Shown: in pieces, positions 1 through 64,000 of the stretch
Layout of the letters: each line of letters begins with the position of its first letter
How positions within the stretch are numbered: the stretch's first letter is position 1
Origin: Branchiostoma floridae
Lineage: Eukaryota; Chordata; Leptocardii; Amphioxiformes; Branchiostomatidae
Assembly (NCBI RefSeq): GCF_000003815.2
Contig: NC_049992.1
Span: 9,572,311 to 9,636,310 of the forward strand
DNA length: 64,000 nucleotides
Reading direction: 5' to 3'
Made by a program: the position numbers and the translations under genes
Notes under the pieces: model-generated
Database searches by the model: none
What the model was told of the DNA's origin: nothing
Seen by the model: only the letters and a program-made list of their open reading frames with translations

Positions 1-3000
1 GATCAACTTCATTCTGTTTCCCAGCCCTCTGTACTCTACGCTGTACTTTACTCTGTAAACATCCATGTCCTCTCTCGCGTCATGTCTTGTCTTGACTGCC
101 ACGTCACACGGCCAGGCCAACCCGACCCCTGTCCATATGGTTATAATTACAGCGGCGACCTGGTCCTCACGATGTTATCTCGTGACATGTCACGGTGGTA
201 CGGTTGCTATGCTTTTGTCCGCGTTGTCAGGGGAATTTGCCCCGCCCAAGGCACGGCGGGGTGTCGACCGCGGCCCTGTATTCATGTCTACACACTGATA
301 CACATTGCTGAATATTTGTCAAGATAACGCATTGATGGTGGTCATGTCAAGAAACAGCAAAAATCACTTACAGAGAGGATGCGTAGATTTTTCAAATTCA
401 TACAAGTATAAAAGTGACACTTATACACTGCTTTCAAAATACTCTATTAAATCAGACGAACGTAAGAAAGGTTAAAAAGCAGATAACTCGTTTCCTAACT
501 GAGTGATACATCAATTTATTGTCGATACAAGAAAGGAAGACATACACACAGAGCAAATAATTGGTCTTTAGTATACATCTTCTTGAACGGGGTGTTAAGT
601 TTTTCCCGCCTTTTGACCGGACCAACAGTGACATTGTAGTAGAAAGGGGTGAAAGACCTTTTCGGCCTATGGGTTAACGCTTGTTTTGTAATCTGGCGGC
701 CGGGATTCGAATCCCGGGAGCCAGGAGTTTTCTCTCACAGTTGTCCAGAAGGACATATCGCTATCAAAGGAAAAGGCCGGTGTCATAACGTTGAGAGATC
801 TTTTGTCGGCCTAACATCAGAAGGCCATTTGTTTTGCATATAGATTGATCGCCTTCGAGAGAACTGTTATACGGCATGGTGTGAATGAACATCTCCCGCG
901 AGGCATTCTACCACCCTCTTGTTAGCCACATTTATAACAAGGAGGCTTTATCATTGATTTATAGATAGGTAACGGCGGAATTTTGATATCGCAACGTTGA
1001 CCAAACACCCAACGAAAGCCGTAATGATTTCAGACTTCAACCACCGTACACGCCCGACAACACATAGAAACTAAGTTTTCTATGCTGATCATGGGTTAAA
1101 AGGGTGTCTAGTCACTGCCACGGTTTTAATAATAGCGCAGCAGATATTACATAGGTGGGGAGTTGCATGGATTTATGATCCCAAAATGAGGAGTTTTTGA
1201 TGCCCCAAATTTATAAAAGAAAACACAAGCAATCTGCAAGAAGTGAATGAGTGGGCTTTCGCATATACATTTTATAGTTAGGTTGACTTGGTCTTTGTTA
1301 CTAGTACTTGTACGAGTCAAGATTACCACCTTGAGTGTTTTTACTTGCTCAGCTAGTGACATTCACATTTGGGGAGAATAACGACAATACGAATGAAGAT
1401 TTGCAGATCTATGACAAACGGAAAAAATGGCGTCGGTTGTAAGACAAGGATCCCGGGCTGCAAACAACAACAACACTCCCTTTAACCCCTCCTTCCCCAA
1501 CTAAATTACTTCTGTGTGTTTAAGTAATATTCAAATCTTTTGTGTAATGTATCATTTTCAAGCAGAAGGACACCAAAAGTTTACCACGTATTAAAAGCCG
1601 ATATATATTCCTTTTTTCAACACATTGATTCAAACATGGCGTCGGTTTGTAAACAAACTGGAGGGCCGGCCGACCGATCTAATCCAGCTCCCTCGTCAAT
1701 TCCCCCTTCTTCCCCAGACTTTGCTTTACATTGTGTGCTTCATTACAAGTTGCGTTTTTATTTACATAGATGTGGCTTTTTTTTTCAATTTCAATTTTCC
1801 TATCAAGGACGCCAGAGCTAGTCGAGCACATGCCGACGCATCAAACAGCGGCTTGTGCAGAGTTTGTTACCGTGAATCAGGAACTGTAGTTCATTAGAGA
1901 AATACATAGGTGTAATGAGTTATTGGAAAGAATACCTTATTAAATCGGAAAGCGAGGGTTGATATTTCCGAGGCGTTGTCGATTATTGATAGAACAGGTT
2001 CTCAATCAAGGGCGGAAATATGTAGCAAGGCGGTCAGTGTTGACGTTGCTTTCATGGATGTGTTTGAAAACAAATTATATATAGAAAGCCGACTTCATCG
2101 ACGAACTATCCGTACTCTGCCGGTTAAATTTGTGTGTGTCTAGCGCAGATATAATGTACGTAGGAAAGAACGGCGCGGGGAATGCCCCGGGGGAAGGTCG
2201 GAAACTGATATTTCCTTGCACCTTAGCTTCGGTATTTTATAAATATTGGTGACAGAATAGACGAGAATATAGCAAAGAAGGGACTGAGAGGGCTGTGTCA
2301 GTATTAAAGATGCGTCATCGTAGAAATGAAAGCTTGGGTATTGTTTACTATGCAAACAGGGGAACAATTGGGGCGGAGACAGGCGTGCATTTGAAAGGGT
2401 AAGTTCGCGGGAAAAATTCAGCTCGTCTAGGTGAAACAAAAACATTTCAAGTTTCCGCCCTCAAAGGTGAGAACCAATCAGCTACCGTTGCCATTAGTGA
2501 AATGGATGATTGACATTGATTGACATGGCTTTCAAGATAGGATTTTCAGGGCCTTTTTAGACCATCGTGACACATATTCTCCAAGCAGAGGTTTGGTCCG
2601 GCGGAGATAGTATCATGGTAGCAGTCGGAATTTGTATTATCTAGATATCTCTTTTGGAGTGGGGGAGTCCCAACAAAGCTTTGCACTGAATACAGAACCC
2701 AAGCGTAATACGTTAAAATGTAACTTTGTCCATTAAAGGTTATGTGTTCGGTGCCGTTTATCTCCATGTGTGTCTGTTTGTAGCCTGCATAACTCGCAAA
2801 GTATGGATTCTGATGAATCTTGAATGTGGGTAGGGTCGTGAACATAAAAGTCAAGTTCTAAAATGGTTCCGCCTATCGGTTTTGTAGCGTACTGCAGTGA
2901 ACTTTCGGTTTTGATATCTAGTGTTCTGGCCATGCTTTGGTCAAGATACATAAGTCTAAGATAGATCTTGTAACTTAGGAAAAATATGTAGGTGTGTACA

Positions 3001-4258
3001 GGTAAACATAAGGTGGGAAAAGTTTAAACTATGAAAATCTTATCTTAGTATGAAAATCTTATCTTATAGCAAAGAAGGCTGTTGTAGCGTTACCTCAAAA
3101 ATTGGATGTGACGTACCCTGCTGATTTGAATGGTTTATGTTTAATAATTTTCGCTTTAGTTTGCTTCGTGATGCCTCAAATATGAAATTTCCATCATTTA
3201 CTACTATAGAATTATAGTATCCTGTCATTAATTATGCAAAAGAGGTATCTATTTGCATAATTGATATCCAAAGAATTTCGGTCTTTCTCAGTTACATATG
3301 TGAGAAGTTAGATGGAATGTAGGGATTTATAACATTTTGCCATTACTTATGCAAATTAGACATTACAAAACCTAAAAAAGCATGACGATCCATCAAAACG
3401 CTCTTGATTTATTCTCTTCTAAACTTTGAAACAATTTCCGAAAATAAAGGTGCTAGGGGACCCAAACTTACAGCACTAACTCTCTGCCCCAAGAGATACC
3501 CACCTTTAAAAAATCAAGACCGTGAAATGTCAGGAAACAGGAAATATAAAAACAGTAGTTCCGCTGCAGTACCTTAGGGAGTAGATAGGAGATCCATTAT
3601 CGAACTTGACCTTCGATTTCCCTGACTACCAAATACCATTAAAGATCCATCCAAGACTTAATCAAGTTTTACTGTTCACAGACACACACACAAATATTTG
3701 TATGGAGTATAGGGGGTTATGGATAGAGGGGTTGTCACCTGACGGCTAAACACGCCCAAATATAACATTTTGGCAAAGGTAAATATAGATTTTCAGAATT
3801 TACTCAGAATGAGGCAAGCTTAACTTTTTTGCAGAGTTGATAAAATGTTTGCGAGGCTTCTCCCAAGATGGAATCATTGCATGGAAATGTGTGCGTGCAA
3901 GACTGTGTTGTGAGCATGGCTAGCTAATAAACATCTTTTTTTCATATAGAGACTCACAAATCCATTAGACCCAGCGTCGCCAGGGTGTTTTTAACACCAT
4001 TCTTGTTTTATATCATTGAACTTAGTAATGGTATGTGTTGTCTGTGTGATCTTCAGCTAGTGATTTATTTGTTTGCCATCTGCAAATTTTTTTTTTTATG
4101 AAAACGGAATAAATCAGGGCATAGCAGTTATATTAGTGTATGATGAATGAGCGTAAATAGGTTTTAGATGATATTATTTTGTTGTCATTACTTTCAATTG
4201 TAAATATATTATCATATTCTGTTCTACTCTAATGTCGTGATTTGTCATGATTTTCCAG
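1..4258. other. Gene-free stretch, probably intronic or intergenic
   Basis: No reading frame here has domain content or a convincing splice pair. It may be intron of the + strand gene whose exon starts at 4259, because that exon opens with an acceptor and not a start codon. The stretch contains short AT-rich repeats, a doubled 17-base unit near 3031-3066, and a dispersed repeat from about 2823 that recurs near 48.5 and 50.2 kb. Confidence 0.5.
2823..2945. repeat. Dispersed repeat, copy 1 of 3
   Basis: This segment shares ordered blocks (GTGGGTAGG, AAGTCAAGTTC, GTACTGCAG, TCTGGCCATGCT) with 48560-48690 and 50213-50370. Downstream, to about 3420, there are also matches to the AT-rich array at 48.8-49.5 kb, including TATGCAAA/TTTGCATAAT stretches and a CATGACGATCCATCAA block that appears inverted there. 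It is probably an old interspersed element; the family was not recognised. Confidence 0.55.
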
Positions 4259-4792
4259 GACTCTCCAAAGTTGGGCAAAACTAGCAACAGCCCAGCTACA
4301 ACATACAAGAGCTCAGCAACAGTGTCGCTTGGCAAGACTGATGTTAAAAAACAAGGGACATCTTCCAGTCCCAGTGTAGGGAAGAGAATTAGTAAGGGAG
4401 TAGATGACCCGGTCAATTCTGCTGCAAAAGCCAGCGGGCGACCGTCTTCTCCAAAAGCTGGCAAGAAGGCTGTGTTGGAAAGAGCTAAGGTACTCACTTA
4501 CTCACTCACTCACTCACTCAGTAACTCAATCACTCACACACACTCAATCACTCATCACTCACTTGCTCACTCACTCAGCAATACTCAGACACTTACTCAG
4601 CGACTCACTCACACAGGTAGCACTCACGTGCTCAGCCATACACATGCAGTACATACACTCACTCATACACTCACTCAGTAGTGTTATGTACCATATATAA
4701 TGATGTAAACTTACTCAATTACAGATTATGTAGTTTTAAAGTTTTTTTCTTATGTTTACTTTCAGCAATGGGAGGCAATGGGAGGAAACTAG
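4259..4792 (+). CDS. Last two coding exons of a Ser/Lys-rich protein, function unknown
   Basis: Exon 4259-4489 begins after the acceptor TTTTCCAG, is open for 77 codons in phase 0 and ends at AAG|GTACTC. It encodes a Ser/Lys/Pro-rich, low-complexity, probably disordered segment with repeated SPK, GKT and GKR motifs. The terminal exon 4766-4792 follows TTTCAG, joins in phase 0 and encodes QWEAMGGN then TAG. The 5' part of the gene lies upstream, outside the window or in unrecognised exons. The composition resembles basic tails of cytoskeletal or nuclear proteins, but nothing identifies a family. The intron carries a CACT-type tandem repeat. Confidence comes from the open phase-0 join and both splice sites. 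Confidence 0.5.
4493..4680. repeat. CACT/ACTC tetranucleotide tandem repeat
   Basis: This is a degenerate run of TCAC/ACTC units beginning immediately after the splice donor of the Ser/Lys-rich exon. It gives spurious open frames rich in THSLTHS, which are not coding. The purity decays towards the 3' end. Confidence 0.9.
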
Positions 4793-6850
4793 AAGAGGCC
4801 ACGAGAGACCACCCTTCCAACTATTGCTGCAGAAAATTATGTTTTGTATCAAGTCTTCTATTCATGTAACAAATCAGTTTTGAGTTGTGGAAAAATACTC
4901 AAGAAGTGCAACTTTTATTCAAATGTAATGATCTGAATATAATGATTTTAGATAAGTTTGTATATTTTTTACAATGCTATTGACAATGATGAATATCAGG
5001 ATGATAACTGCAACATAAAGTACAACATTCCAGGTGAATAGTAGGTATTAGTCAAGGAGTAAATATATTATGTAAACGGATAGAACTCTTATTACTGATG
5101 CAAGTACAATGAAGTAGTCAAATGTTGATGTTTTATATATATATACATGTTATATTGTTTATCTAAAATGAAAATCAATGTTTTTATAGATTTTGTACCA
5201 ATGACTGTTTTTATACAAGAAAGAAATCTATGATAAAAGAAAATGATTTTACCATTCAGCTGTATACAAGAGTCAAGAGAAGTGCTTGTCATGATCATGT
5301 GATTTTAAATCAGGGTACACAATGATTGTGTAGTAGTTTGTTTTTTTGCACTGATGGTTTTCTGTGTCCTGTCCTGTGTCATCAGATATATCTTCTTTTT
5401 TTTTAATTTGGACTGAGCATTTGGGTTTGGACTATTGCTTCTAGACTTTCTTATTTTATACCTTAGTAACTTGGCAGATATTTTATGGATAGGTTCTATG
5501 TGACATAATGAATCATAATACCCCCCACTGAGGGTCTTCATACGTCATTAAAAACTAGAAAATTTTGAAACAAAAAAACAGTTTTTTTCTAGTTTTTAAT
5601 GACGCATGAAGACCCTCAGTGGGGGGTATTAGGATCCGTTATGTCCACAAAATATCTGCCAAGTTGGTATGAAATAAGAAAGTCTAGAAGCAATAGTCCA
5701 AACCCGAATGCTCAGTCCAACTTTAATCTGCTCGCTGTCCTAAGTCCCCTGCAGAACTGACCTATTTACCATTCTAGAACCATACAGATTTTGGTATGAT
5801 GTCACCAAGTGTTTTCTGACTACATGTATGTGTCACTTCGGTTCCTTCCAGTTCTTAGAAATTCTTTACATGCAAAAGCTACCAGGTTTTATCCATGTAC
5901 CATGTATGACCTTTTTACTGTACATTTATAGGTGCCACTTACCAGTGCGATAATGTTAAGAAGCCATGGCCCATTGCCAAAACAGTGCCATACCAAGGAC
6001 GTTACCTCCTTGGTCATACCTTTTCTAAAGGCTCTACGATCAACGAATATCTAAATAATTAACTTAAGTGATGAAAATATGATACATCCATAATTTCAAC
6101 CTCCAATGTTACAGCTTTGAATTTTTGTTTGTCCCAGTCATTGAAGGTATTGATTAATGGTCGCATATCATATGTTGTAAAGGAAAAAGGCAAAAATGAT
6201 TCAAATGGACTTTCGAAGCATTAGATGTTGTTGATTTTCGTTATTAAGCTGAGCAAAATATATTTTCAAATCATCAAGCTCCAGTATTTGTACAGGCAAA
6301 GAAAGTGAGCCAAGCACCTTCTGTTGCAAACCCACAAACCACATTAAAGATCCCTGTCCAAATTTTACATTATATATGTGTATATATTACCGAGAATACA
6401 ACATAACGATGGCACCAACATGGATTTCTTATTCTATGCAGAATTTGAATTATCTACTCTATTTGTCCTAAGACGTGGTCACAGATAACTTTGAAAATCT
6501 GATATTGTATATTTTCACTCGTTTGATTTGAAACTTTGACGTAAAAAGTTAACGTGAACTACACAAATTGTAGAGATAATATGGTTCCATGTTTCACTGA
6601 TATGTTTCACTGATATGGAAACCGACGACACTACATTATAGACATTCTGATAGAAAATGTTGGTGTAGAGAAAATGCGTAACAGCCAAAACCATAAACAT
6701 TAAATCTGATCGACGTAAAATCACTTCAGCGGACTTGCCAAATACCAATTCAATAAAATGGTGTAGAGAAAATGCGTAACCATATGTTATCGAACATTAA
6801 ATCTGATTGACGTAAAATCACTTCAGCGGACTTGCCGAGTACCAATTCAA
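4793..6850. other. Intergenic stretch between the Ser/Lys-rich gene and the GPCR
   Basis: No coding exon was recognised. The main structure is the long hairpin at 5405-5727. The right end holds the duplicated segment that abuts the GPCR stop codon. Confidence 0.5.
5405..5727. mobile_element. Long inverted repeat (fold-back MITE-like)
   Basis: Left arm about 5405-5559 and right arm about 5589-5727 are imperfect reverse complements of about 140-155 bases around a spacer of about 29 bases. The inner part of each arm contains CCCCCCACTGAGGGTCTTCA on one strand, nearly identical in both. No open frame of note lies inside. The inner motif is related to the ends of the element at 55977-56415, so a shared family is likely. 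Target duplications were not resolved. Confidence 0.75.
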
Positions 6851-6853
6851 TTA
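6661..6853. repeat. Tandem duplication of about 97 bp ending at the GPCR stop codon
   Basis: The block TGGTGTAGAGAAAATGCG through CTTGCC..TACCAATTCAAT occurs at about 6661-6757 and again at about 6759-6852. The second copy ends on the GPCR stop codon region, so the last bases of the coding exon belong to the duplicated unit. Confidence 0.8.
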
Positions 6854-7500
6854 CAGAATACCCATCTCTATGTTCTGCTGGACCACATCCACACGGTTTG
6901 TACTAAAGCACACGTTGTACAAACAAGAAACGACAATGATCGCTGTCTCTTTTACAGCTACCCTGAAGGATTTTTGGCAAACACTATACACGACAACGTT
7001 CAGATAGGTGTTGGACAATCCTACCCAGGTCGACCAAAACAGGAAGGTTGGCAGATCATGTCCTAGCTGGCTTGCGATGTAAGCACAGATAGCTGGAAGT
7101 GGCAAGGCCGCCTGTATTAGGGTTAGGATCAACACAACCTTGGCGTATGCGCGATCGCTGTTGTAGTTTTGGGGGGCTAGTTGCCCGGGACCATATACTG
7201 CAGCCTGCGGCTCGTGTTGAGCGCACAGTTCTCTTAAGATTCTGACAACACAATACATCGTAACGGCGATAGGAATACCAGTCATGCCAAAAGATACAAT
7301 GCTAAACCATAGATGGGCCGTTATATCATATGTTGTTACAGCCATGACCGGATCATATCGCACGGGAACCCCATAGACGGTAGAGAGGATATACCAGGCG
7401 TAGGTCCCAGTCCAAGCTGAGATAAGGTAGATTCGGGCCTTCTTGCCAGAGATGCCAACTCCGTCGTTCATAAGAGCATAGTATCGGTCCAGGTTGAGAC
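6851..7500 (-). CDS. GPCR exon 2 (DRY to C-terminus)
   Basis: It begins GT CTC AAC after the acceptor, encoding LNLDRYYAL directly, and ends MGIL then TAA at 6851-6853. It covers TM4-TM7 and a short cytoplasmic tail. Confidence 0.85.
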
Positions 7501-8355
7501 CTAGTGTCAACGATAGTACAATAGTCACGTCAACGATGTGTCGTAGATGTCTTGACACAGGAATATCCTAAGAGTTGCGGAATTTGTATGATATTCATAC
7601 ACACGATAGATCCTTACTATCATTCGAACGCGCATGGATTTTGTACACTTGGTATGACCTCATAAAATTAAGATAATTAGGCACCCCTTATCTCAATATT
7701 AAGCATCCCTTATCTCAAGATTAAGAAACAATTTTATAGCATATAGTATTACGAAAGCGTCTACATATATAATGTGCAAAAAGCATACAAAATGCACGGA
7801 AATTGGAATTACAATAAAAATTTTGATTTATGTAGAGATTACAGTAACGTAGGTGATTTTGGGAGAAAGATTACGAGGCATCTAAAATGAAAAAAAAGTT
7901 GTATCAAAACCATTCTTTGGAGAACGAAAGGCTAAAAGACATGGAGGTAATTATAAGTCAGCCGAACACTACACCAGATGGTAGAATCATTGGTAGAAGA
8001 ATAAAATTGTGTTACCAGCGAGAGCAGAGGAAGTGATCGTTATGGAGGAAAGCCCGATGACGGCGACGGCCTTTTCGGCTGTGTCCGAGTACACCCACTC
8101 CCCGGCCGCGGCAGGCGCCACCAGGAACGAAAAGATAGACCCTAGGAGCAGATCCGAACAGGCCATAGAGGAGACGAAGATTCGGCTAGAGGAGGGAAAC
8201 GTCTGTCGTCTGGTGGTTACTATGACGACGAGAATATTCCCGATGATGGACAGCACGGCCACGGTGATGATGACGGCCGGCTCCTGAGGCGTGGTTGCCG
8301 AAGACAACACGGGGGTGGACGCGTTCGTCGTGAGGGACTCGTTTGAGAAATTCAT
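6851..8355 (-). CDS. Class A (rhodopsin-like) GPCR, two exons
   Basis: Exon 1 is 8016-8355 and exon 2 is 6851-7500. The donor G|GTAAC and acceptor CACTAG rebuild a Gly codon, giving 329 residues from MNFSNES. N-glycosylation sites NES and NAS mark the extracellular N-terminus. TM1 carries GN (about residues 26-48). TM2 has ACSDLLLG (about 58-80). TM3 ends LNLDRY with D118-R119-Y120. TM4 and TM5 follow, then a loop, TM6, TM7 with LNVVVY, and a helix-8-like KSFRVAVK. The intron sits four residues before DRY. Oddities: the usual TM3/ECL2 cysteine pair is not visible, CWxP in TM6 is absent (LPLP instead), and NPxxY is changed. An upstream ATG-frame extension to 8433 is possible but lacks support. 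Ligand and subfamily cannot be called. Confidence 0.85.
8016..8355 (-). CDS. GPCR exon 1 (N-terminus, TM1-TM3)
   Basis: 113 codons plus one base, from ATG at 8355 to donor G|GTAACA. It holds the glycosylated N-terminus, TM1, TM2, a tryptophan in the first extracellular loop (GEWVY) and most of TM3. Confidence 0.85.
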
Positions 8356-8457
8356 ATCTCTGATCTGAGTCGGCGTTTGATGAGTTGTTTTGTTATAGAG
8401 TCTGCAGGATTTTTTTTTCTTCAGAACAGCCATGTACCGTACAACAAAAAGAAGTGC

Positions 8458-8652
8458 TCAGCGTATGATGAAGGCTGGCTCCTGAGGCGATGACGCCGAA
8501 GACAACACGGGAGTGGACGCTTTCGTCGTGAAGGAGTCGTTTGAGAAACTCATATCTCTGATCTGTGTCGGCCTTTGATGCGTTGTTTTGTTATATAACG
8601 TTAGATTCTGCTGGATGCTTTTCAGAGCCGTACAACAGAAAGGAGAGGCCAA
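8458..8652 (-). pseudogene. Truncated duplicate of the GPCR exon 1 5' end
   Basis: The reverse strand repeats the start region of the GPCR: LYNKTTHQ, PTQIRDM and FSND are shared with or one residue off the functional copy, followed by STPVLSSA and PQEPA. Similarity stops where TM1 should begin and the frame terminates after AFIIR. It is a local tandem duplication of leader plus N-terminus without the receptor body. It might serve as an alternative 5' exon, but no donor was evident. Confidence 0.75.
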
Positions 8653-10077
8653 CTCGACTGCTGAAGGGAAAGGTGAAAACCATTAGGAACGGTGGAGTTG
8701 AATCACAGTGGCTGACAACGTCACCTTTTTAACGTTGGGTCGTCACTCTTGATAGGATTTACTGCACTTAGCGCATTTGACAATGACTGCGAGGCAATTA
8801 CTGCTAGCATGCTGACATTTGGAGATGAAATAGAATGAAGAAAACACCAGATGAGTCTTCAGACTAAGCTACCAGACAAAGGTTAGCCGTAAAGGCAAAG
8901 CTGACACACGGGCATACATGTAACAATGTGTGTGTTCTTTGCTGCGATCAGTAAAATTAGCGAGGGAGGTGTATATGAAAACAATGAACTCGAACTTTAT
9001 AAAATGTCAATTTGGATAGTTGATACTGAATAACGTTTGCAGCGCTGGCAGATGACAATGGAGTAATGGCTAGATTCATGATTACATCATATTCTGTATG
9101 TAATGAGCAGGTTAAAGGAGATGTGTGGACATTGTCCATTTTCCTAAATCAACGTTGGCCTTTTACCCAACTGTTCATCTGCTTGTATCGGGTGAGAGAG
9201 TGTCAGGGAAGCCAGGAAACATAATCTTCAAGTAGATCCTACAATGGCATAAGAAAGTACCAAACTCACCAAGGAGTGTAGTCAGCCAAGAGGTGTCCAT
9301 TTGCCGCGAAACACACTCCGAAGCCGGCTTCACTCCTCTATCTGTCAGCTTTTGATACTATCTTATGCTACCGTAGGATCTGCTTGGAGATTAAGGACAC
9401 AAAAAAAGATTACATATCTCACCCCAACATTTACTTGAGGATCTTATTCGATTTCTTATATGACAACTTTGCTTTCTTCAACAGGATTTTATTGCAGTAT
9501 GAGGCATCATTTTGTACACAACTTGCTATACACATATAGAGACACTTTGTGATACGGTAGCGATAACATTTGATTCCAAGCTGTTGATATTTGGAGTATC
9601 TTAGCAATTTGTAAAAAAAAACTCTCCCATGTACACAACGTACTTGTGATAACGTAGCATATTACAAACCGTATAACGTACAATAACTTTGAATATTAAT
9701 GTCATAATGGCATTATCCATTGCCAGAGCCTACTATAGATCTATTCTGTACAACATATCCTCCCAAGCTAGGTAGTTAGTTAATGATATCTATTTTGGTA
9801 AATTTCAAAGCCCTTTAGTTTAGACAAATGCATATAAGTCAGATAGGTCCTCTGTGGATTTTTTCACAAGCAGTAAACCTGTGGAAAATCAGCCGACAAA
9901 TTCAGTACAAATTCACATTTCAAATAAATGTTTATGTCTCAACTGTGCGTTCACATAAATAGCAAAGATTTTCTCTTTGCGATGCATAAACTCTTTCTTT
10001 GCAAAAGAGATGAGATTTGCACATGTGTCACACAGTAATCACAGATCCTTCTAGATGGCCGTCGATTTCAGCTCCCC
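8653..10077. other. Intergenic stretch
   Basis: No exon was recognised. It contains the MITE-like element at 9222-9393. A reverse-strand AATAAA at 9488-9493 could be the polyadenylation signal of the double-PH gene ending at 10078. Confidence 0.4.
9222..9393. mobile_element. MITE family A, copy 1
   Basis: The 172-bp element has inverted ends of the type TAATCTCCAAGCAGATCCTA followed by TGGCATAAGATAGTA. The inner flank GAGTGAAGCCGGC matches the copy at 25771-26389. No coding content. Related copies are at 25771-26389 and 39573-39835. Confidence 0.75.
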
Positions 10078-10116
10078 TTATGTTGATGAGAAGTTTTTGA
10101 TGAGTTCTTCAAACGC
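10078..10116 (-). CDS. Double-PH gene, terminal exon
   Basis: The acceptor CAACAG is followed by 12 codons (AFEELIKNFSST) and TAA. Together with the previous exon the tail reads ALAEIEAFEELI, a short acidic helix. Confidence 0.7.
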   Translation of the reverse strand, partial: AFEELIKNFSST

Positions 10117-13100
10117 CTGTTGAAAAGACGAAAAAGGAAGGTGCAATAATCTGTTTTAATACTACATTTCGTGTATGATAAGTAAGGAGACAAACAAATC
10201 CTTCTAGTGTTTTTATTTTTCTTAAAATAAAACGTTCTCCAAGGGAGGCAAAACAAGCTGTTACTCCACTGCAGATAGATGTTAAGTAGTTGAAAGGATG
10301 AAGCCTTAAACACAAATTAAAGGGCACAAACTTATCTTATCTAAAACTGCGTAAATCAGCAGCAATTAAGACATATACTAAACATAAAGTAACTTCTAAT
10401 CATCTTTTTTTTCGTTTTCAATCAAAATTGGTATACCTCTATCTCAGCTAGTGCGCTTGCGCTGATGCCGTCCTTCATGCCCTCTGTGACGTCACGGTCT
10501 GGGTCCGTGTTCGAGCGTCTTCTGACGTCACTGTCGCCTTGGAGACCGAGTGCTTCACTTACGTCTCTGGTTTCTATAGCCGACTGGTGCTTCTTCCTTA
10601 CGTTCCTGAAAAAATTAAGCACGAAAATAATTGTTTCCCATTCCAATACTTCGATGTGTCATGCTTGATCATTATGGGAGTCAACAACAGTCACACCATA
10701 GAAACTTATTCTTACCTATTTGATTGATACAAACAACAGAATGTTGTGATATCATCATATGTTGATAGATATCGTAATATCATTATAGCCTGATATGGCG
10801 TTGTCAAATAACGTTACTCACCTTGGAGATTTTGACGGACTTGGAAGACTTGGCTTCTGCAAACTCTCGATCCCTCCTGATCCTTCCGAACTCGAGTCCT
10901 GTGCTGCATCTACTTCAGAGCTGCCCTCTGGTTGGTCCACTCTCGTTACTCTCTCGTTTGTGATTGGTTCATCTAAGGTCCTGTGTTTCGCTGACGCAGC
11001 AGCTTGCTTTCTCAACATCAGAGGACTAGCGAGGGCGTCGAATATTCGGTTGTGTGGACGGCCATGTTTGGCATCCAACGAACGATGTTTGCGCTTTCCG
11101 AATGGGCTTGTCTTCTTGGGCGCGTCCAAGGACTGTTGTTTCCTGAGGAAGACCGGGCTGCTGCTGGGGTCCGACTGTTCGTCGATGCTCCTGAGGGAAT
11201 GGTTTCCGAGAGAGTCACTGCGCACGCGCAGTTCCTGTTCCATGATGCGCAGCTCGAGCTCTTTTTTGTACTCTAAACTTTGCAGCATCTCCGCCTGATG
11301 AGGAAAAGAAATGGTCAACTTAGTTTCCGCAAAATGTGTCGTACGTACATACAACATTCGAGACTAGGAATACATAGACACATTGAGTGGTCATTAAGAA
11401 CCTCTTGCTTAACTAAATTTAGCTAAAATTCAATTGTATGTAAACTTTGTTTAAACAATGTTAAAGTTTAAACATTTCTAAAACGTTCCCGTTGTTATCG
11501 CTTTCTATCGTTGGTAGAAAAGCTGACGTGAGCTTTTGAGAACGGCCTACGAATTTTTCTTTAACCAAATCCCTTGTCAAGAGATCCTCTTGACATGTAT
11601 CGGACCTTTACATAAATTTTCTGTGTCGTTTCCCTCCGATACCTATCCCTGCCTCTATAGCATTAGACCGTGTTAGCCTATTGTTGGTGTAAGTACATGT
11701 ACATGTATACTGACCTTGTGTGTCTCGTTGACCGTGAGTTCCCTCGCCAGCTCTGTTTGCCTCAACTTCAGCTCGTTCAGCTGCTTCGTCAATGCCTCCG
11801 TCTCGACGTTATCCTTTGCTTTCAGCTTGCTCTTAGGGCTCTTATTAGGTAGATTCAATCTCCTACAAAAATCGGATACAAACCACGTGTTATACTAGTA
11901 ACACAATAGTTTCCCTTGTAAAATGTAATAAAGCACGGCGATCGCGGTTCGAAGTCATCTCAATTGGCGTTCATGACCGATCCTGACTGTCAATCACAAT
12001 TCGAGGGTGGTTACATGTCAATCAAATATTCATATTTGTATTTTGTTTCTTATTTTGAAGGAGGTGGGTGGGGCTATGGGATCGGCCGATTCACCATCGA
12101 TCATGCATCCAGTAAACAGCTTCCACTACTGGCACTAGTTGGTCACTTTTAGGACTGCTTCCTTGCCACAACGCCTCCTTGCGGAATGCAGTAACAATGT
12201 TCACTCATAGCCCAAATCGTTAACGTTAGCAGATTAGACATTTTTCTTATGCCAAAAGAAGATTATACTTTCAAACATTTTCTGTTTTCCACATCTGTCT
12301 TGTTTGAAATCCAAAACAGCCCGATTTAAATCAGCATTTAATGATTAGAGTAAATTTTTTATCTACACTTCGAACATTTTCGAAACCTTTTTTAATAGAT
12401 CTGAGATAAGTAATTGTTAGACTTATAAGTATTTTCTATGGAATATTATCCTGTATTTCCAACATGTTAAAAACTATATTACAACTATTATTTGAAAACC
12501 CTCTCGGCGACTTGGAATCGACTCTGATTCAGTAAATGCTGTCACTCTTAACTAGTCTCCAAGCAGACGTGTCAGCTGGATGAAAAAGAGAAGAATTTGG
12601 CCAAAAAGGGACAAATAAGTTGTGCCATGGGATTTCAGTCTTTTGCAGTCTATCCAGCCGGCCGGTCAGTTCACTCCTAGGAAAATTAACCCCTACGAGG
12701 ATTTCATTCCTAACTTGGCCAAAGTCCCCTATTACTATTCGGCCACTCCGGAATCTTGTAGAGACTAACTCTAAGCACTTACTTGGTGATCCCGTCCACC
12801 TTGAGTTGAGCGGAGTTTCTTCTCTGGTTCAGGATAGTTGTTTTCCTCAGTGCTCGGAGTTCCTCTTCCTCCTGGGCCCTCTCGTACTTAGCGGTGATCT
12901 CCTCTTTCTTCTTCTCGACTTCAACAGGAGAGGGGAGGACGCTCTGTTTGTCGAAAAAGAAATTTTGTCAGAAAATGAGGTTTTGATATACAACAGAGGA
13001 TGAATCAGTTGTTGATTCTATTACATGTATATGAAGACATCAGAACCTGTTCGGAAAGTGTTCACTGGCACGCTGCGAATGGTTACCACACGCATCAACT

Positions 13101-16100
13101 AAAATTGGAAACTTCAATCCGCCTTTTGCGACTTCCCGATCCCAAAAATATGCCACTTGAAGGGAGCAGATTAGGCTTACATAGGGTATAGTGTTATGAC
13201 TTGCAAAAATCTGAAAATACACAAGACATTAGGCTCAAAGTCGGTGAGTTGTAAACTTTCTTACAATACATAACGCGTCATGTTAAACCCTAGGCCCTGT
13301 GGGGCCAATACTAGGCAATATGCGGCAGGCATTAACTTTTACTGTGAGACTGTTACCTTCTTTTGTAGGATCTGTTCTTTCTGTGCCAGCACCTCGGCCA
13401 GCAGCTGCTGCTTCTGTAACTCTCTCAGCTCCTGCTGCCATTTTATCTCCAGTTCTGATCCAGACGTGTCACCGCCTGTGGACAAATTAGTCTTTGTCAT
13501 TGATGTCGTGATTGTAGGAGTTTCAGACATGACGTAATACTAGATTAATGAAGTGGGCCATTCTTCAACGTGTCTAAGATCTTTTTGATAGTCATGTTTG
13601 CTAGCAACACCTATTGGATAGACGTGTCGTTTATAGTGAAGAAGTTTATTTGCAAGTTCGTGACCGAGGGCTAATTGCAAGTACATGGTATAAACATAGT
13701 AGATATACAAGTGACAATGGACAGTTATGAACAATATTCCACTGTAATACCAGTGTTTGCTATTTCTAAACAGGTTGGGTTTGACTTCTTTTTTGAAAGC
13801 AGAGGGAGACGAAAAGCCCCACCTTTTCTAAAATTTGTGGGTTCTGCGATTTCAAGAGAAAATTGGCTTTCTGTTCGTCTGTCAATGTGAGGAAGTTGGG
13901 ATAAGTCTTTGTGTCTTCTCTAAACAGAGTGATTCTTTCGGTTTTGTTGAATGAACATTTGGAAATAAAATGTGTCCATATATTATTTAGATAGATTAGG
14001 CTTATAAAACAGTAGTTATGTACCATTAGATGTCATACTTTGCACCTTGTACGATGTTGTGAAATAAAGTTATCATTATCATTATATTGCTTAATGTAGA
14101 AGTATCAACGTTGTGATATGTTTATCATGATAATATTTGATTTGATATTTAATTCATTCCCAAAGACGAATTGCAAATGGCAACACTAAACATGAACAGA
14201 CAGTGAACATATTGTAGAACAAAGTGTTCAATCTATTGTAAGATTCTTTAGTTATTCTTTATTCCCTAATAAATAATGGTAAATATGTGTTATGGTGGTA
14301 AGGACGCATTTTACAATGTACAAGATACGTGTATGTACAGTTGAGTTAATGCCTTTTTAAAAGTTTAAGTGAAACATAAAGTATATAACTCACCCTCTTG
14401 GAATTCCCAGCTCCTGCCGTGTTCTAGATTGAGTCCCTCGAGTCCAGAGTCTCCGGACGGGGTTCTCGTTTTTTTGCCGTGTTCGTTCGCCATGGCGACT
14501 GGTAGGTCCCCAACCGAAGCCCACGTACTCTTGTTTCTCGTTATCGGCAGAACCAGGAACTGAGGAAAACAGGGTCTTTGTACTCATGTGCTTCTTAAGA
14601 CGTAAATCTAATTGTTTGAATCCAATCAAGGAAGCATTCATTTGTGATAACTGCCTACGAACGTACGTGTGTAATTGTAAGATTCAGTGAAATGGAACAT
14701 TTTACAGCCAGGTAGTCTGGTACAGACGAGGACATGGCGCAACAAAAGTACAGTGCAGAATTCGAAATTATTTCAAACATTCAAGAACAATTCAATAGTG
14801 ATAATGAGACTGAAAGTCACAATGCAACCTGAACATTTTCAAATACACACACAAAACGTTAGAATGTGTAGGTTGTACAGAGCATTTCAGAAGAATTCTA
14901 TCGAATGTATCAAATGTCAATTAAATATTAAGTCTACTCAAATGGCTGATGCCATCAACTATTACATGAACATACAGTTTGATTAAAAAACCTGTCTAAC
15001 AAACTTACCGGTAAACACTTAACGGTGGATTTTGAAACGTCAAGTCGAAGTAGTTGTATAGTAGTCTACCTGAACAAGGTGCGTCCGTGGTAACGTAGGG
15101 ACGTAAGAATCTGACGGGTCTACATGCCAGTTTGGATCGATTCGTGTCCGGTGATTGTGTAGAGCACAAACACTTTTAACTCGTTCACAAACACAAAATA
15201 GCTTTCCATCCACGCCCTCTCAAACACTGGCAGGCACTTCATATTAAATAAACCTCTGTAGAATTAACGTGTTTATGTGTGTGTGTAAGAAATGAGGCTG
15301 CATTTAGTGTTTCACTTGGTGGGACAATCACCCATAGAAGGGAAGAAGTGGAACTAAAAAAGGCCATACATTGTGAAGTATGAGTTCAGTAACGTTTCAT
15401 ATCAAATTATCCAGTCGGTGACGACGTCTTTCATTTATCAGATCATGTTTTTTTGGGGGGGGGGGGGCATGGTGAGGCTGCAACTTTAAATGCTGGTAAA
15501 GGATATGGGGCAAGCCTTAATGGTAAACATATCGAGTACAACAGCATTGCATTATTGATATCATTGCTTGATATCTTACAGTGAAAATACTTAAAGCCCA
15601 CAGCAACTAAAAAATCTCGAGCGTTGCATGTGAAATGTAACGTAGTTGAATGTTATAATCCTTCCCACGCATTTCTTCTTGTATACATGTAAGGGTGGTG
15701 TACATTCCGTATGCATAACATAGCCCTTGTCCCACAAAGAACACTTAGAACAGGAGGCAAAACAGTAGAGGCCATTTAAAGTATCCAGTATGGTCAGGTC
15801 GAGGTTTGAACTCGCGGCCTTTCAAATGAAAAGTTAATCTCTACCCCCCTCTACCGACCAGTATGCTCGTCGTATTGCACCATGGTAGTCAAGACCAGTA
15901 GTAAGGCACTAGTCATGTAATTATAACTGACTAAAATACTTAAGAAAAACGTCTGTTCTTACCGCGGAGTCGTCATCATCGGACGTGTCGGAATCGTCCT
16001 CCGAGTCAGCTGCAAACATCCCCGTCCAATCGTCACCCTGTAAATCATTCATGGAGTTGTTTAAAATAGCTGTTACTGGCGGTTGTTGGGAGGGTAACAT

Positions 16101-19100
16101 TGGATGAAATTCTTGCACGCAAGCTTAAGAATTCTACTCATATTCCAACTGTAGCTGTGAACATGTATTGACAAAAGAGGGAGCTTCATACTCAGAGCGC
16201 AGGTCGTTCGATGTTCGTGTTTTGATGCTTTCAGTCTTTTGGAAGTACATTCTCAGGGAAAAACAGCACGATAGCTTTTGGTACATATATGTACACTCCA
16301 AGCAGAGGTTGGGTGTAAAAATTGTTACAATATTATTTTCTTGACTTGCTACGCTTTCCGATATACAATAGATGGGAAAGTGTTCAGAAGCCATCCAACG
16401 TTTGCTTGGAGAGCACAGGTATACATAAATCAGTTCACAGTTAAACTTTATCATATTAGAGTTTCTCTTACCGTTGCACTGGACTTTTCATCACTGTCGT
16501 CTACCAACAGCAGCCCTTCGTTGTTAGGTCCAGGCAGGTGCTTCTCGAAGATTCCATAGCTGTCTTGGAAGCTTTTCTTTGAATATCTAAATCTAGAGAT
16601 GCTTTGGTTCTCCTCTAAGTCCCTGTCCGAAACGTCTTCACCAGAGCCGTCATCTTCTTGTGATATGATGATACTCGGGGTTTGGGGTTCGGAGCCCGAG
16701 CTACTTGAAAAACTGTTTTGCAAGATCTTACTGTTTTCTTCAACTGTATATGCTGCAACTTTAAGTGCTGTCGTCCACCGATTCAGTTCGGCTGGGTCCG
16801 TTGCAGACCAGAACGTTGTCTTGCCATTGGCCTCGGTGATCTTAAAAGAATGTGGTCTTTTCTCTGTATCGTAACTGTCCACCGTGGAGCCTGCGAGCGA
16901 GACTACCGCGTCTGGTTCGCTGTCCATTTTATGAGACTTGTAGCAGTAGAGCCGCTGGCCGCTCACAGCGCTGTAACATTTGGACCATGACAGTTTTCCC
17001 TTTCTGTGTAACTGCCCAGAGATGACTGCATCCTCGAGTTTCGTGTTGGAATCGCTTCTCATGTACTTTGATCGAACAAGCTGCCCGGTCACTTTGTCCT
17101 TAAGCGTGGAGACTTTATGCACAATGTTAACTCCTAATTTCTTTTTCTTCTGCAGCGTTGGAGACTTGTTGCCGAAAAGGTTGGACAATACTTTAGGTTT
17201 TGGAGAGTGTAGAGCCTTGCGAGATAGCTGCGGCGACGCACCCGGACTGCTTTCCCTACTCGCTCCGTCTTTGGTGGGAGTCTGCAAGGAGGATATGGGT
17301 GCGATTTGAACATGCCGCTGATCATCCTCAGAATCGCTGCTACTGCTATGAGGCTGGTTGACGAGATCCATTCTTTTCCTAGCTTGCTTTGGCGACGGTT
17401 TGTACGCGCTTAGCTTAGAGACTGCGTTTTCTTCTGAACTCTCACCATCTTGTTCGGTGCCTGAATCCGTGAAAAAGTCTGGATCGAGTTCCGAAGACGC
17501 CGTTAGCGCTTCCACCCAGGACTGCACCTCTGCTTCACTCTCTGCACTGAACACTAACTCTGCCTCTTCGAAGTTCTCGTACGAAAGTTGGAATTGGAAC
17601 TTTCCCATTCCCGATGTCGTCAAGCTGCGCGCTCTCTTGAGGGTGTCTTGTTGTTTATCGTCGTTCTCCTTGCCGTCATGGTCGTGCGGCTCTTCGCGCA
17701 CTTTTTCCGATTGAAACGTGAGAGCTCTGACGTCATATCCCGGTAGGACGAGAACCTTGACGGCCTGTTCGGAGGTTTCTTTCTCGAACATGCAGAACAA
17801 CATGTCCGCAACCACGCACCAATACCTGGTGCCGTCAGTCTCGGAAAACAGCCATCCCTGCTGATCGGGTGACGTCAGATCTGACAGAGCAACGGGGTGG
17901 CTGAGAAGTGGCAACTCTGGCCGAGTTTGTGACAGGGCAAGTTGTAAAGTGTGGCTTATGGATTCTCTTCTTCGCCCCCCTGATTTTGGCGAAGTTGTCT
18001 TCCGCATGTCGACGGAGGCTGGGAACGAGTCGTAAGTCTCAGTCATGGCTGGAGGACGACCCTTAGTCTTCTTCCCAGGCTCCTCAGGAATGCCCTCAAG
18101 ACGCCCCTCCCTCAAGCCTCTCAACTGGAACAGAAAAGTGCAGGGAAAGTTAAAAGCCTGTATAGGAATGGAGGAGGTCATTGACAGCTGCTTGAGGCAT
18201 TCCAAGAATTAGCCACCTAGTCCTTCACCGCGCCCAATATGCTCAATATGACCCGGAAAGCCCACACTTGAAAACACAGTGCGGAATGTGTAGGAGCTGT
18301 AGAAGTGATATTAGAGTCGCGGAAGAACAACGCTTCGTCTATTAAATCAAATAAGCCGAACAGTCTTTTCTGAAGATGTGGCGTAAGTGTGAACGGTTGG
18401 CTTGAGGTTGCTGTCCTTCCCCACATACTACACAAATAAGCCAAACAAGTTTTCACTGGTGACAGTCATATTTACGATGTAAGTAGATGTGGGCAGATTG
18501 TTTTCTTCTGTAAACCCAGCTTCAAGTGCGATTAGTATCTCCATAGTCGACAAGGTCGTTCTACAACCATACGTCATCTCATGTTACATGTATGGACGTA
18601 CATGTGCCGACTTTGACGGTAATGTTGACTCGTAAAATAATTTTTGTGGTAGCCATTACATTCCAATGGTATAAAAATGTGGGTGGAGCTTAGCTTGAAA
18701 ATCTGAACGTTCCCCATGCAAGGTCCTTGACCGTTCAATCCTCCATGGGACACGCCTCATTTCTCAGCCAAAAGCGCACTCGTCGTGCTAGTGGACAATT
18801 TGTCAAACCAAGTCTCTCAGCCGATTCAATACCATAACCACTACATCACCCTTGTTTTTCTGCCATGCATAACTCAAGCTAAAGCTTGGTAAGTTGTGTC
18901 GTGGATCTTTCTAGCGAAGCTATTCGATAGATATGACAGTAAACAAGGATGTGTGGCAACTTTTTTCTATCACAAGACACCTTGATAGTGTACGTACGTA
19001 CGACACACCCACGACTGTCGTACGACATATCTACGACCTTGCTGACGTAAATCAGTCGCACGAGGATTGTGGCCGGATCCTCAAATTGTTGATAAAGTAC

Positions 19101-22100
19101 CAATCTCTAACACTTTCTAAAAATCGGTTTGCGAAACAGTAAGACAGAAATACATGAATAAATGAATAGTTACAAATATCAACCATTTGAAAGACAATCA
19201 AAATCTAGCTAACAATAAAAATCTAGCTAACAATAAAAATCTAGCTAACAATTGAAATCTAGCTGGCTAACAAAATCCAACTAATATGCATAACATATAA
19301 CGTAATTAAAATAATTTTCGATCGTAGTCTTTAGTTACCAATTAGTATCGATTATGTGGCAATTCTTTATGATGATGAACACAATCAAGAGTTCAGCGAT
19401 CATGACAAAGGACAATCAACCAGCAAAATATATAAGAGACGACACAGAGTCAGACAGTATACCGTTATCTAGTAGTACAAGCGACAATCACCAGGTACTT
19501 CTCAATAATATAATACAAAACACATATAGATGTTATTTACCTGTATTTTGAAGGGTCTATTAAAGTTCAGTAAGGCCCTACGGCCCCAACATGCAGAGAC
19601 CACCATGGCTGTATTGTGAACTTCTAGGAACTAACTGCCTGGTAGGTACTACACGCCGTGGTCACGAAATGCCGGCTATAACCCCTACTTAGCCCCCAAA
19701 ACTATTGATCCGAACGTGCCGAGAGGACCCACAAGTGGCATTCCAACCCTCCAACATTCTACATACGGGATATCCTGGACGGGGACAATCGTGACGTCAC
19801 AGGAGGAGTGTGTTGGTTCGAAATCCAATATGGCGACGAACACACCGGCTCAAGTGCACACCAAACATATGTGTAGCTGTGCGTGGGTAAATGTTGAATT
19901 AAAGTTCACGGATGATCGACGCACGCCTGTGAGGCATCTACCGTCTGTCAACGGCAGATAGTTGTTGTGTTAACAAATTATGCAATACATAGAAATGGTA
20001 TATCATAACACAGTAAGAAATGTGTATGTTAAAACTAGCACCATCATCGATTCAGGAAATACTCATTTCTGATGAGGAAGCCTTGCGGAAGACTCGAGCT
20101 CACACAAAAATACATTAATACATTGCAGTATTATTTGCCAGCCGTAACCTACAGAAGTTCGAATCCTATTCACCATGTTATGTTTATTCCTAAAATAAGA
20201 CGTAACATCGACTATCATAACATCATAACACCGAATGTAACGTTAATACAATTCAGATATTTAGGTGTTGCAGACAATCTTGAGAAGGCCTCTATAACAA
20301 AGTATTTTGAGGTGGCGGTATAATGGCACTCGGTAGAATTATGCGAATGCATGTTAGGATATGTTTGGACTTTTTACCTGATTGTTCTCAATACTATTAT
20401 TTTCTAAAGATTGAGCGTAAATCGACCAGACAGGGTGGAACATTTTTTCCTTTCATTTCTAATCGGCTTGACCTTTCACAGCCTTTGTTTGGGGATATTC
20501 TAATGACTGGTTATAGGACTAACTCAATGGTGCTTTCAGTGGGTATTTCACTGTACTTAGCGACCCTTTTCTGCCAAGCGGAACATCTATAGAACTCATG
20601 ACCCAAGTTTTCCTTTTTATTTGTGAGATCCTTATTTGTGAACATTGTAGTAAGCCTTTACTAAGTCCTTTCAAGCTACTTTGTTCCTTGAGTTAGGGTC
20701 AGCGATTGTTGAGAAAGAGAAACAGCGACGGACCAAGGCTGTATTTTGGTTTTACAGAAAACGTGAATAGACTATTCTGTATTCTTGTGTCACATACGAG
20801 GGTGGGCTCTTAGGATTAGGATTACCAAATGAACTGTAACCATACGAAAAGTCACAAAAACCACTGTCCTACAAAATTTAATGCAAAACATATTTCCCGA
20901 GTCTAAAATGTCTTGCGCAATGCAATGATGAAAAAGATTAATTTGGAATTCAACATAAGCAAGAAGTTGAACGATACGGTTTGGTCCAAGAAGGCATATT
21001 TTGGATAATCAGATCACATTTTCTGATTAAAAGGTGGATAGATTTTATATATTTAGCCCGTTTAGCCACATGAAAGACTAACATCGCAACTTCTGAAAAA
21101 ATGGGATAACAAGAAGAAAAAAGGCTGTTTATTTTCTAACCAGCTTGCACCTACACTTCCTTGTAATAATAATCAATGCCATGCTCTAAGCTCTTGTATC
21201 CCGTTACACATGAGTAAGATACTATGGCCTATTTCCCACGCCTTCACTACACCTTCGTGGTTACCTGTAACGTAGACACCATACCCTACCCACAGAGTAG
21301 CATTGTCCCCGACCCTCCCAAATCTAAATAACATTACCAACGGTATTCAACTGGTAATTCAATAAGGGATTGCAAAGGAGATCGGTTCCAGTGTGATACT
21401 AATGATGCCCTGCAACGTTAGAAACAGTGTTTGTGATATCCCTCCTTTGTTGACGTCACGTACGGCCTTTGTGTGAGCCTATCCCTCATGAGATGGTGAT
21501 TAAAGCTTTGCAAGCGACAGCCATACGTGCACACATTTCTGGATGTAGGAAGATTAAAGGTTTAAGGCTAATATCCACAGTTATACCTTTCTCATTGTTG
21601 TCACCATTCATGTCCATTGCTAGCTATATCTATATGCACTTCTGAGATATATTTGCACTCATGTTCGTCAAAGCAGGAAATATAGCGCTCCCAATGATGC
21701 CTAAAGTGGTTTAAATGAATGAATGAAAGTCTTATTAAGAAGAGGCAAACATAGTGAAAGCGGTATATGCGTATACAGTGACAGCAGCTCACATTGTGAA
21801 AGACTCGAACGGTTCTGTTACCCGTAATGTTTGTCCGGACAAATATTTGTTGTTGTCAGAGAGACACTCCACAGCTGTGCGCACTCTACCAGTTACAAAA
21901 CTTCATTAACCAGAGAAGTCAGCCGAGCACAACATCAAAGATTCGGAGCTAATCATGAAATCCATCGAAAAATCTTGAGCTCTTTTTTTCTAGTTTTTCT
22001 GTAACTTTAAGAAACATCAGAGACATTCCAGAAATGTCAAGGCAGATGAAATTTTCATATAACATTATACAATAGATATATTATATGGTAGAAACATTTA

Positions 22101-22343
22101 CATGCCAAGAATTAAAATGAATCTCCATTTTTTATTTGTTCTACCGAGGATCTACACCGACTAACTCTCGTTTTGAAAATGTTTCAACACAAGCATAAAC
22201 TATATGATGAAAAAGGCTCAAGAAATAACAAAGATAGCCAATATTTTTACCTGTCTCTCCTTGTCCTGGCCATGCATATGCTTCACCCAGTCAGGCAAAA
22301 ACCTGGAAACCTTGCTTGTTGAATCGTCCTTCCTAACGAACAT
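10078..22343 (-). CDS. Double-PH-domain, coiled-coil scaffold protein (AFAP-like layout)
   Basis: Ten exons (22251-22343, 16472-18124, 15963-16037, 14394-14559, 13357-13475, 12783-12943, 11715-11862, 10822-11294, 10437-10605, 10078-10116) join with matching phases into 3,096 bases, or 1,031 residues plus stop. PH1 is about residues 117-242 (QQGWLF, YWCVV, VQSWVEAL) with a long acidic insert. PH2 is about 395-489 (ISGQLHRKGK, LYCYKS, LNRWTTAL). Between them lies a Ser-rich linker. After PH2 come an acidic segment, charged coiled-coil exons and a Ser/Arg-rich region. PH domains usually bind phosphoinositides or proteins at membranes. Two PH domains plus a C-terminal coiled coil recalls AFAP1-type actin/Src adaptors, and PH2 shares LxCYKS with them, but this assignment is tentative. 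The first exon is chosen because its phase fits and an in-frame stop lies upstream of its ATG. Confidence 0.75.
10437..10605 (-). CDS. Double-PH gene, penultimate exon
   Basis: One base plus 56 codons: NVRKKHQSAIETRD, RRRSNTDPDRDVTEG and SASALAEIE, between TTTTTTCAG and GAG|GTATAC. Confidence 0.75.
10822..11294 (-). CDS. Double-PH gene, Ser/Arg-rich C-terminal exon
   Basis: 157 codons plus two bases. It opens with a helix (AEMLQSLEYKKELELRIM) and continues with repeated RSLD/RTLD and SPVFLRK/SPLMLRK motifs. Failure to splice at AG|GTGAGT would end the protein at a TGA right after SKSPR. Confidence 0.8.
11715..11862 (-). CDS. Double-PH gene, helical exon
   Basis: One base plus 49 codons: RLNLPNKSPKSKL, then TEALTKQLNELKLRQ and TELARELTVNE. 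The acceptor is TTTTGTAG and the donor AAG|GTCAGT. Confidence 0.75.
12783..12943 (-). CDS. Double-PH gene, charged helical exon
   Basis: Phase 0 to 2. It encodes VEVEKKKEEITAKYERAQ, then EEEELRALRKTTILNQ and RRNSAQLKV. It has no long open frame of its own in ordinary ORF calls and was found from neighbouring phases. Confidence 0.75.
13357..13475 (-). CDS. Double-PH gene, coiled-coil exon
   Basis: Two bases plus 39 codons: ELEIKWQQELRELQKQQL and AEVLAQKEQILQKK, a heptad-rich helix. The acceptor is TTGTCCACAG and the donor AAG|GTAACA. Confidence 0.8.
14394..14559 (-). CDS. Double-PH gene, linker exon
   Basis: 55 codons plus one base, containing KSTWASVGDLP and GKKTRTPSGDSGLEG, from acceptor TTCCTCAG to donor G|GTGAGT. 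Confidence 0.75.
15963..16037 (-). CDS. Double-PH gene, acidic exon
   Basis: 25 codons in phase 0-0 (GDDWTGMFAADSEDDSD...) between TTTACAG and GCG|GTAAGA. Very acidic. Confidence 0.75.
16472..18124 (-). CDS. Double-PH gene, main exon with both PH domains
   Basis: 551 codons between acceptor TTCTGTTCCAG and donor ACG|GTAAGA. It encodes PH1, a Ser/Pro-rich linker with SSSDSEDD, a basic QKKKK patch and PH2. The exon ends in an acidic stretch (DDSDEKSSAT). It is the longest open frame in this half of the window. Confidence 0.9.
18125..22250. other. Large first intron of the double-PH gene
   Basis: No additional exon was recognised. It contains a 17-base tandem repeat (19199-19281). At 19792-19838 there is a palindromic TGACGTCA and a CAATATGGCG motif that together resemble CRE and YY1 promoter sites. 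Confidence 0.45.
19199..19281. repeat. 17-bp tandem repeat, about four copies
   Basis: Units of AAAATCTAGCTAACAAT repeat with decay at the 3' end. Confidence 0.9.
22251..22343 (-). CDS. Double-PH gene, first coding exon
   Basis: ATG at 22343 opens 31 codons (MFVRKDDS...FLPDWVKHM...KERQ) to the donor CAG|GTAAAA, in phase 0. A TAA lies upstream in the same frame, which supports this start. The following intron is about 4.1 kb. Confidence 0.55.
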
Positions 22344-23008
22344 TTTCAATAGCACTGAGGGCCTGTCTGTGTCTGAATCAGTAGAACTGTTTATCCGTAC
22401 AGCAGAGCCCTTCGTGCCCCGTTACCCTGAGATATTTCCATGTGAATAACCGGAATGGGGGAGGAATGGGCGTTCTTTGTGCCCCACAAGTGAACCCATG
22501 TCCCAACCTGCTGAGGGTCTAAACTCAAGAGCGCAAGCCAACCGTACATGCGCACAAATCGCTAGTGGCAAGGCGTGACATAAACAGTGTAAAGATAGTC
22601 TTCTAGGCGTGCTGACATGGGTACTTTGACAGGGAAAACTGTGGATATACAAACTACAATGATTCACTTGTAGAAGACTACTAGTATGTAATTAGGAGCT
22701 CATTATCTCTAAATATAGCCTCAATGCCCTGTACTCTTCGTTTGTATCACAGTGTTTGTTGCCATACAGAAATGCATGTTTCGCATTTTTAGACTGACAC
22801 CGGGGTGAATTCGTAAGTGGAAAACCGCATTTTTTTGTTTAAAACAAAACAAACTCTACTTTATCCGAGGCAATTGTGTCAAAGGCGCTGTATCAAAGGT
22901 CAAAAGAGGTTGTTTCTGTGATGCTGAGGCTAAGAATGGATAATTTGGACCCTGGTATTCAGAAATTACAATATCAAATCTCTTTGTTCTATCTTTAATA
23001 CTATTAAG

Positions 23009-23191
23009 TTAAACGCTAGTTCACCTTTATCCATGGGGTAACCTATATCAGATGAGCAGTGGTTTTAAGCTGAAATATTTACAAAATACCGCAATTTGAG
23101 ACCAGCGTCCGTCGACCTGATATCCCCAAATACTCTTTTTTTTAAACAATGGATAAAGGTTACCCCGCGGATAAAAGTGAACGAGCGTTAA
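23009..23191. mobile_element. MITE family B, copy with both ends
   Basis: The ends are inverted: TTAAACGCTAGTTCACCTTT on the left and, reverse-complemented, CTTAACGCTCGTTCACTTTT on the right. Both continue into ATCC.YGGGGTAACCT. Non-coding. A related but left-truncated copy is at 35280-35625. Confidence 0.75.
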
Positions 23192-25770
23192 GTAGTTTCC
23201 AATTTGGAAGCGAGAAGCTCTGGCGGCCAGTAAAACGGCCCTATGTCTAGATCTTATCAAGGAGCTTATACATCTAGCTATAGTCTGTTGTGTCCCGGGC
23301 ACAAGATGGTACAGGCCTCAGATCACGTGGTATCCAGAACTCGTGTCCCGGTTTGGAGCAATGTTTTTATTTTGAGGCAGCTGGGTAATCGGTACACATG
23401 GCAGTCTAGATCACATACAAGGGTGTTTACCACCATCTATGTTTGCCGGGTGGGTGCTTAGGAATTTCGGACCCTTTATGGGAGGTGGTTTTCCTCTTTC
23501 CTTTGCGTAGTTTCTCTTCAATAGTGATACATATAATGACGCAGGTTACATTTATCAATGTGCAACGTTTCTACGATGTTATGTCGTTTACTCTTGCCGG
23601 TTCGTAGCCCGAGACAATTGGTTAGCTTTAATAAAATCTAGAATAGAAAAAAAATCTGGTTTATGTCACTTGGATGTGATATATGTAATAAAAAGACAGA
23701 ACACCTTGATGTCAGATGTTACAGAAAAATGCTTAATCAATGCAGCCAATAGACCACACACACACACGTGCATAACAAATAATTCGAAACTTACCGTATC
23801 TCAGTATGTATTCTAAGCATTGAATCCTGGACAAGCTTAGACAATCAAAGGGTACGTACATGAATATTGTTACTGATAAGTACAATGACAAGCCATGTAA
23901 CAGAACAGTGCCTGTAGTACTTCTCCCAGTTACAACAGAATACGAGTAACTTCACTGTACCACAATCAGCTACTTAAGTGGTGACCCCAGAAGAAGCTAC
24001 TTATATAAACACACACCTGTCTGGCCATGGCATATCTTGAAGACAGACGCCAGCGAAAACTGGGCACAGGAAAGACTTTTGAGCACATAACTACTGTCTG
24101 TATCCGCGTGCTCCACAACCGGTCAAAGTGGGGCACAGAAACGCAACTGGTTCTGCTTTCTTTTGTGAGCTATCCTGGGCCGGATTAAAGCTCGACTGAA
24201 ACGTGTTTTACCACTTCGCGTAACAGTACATCGATCAGTACTTAATTGCTGTATTCTCCCCAGCGACTTGATTGAACAAAAGAGCCAATCATTTGGATAC
24301 CTCACCACTTAGACACTTTGATACAACATAGACGAACATGGACTGTAACTGCGTTTTATGACACAACATACATCGTACCAGTACTGTGTCTAATTCTCCA
24401 TTAGTAAAAATTATAGAAAGATCGAACTAAGGAACCCTATTTTATTGAAAACTTGGATCTGTCATCTTTGTATCGAAGACAATACATCATTAAAGGCCGT
24501 CGGTGATTTCTTTCTCTGTTCAGTATTCATGAATGACAATGACAGACATTAGTGCTCTCATGAATACTTATCAGTTATAGATAAACAATGTCTTCTAAGA
24601 TAGATGGAGTTTTACAGATTCTAACAGCCCTCTCAGAAAAGATCTAGAAGAGAGTAGCTCTATTGGGCCATGGACAGTGACAGCTCGTTCATTTAAAACG
24701 AAAATTGAACACGGTTTCAATGCAAAAGCATACAACATCTATCAATCGCAAATGACATCAAAAGAATTATCATCCTATCTAATCTAACAGATAATCTAAT
24801 CTGAGAATTCCTTTGAATCTTGAAACTCTTTTGTCGTCGTAGTTTCAGCAAGACTATGACAGAATCAACAAAGAAATGACTACAACCTTTCAGGATTTCT
24901 CCGTCACAGCTGGATTCTGTACGACACTGTACCTGTACTATCCCAAGAAAGCTCCCAACTTAAGCTTGCTGTCGTTCACCTATACTGTACGGTGACAATG
25001 TTACCGGACCTTATCCGAACTCTGCGCAAAGTATACACCTGTCACAGCCTAGATAGAGTACTGTTTCACCGACTGACGCAAAACTAGCGGAACTGATGTG
25101 TCGTAAATGAGGCAAACATCCACCTGTCTGTTACGTGGCCAACCTGTGGTTTTTGCTGCAACATGAGACGGAAGTCAGGGAATGACTAGACTGGAAACCA
25201 CAACTTCTGGTATGAAAGAACGTCGTTGTGTGTGGTAAAGTCGGCGTCTGTTTGCCGACTTTGGCTGCACGCAAAGTAATTTCTGTCAACATACATTGGG
25301 TCCGGTACTGTTACCCGTTTGACGTAAGTATAGAGAGGAAAAATAATAACGCTATTTCTTCATTGCATATATGGGTCGCATTACTGAGTAATTTCCAACG
25401 AGGAATACACAGCTACCAAGTTGCACAGCTACTGAGTATTTGATAGGATATGACCGGACACCCCAGACAGAATATATAAGCTCCAAGAAGGTCTATCACT
25501 CAATCGTGTATACCAATGGAATGAATCTTATTGTTGCTTGAAAATCAATGATAGGAATCGGTATATAGGAAAGCCATTAAAAAGACGTACAACGCGTTGT
25601 TTAAACAACAACAGAACAATGAATGACATACAAAATTCTTGTCATACTGTTTTTGACCCCACCCCATAAATCCTTTGATCTCTATTTGCTGACAGTGTTT
25701 ATGCTGGGGTTATCGGGAACAACGTGAAAGGTTATCTCCGTGAGTCATGGCCGTGAAATGCTGCTGGTGG

Positions 25771-26389
25771 TAATCTCCAAGCAGATCCTATGCTGCCATA
25801 ATTTTTTTTTGAGACGTCTTGCTTGAGTGCCAGTTTCGTTGAGCGTGGCACCACTGTACTGTATTTCCTCTTTGTTGCAGAACAACAACAACAACAATTC
25901 CGAGGCCTATTGCCCATGCTCTGAGACGGAATTGCGCGATTTTTACACAGTAAAAATGGGTCTTGGCACTCCTGCTGAGCGTCTTGGCACTCCCGCTGAG
26001 CGTCTTGAGTCTGCCTCTGGAGTGGTCTCAAGGCTCACAGCATGAATCGCGTCTTGAGATCTAGACCCCTAAATTTCTCTTTACACTGTGGCTGAGACGT
26101 CTTTGGCTGAGACGGTCTTGGCCAAGACGTCTCAGAAAAACCCAATGTAAAGCGGTGTCTACCAGACTCCCGGCTGGCCGAATAGAAATGCGAGACACTT
26201 TACACTAGGTTTTTCTGAGACGTCTTGACCAAGATCGTCTCAGCCAAGTATGAAAGCTGGCCAAGGAGTATAGCCACCGGCCAAAGGGAGTCAGACGGGC
26301 ACCGGAGCATACATACTCCAAGGCCGGCTTCACTCCTCTGCCAGCTTTTAATACTATCTTATGCTATCGTAGGATCTGCTTGGATATTA
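25771..26389. mobile_element. MITE family A, copy 2, with nested hairpin
   Basis: The left end is TAATCTCCAAGCAGATCCTA; the right end is its reverse complement with small changes. Between them is unrelated sequence including a doubled GTCTTGGCACTCC.GCTGAGC unit (about 25960-26002) and a strong hairpin at 26105-26245. The interior is much longer than in copies 1 and 3, consistent with nested insertion. Confidence 0.65.
26105..26245. mobile_element. Nested hairpin element
   Basis: Arms 26105-26160 and 26191-26245 are near-perfect reverse complements (GGCTGAGACG.TCTTGG, AAGACGTCTCAGAAAAACC) around a 30-base spacer. Confidence 0.8.
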
Positions 26390-27018
26390 GCTAGTGGGAC
26401 GAAAGCAACTCGTCCCTTCACTTCTCACGTTCGACGACAATCGGTAGGACGACGATAAATCATCGGTAATCATCGTTTCTACTCGGGAATGTTCGTCGTA
26501 CAATGCCGAATATGAAAGCGTATTACTAATTATAATACATTCTACAAGGATCGCGCTGCACTCTCACTACGACCTAAAACGGTTGCGCGTAACCTTCGAT
26601 TTCATACTTGGTGTATCATACATAGACTGATTAAATCTCGCTTATAGCAGCCCGCCCAACATCCGATACCCCGCGGGGAGGAGCCAGTTACAGCCCTGGA
26701 CAGCGGAGTTTGCGTTGCACAGACTATATCATACAAAACAAAACATAACGTTAAATGTGTGACAGAAAAGACAACAAAACGATTTTACACAGTTCGTTGA
26801 AAGGAATGTTAGGTCACCGAAAGAGCGGCGTAAGAATGCGCCGTCCTAGTGGAAAGGGGGTACCGCTATAACCATGTTACTTGACGCTCTTAAGATTACT
26901 TTGGGGGTGCTTTAGCAGTATTCTGTATTGTACATTTATAAGTAAATAGTTTTCACTGTCGTGTAGTTCCTCAAGTTGCACAGAGTCTTAGTATGTATAG
27001 ACTGACTGACAATATAGC

Positions 27019-27056
27019 GTTGTATTGTATTGTACTGTATTGTATTGTATTGTATT
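27019..27056. repeat. TATTG pentanucleotide microsatellite
   Basis: About seven tandem copies of GTATT with one C variant. Confidence 0.9.
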
Positions 27057-30000
27057 CCATGTAGTATTATCCTAAATGTACTGTGTATTGGAGACTGGCA
27101 CTAGTGCGAATCGAGCCACGACTAAACCCATAAGTATGCCGTGTAGCGTTCAACCTATGTGCATGTCGTGACTAGGTTGTCGTGGGAAAAGGACCTCTTT
27201 TTAATTAGTTGGCTCTTTTGTAAATATCAGAATAAGTGGAATGTTAACAAAACAAATGCTGGTAAAAGCTGAACTGGTTGACCTTTTGTCTAAAAGAAAA
27301 GAAATGTGATAGCTATTTCATTCATTTGCATTTTCAATAGTTTCGGCGTAGGAGGAGGGGGGGGGGGCTGTGTACGTGAACTTTATGAACTCCATCGGGA
27401 AGTAAATACACCTATATCCTTCTTCTATATGGTATAAACAACAAAGGATGAAATCCTTATATTTCAAAACAGACTTCCTTAGTCTGCTATGTTAAGCGTA
27501 CAGTACAATCTGACATACTAAAGAAAAGGAAAACCTTCGTTATTGATGCAAATCAGAACTTAATGTACGATCTGGTAGAAAAGGCAACCTTTTTTATGTC
27601 TTTTATAACTGAATTTTGCAGGCATCGTATACTAGTCTGTTGAATAGCACACAATGAAAAACAGCTTCAGAGTTCGGCATTTTAGAGTTCGCATTCCTCT
27701 GGTCAATGAATCTCCTCATTTTTATCAATTCTAGAATTTTTCTCGCTCATAGTGAAGTCTGCTGGAGACTATAACATTGCTATGATATGATATGACAATC
27801 ATGCTACGCATATGTATCTATATAGCCTGTTTAAGTAATACACGTACTATAATACTAAAAATTGGGTACTCTGAACAGAAAAATACATTTCAGAGTAAGT
27901 AGTACAACAAAATGAGAAAAAGAACCACTGTACCTGGATGCTAGTACGCTGTATATGCAGTCCTGGTTACCCGTGGACTTCTAGCCACTGTCTGACGAAG
28001 TCTTCAAGTTGACTATCACGGTACATACCTGTAGACCAGAAAGTTTACATATTTATTCCTTAAATCACATGACGTAAATGGGATTTTATCTCCTTGCTGG
28101 GATCAAAGAACGCTTTTAGAGGTTGGTTGTGACAGGAACTGTTCAGCCGGATATTACCGGATGTACCAGAATGGCACTTCCTGTCTCTGCCCTAAATAAA
28201 GTTATTGCACCTGTGTCAGGTGGGCGAAACCATTGGGCGGACAGAGGAGGGGTGTTGTTTCACCTCCAGCGAAAACCCCAAATCCATAGAGAAAGTAAAC
28301 ACATTTCAACAACAGTGCAACGAAGGAATTGTTCCTTTGAAATTCAGTTTGTATGCGTAGTTTTCAACCCCTGATTATTGCATTCGGTATCAAAACCACT
28401 TTTCCAAGCGATTGTATATTCTAATGGGCTTACAGTAACTTTGTACATAGCATTTTCAGTACATTTTTCTAGTGGCTTGTTCGTCAGTTAGTAACATGTC
28501 GCACTTAGTCAATCTTCTCTTCATTACAAAATGGAGAAGTTTACGAAACATTTTTTCACTAATTGCCTATGTACTTTACGAATCAAGGAATCAAAACAAC
28601 CTGAACCAAGCAAACAACTTACATCTGCTTGGAGATGGCAATCAACACTTGCGTCTAGACTGTAATTGTAAGGTATCATTGAATAGTAAAGGTAACACTA
28701 GCCCCTGAGGGGGTAATACATATGTCTGTCTTGTTTCACAACACGTTACTAACAGCTGGACGATCTGCCCCTGTTTATGGTACCTCCAGAGGGTTTCAGT
28801 ATTTACCCACTCTAAACCGGGCGTCATGGCGTTTGTTGGGACAAATCAAGACAAACAGAGTACCTAAAGGGCAAACAGTTACCGGCCTTGTACAGTTGCC
28901 GGGCACAAATGGCGGCCTCCGAACAACCACGAAACATGACGGGAAGTTGACTCGGGCTTTGTTCGGTAATATTCGTGATTTATGATCGAACCGAAGCGTT
29001 TTTAAAGGCATAGTCTACTGGCGATTAGTTTTACTGCATTGGTGGCTGGTTCCGGAGGATTGTACTGATAAAAAAGCTGTAAATGTTCTAAATGGCAACA
29101 GGTTGCTAATTATGGTTATTATGGAACCAATTGGGAATTACACTGGTCTTAAATTCAATCATGATGAATCTTTCAAGCGAGGTACAGGTACAAGTGACAG
29201 AGAGAAAGACGAAGAGTGGTAGAGTTCTATTAAGGAAAATGACTTCCTTCACTTGCAATTTTCCAGAGCCCAACAAAGAATGCTTACGTTATATTGAAAT
29301 TTGCTCACCTGTACTATTCTGTCGCGTTGTACTCCAACTACTACAGATAGCGTGATAAGGCGTTAAAGATTGGCCATGTTACGAGTGCCTAAATGTCATA
29401 GATTATACATTAAGATATGGACTGCGACAGCTGGCGAATAACATGTTTAACAGGTCTAAAGATATCTAAGTAACCCACCTTTAAACGCCGCAAGGCAATC
29501 TGGTTTGTAAAAAGTGGGTTGTCTACTGAAGGTACTGAGATTCTTAGTAGGTACACTTTTGTGTACTGACAATGCCTTGTACTGAAACGCGTACGGTGCA
29601 TGCACTGTACATAACACACTGTGAACTAGCATGCAGGACGAATATGAACACATGTACATGTTTGTAGGTCCATGTAGACAACCCACCTAACACGTGTATA
29701 CATGTGCACAACAAGCAAACTGGAAACATACCTTATGTGAAGTCCAACTTCCAGTGTCTTTGACAGTTTAACACACACTATAGTCTCAAGCTACCAACCG
29801 TTGTAGCCTGTGGACTCAAAAGGGCACGCCAAGAAGCACGTCCTCGCAAATTTGTCATCGCCACAGACTACGTACTGTGTTTGCAGAGTTTTCCCGACCA
29901 GGTCTCAGCAGGTACAAAGGTCGGATTGTTCCATCTCAGAAGTTACATCAATCCTTGTCACATTGTTCGACCCGCATAACAGGGACGTTGGTACAAGGCA

Positions 30001-31413
30001 TACAGGGGAGGGGTTGGTGGATCGATTTTAAATGGGTGTTTAAATCGGTAAACATCCATTTGAAGAATCGGTGCAATGACACAGTTGGTAGAGTAGTGAT
30101 TCCTTTTTTTTCCTTTTAAACATCCACTTTTTATATTTGTCCAGGAATGCTAGTAAGTCTTAATTTTGCACCATTCAACAAAACTATATATCCTCATGGT
30201 AGCTACGCTTAAGAGGATTACAGAGGATATCTTGTCGATAGTGCCAAGCAATTCTTATCGACAGGAAGATTCTGTCAATAATGCCAAAATCTTAAAATCG
30301 TCTCAATTGTATTTACTTAAGGTACAAAATATGAATGAGCAAAACATAGAAAAGACAAACATTATCACCGTTCTTAAAATGCAATAGACCTATCCCTTGT
30401 AATTGTGTACGTATACATTATTGAAGTACAATAAAATCCAGATTTTATCACGTTAACACATTACAATTAACTGCACAGGTAACGTTGGTGAAGTTTGTTG
30501 ATAAGTCCCCAGGGGGCCTGGTTAAGGTTTCTAGTTCGGAATGGTATAGATAAGATGAGAATGATAAAGCATGCACACTTTATTGAGTACCCTTTCAGTT
30601 GTCCAGTTTTAGACAATTCAATATATTGGACCATACTACTTCTCGCACGGGGAGAAATGAATGAGAAAACAAATAAACAAATTCACGATTTGTAGTTTTA
30701 TCTATTCTTCACCCTTCCTCGAAAACAGATGGATCGGCCTTAGTACAGCGCCCTGAGAATAGTCTTTCTTTTTATTTCCCCTTTAGTAATTTTTAACACA
30801 AAATAATCAAAACACATGTACATGTACAAGCGCACAGCAGATGAATAAAAACCGGGAACAGGCATAGGTACGTGAAATGTGCATAAAGATATATGACTGG
30901 AATTTATACATGGAATGTATATATGCACCGAAGTGAAACAAATATCTATAGAATTGAAAATAACCATTAGAAACATGAATTTCCCCAATATCTTTGATAT
31001 TGGTTGTTTTGTATGCTATCATAGATTCTTGATCATGAGTTATCACAAATATAGCACACATTCAAATGGTATAAAAATTGGACTTTATTGGCTACAAACA
31101 TAGTACTGTACAATCAGTATTTATCATTCCAATCTTAGGGTCACTCCTTTGACAACATGAGGGGAGGTTTCTTACATCAATATATGTACTTTTACATTCC
31201 CGACATACCTGAGCGGCCACTTCAAACTGTTGACATGACGTCAGGAGAAGGACAAAGAACAAAGTACTAGTACGTCAGAACGTCTACCGATGTCTGTATG
31301 TCGTCGTCATGGCAACAATCGGACCAATGAACTCGTTTATTCTGGGAGTACTTATGGGGATATTTTTGTAAGACAAACAAAAAGGCTTGCATGTTTCTCG
31401 AGGTGTTCCCCGT

Positions 31414-31513
31414 NNNNNNNNNNNNNNNNNNNNNNNNNNNNNNNNNNNNNNNNNNNNNNNNNNNNNNNNNNNNNNNNNNNNNNNNNNNNNNNNNNNNNNN
31501 NNNNNNNNNNNNN
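31414..31513. other. Assembly gap (100 N)
   Basis: Exactly 100 unknown bases, the usual placeholder for a gap of unknown length. It interrupts the last recognised SLC25 exon. Confidence 0.98.
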
Positions 31514-31711
31514 TAAAGAGCGAGAGCGTGCTGGGCAAAATCATCAGTCTGGTCCCTAAGCCTTGCCAGAGTCTCAATATTCCTCCTTCCCGCACTATAG
31601 ATTTGACGAAGAAGATAACGCCCCGCTGCGAGGTTGGGTCGCACTGCACAGCAGCCTGGATGCGCGTCTTGACTAAGTCCATAGGGGTCGCTGCAGTACA
31701 GCTAATACTGC
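31514..31711 (-). CDS. SLC25 exon 4, truncated by gap
   Basis: The acceptor CTTCCTTACAG is followed by SISCTAATPMDLVKTRIQ and the REGG...LWQGLGTRLMILP segment. It runs open into the N run at LSLF. Sequence on the other side of the gap (31267-31413) cannot be framed reliably. Confidence 0.85.
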
Positions 31712-33491
31712 CTGTAAGGAAGGTGAAACAGATAATTGCGATACTTCGAATTCACGATACTTAAGCTTAATCTCTGTATGTATAATTTAGTGCTATACAC
31801 GTGCATGTTGTAATCTTAAGTTCGGCAAATCAGCGGGATTAACAAATTACCATAAACAAGGTATGGAGTCGGTCGGGTACTCTCGCCGGCGGCCGCGAGA
31901 CACCAACAAAACGCCACAAAATAAAAAGCCCGATAAAAACGCCTAAAAAACGTCAAAAAGAGCTGGAGCCTAATAAAATCGGACAGTAGGTCGGGTAACA
32001 TTCTGCGACTGAAGATTAATGAATATAACAGCGAAGAAAGTAATGGGACTTCCGTGATAAAGATTGACTTTGGCATTTTTCTACATTCATAGAAATAAAA
32101 TTTAGTACCTGACAACATGACTTCACCCCTACACACTCAGAAGTTCTGAACTATGTGTCAAATGTCTCATTTCGGAGTTTTTGTCACGTGACTGGTGTTG
32201 ACTATCACGTGATAAGGGGAAATTGTACATATCACATGCCTATAAAGAAATACCAGTATCCAAGCACCTGCTACAAGTCCTATCTGGAAGCGTTTGTGGT
32301 CAGGACAGCGGTGACCATGTTGGGTCTCATACCGGCGTACTCCTGCCTCCCGACCGACGAAGAAGAAGGCGTTAAATGTGACGTCACGGAATAGTGCGGA
32401 TCCGAAACCTCTGTACATATCTGAAGGTTTAAAAAAAATAGGGATTGGGCGTCGTTGGGTGATGATGTGTAATAATCCAACCAGCGTTTAAGCCAACTTA
32501 TATCTAGCAAGATTTGCTATCAACGACGGACTTATTGAATATTGTCAAATTATATTGGAATTTGTTAAAAGCATTCTACGAAAAATAAGACAAGTGAAAG
32601 GTAACGTACATGTGCACTAGCAATTTGTCCATTCAAAGCTGTAGACTTTGTGGAAACAAGCCAATGTTGTTTTTACACATCGAAGAGCATTTTCAGACTT
32701 TCCCCTCCCCATACCTGGTTGGACATACTTAGTGCAGACAAGGATGCGTTGTCCCATCAATATACACTTAGCGTAGCAGCTGGATTGTTCGTGTTGGTTT
32801 GATTAAATGGATGACATCCGCTCGCGCATAAATTTTAGGCCGTTTCCGATAAAAAAAATTTTACCGCGCTGCATATCGTAGAAAACAGCTGCAAAATGAG
32901 AAGTAGATGTGAAATTACAAAAATGAAGAATCTATTGTTCGGTATTCTATACCTTGATACACCAAATCCCAATGTTTTAGCTTCAACACCTAACACCTAT
33001 GATACAAAAATTAAACCTTTTGTTAGATCCATATAACCTGTTGTCCTCCAGACATCTCTGAACCGGTGGCCGTAGACCTGCGCCCGCACCATGACAAGCT
33101 CAGTGGGAGAGGCCACGACTGCAGTACCCACACCAGCCGCTAGTCCGCCTAAAATCCAGACCCCCGGAGACTGTTCCCCTCGCAAGTCCGTCAGAAACCT
33201 CGTCGTCACGATCCAACATTGCATCTTTAACATTCTCTCTGGCATGACACCCAGGGAACGAGATACTACACCTGGGGACGAGAACAGGATAACCAATTAA
33301 TAAATTTGAATATATAGACCGATATCTCACCTATTTCTCCGCCCAAAAGCCTTGTAAGACTTCTAGTATTCAGTGCCTTACTAGTGTAACATTCTTTTAA
33401 ATTTGTCTTGTTGGTTGAAATAAATTACTTCATTATTGGTCCGATAACTGCCTTGAAGAGAGACATGCACTTAGACTAGAGACAGAGATGG

Positions 33492-33526
<35 letters not shown>

Positions 33527-34817
33527 ACAGATAGAGAGAGAGACTAGGGTAGAGATTATACCCTCACGAAACTACAGGCAAAGGTTGAGGACAGTGCTTG
33601 GACGACATCGTCATCGATATAGGACGAAGTTGGGCTGGGCAAGGTTGGGTTGATTCCTTTGGGTTCGATTCATTCTGATTCGTGCACCCTCATGCGCATC
33701 AGTTTTCTTTTATTCAGTAGGGTGTCTTATTAGAAGATGTCATCAATAAAACGAATGACGATGATTTTAATATTAGATATGTATATAATTTTCACAGCTA
33801 AGATTACTTTGTACGATTTCAATGCTTTATAGTGTCCTAAAACAGTTCAGAAAGTTGGCTGCCACTGCGCGTACGAGAGTACTTTGTGTTTTGATCAAAT
33901 ACTTTTCATTGATCAGATTCTGTGTAGTGTTATGTACGTCATCTGACGGTACTACAAAGTACTGATAAATATTTAGATATCCTTACGTTGAACAATCGCT
34001 TTAGCTTTCTTCATATGTAACAGAAGAACAAATAACTTTGTTAGTATTTTGCTGCCACGTGTCAGACAACAGTCAGTGCACGTATTGAAATGGCTTAGTT
34101 CCACGGGCGCTGGTCATACAGGTCAAACAAGTAGGTCACATGTACGCCTGGGTCACAGACACTGACCCCATTTTATTTTGTATACGTAACAACTTAATGA
34201 AAACCCCATAAAACAGCGTACAGGACAGACGTGTATAATCTCATCGCCCAAATAAAAACTATGTTGATTCTTAAGTGAGATATGATATTTCCAGAAGAAC
34301 AAGCTTGTTTTACATAATTAGGCCCACATTTCAAAGCTGATGCAACAGCTACTTTTTCTACTTGAACATTGTTACTGCTTTTATAACTCTCATGATAAGC
34401 AACAACGATCCGGAGGACGTACGGAGGGGGTAGATGACATTGATATCTGTTCAATGTTGTTGTAGACTCGGTCGGTATAAATAGCAACACGACATAAGCT
34501 GAACACGGTGACGCTACAACACAAATGCAAAGAAGTACATGTATACCTCTGTAGAGAAATCCGAGAGGACTGTGGACAGTTCGTCCTAGGAAGTCCTTCC
34601 ACGAGAAGTGCGGGGTCTGTATGAAGGTTTTCAGCGTGTATAGCGGGTGGTGTATAACCTGCGTCAGCCCGCCGGCTGCCATGCTGACACCAGCGCTGTA
34701 GAGCTGCCAGTTCTTCGGGAGATAGTCCACCCTCCCCCGTACAGCTCCTGGAGAAATCGTCGGCGCCGACGGACGTGTCCGTGTGGTGCCTAACCTGGCT
34801 TCGATTTGAGTCCCCAT
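31514..34817 (-). CDS. Mitochondrial carrier family (SLC25) protein, 3' end lost in gap
   Basis: Four exons (34547-34817, about 33017/33038-33271, 32268-32420, 31514-31711) join in phase 1 throughout, from ATG at 34817. The three repeats of the carrier fold are visible. Repeat 1 has HHPLYTLKTFIQ and LYRG. Repeat 2 has ASPTELVMVRAQ and MYRGFGSALFRDV. Repeat 3 has TPMDLVKTRIQ, REGG and LWQGLGTRL. SLC25 proteins exchange metabolites across the mitochondrial inner membrane. Only repeat 3 has the canonical PxDxxK signature; repeat 1 lacks the acidic residue and repeat 2 has M for K. The loop before MYRGFG is short, so a small exon or the alternative donor at 33017 may be involved. The last helix falls in the assembly gap. 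Substrate not assignable; a 2-oxoglutarate-carrier-like subgroup is a guess. Confidence 0.85.
32268..32420 (-). CDS. SLC25 exon 3
   Basis: 153 bases, phase 1-1, with MYRGFGSALFRDVTFNAFFF (TM4) and the start of TM5 (FQIGLVAG). The acceptor is AACCTTCAG and the donor CAG|GTGCTT. Confidence 0.85.
33038..33271 (-). CDS. SLC25 exon 2
   Basis: It starts after GTCCCCAG and contains TM2 (GVVSRSLGVMPERM) and TM3 (WILGGLAAGVGTAV) with the second signature. It could extend to 33017 by using a second GT in the same phase, which would add YMDLTK and give a loop closer to the normal length. Confidence 0.75.
33494..33544. repeat. AG dinucleotide microsatellite
   Basis: Mostly pure (AG)n interrupted by ATTGACAGAT, within SLC25 intron 1. 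Confidence 0.95.
34547..34817 (-). CDS. SLC25 exon 1
   Basis: 90 codons plus one base, MGTQIEARL to LYR|G. It contains TM1 (YSAGVSMAAGGLTQVI) and the first, degenerate signature PLYTLKTF. The donor is G|GTATAC. Confidence 0.8.
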
Positions 34818-35279
34818 GGTCGTCAAGCAGTTTACACAGTGCTATCCGTAATGACTCAGAAACATCCTATGTGATAGACGGAGGGTTCGAAACGATCAGT
34901 GAAACATTTTTAGTCCAGATTGACCCCCGACCTCGACTACTTACCAGCTGACGCGCTGTTACGTATCACTGATACTGATAGCATTTAGCATTACCGTAAA
35001 CACACATCATTCCAATACCATTGTGAAACAGGTTGCTGTGGTAACGGTTGCTACGGTTTACAGCAAGACCATTATTTTTGTTTACTTTAAGGAGACATAA
35101 TGTTGTATATCGCAAACATGCGATAAGAAATCTGGTTTCTATCATTTGCATAATAATACTTTAAGCACAAGTTAAACCGGTCGGCTGTTCTATATTCAGT
35201 GCCACGCGTAGTCGCAGAGGCTAGAGGAAGCCATTTCTGTTTAATCAGACGCGTCTCATGATCAGTCAAAGAAAGTCTT

Positions 35280-35625
35280 TTTACAAATTACAATATTTTC
35301 AAAATATAGCAGTTCGAAACCACCGTCCATCGACATGTGATCCCAAATACCCCCTTTCCACTTGGACGTGCTCTCGCTACGCTCTCTCTGTGACGTCAAA
35401 TTTGACAGATCCCACAACGAATTCTATAGAAAAGAAACGAATATTTTTTTACAATTTTTGTGTTTTGTCGTCTTCTCAGTCACACTTTTACATTTTGTAT
35501 GATATACCCAGTGTGAAAGCGAAGGTTACACATATCCTCTTTAGGTCGCAGCACGATCGCCGTCTAGTGGAAAGGGGGCCTAAACAACGGGTATAGGTTA
35601 CCCCGCGAATAAAGGCTAGTGTTGA
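35280..35625. mobile_element. MITE family B, related copy
   Basis: The right end (GGTTACCCCGCGAATAAAGG) and the left interior (CCACCGTCCATCGACATGTG, ATCCCAAATAC) match the element at 23009-23191, but the left terminus was not found. The interior is different and longer. Confidence 0.5.
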
Positions 35626-36101
35626 CTACTTTGGAACGAAAGTTAAGTGTGTCACTTTCCTGCAGAGTCATTTGTGCAAACTATGAGCAGTTAAGTATAG
35701 TAGTAAGATTAGTCCGCATCCAATCAGCTGTCACCAACAACTGTATACTAGTAATCTATCAGGATGAAGGGACAGAAATAAATAAAAGTGAATCTGTTGA
35801 TAATGAACAATATGTTTCATTGTTTTGCATATGATAAGTGCTCAGTAATAAGGAGAATATGTTCATGTGATGATGTATTCACTGACATCATGACATAGTA
35901 GTGAATCTTGCTGAAAAGACACCATACATATTCCATGGGAGAAATTGTTCACGACTGTAGATTGAATCTACTTTTATTACAATACACTGCGTTGTCATAT
36001 CAGTACTTGTTTGTCTAAAACCATACAAATGTGTAAAAGGCTAACATCTGCATTTTTAAAGAAAACAACGAAGTAGATTACAAGAGCATAAATTAAATCG
36101 T

Positions 36102-36150
36102 AAATGGATGCATAATGTTGTTCAATTTGAACAATATTATGCCTCCATTT
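36102..36150. repeat. Spacerless palindrome
   Basis: AAATGGATGCATAATGTTGT followed by TCAA is mirrored at once by TTGAACAATATTATGC then CTCCATTT, giving two arms of about 24 bases. Confidence 0.8.
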
Positions 36151-36488
36151 TCAACAAGTCATTATAACGCACTATTTCATTTTTAAAGACCAACAGTATA
36201 CATATGCATTCCAGTTGCACTACTGGAGACAACCATCTCGTCCAGACTGTTTCAACTTCACAGTTTCTACGTTTAAGTTGAATATTAAATAGGCACATAG
36301 GACTAATTCAATGACTTCTATGCACGACTAGTTTCATAGTTCACAATGCCGTACTTTACAGCACATTTGTATCATTGTTCACAATGTCAGACTTGACTCT
36401 TGGTTTGGTAATATACATGTCTTGGCTAAAACTTTTTTTTTTTTAAATCACTTGTTTACGTCTAGCATTAAATAGCAATACCACATAG

Positions 36489-36694
36489 AAGGTTTGTTTT
36501 ACTGTACGTTGTGTTTTACCCTGGGAGCACAGACTTCTATAAATAAAGGCAAGCGGCAATGGTTCGCTACCCGGCCGCAGTCGCACGCACCCCATAACCC
36601 GCCCGACCCGTTGGCTGGCCCCTATTTGCCCAACCCGAAATGTTCGCTCACGAAAGTTTGCTTTACTGTATGCTGTGTTTTAGATTGCTGGCAT
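36489..36694. repeat. Pair of imperfect direct repeats
   Basis: GGTTTGTTTTACTGTACGTT with GTGTTTTA (from 36490) recurs as AGTTTGCTTTACTGTATGCT with GTGTTTTA (from 36653). The stretch between them is GC-rich. Confidence 0.5.
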
Positions 36695-38309
36695 GAAGCC
36701 ATTTACATAGGCCACTTGATTGCACCATGAGCAACAATTTACATTTGATACATCATTGGTTAGTCTGAATCTTTAAAGCTTTACGACTCTAGTGTTCTAC
36801 ACAAACCATAACGATGCATGTGATAAGTCAATGTTTTTCCTTTTTTCATCCTATTCATTCATCTAAGAAATACATTTCTAGTATCACCTGTCAGCGGTTT
36901 TATAGAAGCCCGGGGGACCCCAACATAGAATTACATTATAATAGCAGAAGATAACTGAAACATAACATCAAATGATCAATTTAAATAAAAATAAGTAACA
37001 GTGGACATCGCATATCAATGTGAAATAAAATGACTCAATCTTGATATGAAACCGTATATAGATCAAACATGACTAACAAACACAAAAGTCAAATTATGTT
37101 TGACGCTAATTTCTACATGCATTTTACTTACAATGATATTTAACAATTTTAGCTTCATGTACTGTAGTAATGTAAATCTTACCACTATCACACCCATATC
37201 ACTCTCACAGTCTCTTTGGCGGTGAATCAAATGTCTACACAAGATTATAACATCAGTATAAAATTCAGTATGAATGTCGTCCCTCTGTGTTTTCGACACA
37301 AGTTGAGTTCCATTTCTTCCATCTTGAAAGCTGGCCTTTTTTCTGGAAATTAGTGGTTCAATTTAATACCACACTGATTTGATTGTATGGACGACATAAT
37401 CTGAAGACCCCCAAACTAGTGCGCTAGGGCGAAAAAAATTAAACCACAGGACTTAACATCCAGCCCATTCTTTCCCAGGCTTGGTTATCTTATGTTCACC
37501 TTCAGTAAGATTGTAAGAGACCATCGTCGCCATTGTAATAATTTCCTTTGGAGAACAGGCGAAAATCAATGCGCACGCGGATGTCATTCATAAAATTACG
37601 TCAGGGTGACCTAACTTACATTTACCTTTTGTCCGGCCATCAAAATATGACATGCAAGATGTTAACATACATACTGCATTCACAGTCAGACAGGTTCGCA
37701 AATCTCTGTAAAGTTCATTTTTAAGGATGTCGTTGGTTCTCTATAATTTTGCTACATTTTACAGATGTAATGAAGCCGCATGTCGCACTTCCTGTCATCC
37801 CACCTGCCAAATTCGCCCTGTTGAAAATACCAACACAACAAAGGTCATATACTCATTGGCAAGTTATCATATTTCAACCATATCACAGGTATGGGTTGAA
37901 TGTCTTGCTTTTCATTATGATTCTTCTTCTCCCCCCCCCCCCCCCTCCTCTTCCTGTAACATCTTCAAATTGATACATCTGAAATTTGACACAAGGGTAA
38001 TAAAGCCAATATCCCGGGCGTTTTCTTTTTTTACGTATCTGCCTTTAAATGATTTTATTGACATTTTTGGACATTTCTATCCCAAGAGTGTATATTTTGA
38101 CCATCTGAACGCTGATATTACAATCACATGACCTGAAATGTAGTATAGGGATGCATTAGATATTTATTCAAAGAATCCATATTTAATTTTTGCCAAAATA
38201 CAATTCAAATTGATTTCTTTGTCTTTTGGGGGGTTTGGTGCACTGGAAGAATCCATAATTGCAGTCTTTTAAATTCATTTTAGACTAGGGTTCCTTTTTT
38301 AGATGAAGT

Positions 38310-38444
38310 GTTGAACTGTTCTAGCCTGGGTACAATCCAATTTCTACCGGGGCTCCTTACACTCGCTACCCTATTTTGTTTAGGGTAGCGAGTGTAAGGA
38401 GCCCCGGTAAAAATCGAGTGGTACCCAGGCTAGAACTGTTCAAC
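38310..38444. mobile_element. Fold-back hairpin element
   Basis: Arms 38310-38372 and 38382-38444 are near-perfect reverse complements (TTCTAGCCTGGGTAC at the ends, CCGGGGCTCCTTACACTCGC inside) separated by nine bases. Non-coding, MITE-like. Confidence 0.85.
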
Positions 38445-39104
38445 TTTACATAAGGGTGGCACTGGGAGGTTAATACTTGCACAGAGGGGGAAATATCTTT
38501 AGAATTCAATTATGGACTGGGGTAGTGACTCCAAATTCAATTTATTGACCGAAAGTGTTTTTTGACTTGTCCATCTTAAATGTGGGTACTACTGAAAGGA
38601 TCCATGCATGGTCGCGAGGGGTAATATTTTTTGAGGGGTGAAGTTTTTTAAGATTCAACTTTGGACGGGGATGATTATATTCGGAGTCCATTTTTTAGTG
38701 AAAGTGTTTTTGAACTCGTCCATTTTAATTGCTTCACGAAGAGTCCATTCTCGCACGTAGGTTGGCTTTTTAAAAATCCAATTTTGCAACAGTCCATTTT
38801 GCAAGGGCGGCAGATGGTTACGTTGAAATATGCTGCATTTGCTCGCAAATGTTGCCTGTCGAATCTTTATCATAGTTACCTTCTTTTGATTTCGGCAATA
38901 ACATCTATCAAGTGCGTTCATCTTAGATGGAAGTTACATCAACAAGAAAAAGTTATGAACGTTGTCTTGTGCATGGACATTTTCTTGTCAGGAAAACCAA
39001 GTAGGTTGGGAAACGGTTCCAGTCGATGAAAAGTTCCTCTTTACCCTCTTGATGTACCTCTTTACTAGGCTACAAATACGCTTTTTCATTTAGGTTCTAC
39101 TCAC

Positions 39105-39271
39105 CGTCACGACACAGATCTCTATAAAATGCCGATCAGGCTCGTTAGGTTGACTCGGATCCCAGTTTGTGTACACAGCACTTGACCCATCTGCCCACCT
39201 CGATGCTATATTCGGACGTGTACGAAGCCCAATCCAGAATAATTGCCAGGTTTTCCAACTTGTGGATAAAC
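39105..39271 (-). CDS. C-type lectin domain 2, middle exon
   Basis: 167 bases, phase 1 to 0: [30 protein letters not shown] and EICVVT. It carries FWIGL and QPN. The final strand with the last two cysteines must be in a later exon, which was not recognised below 39105. Confidence 0.8.
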
Positions 39272-40865
39272 CTGTTGATCATAAGAAAAACGTCCGATTA
39301 TCTGGCAAGCAATCATCACACATGTTGTAATGATACATTGTCTTATAACTCGGGTTACGTAACATTACATGGCGAGTCTTGTGTTCCGTTATCGCTGGCC
39401 AATCATCAACCACATCCTTTAGTTTTGAAATCAGTCAAATACTGCAATAATACAAACATTTCGTGACCGAAATCAAAGAGTATAGTTGAAATTTCCGGAC
39501 CTTTCTATAAACTATAAGTCTTTTTATTGATATTCACCTAAACTAGACTCATTGTGATCATTAAGGTCTTTCTAATCTAATTCTAAGTGGCATAGAATAG
39601 TATCAAAGCTGGCAAAGCAGTGTAGCCGACCAAGGAGTATCACCAGCCACCGCGAATCTGCCATCACTGAAACATAGGAGCATTTCTATTCAATAATGGC
39701 GTTGCTGCCCCTCCCTGTGGCCATATAAACAGATATACAATGGTTGGTGAGACTCCTTGGTAGGCTACACTCCTTTGCCAGCTTTGATACTATCTTCTGT
39801 CACCGGTACATCTGTCTGGAGATTAAGGTCTTTCAAGATAGCCTTCTTTTGAAAATCAGTTGGTAATATAATAGGCGACAAAATAACCGGTGATGTCCTG
39901 ATCAGGGCTAGGGACACTTCGAAAACCAGGTCCCGGTTGTCACCTGTTTGAGGGAACGAAAAGTAAATGTGTATATCCGGGGATGTACACAAATCATTCT
40001 CATTCCTATTTTCACGTTTGGTGTGTATCCTGTCTTTCATATCATGCTTGTCGTTCCTGCAAACTGAAAAGCCGGGCGCCGGGTTGGAAATACGCCCTGG
40101 CATAATGAATGGGCTAGAACGATTATCAAAACTGTCCGGATTGTTTCTGCTTCGTTTAATGATATGAAACCCACTACGACATCTTGAAAATGTTTGGTAA
40201 ATGCATCAACTTTATCGTTAACGCGTTACTATCAGTCAAAAAACACTCATCACTATTGATGATGATAAGGAGCTCTTTATTGCCCACCATTCGAGATGAG
40301 ACTGGTAATGAAGTTGTTCTCGTCAGCGTCTTTGATGGAGGCAAGATCTGCACCATGACGTTCACATAGTGACCTTGCTCTAGGCCAGTCAACGGGAGAT
40401 CCCCGGCCCAGCCAGTAGCAGTGCTGTTTGTATTTGGACCATCCTTGCTTACAACGTACACGTGGAGCTGTAACAAACGATAGTGCAAGCGTTAATATCA
40501 AGATGCATGCATAACGTTAACGTGACGCCATGGAATCCTGGGATTGTTCGTTCCTTGACAAAGACTGGTGTGGTTAACTCCGGATGACCAGACTCCTTAG
40601 AGGCGGCGCGCGGCGGACTTGCTACCGATCCCTCGCCGCACGCCCCACTATACAGCTGGCCACCACTATCAGCTTACCTCAGCTCAGCTCACGGACCCTA
40701 GACCTAACTGTAACAAGTTTATAGTAGGTGCTAGCTGGATAGTGGGGCGGGTGTAAAGTTCAACGCAGGCGTGCGGTGGAGGATCGGTAGCAAGTCCTCC
40801 GTGCCTCGACTCTAAGGAGTCTGGTTACCCAAATTAAGGGGGGGGGGCTGTTCCGTCGACCACAT

Positions 40866-40936
<71 letters not shown>

Positions 40937-43900
40937 CAGTACTAGTGCACTATAATGTCCAGAACAAGATATAACGTTACGTTCTGCTGCATTACCGCTG
41001 AAAGCAGCTATAAAGTCTTTTTCTCTATTAGAAATATCATTAAACTTAGCTTTGTCTGACAGCAAAAATTTTCCCATCAAAAATGCCATTCTTAAGCCCA
41101 AAGAGACACATTTAAATGCTGTTAACGAATTTTTTTTTTTGCCATAGGCCTAGGCCTATGACTTAGTTCAACACAGATAGTGTTTTTTTTCCTAGAATAT
41201 GTTTTACCGGATAATGGACCAATGACCTTTTACTGGGCAGACAAAGTACGTCTCCCAGCCATGGCAGTTATTATATAGACTTCCTTGCAGTCTTCGGAAC
41301 GGGGCTGGGTTTTTTTTGGGGGGGGGGCGTTGGTCCGCGACTTTCAACGTTAGCTATGTTCTCTTATGCCGGGAAAGGGAGTTTGGCGAGGAAGGGAGTT
41401 TGCTGTGGAACGGAGATTGCCATGATAGTGAGCCTTTGCCCCATCCCTTGCAGTCTTCGGAACGGGGCTGTTTTTTTGGGGGGGGGGGGGGGGGGCTAGC
41501 TCTAAATGTTATGAAGTAGATTTCTAGCGAGGTCAACGCCCATGAAGCCGATTCTTTCAAATGCAGAGTAACCAATTAACGCCAGACCGGTGGCACGCGA
41601 GGGCCAGGGAGGAATGTTTCCCACCTATTGTCCGTCGATTACTAGCTGTTAAATACCGTCAATACATAGCAAAGGGCATCTTTGTGAGGGTTCCTTTAGT
41701 TTGCAGCATGTATTTTTATGAGCTGGTCCCTTTGAATGCTGGTTATATAGAATAGAAGGACGGACTGAATAATCAACAAACAACACGACTTGAGTGCATA
41801 AATTTGACAAACAAAAGTCACAACTTTTGGGGGTGACAACATTTTTGGGGAGTGACAAGAAGCGAAACATTTCAGTTACAAAAGTACGACCGTATAGTGA
41901 TAAAAAGTAAAATATTCAACAAAGAAAACTTGTTTAAAAAGTTTAAAAAATTGCACCACGTCAGGTTCGAACTCTGGTCCAAAAGTTACAAATCCAATCA
42001 CTAGTCAACTACGTCACGAAGCCTTGAGGTTCAAGTTGACGAAAAAATTGAACTAAAGTGACAAAGCGCGTAATAAAAGAGACAGAAATAAACAGTAGGG
42101 CCGTCATTTCAAATAGTTTAATGGCACGAAAACTCGCTACAGTCCCGTCATCTTTTGATCACCAAAGTAAACTTTTAAAACTGATATATAGAGTTGTTTG
42201 TGAGCAAGTAAAGCTCCCGCACGGTGCAAAATGACGAACAATAATGCCTGCTTGATTTGAGTTCACGGCATTTGCATGATAAGCAAGGGTGCGAAAAGCT
42301 CACAGTTATCGCCCAATGTCAGTGACCTGCCAACAGCTATTTGATTGGTCCTCGCTAGAAACTACTGAATGTCAAATAGTCTACACGGGGGGGGCGGGGG
42401 GCTTAGTCCGCGATTTTCAACGTTGGCTATACATCTCTTGTGCCGTGATAGCGAGTCTTTGACCCGTCCGACGCGGACCAACAAACACAATGCACAAACA
42501 CAACATGAGAAAATGAAGACCTGTTACTAATTTGTAATGATAACATTCAAACAGAATGACCACACCAGAAAGATCATAATTTGAAGATTGTTCAAAAAGT
42601 ATTTTTGCCGTATATATGATTCAGTTTAACACGGCTATATGTTTTTGTTTCTACAATATGTTTTATCGAAGAATGGTTCAGGACTACAATGACTTATAGT
42701 GCAGAGTAGTCAAAGTACGTATCCCAGCCATGACATTTATCATCTCATTTACAGTATTCTGACATGGAGATTTCACGTCATTCGGTATCTACACGATTTA
42801 CCGGAGTCTGACCTGTAATCTGATAAACCTCGATGGCCATATGTCCACCTTTGCCGTCCCGTGTACAGCCAGTTGTACGCCGGCGCTTCATGTACTTGTT
42901 ATGTCCATCAGCAGACCCAACACACGCGCCACCATACGTCACACCAAACACGGTAAAACCGCGAGAAAGTGCAACCTGGTAACACTTTTCGATGCCGTTT
43001 TGACGGTAAAAAAAGTGGCCATCAAGGCGTGGATCTGCCCCCTCGAGTGACGGCAAGAGTTTGTCGTAAGTGTCTTGCCAGCAACCCAGGCTGGTGTATC
43101 CATCGCCTCCTGTATGGGAAAGAGGGTATACAGTATTTCACGTGTTCTAGTTGGTTGCCAAGACCATATACCTGATCCCTACCAATATACGTTATTGACA
43201 CATTTTACAGAATAAGTCTATGACTTTGGTGTGATAATTGAAAGGGCAGCAAGATCAAACAATAATAACACAGATTAGATAAGAAATAAATGTTTACGAC
43301 TTCAGTCGCGGGCTTAATGTGAAAAGGCAATCTCCCAAATAGCGCACCAATTTATAATGTACCCAATTTATCATTGACGTAAAATTGGCTTACTATAACG
43401 ATGATGCCAAGACGCCCTACTCATTCCTCACTTATACCTTTGTTGTTGTGGTTGATGCACTGTTTACTATCAAAGATTACTAGTAAATTTTTTTCAAATT
43501 GATAGCGAAATAAGTTCTAAGTCGATGGTTTGAAATAACGTTTACGCAGTTTTCAATGCCTTAAAAGAATTAGCCGATTTCTATGCGTAAAAGTCATAAC
43601 TTTATATTACCTTTGTCGCAGTCCTCTCCTGGACCTGTAAAGCAATATGTACAACAACTTAAAGGAAGAAAACAGCTGAAACGTAGATTCAAAACCGTTG
43701 AAAATACTGAAAGCGATTTTTGTCACAGTTATCATTCATCTTTTATTCCAGACTGTGTGTTTATAAAGAATGAAAACATTACCTATTTGGCAGACAAAGG
43801 ACGCTTCCCCATATTGCCCGTCACAGTACTGATCATCCCACTGATGGCCTCTAGCTGCCCATAGATGAGCGCAGTTCTGGTAAGGTTGTTGTTTGTTCGG

Positions 43901-46900
43901 TTCTCCCGGAGCCCATTTTCTGAAGCTGCAGTCATCCAGTGGTGTTCCGTCTAACCACATCCATTTGTTTCCATTCTAGTTTAGGGAAGAGAGCCAAGCA
44001 AAATCAATTACGTCAAGACACATTTCAAACCTCATATCTTTTCCGCCACTGTAAAGCTGGTTTTGTCAGGTGTGTTTTGGTTAAAAAAAAGCTCGAGGTC
44101 AACATTTTAACGAGCTACAGCCAGAAAATTGTCATGATCACACCAGGATTTCACCCCGTCCTGATGGATCAGCCCGATCAGTGACGTCAAATTAAGATGT
44201 CACATATAATATAAATTTATAAAGTATATATATACTTGACTTAAGCTCATAGTTAGATAGATAGATTCATACTAGATAGATAGAACTTAGGTAGATACTT
44301 ACGGCCAAATTGTTCATCCCAAACCAGTAATCTCTTCTTGGATCAGCCCTCCGAATTAAAGTAAGGAGAAACTTGTACACAGCCTCCGTCTTAATCACTG
44401 CAAGTAGACCGCGATTCTGCGCACATGTCTGCTGGGCCGCTGTGTACGACTTCCTCTCCAGAAATACCTTGTACCTGGTGGAACCTTTACGTGCCCAATC
44501 ATAGGGATCTGCCGCATGGAAACACATTACCACAAACATTCTAGAAATTCTAGAAAAACATTGAAACATACAGTAATATAGCTTAGGATATATCAGAATT
44601 CTTTACACAAGCAGATATAAAAATATAGATATATATAGATATAGATAGATGAGAATAAGAATAGTCTCTTCATAATGTAAATTTAATGTCTAGAAATCGC
44701 CCCAAACCCCCGTCCGTTGAACTTCAGGGGAAGACGAAAGAATTGTTGGTCGAGCAGAAAAACGATGTTTTTGCGTGACTTCTTTTCAGCTACAGGAAGA
44801 CCGAGGTACTTTATTTCTTGAACTGTGAACTGTCACTATTCAACCGCTATAATTTCATCATCGCAAAAATTTAACACTCTTTTGCCCTCTCCCACTGACC
44901 CGAAACTACAGTAATTTCATACTAGTACCGTACTTTAAAGACACTTTCATTCTTGATTACAATTCGCATGCAATATGCTAATGATTCACACATTAACAAA
45001 GAAGGCATTGTTGTTATTCAAGAAAGAAAATGGACATCGTGTTGTATTTTTCTACAGATGCAACACGTTATGTGACCCTAAACTTTGGTTATGATTTGAA
45101 GTTTCCCTGCTTATTTACCCATTGCAAAACAAGGGCAGTTACTGTGGCACTTAATAGGCAAGTTACGACAAACTCACCCCGGTTACAGTTCTGTCCAGGC
45201 CACCCTTGCCTACAGGTGCACTTGTATCCGCCATCTTTGTTCCCACAGTCTCCATGTAGGCAGGATTCAGCGTTGCAGTCAGTGGCGACTGTTAAATCAC
45301 AGGTATTATTAAGGTTATGCAATTTAGTAACTGGGTTATTTAAAATGAAGGACATTCAAAGAGACATTTAATGATAACAAAGGACAACGCAACCGGTTTG
45401 ATATCTTTGATGCTGCTTGAAAATGATTAACCTTGTTGGCAGTTCTGCCCATGTCCATCCAGGCGAGGAGGTACATACGAAACTTAAAAAAATCAAAACA
45501 GAATGTTTAAGTTTACTGAAAAAAGAGAGGGAAACATAATGCAGGTAAACACTTATAGCGAAACTCACCTTTTTGACAGTTCTGTCCCCTCCATCCACGT
45601 GAGCAGGTACATTTGTATCCGCCATCTTGGTTCACACAGCGTCCACGTTGACATGGTTTTCTAGCACACTCGTCTATATCTGTGTGGTAAAGGAAAGGAA
45701 CTATGAACCCAACTTAGTTAATTAACTTTCAGGCAGAAGATTGCACCTAAATATGAATATGCTTGTGAAACATGAAGGGATTTGTAATGCAAATAAGAAA
45801 ACAGAAAATACGATTTTCTGATAGAAAATTGCAACCTTCAAACAGAATTATTACACCAGAAGGAGCTACCTTGCTGACAGTTCTGTCCAGTCCATCCAGT
45901 TAAGCAGGTACATTTGTATCCACCATTTTTGTTCACGCAGCGTCCATGTTGACAGGGGTTTCCGACACACTCATTTATGTCTGTGTGATAACGTTAGCAG
46001 AAAGAGCTTTCATACCGATATCATACTACGAAACAGTTTGGATAAGATACAGGACTTTTATAACAAAGAGAAGTAACGAATCTAAAGAAAATTATTGTAA
46101 AACAGAAGGAACTCACCTTGCTGACAGTCTTGTCCAGTCCATCCGAGCGAGCAGATACAGCGGTATCCGCCATCTTGGTTCACACAGTGTCCATGTTGAC
46201 ATGGTTTTCTGGTACATTCATTTATGTCTGTGTGATAACGGAAAAAATGTACTTACTTCAAAGAACGTTTGCAACGATGATACAACGTAAAAGCTTGGAT
46301 AAGATATATATTTTGTGAAACAAAGAGAAATAAGAAATGGAAGAGATTTGTTTTACAACTGAATGATAAGTTACCGTGCTGACAGTTCTTTCCAGTCCAT
46401 CCCGGTGAGCAGGTGCATTTATACCCGCCATTTTGGTTCACACAGCGTCCATGTTGACAGGGGTTCCTGGCACATTCATCTATATCTGTGTGATAAAGGA
46501 ATGGAACTATGAACCTATCTTAATTAATCAACTTTCAGAACATTGCACCTAAATATGAAACAAAGAGATTTGCAATGCAAAGAAGAAAACAGAAAATATT
46601 ATTTTCTGATAGAAAATTGTAACCTTTAAACAGAATGACCACACCTGAAGGAACTCACCTTGCTGACAGTTCTGTCCAGTCCATCCACGTGTACAGGTAC
46701 ATGATACCCGCCACTTTGGTTCCAGCGTTCATGTTGACAGGGGTTTCTGGTACACTCATTAATGTCCGTGTGATAACAGAAAGAGCTATCATACCGATAT
46801 CATTCTACGTAAAGGCTTGGATAAGATACAGGGATTTTGTAAGAAAATTGTTTCACATCAGAAAGAACTCACCTTGTTGACAGTTCTGTCCAGTCCATCC

Positions 46901-48445
46901 ACGTCTACAGGTACATTTGTATTCGCCATCTTGGTTCACACAGCGTCCATTTCGACATGAGTTTCTGACACATCCATCTATATCTGTTTGATAAAGGCAT
47001 AAAACACTCATTGATGTCTGTGTGATAACAGAAAGAGTTATATCATACATATATCATATTACGAAGAAGCTTGGATAAGATACAGAACTTTTGAAATAAA
47101 GAGAAGTAACGAATCTAAAGAAAATTAACACATGAATATCTATATAGATTACAAGAGAAAATTAACATTAACACATATACCTGTCATATACAAATCATAG
47201 CAACTTAGGAATAACCGATACATAATATCATTTTACGATATCATCATCATCCGGGCGTGCTGGTTGCACGGATGGCCATGACTCTCTTCCTCCATCCTTC
47301 CCTATCCTCTATAGCTTTGGGCAGTTCTTCAGCCGAGCAGCCAGCATCTTCACAAATTTTACGATATAAGTAAATCAAAAAATGTAATTACCTTCGCCAG
47401 AAGGTTGTGTTTTGAGCTTTTTTTTTTTTTTTTTTCTTTATTGAAATACGTGTAAAAATACAAATAAACGGACGAGGACAAAGTGACGGCGGACTCAAGT
47501 TACATTCTACTTATATTAACGCCGCCACTTATACAAGAATTGAAAATAATAAATTATACAGGACAATAATAAATAGATAATTACATATGTATGAACAGTG
47601 AGCGTGAGTCGATCTCCCTTACTGGAGTAGAAAACTAAAACAAAGAATTATACTTGAATCTAAAAACGGTTTGTTGTTGCAATGTACATATGTGTTGCTT
47701 CTATAATTCTGCAATTGACATTGAAGGAGCAGAAAGAACTACCTTGTAAGATCAACATTTCTTTGGCATTATTTGCAAGACTGTGGAAATCAAGTATATG
47801 TACAAGTAACCCAGAGAGTTTGCCGATGAGAACTGAGCGCTGGTAATTATAGATAGGGCAGTGCAAAAGGTAGTGTGAAATCGTTTCGTATGGACACCCG
47901 CAGCTGCAGGCTGGGCTTGACACAAGACCCCGCGTGAAAAGACTATAATTCAAGCTGCAGGTGCCCATACGAAGTCGTGAAATGAGAATGCAAGAGTGTC
48001 GAGACCCGAAGCTAAAATGGCTGAATTTGGGAGGGCGTATCGTTTTAAAAAGATGTTCTCGAAATTTCGAGAAATCGAGTGTACGAAGAGTTAAGTCCAA
48101 GTTGTTCCAAGCAGTGATGGAATAAGGAGTAAAGGACTTTCCAAAGCGGTCAGTCGAAAATCTAATAGGTCTCAAGTTTCTGCTGTTTCTCAAATCATAA
48201 TTACATATAATTGCATAAGGAAGTAAAGTGGTAAGGTATTCACGAGTCAGTCCGTTAACAATATTGTGAAATAGTAATAGGCGGTGAATATGACGCCTGT
48301 CGGACAATGACTCCCAGCCGAGTTCTTTGCGAGTGGCAGAATATGATGACCCTTTTATTGCACCGGTCACAATGAGGGAACAGTGATACTGAATTCTTTC
48401 GACGAGATTTGATTCCTCAATTGTGCACCCGTGCTTGAGCTTGTT

Positions 48446-48512
<67 letters not shown>

Positions 48513-51500
48513 CAACAGCATAACTCAAGAAGCCTTAGATGGATCCTGATGATATTTGGTAGGTGGGTAGGGGTCGGCAAAACGAAGGTCAAGTTCGATA
48601 ATGGGCCCCCTAGCGGCTTGCTAATGTACTGCAGCAGAACATCTATTTTTGATACCTCGTGTTTTGGACATGCTGTGGTGGTGATTTTTGAGTGGTAGAT
48701 AGCCCTTGGGGCAGAGAAGAAGTGCTGTGAGTTTGAACCCCCTTTTTTGAAACTGCATGCGCCGATTTCCTTTCAAACTTGTTTAATTATGCATATCAAC
48801 AGCTAATTTGCATAATCAATGAGGAAATTTTATAAATCCACTGCATTTCATGATAGGACTTTCAAACTTGTCACATATATAGCTGAGAAAGAGTGAAATG
48901 TCAATAACGTTACATATTAATTATACAAATGACGACCTCATTTGCAGAACGAATGAGAAAATATGAACGTGTTGACGGATCGTCATGATTTTTGGTATGT
49001 AGATAGCCTAAGTGAAGCCTTACGTAACGAAATAAATACTAATAATGTGATAGTAATTATGCAAATTAATAGCTAATTTGCACAATTCATGAGGAAAGTT
49101 TATAAATCCACTGCATTCCATGATAGGACTTTCAAACTTGTCACATATGTATAAAACTGAGAAAGGGAGAAATGTCAATACATATTAATTATGCAAATGA
49201 CGACCTCATTTGCATGATTAATGAGAAAATATGAACGTGTTGACGGATCGTCATGATTTTTGGTATGTAGATACCTTAAGTGAAGCCTTACGTAACGAAA
49301 TAAATACTAATAATGCAAATAAACAGCTAATTTTAGTAATTAATGAGGAAATTTTATAAATCTACTGCATTCCATGATAGGACTTTCAAACTTGTCACAT
49401 ATGTAACTGAGAAAGAGAGAAATGTCAATACATATTAATTATGCAGATTATCACCTCATTTGCATAGTTATTGAGAAATGCTATAATTCCATACTGGTAA
49501 ATGATAGGAATTTCATACTTACATCATTATGGAGCTTAGTGAAGGTGAACATGCCCGGTGGAATTATGAGAGTTGATGGTAGCTTTCCACGGACCAATTT
49601 AGCGCATCTTGGTTAACTTGGTAGGTGTATATGAGCACTTACCATTTACCAAATACCCTATGTTTCTTTTGGACAAGCAACGATGCATATTTTCTGTCAA
49701 ATATAAAATTTTGTAGAAAAAAATAGAGAAGCAGCTTCATAGCTGTTTGTGTATCACTGTCATGCGTTGAACAAAGCATATTGTCAGTGTCAAAAGCAGT
49801 AGATATTTACCGTCGCATGTGTAATTGACTTCCAGGTACTTGAAGGTTTTACGACAAGGATCTACTGTGCGTTCGGCCCTGATAGAGCAGCTGGACTTCC
49901 CCTGGCAGCTGGCCCTGACCCAAGTCGTGCTGTCGGGGCTGCGGCAGTCGGTGGTAAGGATTGAACTGTGGGGACAAACCTCAGGGCCTCTGGTCCGGCC
50001 GTACAGGGCAGACACGATGTTAATATTTTTTCCAGCAGGACAGCTGATGGTCAATGTTTGGCCCTCACAAGCTCGAACGGGCCCCAAGGTTCCTGCAACA
50101 TATAATTATAACCGTGAGTGTCCTCCTTTGCAGACTAGCTCCAGATACTTTCTTCTTGATGAAGATACAATCGGACTACTCCGAGCGACAGACTTTGTAC
50201 AATCCTAATGATATTTGGTAGGTAGGTAGGGGTCGGCAAAACGAAGGTTAAGTTCGATAATGGGCCCACTACCAGCTTGATAAGGAACTGTAGCGGAACT
50301 TTAAGACGGAACTTTAATTTTTGATATCTCGTGTTCTGGACATGCTGTGGTAGTGACTTTTAAGTGGCAGATAGCCACTGGATGTTTCTGATAATGAAAT
50401 TCTTTTTTTTTTACTATCAACAGGATACTCCTGTCATGTAGATATTTTTTCTGCGGGTTCCGAGACAATATCTAGCTTGTCTTGGTAATTGAAGAGGGGT
50501 ATGAAGGGTATATACATAAGTACAAACTTGATGTAGTTATGACCCCTTCCTAAAAATAAGGACATTAAATGTTATACTTGTGACGGAACAGCATCTAAAA
50601 ACATTGTAACAGCCACACAGTTTTAGAAAACAGGTACACATAAGGAATTCCCTGAGGATTGTAACCACAGAGATAGCAATCTTCTTTGGTTACAAACCGT
50701 CAGCTAGTCTGGACTAACTAGCTCTTGAGTGATGTCTACCTCTTTCTCTTGTTACCAACTTTCTGCAGTGGTTTTTCTGTAATGTGACTGCCCCTAGGCC
50801 TTCCTTTTTTGACTGGTACACTATGTTTGTCTTTCTGTGTTAGAAGAAAATGTGTGTTTTTCCATAAAACTCAAGGAAATGTGATGAATTGTGCAAAGTC
50901 TACCTATATACAACTTATCAAGTGCTCCATCTGGACAACACCTGTGGGTGACTGTCCAGTTATCTAGGACAAATGCCTAGGGGAGCTTGCATGACCCAAA
51001 TTCCTGCCATTAAAATTCCTACGGACTAACTTCTCACATTGCAAACATGCCTGTGGAACACGTGTGGCTGACTGTCCAGTTATCTAGGACAAATGCCCGG
51101 GGGCGCTTGCATGACCCAAATTCCTGCCATTAAAATTCCTCCGGACTAACTTCTCACATTGCAAACATGCCTGTGGACTGGCATTCCTGTGGAAAAATGC
51201 CTGTGCAATTCCTAGAATTTTTGCAGACTGAACACAATAATATATCATTTGGCTCGCCCCTGAGGCGTCGCCAATAAACAAAGCAACCACGGCCACCTCC
51301 TCGCGTCCACCACAATTTACAGCGTAGGACGAAGATGTATGGGTATTTATTATTCTATGAAAAATGGATCAATTATTTTCTATCTACTTAGAACTAAAGA
51401 TCAAATCAAGTTTTCATATTTACAATGCCAAAAAATGACCATGCATATAGACCGGTACAGTCCATGGAGAAGGACAGTTACATTTATATCAACCATCTTG

Positions 51501-54500
51501 GTTCACACATTGCCCTTATTAAAGCATGATTATAGTTTACTGGCACACTCATCAATGTCTGTGTGAGGATGGGAAAATCATAATTTTGAATAACACATGT
51601 GTAACATTGAACGTCAAGTCGGTCACTTCATGAGAATAACTCACCCTGTTGACAGTTCTGTCCAGTCCATCCTTTCATACAGGTGCATTTGTATCCGCCA
51701 TCTTGGTTCGAACAACTACCAAGAAATTTGTTCTACAACAGAAAAAACTCACCATCCTGACAGTTCTGTCCAGTCCATCGGGTACACACATCTATGTCTG
51801 TGTGATAAAGGTGTGGAATGATATTTATCTAACTTATTCATCATTCAAGCCGATGATAACATCTCAATACTTTAATAAAATGAAGACCTAGTACCTGCTC
51901 TTAATTTGTAGTGCCAAGTTTCAAACTGAATGGCCACACCAGAAAGAGCTCAACTTGCTTGACAGTTTTGTCCAGTCCATACAAGTGAGCAAAACATTTC
52001 TATCCACCATCTTTGTTCCCACAGCGTCCATGTTTCCAACACACTCATTGATGTCTGCGTGATAACAGAAAGAGCTATTATACCGATATCAATACTACGT
52101 AAAGGCTTGGATAAGATACAGGGATTTTGTAAGAAACTCACCATCCTGACAGTTTTGTCCAGTCCGTCCGGGTGAGCAGGTACATTTGTATCCGCCATCT
52201 TTGTTCACACAGCGTCCATTTCGGCATGGGTTTCTGGCACACTCATCTATGTCTGTTTGATAAAGGTATGAAACAATATGTATCTAACTGAATATACTCA
52301 ATAACAACTACACCCAAATGAAAACAAAGAGCTGTTCTTAATTTGTAATAAAAAGACGGAAACAGAAAAGTATGATTTTTTAATAGAAATTGGCAACTTT
52401 CAAACAGACTGATTTCTTCGAAAAGAGTTCACCTTGCTGACAGTTCTGTCCAGTCCATCCAGGTGAGCAGGTACATTTGTATCCGCCATCTTTGTTCACA
52501 CAGCGTCCATGTTGACAAGGGTTTCCAATACACTCATTTATGTCTGTGTGATAACAGAAAGAGCTATCATAACGATACCATGCTACGTAAAGGCTTGGAT
52601 AATATAAAGGAATTTTGTAAGAAGTTTGTTTTACAACAGAAGGAACTCACCCTGTTGACAGTTCTGTCCAGTCCATCCAGGTGCGCAGGTACATTTGTAT
52701 CCACCATCTTTGTTCACACAGCGTCCATTTTGGCATGGGTTTCTGGCACACTCGTCTATGTCTGTGTGATAAAGGCATGAAACAACATGTACCTAACTGA
52801 ATCTACATCCAACCTGATGATAACCCCTAAATGTAAATAAAGAGCTTTTCTTAATTTGTGATAAAAATAAGAAAACAGAAAAGTATGATTTTTTAAAGAA
52901 AATGGCAACATTCAAACAGATTGATTACATCGATAGGAGTTCACCTTGCTGACAGTTCTTTCCAGTCCATCCGGATGAGCAGGTACATTTGTATCCACCA
53001 TCTTTGTTCACACAGCGTCCATTTTGGCATGGGTTTCTGGCACACTCGTTTATGTCTGTGTGATAAAGGCACGAAACAACATGTACCTAACTGAATCTAC
53101 ATCCAACCTGATGATAACCCCTAAATATAAATAAAGAGCTGTTCTTAATTTGTGATAAAAATAAGGAAACAGAAAAGTATGATTTTTGAATAGAAACTGG
53201 CAACTTTCAAACGGACTAATTTCATCGAAAAGAACTCACCTTGCTGACAGCTCTTTCCAGTCCATCCGGGCGAGCAGGTACATTTGTATTCGCCACCTTG
53301 GTTCACACAGCGTCCATTTGCGCATGGGTTTCTGGTACACTCATTGATGTCTGTGTGATAGCACAAAGAGTTATTTCATACAGATATCATACTACGAAAA
53401 AGCTTGGATAAGATACAGGGTTTTTGTAACAAAGAGAAGTAACGAAACTAAAGAAAATTATTGTACAACAGAAGGAACTCACCTTGCTGACAGTTCTTTC
53501 CAGTCCATCCGGATGAGCAGGTACATTTGTATCCACCATCTTTGTTCTCACAGCGTCCATGTTGACAGGGGTTTCTGGCACACTCATCTATTTCTGTGCG
53601 ATAACGGAGAGGGCTTTTATCCTGGTCATACTGGCAAACGCTTGGGTAAGATACAGGATTTTTGGAACAAAGAGAAGTAACGAATCTAAAGAAAAGTATT
53701 GTACAACAGAAGGAACTCACGTTGCTGACAGTTCTGTCCAGTCCATCCGGGTGAGCAGGTACATTTGTATCCACCATCTTTGTTCACACAGCGTCCATTT
53801 TGGCATGGGTTTCTGGCACACTGGTCTATGTCTATGTGATAAAGGCATGAAACAACATGTACCTAACTGAATCTACACCCAACCCGAAATAACACCTAAA
53901 TGGAAATAAAGAGCTGTTCTTAATTTGTGAGAAAAAGAACAAAACAGAGAAATATGGTTTGAGAAATTGAAGACTTGTTCTTAATTCGCAATGGCAACAT
54001 TCGAGCAGAATGACCACACAAACAAGAACTCACCTTGCTGACAGTTCTGTCCAGTCCATCCAATATATATTTTTTTAAACAAATATATAACGGGGGCCGC
54101 CCTAAGATGCCCCCTGCCCTAAGATGCCCGGATTTTTTTGCTGATCTTATTATGCATAAGTACGCCGTGTTTGTTGCCACTGACTATGATGATTAGAAAG
54201 GTAAATAAACCAAGTCCAAACAAACAGCTTTTTTTTCTATTAGAAATTTTTTTACACATATTCACTTCCCTTTTTTTTTGAAGACAGAATTTTCACAATA
54301 ATGTTGGTAGCGCCGAATCACTGTGGTCACCTGTTACTAGGTATTGGTGGCTCGTGTCCATAAATAAACAACCAGTAAAAAACAGCCACACAACTGTCAT
54401 ACACATAAGAAATAAAGCTTCACAAAACACTACAAATATTGGTCTTCAAATGTTTGTTGAGTAGAAGACCGGCCATAGAAAAAACAACATAAGCATCACC

Positions 54501-57500
54501 GCCGTTGTTTTCCCCAGGGAGCGTGGCCCCGCAGGTGGCAGACGAACGCCCAAAATAATTGTTACTCTAACAAATGATTTCGTACCGTCTATAAAAAATG
54601 AAATTTGTGATGTCGAATATGTTTCCCAATACGTACACAGAGTTTTTTTTTTGTGGTGATTTGGCGTTGTCGTTTTTCGTAATGATTTTGTTAGTCGGGC
54701 CGCCGCATTCAATGCATTTCGCCCATTTCCCATGAAAACACAACCTGGATTGTGAAAGATTTAGCCCTCCCCGCGGGAGACAAGAAGCACACAGAATCAC
54801 AATTCTACTGTTGATAGAAAGCTAATATGTTATAAAATTAGAATTTTTATTTACGTTTGCCTAAATTGTTCACCAGCTTCCGAAGAGAGCAAGTTAGGGC
54901 GCACTGTTTAACGCGGCTCAAAATCGGAATTTATATTCACGATAACGTCCTCGGTGTTTGCCAGTTGTAACGCGGAGGGTGAAGAGTTCATGAACAGTAT
55001 GACTGCCTTCCTTCTTCAAGTATGGTCTCTAGATGAATGTGTTAAAAATTCATTGACCAAAACTTGACCACTCTTTGGCAACTAGTGATGGAGCGCCGTG
55101 AGTTCGAGCGCGTAAAAAGCGGGCATCTTAGGGCGGCCCCCGTTATATTACGTGGTAATCCAGCTGTCATTGTCTCCATGAATACAACGTTATTGGTTTT
55201 GTAGCTATTGCTCAAGCACTCTTAGTTATACTGTTAACTTTCATTACATACCAGTGGTTGACAGATGTGCGAGGGTTGTCAGTAAGATCTCGGTGTCCCC
55301 ACGTTCGGTACTTGTTCCTGGACCTGTCTTCTGCCATCCAAACAGTGAGGAAGATGAGGTTGAGTTGACGACGGCTGAGCTGGTCTTCTTGTAGAAAGGA
55401 GTCCACCAAGAGCTGTTTGAATTCTGTTGGATAACCCAGCTCGTCACGACAGCTTCATTCTTCTACAAACAGGTGCATTTCAAAGATAGATATACATGGA
55501 GAAATAATAGAATTTATCTTTTTTTCACAGCTTATATGTTTAATATCTTCTCCGCTTCCTGTGTCAGAGAGTGATGAATCCTACTGCTGCATGTTTTCAA
55601 TTGGTAATGTCAAAAAAGAACAATTTCTATTTTGCAAAGACCTACCAACCAGTCTCTGACATAAAAAAGATAATACCTGAAACAGAAGATACAGTCGTAC
55701 TAATGCAGAACGTCACTCATTTGTATTATTATTTCTATCTAACAGACTAACTAATCTCGATTTGAAGCCAGAGCCTACAAATTTCAAATACGTTTGCGCT
55801 ACAAGCTGATGCACTGTTATCATGGCCAACGGCAGGGCTTTTGGTATCCATTCTCCAGAACAGCGAGCAGATTATTATTGGACTGAGCAGAGCACTTTGG
55901 ACTAATGTTTGTAGCCTCTTACGTCTTAAACTTACATATCTGATATTTTGTGTTAAACTTCTCTTGTATTCACTGGATCATAATAACCTCCAGCGGGAGT
56001 CTTCACACTTCGTTGAAAGTAAAACAATCTTGAGATTTATACCAAAGATCTTGAGATTTTGTGTTAAATTTTGAGATGTTTTGACTTGACCTTGAGATGT
56101 TTTGATATAATCTTAAGATGTTTAAGAACAATCTGAAGATGCTTCGCAAAAATCTTTGAATGACATTTTGAAAGTTGCGTTGAAAGAGTCCCATGTTTTA
56201 AGATGCATGGAAAAAATCTTGAGATCATTTAAAAGAATCTAGAGACTTTTTGAAAGATCTTCAGATTGTTGTGACAAATCTCAAGACTGTTTCGAAAAAT
56301 CTCAAGATTGTCTAGAAAAATCTCGAGATTGTCTAGAAAAATCTCGAGATTTATCACAAAATCTCGAGATTTAAAAAAAAATTAATGAGGTGTGAAGACC
56401 CACGGTAATTATGATACGCTGTGTAACCCAGGTTTTCTCAAAATTTCAGATGTGTACCTTTATCTATTAGACAACATTAGTCTAAAGTGCTCTGTTAAGC
56501 TCAATGATAATCTGCTCGCTGTTTCAGGCATTGGACATTCCTTACCTTTTGATGGATTGCAACGTGAAATTGCATAACATCGGGATCTGTCCGGGAGGTG
56601 AACCCAGAACCTCTGGATTCTTGATGTGGCCATCTAACCGCCAGGTCAAACAATGTCACTTTTACCTCTACTGGCCTTCCTTTCCATCAGAACATTATGA
56701 ATACCATGGCTTACCCTAGAATACCCTCCAGGTACCAGATGAGTTGATAGCATGCCAGCGGTGACAGCCAATGCTAGTATCAGAAAGCCGAAACCCAATA
56801 CAAGCCAGCAAACCTTACTGGATTTCATCAGGCCCCACAACTCCCCCGCACGATCTAAAATGCAATACAAAACATGATCATAACTCTAATTGTAAACTGT
56901 ATGGTTAAAAGTACCGAAAAAGTACTTAAAACCAGAGTTCATACCACGACCTTACACTTTCGACTAAAACATATCAACCTTGACGATTGATGCAACCATC
57001 GAATTCACACCATTTACCAATATGGTATAATAGCATTTTGTAATAAATGATTCAAATCAAGTAATTCAAATGATTCAAATCAATAATTTGCTTAGATGAT
57101 ATTGATCGATATTCCCTTTCTCATATTCCCTATCTTTGAACAATTTCACCAATTATGCAAATTAGCTTCTGTTTTGCATGATTAGCATCTTGAAGTAGCG
57201 AACTAACTACAAGCCATAATCTAAATTCTAGTAGATTATATGAATGCCAGAAAAATGCAATCGATTTGGTTTAATCATAAGCCCCCTTGTGATGGTGTAG
57301 TGATTTATTGAATATGGACATACCTTTAGCTTTGGCTGCAAAGCTCCGTTCATCCTCTTTTCCATCTCCGGTAGTTTCCTCTGTTTTATAGTACTGCTCG
57401 GAGACTTCCTTCTGCTCTGGCCACACAACCACGTGATCCCCCATGTCAAGATGGCAAGGCGCCGTGTGGGGGGGTGCAGAGGGTTGCAAGCCTGGACCCT

Positions 57501-59016
57501 GCGCATTTTCATCGACATCTTCTAGATCCACGTCTTCGTAGTTACTATCAATTTGTTCGTTCATACCGTCCTCTTGTAGACATTCTTTTTCTTCCTTGGC
57601 TTCTTCGTCATCTTTGGTTTCTTCTGCTTTTGTTTCCTGTTGTTCAGCTTCTGTTCCTTCTTTTTCTTTGGCTTCTCTTTGTTCGGCTTCTTCTTCTTCC
57701 TCTCGGCTTGCTTGTTCCTTTTCTTTCTTCATCATAACAGAATTGCGAGGAGGGAGTTCGGGGGCGACACGTTTTAAGCCAGAGCCCACCTCCACTTTTA
57801 CCCCTCCCACAACTACGTGCATACAAGCCTCTCCTCCTTCCTTTCTGCCTGCTTGTTCCTTTTCATTCTCATCTACGGCAGGATGGCGAGGAGGGAGTTC
57901 AGGGGGCGCTTCATGTTTCAAACCGTGACCCAGCATCACGTTTATTCCGCCCAACTCTAGATCTATGTCCTCGTATTTGTGGACTTCGTGTTCTTCTTGC
58001 TTCCTGCCTGTTCGTTCTTCTTTTTCCTCCTTCATGGCGGAATGACGGTGAGGGTGTTCAGGGGGTGCTGTAGGTTTCAAACCGTAACCGTAACCGTAAC
58101 CGTAACCCAGCATCATATCGATATCCTTTCCACACAACTCTGAATCTATGTCAGGATCCTCATATTTATGGCCCTCGTCTTCTTCTTTCTTTCTGCCTGC
58201 TTGTTTCTTTTCTTTCTCCTCCATGACAGGATGGCGAGGAGGGAGTTCAGGGGGCGCTTCATGTTTCAGACCGTGACCCAGCATCACGTTTATTCTGCCC
58301 AACTCTAGATCTATGTCCTCGTATTTGTGGACATCGTGTTCTTCTTGCTTCCTGCCTGCTCGTTTCTTTACTTTCTTCTCCATGGTGGGATGACGAAGAG
58401 GAAGGTCAGGGGGCGCTGCATGTTTCAAACCAGCGCCCAGAACCACGTTTCCACCTCCATACACTAGATCCACATCCTCGTAGGTATGGTGCTCTTCTTC
58501 CTTCGATATGTTTGCTTGTTCCCTTTCCTTCTCCTTCTCTAGCATAGCAGAATTGCGAGGAGGGAGGTCGGGGGCGACACGTTTTAAGCCAGAGCCCACC
58601 TCCACTCTTACCCCTCCCACATCTACGTGCATACAAGCCTCTCCTCCTTCCTTTCTATCTGCTTGTTCCTTTTCTTTCTGGTCCATGACAGGATGGCGAG
58701 GAGGGAGTACAGGGGGCGCTTCGTGTTTCAAACCGTGACCCAGCATCACATCTATTCCACAATTTCCACCCAACTCTAGATCTATCCCCTCGTAATTATA
58801 GCCAGAGTCGCCCTTTTCTTGCTTTCTGTGAGCTCGTTCTTTTTCTTCCTCCATCATTGTGGAATGACGAGGAGGGAGGATAGGGGGCGCTGCATGTTTC
58901 AAACCCGAGCCCAGAACCACGTTTCTACAGCCATACACTTGATCCACGTCCTCATAATTATGGTCCGCTTGTTCGTACACGCGCTCCGGAGACGGTTCTG
59001 TGTTGTTAAATGCCAT
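39105..59016 (-). CDS. Candidate type II membrane lectin receptor (tail repeats, TM, EGF, SUEL, EGF, CTLD, WSC-like, CTLD)
   Basis: All exons lie on the - strand and most extracellular exons are phase 1-1, so they splice without frame change. Order from the N-terminus: cytoplasmic repeat exon 57324-59016, TM exon near 56725-56854, possible stalk exon 55252-55462, seven intact EGF exons (53831 down to 52142), SUEL domain 49811-50092, six EGF exons (46983 down to 45178), CTLD 44303-44508 plus 43783-43975, micro-exon 43611-43634, WSC-like 42813-43109, and a second CTLD 40288-40467 plus 39105-39271. No signal peptide was seen; the TM near residue 580 would act as a signal anchor, placing the repeats in the cytosol and the lectin domains outside. 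The 3' end of the second CTLD was not found. One gene is an inference: two adjoining genes (tail/TM and EGF/lectin) remain possible. Confidence 0.5.
39573..39835. mobile_element. MITE family A, copy 3
   Basis: Inverted ends share TAGTATCAAAGCTGGCAAAG and GAGTGTAGCC.ACCAAGG. A 12-base direct repeat (TTAAGGTCTTTC) occurs at 39561-39572 and 39833-39844; it may be a target duplication, although TTAAGG also ends copy 1. Confidence 0.75.
40288..40467 (-). CDS. C-type lectin domain 2, first half
   Basis: 180 bases, phase 1-1: [32 protein letters not shown] and [10 protein letters not shown]. It joins directly to the WSC-like exon in phase. The donor G|GTGGGC is somewhat weak. Confidence 0.85.
40587..40833. 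mobile_element. MITE-like element with long inverted ends
   Basis: The ends ACCAGACTCCTTAGAG and CTAAGGAGTCTGGT are inverted, as are GGACTTGCTACCGATCC and GGATCGGTAGCAAGTCC. Arms are about 60 bases. It lies upstream of the second CTLD's first exon. Confidence 0.75.
40869..40934. repeat. CA dinucleotide microsatellite
   Basis: About 33 uninterrupted CA units. Confidence 0.98.
41165..42750. repeat. Duplicated intronic segments with G-runs
   Basis: TTGCAGTCTTCGGAACGGGG is followed by T and G runs at 41286 and again at 41450. TCCGCGA.TTTCAACGTT appears at 41334 and 42410. ATATGTTTTA.CG..GAATGG and AAAGTACGT.TCCCAGCCAT recur near 41200-41265 and 42655-42735. These are local duplications in the intron between the WSC-like and second CTLD exons. 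Confidence 0.6.
42813..43109 (-). CDS. WSC-like Cys-rich domain exon
   Basis: 297 bases, phase 1-1: [53 protein letters not shown] and [13 protein letters not shown]. The LGCW...KC...A...G...FGV..GG.C.GSA layout is the WSC-like module common in lancelet and echinoderm extracellular proteins. It is a putative carbohydrate-binding domain and is spliced between two CTLDs. Confidence 0.8.
43611..43634 (-). CDS. 24-base micro-exon linker
   Basis: The acceptor CTTTACAG, 24 bases in phase 1-1 (PGEDCDK) and donor G|GTAATA link the first CTLD to the WSC-like domain. It adds a single cysteine. Confidence 0.55.
43783..43975 (-). CDS. C-type lectin domain 1, second half
   Basis: 193 bases, phase 0 to 1. 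It encodes [29 protein letters not shown] and QWDDQYCD...SFVCQI. The EPN motif with WDD fits a mannose-type calcium site, although WND is the norm. Confidence 0.9.
44248..44300. repeat. GATA/TAGA microsatellite
   Basis: Short TAGATAGA runs; a second AT/GATA-rich run is at 44617-44652. Confidence 0.7.
44303..44508 (-). CDS. C-type lectin domain 1, first half
   Basis: 206 bases, phase 1 to 0. It encodes [36 protein letters not shown] and YWFGMNNLA: the first CTLD helix with its cysteine and the WIGL-like WFGM strand. The donor is GCC|GTAAGT. Confidence 0.9.
45178..45288 (-). CDS. EGF-like exon 13 (intact, divergent)
   Basis: 111 bases, phase 1-1, but starts [20 protein letters not shown] and lacks the calcium-binding DIDEC start. 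It is the most divergent intact copy and adjoins the lectin exons. Confidence 0.85.
45431..45476 (-). pseudogene. EGF exon remnant (3' half only)
   Basis: GTACCTCCTCGCCTGGATGG then ACATGGGCAGAACTGCCAAC is the end of an EGF exon with a frame-breaking deletion and no first half. The donor-like AAG|GTTAAT remains. Confidence 0.7.
45569..45679 (-). CDS. EGF-like exon 12 (intact)
   Basis: 111 bases, phase 1-1, [15 protein letters not shown] and GWRGQNCQK. Confidence 0.85.
45870..45980 (-). CDS. EGF-like exon 11 (intact)
   Basis: 111 bases, phase 1-1, [15 protein letters not shown]; donor AAG|GTAGCT. Confidence 0.85.
46117..46227 (-). CDS. EGF-like exon 10 (intact)
   Basis: 111 bases, phase 1-1, [15 protein letters not shown] and [12 protein letters not shown]. 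Confidence 0.85.
46375..46485 (-). CDS. EGF-like exon 9 (intact)
   Basis: 111 bases, phase 1-1, [15 protein letters not shown] and GWTGKNCQH; donor G|GTAACT. Confidence 0.85.
46659..46765 (-). pseudogene. EGF exon with lost acceptor and frameshift
   Basis: It aligns to the intact EGF exons over its whole length but carries 2- and 3-base deletions, and the acceptor CACAG has become CACGG. It is unlikely to be spliced in. Confidence 0.8.
46873..46983 (-). CDS. EGF-like exon 8 (intact)
   Basis: 111 bases, phase 1-1, [15 protein letters not shown]. Glu of DIDEC is changed to Gly. Confidence 0.8.
47242..47355 (-). mobile_element. Tiny 5'-truncated retrotransposon end with 12-bp target duplication
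   Basis: The reverse strand encodes [35 protein letters not shown] and a stop at 47247-47249, the typical last residues of a LINE-type polyprotein, followed by a short ATG repeat tail. The exact 12-base repeat ATTTTACGATAT at 47230-47241 and 47356-47367 flanks it. Confidence 0.75.
47420..48434 (-). mobile_element. 5'-truncated non-LTR retrotransposon, reverse-transcriptase C-terminal part
   Basis: A 236-codon frame at 47660-48370 begins [20 protein letters not shown] and contains [35 protein letters not shown] and a Cys/His knuckle ([17 protein letters not shown]). This is the usual C-terminal region after the polymerase in LINE proteins. The reverse strand has AATAAAG and a run of about 20 A at the 3' end. 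TTGAGCTT occurs at 47412-47419 and 48435-48442, a possible target duplication. It is a dead partial copy in the intron between the SUEL and second EGF block. Confidence 0.85.
48451..48511. repeat. GT dinucleotide microsatellite
   Basis: About 30 uninterrupted GT units beside the retrotransposon 5' junction. Confidence 0.98.
48560..48690. repeat. Dispersed repeat, copy 2 of 3
   Basis: Contains GATATTTGGTAGGTGGGTAG, AAACGAAGGTCAAGTTCGAT and TGGACATGCTGTGGTGGTG, shared with 50213-50370 and, more weakly, 2823-2945. Confidence 0.75.
48780..49500. repeat. Tandem array, period about 254-269 bp, nearly three copies
   Basis: GAGGAAATTTTATAAATC recurs near 48820, 49090 and 49345. Each is followed by CATGATAGGACTTTCAAACT, a TTAATTATGCAAATGACGAC block and (in two copies) GTTGACGGATCGTCATGATT. 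Non-coding, AT-rich. Confidence 0.85.
49811..50092 (-). CDS. SUEL-type (galactose/rhamnose-binding) lectin domain exon
   Basis: 282 bases, phase 1-1, between TGTTGCAG and G|GTAAAT. About 94 residues: [20 protein letters not shown], then [30 protein letters not shown] and YLEVNYTC. Cysteine spacing and the CEG...LxISC and YLxVxYxC motifs are diagnostic of the SUEL/Gal_Lectin fold, which binds galactose or rhamnose on extracellular glycans. It sits between the two intact EGF blocks and can be spliced in or out without frame change. Confidence 0.9.
50213..50370. repeat. Dispersed repeat, copy 3 of 3
   Basis: Carries the same ordered blocks as 48560-48690, with an added duplicated GGAACTTTAA. 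It lies just upstream (gene sense) of the SUEL exon. Confidence 0.75.
50939..51178. repeat. Tandem duplication, 120-bp unit, two copies
   Basis: GACTGTCCAGTTATCTAGGA starts at 50950 and again at 51070. The two units are about 95 percent identical by eye. Confidence 0.9.
51462..51567 (-). pseudogene. EGF exon with in-frame stop
   Basis: The acceptor CACACAG and start DIDECAS are kept, but a TAA follows within ten codons and the middle is degraded. Confidence 0.75.
51645..51712 (-). pseudogene. EGF exon, second half only
   Basis: Encodes [10 protein letters not shown]...GWTGQNCQQ with a good donor G|GTGAGT, but the first half is missing and the upstream sequence is unrelated. Confidence 0.75.
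51753..51797 (-). pseudogene. Internally deleted 45-base EGF mini-exon, still in phase
   Basis: The acceptor [22 protein letters not shown] and donor G|GTGAGT are all intact. The middle 66 bases of the EGF exon are gone, leaving 45 bases in phase 1-1. It has only two cysteines and cannot fold as EGF, but it could be spliced without frameshift. Confidence 0.65.
51951..52054 (-). pseudogene. EGF exon with deletions
   Basis: Starts DINECVGN, loses bases in the first loop and shifts frame; the donor has decayed to AAGTTGAG. Confidence 0.75.
52142..52252 (-). CDS. EGF-like exon 7 (intact)
   Basis: 111 bases, phase 1-1, [15 protein letters not shown]. The usual GWTG is GRTG here. Confidence 0.85.
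52433..52543 (-). CDS. EGF-like exon 6 (intact)
   Basis: 111 bases, phase 1-1, [15 protein letters not shown]; donor AAG|GTGAAC. Confidence 0.85.
52651..52761 (-). CDS. EGF-like exon 5 (intact)
   Basis: 111 bases, phase 1-1, [15 protein letters not shown] and [14 protein letters not shown]. Confidence 0.85.
52945..53055 (-). CDS. EGF-like exon 4 (intact)
   Basis: 111 bases, phase 1-1, [15 protein letters not shown] and GWTGKNCQQ. Its surrounding intron is nearly the same as that of exons 1 and 5, showing recent duplication. Confidence 0.85.
53240..53350 (-). CDS. EGF-like exon 3 (intact)
   Basis: 111 bases, phase 1-1, [17 protein letters not shown] and GWTGKSCQQ. Confidence 0.85.
53483..53593 (-). 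CDS. EGF-like exon 2 (intact)
   Basis: 111 bases, phase 1-1, [15 protein letters not shown], six cysteines, calcium-binding-type start. Confidence 0.85.
53721..53831 (-). CDS. EGF-like exon 1 (intact)
   Basis: 111 bases, phase 1-1, DIDQC...[17 protein letters not shown] pattern with six cysteines and GWTGQNC. It uses a TAG acceptor. Confidence 0.85.
54034..54061 (-). pseudogene. EGF exon end, broken near a transposon
   Basis: Only the last 28 bases (GWTGQNCQQ) and donor of an EGF exon remain. About 24 bases of AT-rich sequence separate it from the terminal-inverted-repeat element starting at 54085. The missing part is not present beyond the element. Confidence 0.75.
54085..55148. mobile_element. 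1.06-kb DNA transposon with 28-bp terminal inverted repeats
   Basis: The terminal repeats 54085-54112 and 55121-55148 are exact reverse complements (ATATAACGGGGGCCGCCCTA continuing AGATGCCC). TATA at both borders could be a 4-bp target duplication absorbed into the repeats. The left end has a second GCCCTAAGATGCCC just inside. The interior has no recognisable transposase; short reverse frames carry scattered CxxC motifs only. It is probably a non-autonomous element; superfamily not assigned. Confidence 0.85.
55252..55462 (-). CDS. Possible stalk exon, reading frame uncertain
   Basis: With the strong acceptor CTGTTTGTAG and donor ACTG|GTATGT the exon is phase 0 to 1, matching the EGF exons downstream. 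It would encode a Ser/Thr-rich segment with NSS and NST glycosylation sites. A second frame, using a weaker acceptor (GAATGAAG, exon from 55450), reads [20 protein letters not shown] and onward to a stop at 55212; that would make a short separate type II protein. Confidence 0.4.
55977..56415. mobile_element. Element with short inverted ends and internal AATCTNGAGATT array
   Basis: The ends ATCATAATAACC...AGTCTTCACACTTCGTT and ATTAATGAGGTGTGAAGACC...TAATTATGAT are roughly inverted and match the inner motif of the hairpin at 5405-5727. Between them is an array of degenerate units of about 21 bases containing AATCTCGAGATT or AATCTTGAGAT, most regular at 56270-56375. Confidence 0.65.
56725..56854 (-). 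CDS. Transmembrane exon
   Basis: The acceptor ATTTTAG and 2-base start fit the previous exon and give [14 protein letters not shown], then a hydrophobic helix ([17 protein letters not shown]) and TAGMLSTHL. Lys and Arg on the N-side against few charges after it fit a type II orientation. Two donors are possible: CTG|GTACCT (exon low end 56736, phase 0) or GAGG|GTATTC (56725, phase 2). Confidence 0.7.
57324..59016 (-). CDS. Cytoplasmic tail exon with eight YED/PxLPPR repeats
   Basis: ATG at 59016 opens 564 codons plus one base to donor AAAG|GTATGT. Eight repeats of about 49-63 residues span roughly residues 20-440. The typical unit is an acidic tyrosine motif (YEDVD, YEDID), then GLKH.APP.LPPRH, then a basic/acidic EKE linker. 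Two repeats (about 128-176 and 398-440) have CMHV in place of the tyrosine motif. A degenerate ninth unit (NYEDVD) follows an E/K-rich stretch near residue 495. PxxPxR segments fit class II SH3 ligands and YEDV/YEDI fit SH2-type sites; this is inference. One unit has an in-frame GYGYGYG expansion. Neighbouring exon B supplies the transmembrane helix. Confidence 0.85.
58081..58107. repeat. Coding hexanucleotide CCGTAA repeat
   Basis: Four tandem CCGTAA units on the + strand encode GYGYGYGYG on the coding strand within repeat 6 of the cytoplasmic tail. Confidence 0.9.
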
Positions 59017-60235
59017 TTCTTCCTATATGTATTAGAAGAGACGCAAAATCTTAACCATGTTATGAAGAAAAAATCCTTTGGCCATGTATAATCAAAAAGT
59101 TACTTAATATTGATATTTTCGATGTTTGTACATAGCACGGTACGTGGTATTATGCCAATATGTTTTTGTCTAAGATCTAAAACAAGTGCATAATTTCAAC
59201 CCACTTAAGATTTTGCTTCCAATTCCAAGCGGCCAAATCTACAGGATAATGATGAGCAAAATCTTTCCATTTTGGTCAATTTCTAATTTTCTTTGGCCCG
59301 CTCAATGAACAATACCCTTCCAGACTGATTTATAGCTTATGCATATTAGTTAACATTGCATCAGATTTCTTATACATATGAGTTAGAATAACATCAGAAT
59401 TTTTATACATATGAGTTACACACAACATTGCATCAGAATTATTTTATATATGATATAACATTACATCAGAATTCTTACTCATAAGACTTCAATATGTCAG
59501 GTTTTGTCATGTTTTTTCTTTATTCGTTAATGCGCTTATTCTGAACCTTTAAGATGCACTCTCACTGCATTTGCGTCAAGCTTGCGTCACTACACTAAAC
59601 TGAACTCGAGATTAAATGCTAAAATGTTGTTATGTTATACGCAGAATGTTTATTCAAGGTATTACTAGACTCATTTTGAATTTCCGTAGACTGGGAGGAA
59701 TGAAGGATTGAAGCACAACTATTGTCAACTAAAAAAGGCTAATAATTCTGCAAAGTTCCGCTCTCTCTGTCTATGAAAAATGAACCTAATTATAGATTTT
59801 GACCAACACTGAGTCGGGCCGGGATCGGCTGGCGCGACTGCTGGGAACAAAAATTGTTACAACAGCAATTCCATCGTCCGACTCAGGTATTCGAATTTTC
59901 GACCGCGCCGCACTCGTCGTGTGCAGAGTATGTTCGAATTATTCAAAGCCTGTGTGATAAAACTTCGAAGCATGTGTGATATGTCTTTTTATCAACCGGT
60001 CTGAAACACCTGTATCGAACGTTATCGCGGCCCAGGATGAAACTACTACATCAAATGCATTGGCACATTGTCCTTGTCAGAAGCAAATAGAAAACAGAGT
60101 CCATGAGTGCGCTTTTTAACATTATGGAATCAGTGATAAATCGGTAATTCTTTCCAACCCAAATAATTTTACTTCCCATCATTAGCCTAGAGAGAAAGAC
60201 AAATCCCCTTTTCCCACAGGGTACGAGCCCATGCA

Positions 60236-60238
<3 letters not shown>

Positions 60239-60269
<31 letters not shown>
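60239..60269. repeat. GT dinucleotide microsatellite
   Basis: About 15 GT units followed by a GC-rich alternation. Confidence 0.95.
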
Positions 60270-60272
<3 letters not shown>

Positions 60273-60401
60273 CTGCGAGCGCGCGTGTGTGAGAAATTTA
60301 TAACCAAGGCGACTGTACATACCTCAGCTCAGTTTCTTCCCATGTTGCCCAATGGAGTGTGTTCAGCCCCGACTCCTCAACAAACTGATGCAAATCGGCT
60401 C

Positions 60402-60641
60402 TGCCTGCTTGATATATAGATAATTTATATTACAGAGAAAATATAGGCCTGTTTAAGGGCAAATAAACAGCTTGTTTTTTCAACAAAAACGGACTAATCA
60501 CGAAGCACGTGAAAAATGAATTCCCACCTACCCAGTGTAGTGCTTTCTAATTAGTCTGGTTTCGTGGAAAACAAGCTGTTTACTCGACCTTAAATGGGGT
60601 TATTTTCTCTGTAAAATGAATTATCAATATCTTGCTTGCAG
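60402..60641. mobile_element. MITE-like element with inverted arms of about 90 bp
   Basis: The left arm (GCTTGATATATAGATAATTT, ATTACAGAGAAAATA, TAAACAGCTTGTTTT) is mirrored on the right (AAAACAAGCTGTTTA, TATTTTCTCTGTAAAA, TTATCAATATCTTGC). The interior is about 60 bases and non-coding. Confidence 0.8.
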
Positions 60642-62495
60642 GGCCCATTTGCAACAGTTTGCTGAGTAATATTAAAATTGCAATATGCTATGTAAGCACT
60701 TAAATAAAAACGTGCAAGGAGAGATAGAATGACAGGCAATCTCTTATTCTCCTGGATTCCAGTCACTACTGTGACATGTACACTCGCTTTTGTAACATTT
60801 AGTCTTGCAACAATCTCACTTGTGTCTTCAACATGATAGGTATGTGTTACACATGCCGCTTATAACAAATTTACATTAATAACCGGGATGCTTGAAAAAA
60901 TCAACTTTAGTAATACATAACCTTGTACCAACCTACCTAATTTTACCTATCAATGGAGGGGGAGGGGGCTTGGACTTACGCTCTTAGAAAAAAAATTGTT
61001 CTGTTTTTTTGGTATGTATTTTACTTTCAATATATAAAATAAAAGTTATTGATCAGATTTGCATTTTTCTATTACTTTAAGTATTAAAATGATACAGTAT
61101 TATTTGAGAAACAGTCAACAGTAAGACAAAGGTAGCTTCCTGTGGTCAAACAGCGAATTAACCCCGAATTTTCATGAAGGAACTAAGATTATCGTTACTG
61201 CAACGATGTGTCCATCGTTCTAGTTTCTTTCTATACATGGAACAGAAGACATCTGTCTGTCAGATATAAGTGACTGTTTTATAAGGAAACAAAAAAATAG
61301 AAATGTATGCGTAAAATAATGCCTACGACTATTCTCATGTGTAGTTTGATGTCTTTCATATCATACTTTTCGTTCCAAACGCTGCCCGACCGGGCCCCGG
61401 TTTGGAAAAGTGACGTATGCCAAATACGTGCTGGGGTATTGTACTAAACATGCAGCTCTCCCAAACACAGAGTCGCCGATTTACGCCCCCAGCCGATAGG
61501 ACAAATGCACGCCCTCGAGAATCATGCCCAAGCGGGGATACACGGAATTTTACCGATATTTCTAATCAGAATGGTCTCTTCTACGACGGTGTCCTTACTT
61601 GCCTTTACATCCCAACAAAGTGAATTATTCATAAAACGCACTGGCGACTGCTTAATGTAAATTTGGAATACTTTCGGCGATGACAGTAACCCAGGTGTCC
61701 ACTCAAACTCAACAATTACTCAATCTTTTTCCAATGTGCTTAAATTGTAAATTGCTGTTTGATGTGTGTACACATGACAAACAAGAGCAGAGTATGCAAA
61801 CAGCGCAGTGTGGCCAAAATATGGTTCTTTGGCTATCTTATAATTCTAATATACGTATTTACGGTGAATGAGATGAATACCCAAAATCCCGTTTAGTACA
61901 GGTTGTATCGCCTATAATCGTCGATCGTGTCATTCTTTTTTGTTTCCAAGTGCGTTTCCCTCAAGATTCTGATGGAACGGTTGTCTGCACTCTCACGTTG
62001 TCTGCAGGGTTACATCATTTTTTCACCCACACCCTCTCTGCTAGGTATATCTAGCACTCTAGATCCGTGCCCTAGATAACAACTCAATACTTCTATGGCT
62101 ACGGCTTCAAAAAGGCTATGGAACTACCTTCAACTGATCAAGCTTCTTGTTCTGTGTACTAGTATGTGATACTGTTAAAATAAGTTATCAACTCGAGTGC
62201 AGTGCCGCATTGTCAATGTCTGTCTAAAACAAAACAAAAATCTGAGGCAGGGTATGCGGAGGAAAGGAAGTGAGCAAATTCATTTACATCTTGTCCACCC
62301 CATTCCAAAATGGACGAATCCATACTGACGTACTAAAAAAAACGTCATAAGTTCGAGCCATAGTATACTTTTGACTCGACTGGAGAGTGTGTCTAGTGGA
62401 AATTTATTGTATGCTTAGCTTATAGCTGGCCGTAACCAGTAAGCAAAATCTGTCAGCTAGTTCTGTGTTGATAGTAAATGATTTGGCAGATTATG

Positions 62496-62885
62496 CTAGA
62501 TGCTTCCGTCGCCAAGAAGTCCGCAAACTACTGAACAAGATAAGAAGTTGATAACGCCTGAGTGAACAAACGATGTTATCAGAATACGAGGCAATGTCCA
62601 CTGGATGCCATTTACATACAGCATAGCATTTGAAGATGATGTTGGTGAAAGAGTTCTCAAAACATTTGTGTTTTGCGATATTTTATACTTATTGAAGATC
62701 GGAACATCTTTTTTTGCACCGTGAACCTCTTTTCCTGCGGTGTGCCCTTCAAAGACTGACCGTGACATATACTGAGCTTCAGAGCGGTCATCGCGAACCA
62801 GTACCATTGTACATGTTGATGCACAGGTCAAAACAACGAGGAAAAGGTGAGGGTCACAGCAATTAAAAAGTGCAATTTCATGCAT
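62496..62885 (-). CDS. Hypothetical 129-residue protein, weak support
   Basis: An open frame from ATG at 62885 has a hydrophobic, Cys-containing start (LFLVVLTCASTCTMVL) that could be a signal peptide. A charged middle and a second hydrophobic stretch follow. No family, intron signal or conserved motif was recognised, and the GC content is like the surrounding non-coding sequence. It may be chance. Confidence 0.2.
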   Translation of the reverse strand: MHEIALFNCCDPHLFLVVLTCASTCTMVLVRDDRSEAQYMSRSVFEGHTAGKEVHGAKKDVPIFNKYKISQNTNVLRTLSPTSSSNAMLYVNGIQWTLPRILITSFVHSGVINFLSCSVVCGLLGDGSI

Positions 62886-64000
62886 TTTACTATCATTATC
62901 AATACTCGGACTGGCAGTAAAAAATCATGCATACGTTTCTTTGTGAACTTCAAGTACTTTTTGATATCGTTATGGTGTCTGTCGTATGTGTGTTCAATTG
63001 CCATACTCTTTCCGAAATGCTCACTGCTAAAGAGATAATCCTAATGCTTTTTAAGGTCTATGGCATGATTCGGCTGTGTCAAACAACAGCAACGTCAAGT
63101 TCAAAACGCTAAAAGGGCCTAAAAATGCATACAAGACAAGACTGCTCCCGAATCTCTTTAGAGTTTTTTTTTTAAATTTATAATATGCCATACTTATAAA
63201 TACGGTAATATATCGCATTTATAAGGGAAATGGTCAAGTAGCAAAAACAAGGAAATTTATACCATGTGCACGTGCTACTCAGAACAACTTTTCTTCCCTT
63301 ACACACAAAAAATGCCGGTGCTCTTACTAATGGTTTCATTTAAGACATAATGTCACTAAAATGCATTGCAAATATTTGAAGAGCGAGGAAATCTTAAAGA
63401 GATGGAGGTTTTGTGATTCGCCTTTTTTGGTTGTTAAGTACTTCGTTGTTGCTCCAGATGTCTTTTCGCAGGACACAGGACGTTTATATTCCTTGTATAT
63501 ACTGTACAGTTTTCCAATTCTAGTCTGTTACCGTAGCTACAGTTTGCGCTTTTTGGCATGCAAATTGGCCCAATGTCGCAGCTTTTGACACTTTGAATAC
63601 CATGCAAAAATTCTACCATAATGTTCTATCAGATGCTAATACGTCATCTCTGGTCTTTAGAAATGAGGACATGTTTCATAACACTTCTCTCTATGTCAGG
63701 TTACTGATATAAATCTTGCAGTCTTAAATCTCGAACAACAGCAGGTCGCTTACACAATCAAGGCCGACCTAGCATGAAAGCAACCGACAAAACACAGGGA
63801 TTGACATCTAAATTAAAAGCATTGTATACCCCTTAAAGTGACAGGGCAAACAACGTTGTATAACTGACAAATTGGAGATAAAATATTACACGTATTCACC
63901 TGTGCTGAACCTCCATACGGCACGTTTCTATCGCTAAAACCGCGGAAGTTTTATGGCTGTCATTATGGTTAATAACATCGGAAACCAACACGCTACACAG

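Follow-up and report, generated by a model that had tools for sequence, protein, structure and literature searches.

A single minus-strand gene in the 64,000-nucleotide stretch of Branchiostoma floridae DNA analysed here (the window, C14:9572311-9636310) probably encodes a multivalent, glycan-recognising type II receptor of 1,633 amino acids, in which an exon-shuffled ectodomain is carried by the conserved tail-TM-stalk stem of a lancelet gene family. At the N-terminus of the predicted protein, a cytoplasmic tail of some 570 residues would be followed by one TM helix, a Ser/Thr-rich stalk and a long rod of EGF modules, which is broken by a SUEL lectin and bears a CTLD, a WSC-like module and another CTLD at its far tip. 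The rod may serve to keep the lectin modules off the membrane, allowing them to recognise glycans of microbes or of other cells. Clustering by ligand would then make the multivalent tail accessible, and its YED[V/I] sites, once phosphorylated, could along with its PxLPPR sites serve as docking points for SH2- and SH3-domain adaptors, with uptake or adhesion as the most likely outcome. More tentatively, and at somewhat less than even confidence, we propose that the gene represents an undescribed lancelet type II family that combines a conserved signalling stem (YED/LPPR tail, TM, stalk and EGF rod) with shuffled lectin heads, and that the member in the window, with its SUEL, CTLD and WSC-like heads, would sense glycan combinations via a multivalent adaptor-binding tail.

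The gene model comprises 24 exons that run from the ATG at 59016 to the stop codon at 37752, in phase, with GT-AG borders and without an internal stop (positions refer to the window, and all exons are on the minus strand). The tail exon (57324..59016; 1,693 nt, 564 aa) contains YED[V/I]D and PxLPPR repeats behind its first ATG and ends in phase 1. The TM exon (56715..56854) is entered in phase 1 and left in phase 0, and the Ser/Thr-rich stalk exon (55252..55462; 211 nt, with NSS and NST sequons) bridges phase 0 of the TM exon to phase 1 of EGF1. Next come seven EGF exons (53721..53831, 53483..53593, 53240..53350, 52945..53055, 52651..52761, 52433..52543 and 52142..52252), the SUEL (galactose/rhamnose-binding lectin) exon (49811..50092), and a further six EGF exons (46873..46983, 46375..46485, 46117..46227, 45870..45980, 45569..45679 and 45178..45288). 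CTLD1 is encoded by two exons (44303..44508 and 43783..43975) and is followed by a linker exon of 24 nt (43611..43634), a WSC-like exon (42813..43109) and CTLD2, which is encoded by three exons (40288..40467, 39105..39271 and 37752..37817). Phase 1-1 is common to all 13 EGF exons, each of which is 111 nt long, and to the SUEL, linker and WSC-like exons. The linker is the weakest exon of the model.

This arrangement bears out the original prediction, which had placed tail repeats, a hydrophobic helix, 13 EGF exons and SUEL, CTLD, WSC-like and CTLD exons on one strand in compatible phases, and the three junctions that it singled out for checking (57324-56854, 55252-53831 and 52142-50092) are all phase-compatible in the joined frame. 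The gene does not end at 39105, as was then assumed, because a further exon (37817-37752), which ends in HYICKM and the stop codon, completes CTLD2. A truncated CTLD2 was rejected on the same grounds, and so was a separate CTLD2 gene with its own signal peptide: the hydrophobic frame from 40516 lacks an ATG and resembles a polypyrimidine tract. Since AG directly precedes the ATG both in the window and in the closest copy of the gene, on C3, the tail exon may follow an upstream untranslated exon. Exon phase 1-1 is favoured in lancelets, above all in shuffled exons, according to a published study (PMC4284660), so that phase fit by itself is weak evidence for one gene.

In a Kyte-Doolittle scan of the full 1,633 aa with a 19-aa hydropathy window, the strongest hydrophobic stretch was formed by residues 579-597 (2.48, next best 1.49), and similar hydrophobic exons are present in the paralogues. 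By hydropathy alone, the protein has the layout of a type II C-type lectin receptor, with a single TM helix, no signal peptide and a CTLD as the last module. The N-terminus is expected to lie inside, because the disulphide-rich modules come after the TM. Vertebrate type II C-type lectin receptors (Dectin-1, asialoglycoprotein and NK-type receptors) have an N-terminal cytoplasmic tail, one TM helix and a C-terminal CTLD, all of which are predicted for the window protein as well. However, they have a short tail and one CTLD on a neck, whereas the window protein has a repeat-motif tail of some 570 aa, an EGF rod, SUEL and WSC-like modules and two CTLDs. The proteins of the thrombomodulin/CD93/CD248 group are type I CTLD-EGF proteins with an N-terminal CTLD. 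They likewise combine CTLD and EGF in one membrane protein, but order and topology are reversed in the window protein, in which the TM lies ahead of the ectodomain modules. The type II lectin receptor kind is already known, and what is new here is the unusual tail and the unusually rich ectodomain. No published description of such an architecture or family was found in the open-licence literature, as represented by listings and the openings of abstracts.

Two short motifs are enriched in the window tail. PxxPx[RK] occurs at 8 sites, 6 of them PxLPPR (shuffle mean 0.42), and Y[ED][DGN][VIP] at 7 sites (shuffle mean 0.11), and none of 1000 shuffles reached 8 or 7, respectively; as the motifs sit within internal repeats, the comparison does not address whether they arose independently. 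YED[VI] is presumably similar to ligands of Src-type SH2 domains, and PxxPxR to class II SH3 ligands. A motif scan of the window tail found no ITAM and no NPxY, a single ITIM at chance level (shuffle mean 0.42, with at least one ITIM in 356 of 1000 shuffles) and three Yxx[LI] sites (shuffle mean 1.36, 140 of 1000 shuffles as high), so that the protein does not group with ITAM, hemITAM or ITIM receptors as defined by a canonical tail tyrosine motif. In a Pfam search, the tail-TM-stalk piece had no match above cut-off. The earlier description of the tail as a series of SH2/SH3-type sites is thus retained for the YED[VI] and PxLPPR motifs, which exceed expectation from composition, and we infer binding partners for these motifs only, as putative ones.

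The tail might also be a fast-evolving repeat and not a signalling platform, with the YED and PxLPPR motifs as by-products of repeat expansion. Part of it is indeed made up of a tandem repeat of 159 bp, its length differs between the window (564 aa) and the C3 copy (442 aa), and in several paralogues one or both motifs are missing from the tail. Among 13 paralogue tail ORFs, Y[ED][DN][VI] was found in 10 and PxxPx[RK] in 7; the latter was missing from L031, L033, L038, L040, L046 and L047, and both were missing from L038, L046 and L047 (the ORFs of L046 and L047 are short). Yet the motifs recur in divergent paralogue tails, and dN/dS for the tails of the window and C3 is 0.43 (dN 0.167, dS 0.393). 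We regard repeat expansion without a signalling role as rather unlikely, though it deserves serious consideration. In L047 and at C1:29258773-29267682, several short tail-like open frames lie in series ahead of the TM exon, and the tail repeat of the C1/L047 member may for that reason span separate exons.

The C3 copy, which extends from C3:1909227 downward, has tail, TM and stalk exons in phases 1, 0 and 1 as in the window. Its tail exon occupies C3:1909227-1907901, and its stalk exon has 199 nt, 12 nt fewer than that of the window. Over 532 codons of tail, TM and stalk, dN was 0.161 and dS 0.343. The values for TM (dN 0.129, dS 0.173, dN/dS 0.75) and stalk (dN 0.145, dS 0.224, dN/dS 0.65) come from few sites, and so do those for the two CTLD1 exons, for which no significance is claimed (first exon, dN 0.112 and dS 0.241; second exon, dN 0.194, above dS 0.124). 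Similarity between window and C3 was 0.935 and 0.873 for introns, compared to 0.872 for tail, 0.899 for TM and 0.859 for stalk. With introns as similar as exons, the C3 copy is of rather recent origin, and coding could not be demonstrated from identity alone. EGF and CTLD matches were found at the C3 locus, SUEL or WSC-like matches were not.

Tails of this kind are widespread in the genome (513 Mb in 431 contigs searched). The window tail as query gave 19 matches, its own included, and one natural paralogue tail unit gave 47 matches at E up to 0.01. By merging the 19 window-tail matches with the 35 paralogue-unit matches with E below 0.001, we obtained at least 23 places, window included, 17 of which are on C14. 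The other 12 paralogue-unit matches (E 0.001-0.01, on C3, C8 and C11, at C14:12.83 Mb and in the window) were left out of the merge. Tail-family loci cluster at C14:4.18-4.63 Mb, on both strands.

Order and strand of the modules were analysed for 13 of the 22 other tail places, in up to 12 kb downstream of each tail or in a shorter stretch. On the same strand as the tail, matches were found for the TM exon at 11 of the 13 loci, for EGF at 10 and for CTLD at 8; on the opposite strand within these 12 kb, TM, EGF and CTLD matches were found at none of them. The count for the TM exon includes self-matches, as five of the six TM queries were drawn from those loci; with the window TM as sole query, matches were obtained at C3, C10, C5 and C1 and in L043. 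Two tails (C14:4270960, minus strand, and C14:4259243, plus strand) had no TM, EGF or CTLD match downstream, and for three of the five loci without CTLD the downstream stretch was short (8,444, 8,539 and 6,208 bases). Of the 13 loci scanned, 10 showed a recognisable TM-like exon. It was followed by a phase-0 GT donor candidate in all 10 cases and preceded by a compatible AG candidate within 90 nt in 8, which is weak evidence, GT and AG being short signals. At L037, EGF and CTLD matches are located beyond 12 kb, on the strand opposite to the tail at C14:4.588 Mb, and probably belong to a neighbouring gene.

We assign to a lancelet YED/LPPR-tail family those loci that have a homologous tail and, behind it on its strand, a TM exon, EGF exons and a CTLD. 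The window gene falls within this definition. The order tail, TM, EGF and CTLD is alike at most of the 13 other loci (C3:1.91, C10:1.38 and C14:4.2-6.9 Mb, C158, C5 and C1), whereas the loci vary in how many EGF exons they have and in the type of CTLD. On the strength of this recurring order, tail plus TM as a gene of its own was rejected. Together with the phases of the C3 copy, it also makes one type II receptor gene, as originally predicted, the best reading of the locus, now as the member of a family and not as a one-off.

The ectodomain was said to hold three kinds of glycan-binding module, and Pfam confirms the identity of two of them. The SUEL exon scores 76.8 bits with Pfam SUEL_Lectin (1.8e-21) against a cut-off of 31.4, and CTLD1 and CTLD2 score 62.8 and 67.6 bits with Lectin_C against 22.6 (5.8e-17 over both exons of CTLD1, 2e-18 over the three of CTLD2). 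The translated frame has EPN and WDD motifs in CTLD1 (second exon) and QPN (second exon) and WDD motifs in CTLD2. The WSC-like module, at 23.9 bits (E 4.9e-5), remains below the Pfam WSC cut-off of 27.8, which makes glycan binding by it putative, and against PDB it gave one chance-level match only (E 0.83). The Pfam EGF match (3.2e-17) covers EGF 1 and 2, and the other 11 were identified by their cysteine pattern. Broken EGF exon relics were seen by eye on the minus strand next to intact exons (near 54060, 52050, 51790, 51690, 51550 and 46760), which suggests turnover through duplication and decay. The intron between SUEL and EGF8 harbours an open frame of 283 aa (47663-48511, minus strand; zf-RVT E 0.00055, below cut-off) that is probably a retrotransposon fragment.

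No SUEL or WSC-like match was found in the 13 paralogous stretches, so the inclusion of these two exons is argued from the window locus alone. Either of them (SUEL, 50092-49811, or the WSC-like exon) could be a stranded leftover of shuffling that is not spliced in, in which case the true protein would be a plain tail-TM-EGF-CTLD member of the family. SUEL sits in an intron that holds EGF relics, and relatives of both modules are abundant: we counted 78 SUEL matches genome-wide and at least 150 WSC-like matches (150 scored among 207 candidates), the window copies included in both cases. Against this, each of the two is undamaged, is flanked by splice sites and has phase 1-1, the joined frame remains open, and the best SUEL relative elsewhere in the genome is 69% identical. 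A leftover exon at either position is unlikely on balance, and we keep both exons in the receptor. The window is the only one of the 23 tail places with both SUEL and scored WSC-like matches on the same strand within 40 kb downstream of the tail; this comparison drew on 32 SUEL and 17 WSC-like matches on C1, C3, C5, C10 and C14, with C158 represented in neither list. At C14:5.30 Mb, a SUEL match lies 32 kb from the tail, past the CTLD matches of that locus. Among the scored matches, copies of the WSC-like module (about 95 aa) are up to 65% identical to that of the window.

SUEL and WSC-like matches also lie close together on one strand at C8:5864746-5866664 (with a CTLD match), at C16:15.08-15.22 Mb and at C14:9.78 Mb. 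As CTLD, SUEL and WSC-like modules cluster elsewhere, as in the C8 example, they seem to be part of a pool that lancelets shuffle. The place at C8:5.864-5.867 Mb has these module types in common with the window gene, but no tail match nearby; the tail-unit matches on C8 are weak (E 0.002-0.008) and located at 1.08-1.80 Mb.

The modules could also be divided between two genes or products, a membrane protein of tail, TM, EGF, SUEL and EGF, and a secreted CTLD1-WSC-CTLD2 lectin made from an alternative first exon. The frame ahead of the CTLD1 acceptor (44508-44569, minus strand, ATG near 44569) is open and slightly signal-peptide-like, it is open in the C3 copy as well (MFQCFSKMFVVLAMCFRAA; two indels, multiples of three by eye), and the polypyrimidine tract ahead of the acceptor is weak. 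However, the hydrophobic core of this frame is short, and position -3 would be H or R for cleavage before the first residue of the exon (by eye). Moreover, the end of EGF13 and the start of CTLD1 are both in phase 1, and 7 of the 13 tail loci have EGF and CTLD exons together on one strand downstream of the tail. The order tail, TM, EGF, CTLD in the paralogues speaks against a two-gene split, which we consider improbable. That the locus is a decaying copy, as its EGF relics might suggest, is very improbable, given the intact frame of 1,633 aa across 24 exons.

Lancelets are basal chordates, and their genome is rich in lectin genes, with at least 150 scored CTLD matches among 1,565 first-look candidates. 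We know of no signalling route for most lancelet lectins. Members of a family that couples lectin heads to a tail rich in putative adaptor-docking motifs would be immediate candidates in the search for how such lectins signal, and a natural example of receptors assembled on one stem by exon shuffling. According to the study on exon phases mentioned above, lancelets have the highest rates of exon shuffling and domain combination known in metazoans, and CTL genes are among the receptors with evolutionary patterns resembling those of lancelet TLRs (PMC4284660). Another report describes C-type lectin domains as over-represented in lancelet genes whose presence varies from individual to individual (PMC12373286), so the window gene may vary between animals. 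The window architecture fits both accounts, of shuffling and of presence/absence variation. FrLRR, a Grb2-associated phagocytic receptor of lancelets, is reported to lack a cytoplasmic tail, and an unknown mediator, e.g., a co-receptor, was proposed by the authors of that work (PMC10199209). Speculatively, the tail family could supply this mediator, and it offers testable partners for lancelet Grb2.

A stretch of the window near 31.4 kb reads N. Neighbouring genes on the minus strand, identified by eye, are mitochondrial carrier-like (31.2-34.9 kb), PH-domain-like (16.4-18.2 kb) and GPCR-like (6.9-8.5 kb).

Follow-up and report, generated by a model that had tools for sequence, protein, structure and literature searches.

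Does a run of exons on the minus strand of the Branchiostoma floridae genome, encoding in turn a repetitive tail, a membrane helix and a long series of lectin-type domains, belong to one gene or to two, and how might a receptor of this composition signal? The exons lie in a 64,000-nucleotide stretch of contig NC_049992.1, here called the window, and an original prediction from the sequence alone had read them as a single type II receptor. Starting from the exons, frames, domains, motif pattern and homologues that we observe, we conclude with moderate confidence that the 24 exons at 59016-37752 constitute one gene and that its product is a type II cell-surface lectin receptor, predicted to bind glycans and to signal through a YED[I/V]/PxxPxR tail, with transcript unity and topology both being predicted.

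The 24 exons join in frame to encode 1633 residues (ATG at 59016, stop at 37752) and follow the order repeat tail, membrane helix, Ser/Thr stalk, EGF 1-7, SUEL, EGF 8-13, CTLD1 (two exons), a 24-bp linker, WSC and CTLD2 (three exons; Table 1). GT-AG borders and frame are kept at all 23 junctions. No donor ranks below the 95th percentile of the minus-strand GTs of the window, and the acceptors span the 83rd to 99th percentiles of AGs. The expected run of tail repeats, one hydrophobic helix, 13 intact EGF exons, SUEL, CTLD, WSC-like and CTLD exons was thus found on one strand with compatible phases, and the junctions 57324-56854, 55252-53831 and 52142-50092 singled out beforehand were the same ones recovered in our model. 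The predicted extent of 39105 to 59016 holds for the exons that it covered but was too short: a last CTLD2 exon at 37817-37752, which supplies the final tryptophan and cysteines of the domain together with the stop codon, extends the gene beyond 39105 (and rules out that CTLD2 is a broken fragment), and a stalk exon at 55462-55252 is to be added. The EGF-SUEL-CTLD1-WSC cassette begins and finishes in phase 1. If the WSC donor goes unused (its intron starts at 42812), an in-frame stop at 42780 makes a 1507-residue form ending there possible.

Table 1 Exons of the receptor gene model and a neighbouring insertion, by position in the window.
Feature	Positions	Strand	Details
Exon 1, N-terminal cytoplasmic tail, 8 PxxPxR and 6 YED/YEG-[IV]	57324..59016	-	564 codons and one base; P0001 and P0002 share the start Met
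Exon 2, predicted transmembrane helix, model residues ~573-607, phase 1-0	56715..56854	-	exon 1 junction also in P0002
Exon 3, Ser/Thr-rich stalk, phase 0-1	55252..55462	-	36% S+T, two N-glycosylation sequons; aligns with the P0013 stalk
Insertion, ~1.06 kb, 31-nt terminal inverted repeats (97% complementary)	54085..55148	.	in stalk-EGF1 intron; close to truncated EGF remnant 54061-54035
EGF 1	53721..53831	-	111-bp exon; Pfam
EGF 2	53483..53593	-	111-bp exon
EGF 3	53240..53350	-	111-bp exon
EGF 4	52945..53055	-	111-bp exon
EGF 5	52651..52761	-	111-bp exon
EGF 6	52433..52543	-	111-bp exon
EGF 7	52142..52252	-	111-bp exon
SUEL (rhamnose/galactose-binding lectin) domain exon, phase 1-1	49811..50092	-	Pfam 1.8e-21; PDB 5h4s 2.5e-59
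EGF 8	46873..46983	-	111-bp exon
EGF 9	46375..46485	-	111-bp exon
EGF 10	46117..46227	-	111-bp exon
EGF 11	45870..45980	-	111-bp exon
EGF 12	45569..45679	-	111-bp exon
EGF 13, divergent	45178..45288	-	111-bp exon
CTLD1 exon 1	44303..44508	-	Lectin_C 5.8e-17 together with second CTLD1 exon
CTLD1 exon 2	43783..43975	-	EPN and WDD motifs
Linker exon, 24 bp	43611..43634	-	splice-joined model
WSC domain exon	42813..43109	-	Pfam, profile and fold comparisons; stop 42780-42778 if donor unused
CTLD2 exon 1	40288..40467	-	Lectin_C; PDB matches; CTLD tree
CTLD2 exon 2	39105..39271	-	Lectin_C; PDB matches
CTLD2 exon 3, phase 0, stop codon, GEFGRWDDRKCDMRLHYICKM	37752..37817	-	absent from the original prediction; read from sequence

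The ectodomain modules belong to families of the glycan-binding type, as had been proposed for SUEL, CTLD and the WSC-like domain and as Pfam, PDB and fold comparisons now indicate. The SUEL exon, scanned alone, matched PF02140 at 76.8 bits (cut-off 31.4; 1.8e-21) and also matches three repeats of PDB 5h4s, while Lectin_C was found in CTLD1 (5.8e-17) and in CTLD2 (4e-12, scanned alone, a value for two of its three exons). Full CTLD2 matches 176 PDB sequences at E <= 0.001, mannose-receptor-type chains standing first among the best 60 of these 176. The WSC exon scored 24.0 bits against PF01822 (4.7e-5), just under the cut-off of 27.8; all 11 aligned relatives matched that family at E <= 0.1, a profile of the WSC-like family gave nothing significant against PDB sequences (best E 0.057), and the identity of the domain as a WSC fold was settled by fold comparison alone. 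When Pfam was run on the entire 1507-residue model, it gave EGF-type families and one of coagulation-factor type but neither SUEL nor Lectin_C, so the absence of a family from a whole-length scan means little. From these family memberships, the four ectodomain modules (SUEL, WSC and two CTLDs) are predicted to bind glycans. The WSC-like domain (GCWxD...RAIPTLEG...KCYQVA) recurs in the lancelet proteins P0008, P0009, P0046, P0050, P0056, P0060 and P0061, where its partners include F5/8, VWA, Kringle, pentraxin and SUEL; given so many different partners, it is a widely shuffled module.

Each of the 13 EGF exons has phase 1-1 and AG/GT borders, and Pfam recognized 12 EGF_CA stretches in the whole model. 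The count of 13 intact exons stands as originally given, with about seven decayed remnants to be added beside and between them (51459-54061 and 45452-46766); these are truncated, frameshifted or stripped of splice sites. The remnant near 51797-51753, 45 bp long, keeps its splice sites and contains no stop. The array is clearly in flux. Pooled dN/dS is 0.37 across the 13 exons and 0.34 across the first 12, and the intact exons look to be under selection. The intron between SUEL and EGF 8 holds a tandem repeat (268 bp in 2.7 copies, 48784-49478), and a 283-residue minus-strand ORF at 47663-48511 resembles, by eye, the end of a non-LTR retrotransposon reverse transcriptase. Elsewhere on the minus strand of the window, two ORFs at 6854-8457 look by eye like parts of a rhodopsin-type G-protein-coupled receptor, a 585-residue open frame at 16454-18208 has one stretch that looks by eye like a PH domain, and ORFs at 31287-34866, interrupted by a 100-N assembly gap (31414-31513), look by eye like a mitochondrial carrier.

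Lancelet relatives bear most directly on whether the tail and the lectin domains form one protein. When the CTLD1-CTLD2 stretch was used as query, 59 of 2911 candidates reached E <= 1e-5, among them P0013, a 663-residue B. lanceolatum prediction named VCAN in its source, in which part of CTLD1 is missing. Two blocks align with our model: one from the tail end through the helix and stalk to the first EGF (140 bits, 41% over 195 columns), the other running from EGF through CTLD1 and WSC to CTLD2 (311 bits, 46% over 382 columns). We also placed 51 CTLDs, the two of the window and hand-chosen segments from 15 of 66 proteins, in a maximum-likelihood tree, where CTLD1 of the window pairs with CTLD1 of P0013 (support 100/95), and the two CTLD2 domains group alongside one long-branch row from P0054 (96/93, with the P0013 CTLD2 row only 43% filled). 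Because P0013 carries helix, stalk, EGF, CTLD1, WSC and CTLD2 in matching order, it supports the single-gene reading, and together with the tree pairing this colinearity argues for a single type II receptor as first proposed. P0013 differs from the window in having one EGF and a partial one (12 of the 13 EGFs are absent), in lacking SUEL, and in its tail, which is tyrosine-rich and contains neither PxxPxR nor a YED-type motif. Since it has no SUEL, the two SUEL junctions and most EGF-EGF junctions draw on phase, splice sites and intact exons only.

Other lancelet proteins share either the tail or the lectin modules with the window. At least seven proteins matched the tail at E <= 0.01 among 7983 candidates scored, all of them from Branchiostoma and none near-identical to the window. 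P0001 (B. floridae) and P0002 (B. lanceolatum) have a long repeat tail that is 53-54% identical to that of our model, and P0002 also has the helix exon (67% identical to the window's), but unlike our model neither annotation includes an ectodomain; the source label of P0002, cilia- and flagella-associated protein 251-like, looks misplaced. The lancelet proteins P0004-P0007 combine one tail unit (YEDVDLK...PPELPPR) with a CTLD, P0004-P0006 with a helix related to the window's and P0007 with no predicted helix, and differ from the window in having a single repeat and no EGF, SUEL or WSC. At the level of predicted proteins, these show that tail-to-lectin fusion occurs in lancelets. SUEL, CTLD and WSC-like domains occur together, as in the window, in P0050, P0056 and P0059, and P0060 (B. 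floridae) is a predicted type II protein with a long tail, one helix, a Thr-rich stalk, SUEL and a WSC-like domain; BLAST found no window-related helix or tail in any of these four. The P0002 tail gene of B. lanceolatum and the P0050 SUEL-F5/8-CTLD-WSC-like gene may lie on one chromosome (longest contig 20566309 for both).

The suggestion that such a combination is unprecedented therefore needs qualifying: P0013 has most of the ectodomain order, SUEL, CTLD and WSC-like domains meet in P0050, P0056 and P0059, and the tail family exists in other lancelets, but a ladder tail joined to a long ectodomain was seen in no other protein found. The joined architecture, when sought in other proteins, was matched as a whole by no predicted protein found, and no protein of 830-2640 residues with this tail and helix was present among 898 candidates (E <= 0.05).

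The CTLD2 of the window might have been a special mark common to P0004-P0007, an idea that we dropped after considering BLAST ranks and the CTLD tree. In the 307 BLAST matches to CTLD2, P0007 ranked 4th, P0005 and P0006 16th and 17th and P0004 77th, mixed with mannose-receptor CTLDs, and in the 51-CTLD tree the CTLDs of P0004-P0007 did not pair with window CTLD2. As CTLD2 is no closer to P0004-P0007 than to mannose-receptor CTLDs, this link says little; its weakness is offset by the CTLD tree.

These annotations also allow the locus to be divided. A tail-helix-stalk receptor, with or without a short CTLD end, could be one gene and the EGF-SUEL-EGF-CTLD-WSC part a separate secreted or type I lectin, either downstream or nested in an intron. 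The P0001 annotation continues past the tail-exon donor and that of P0002 past the TM-exon donor, and both therefore stop, after tail or helix, where a gene split would fall; the short P0004-P0006 have the form tail-TM-stalk-CTLD, with Lectin_C as their sole precomputed Pfam domain; and the stalk exon could join CTLD2 directly, in phase 1. Lancelet gene models are moreover described as prone to false fusions, one of which can be predicted in two species and one of which was split by ESTs that revealed a stop codon and a signal peptide (PMC4967905). We nevertheless regard two genes as distinctly unlikely, given that P0013 holds TM, stalk, EGF, CTLD1, WSC and CTLD2 within one predicted protein in matching order and that both of its CTLDs group with those of the window. 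A separate lectin gene would also be expected to begin with a signal peptide near the EGF exons, as the original prediction had pointed out. The gene region contains a single signal-peptide-like start exon (54406, with a second ATG at 54400), which sits inside the inverted-repeat insertion, and since the same scan at the thresholds used gave three candidates on the minus strand and four on the plus strand of the whole window, this start before EGF 1 is at chance level and was rejected. A signal-peptide start for CTLD2 at 40516 was likewise set aside, as a stop lies immediately upstream in its frame, which lacks an ATG.

The locus might instead have two principal products: a long form that includes the EGF-SUEL-CTLD1-WSC cassette, and either a short form in which the stalk is spliced to CTLD2 or a form ending after WSC. 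That the whole cassette starts and ends in phase 1, that a skipped WSC donor leads to an in-frame stop, and that P0060 and P0050 finish shortly after their WSC-like domain all agree with such an arrangement, but a short form of this gene was not found among the proteins searched, and we rate this arrangement as unlikely. That the locus is decaying, a once-complete receptor losing exons and perhaps no longer made, seems very improbable: the roughly seven EGF remnants with their frameshifts, truncation and lost splice sites, one of them with the insertion close by, would fit decay, but none of the 24 model exons has lost its reading frame or its borders, EGF dN/dS is 0.37 and constraint appears to act on the YED codons. 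We therefore return to the single receptor gene and to what its tail may do.

The tail (564 residues, 37% charged) consists of eight repeat units, whose starts lie 49-63 residues apart, and an end piece. It is followed by the one hydrophobic stretch in the model (residues 573-607), and the N-terminus is hydrophilic (the best 19-residue stretch starting within the first 59 residues has a hydropathy of 0.53), from which a type II topology is predicted. PxxPx[RK], the class II SH3 ligand pattern, occurs eight times in the tail (shuffle mean 0.43), and Y[EDN][DEGN][VIL] occurs six times (shuffle mean 0.22); neither count was reached in 2000 shuffles. The looser Yxx[LIV] shows a less clear excess (six versus 2.56, reached in 47 of 2000 shuffles). 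A phosphotyrosine with acidic residues after it, and I or V after those, is a fitting ligand for Src-family SH2 domains, and at the level of motifs the tail carries the ligand pattern of Src-family or Grb2/Nck proteins. The repeated SH2/SH3-type sites proposed for this tail are in this sense real as motifs. Because the tail copies were made by duplication and are thus non-independent, the shuffle test overstates the excess, and what the copies have kept is, among these sequence comparisons, better evidence than the counts.

Conservation among the repeat units is uneven. P, P and R are kept in all eight PxxPxR sites while the residues between them vary (e.g., PDLPLR and PEHPHR). Across four aligned units, pN was 0.078 and pS 0.615 for the YEDxD pentamer (six nonsynonymous versus eight synonymous differences, summed over six pairs of units), 0.118 and 0.229 for the PxxPxR stretch, and about 0.25, close to pS, for the middle part and linker. 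The YED codons accordingly look constrained and the PxxPxR stretch appears mildly so, whereas the whole tail unit is constrained only loosely, as the pooled dN/dS of 0.62 across four units and the excess of pN (0.077) over pS (0.049) in the young pair of units 5 and 7 indicate. A complete Y-x-x-[IV] is missing in three of the eight units: units 3 and 8 have no tyrosine there, and unit 6 reads YEDP. The spacing is regular, with exactly 23 residues from tyrosine to the next PxxPxR at four of eight sites and 23-24 residues from the PxxPxR arginine to the next tyrosine at five of eight; the 23-residue gap is found in the P0001 and P0002 tails too. The two PxxPxR sites of P0003 are close to chance expectation (154 of 2000 shuffles), and the P0013 tail has neither PxxPxR nor YED-type matches.

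The ITAM pattern YxxL/I-x6-12-YxxL/I and hemITAM (an acidic cluster and GYxxL, in the pattern used) gave no match in the tail, and both readings were dismissed. ITIM ([SIVL]xYxx[ILV]) matched once, at residues 491-496, which is at chance level (772 of 2000 shuffles).

How such a tail might work can be outlined, with ligand binding, phosphorylation, partners and role all predicted. Glycan binding by SUEL, WSC and the two CTLDs, held out on an EGF stalk, would cluster the receptor; Src-family kinases would dock at PxxPxR sites via SH3, phosphorylate the YED tyrosines and stay bound via SH2; and Grb2- or Nck-like SH2/SH3 adaptors would be drawn to this ladder as well, producing a multivalent patch that signals for uptake, adhesion or immune responses. 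Candidate components have been reported in lancelets: amphioxus Lck is described as associated with an inhibitory receptor that it phosphorylates in Jurkat cells (PMC8211107), and a proposed phagocytic receptor as co-precipitating with amphioxus Grb2 (PMC10199209).

Tentatively, and with more doubt than confidence, we propose that one tail contains both halves of a multivalent SH2/SH3 network in its Tyr-23-PxxPxR-23-Tyr ladder. Once phosphorylated, it would act as a scaffold with two sides, on which Src-family kinases and adaptors condense with no second, proline-rich partner needed, and lectin ectodomains (EGF, SUEL, CTLD and WSC) would have been swapped onto such tails by phase-1 exon shuffling, to yield a family of tunable innate receptors that has no equivalent in vertebrates. 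In the nephrin system, phosphotyrosines and proline sites are on different proteins, whereas the window tail would hold both on one chain. Nephrin with Nck and N-WASP offers a parallel in how it works, multivalent SH2/SH3 binding being reported to cluster this receptor into micrometre patches (PMC4238058). Lancelet exon shuffling was found by Huang and colleagues to be biased to 1-1 phases (PMC4284660), and the C-type lectin domain is reported as over-represented among dispensable lancelet genes (PMC12373286); as reported, both fit the pattern of the window gene.

The nearest known receptors differ in part from this design. Dectin-1, CLEC-2 and other type II C-type lectin receptors of vertebrates have a stalk, a C-terminal CTLD and an N-terminal tail with a tyrosine motif, all features that are predicted for the window receptor too. 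Their short tail has one hemITAM or ITIM, and they have no EGF array, SUEL, WSC or PxxPxR ladder; the window receptor is unlike them in its long PxxPxR-ladder tail, EGF array, SUEL and WSC. Among solved structures (PDB), CTLD1 and CTLD2 find some of their best matches in CTLDs of the mannose receptor family, a family of type I proteins that start with ricin-B and FN2 domains and have 8-10 CTLDs. The polycystin-1/REJ family as a whole is described as employing C-type lectin, SUEL, WSC and EGF modules, but unlike the window with REJ, GPS, PLAT and PKD domains and 1-11 membrane spans (PMC1934368); we rejected this assignment, as the model has no room for REJ, GPS or PLAT, Pfam listed none of them and there is one membrane segment. 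A teneurin was also rejected: after the EGF array come only CTLD1, linker, WSC and CTLD2, and Pfam listed EGF_TEN but no NHL or YD. The receptor family is named in no title or abstract start found within the open-licence literature. What is known, then, is the type II lectin receptor as a kind; what is new is the alternation of docking sites along the tail, and the attachment of such a tail to a long EGF/SUEL/CTLD/WSC ectodomain.

If the single-receptor reading is right, it would supply a concrete case, backed by homology, for the debate on whether the domain combinations annotated in lancelets are genuine or arise from annotation errors (compare the positions reported in PMC4284660 and PMC4967905). 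Chordate lectin-receptor signalling would then include, besides ITAM, hemITAM and ITIM, a long tail of repeated SH2 and SH3 docking sites, by which a single receptor could gather many signalling proteins at once, and the lancelet gene would offer a testable single-chain model of how receptor valency sets signalling.
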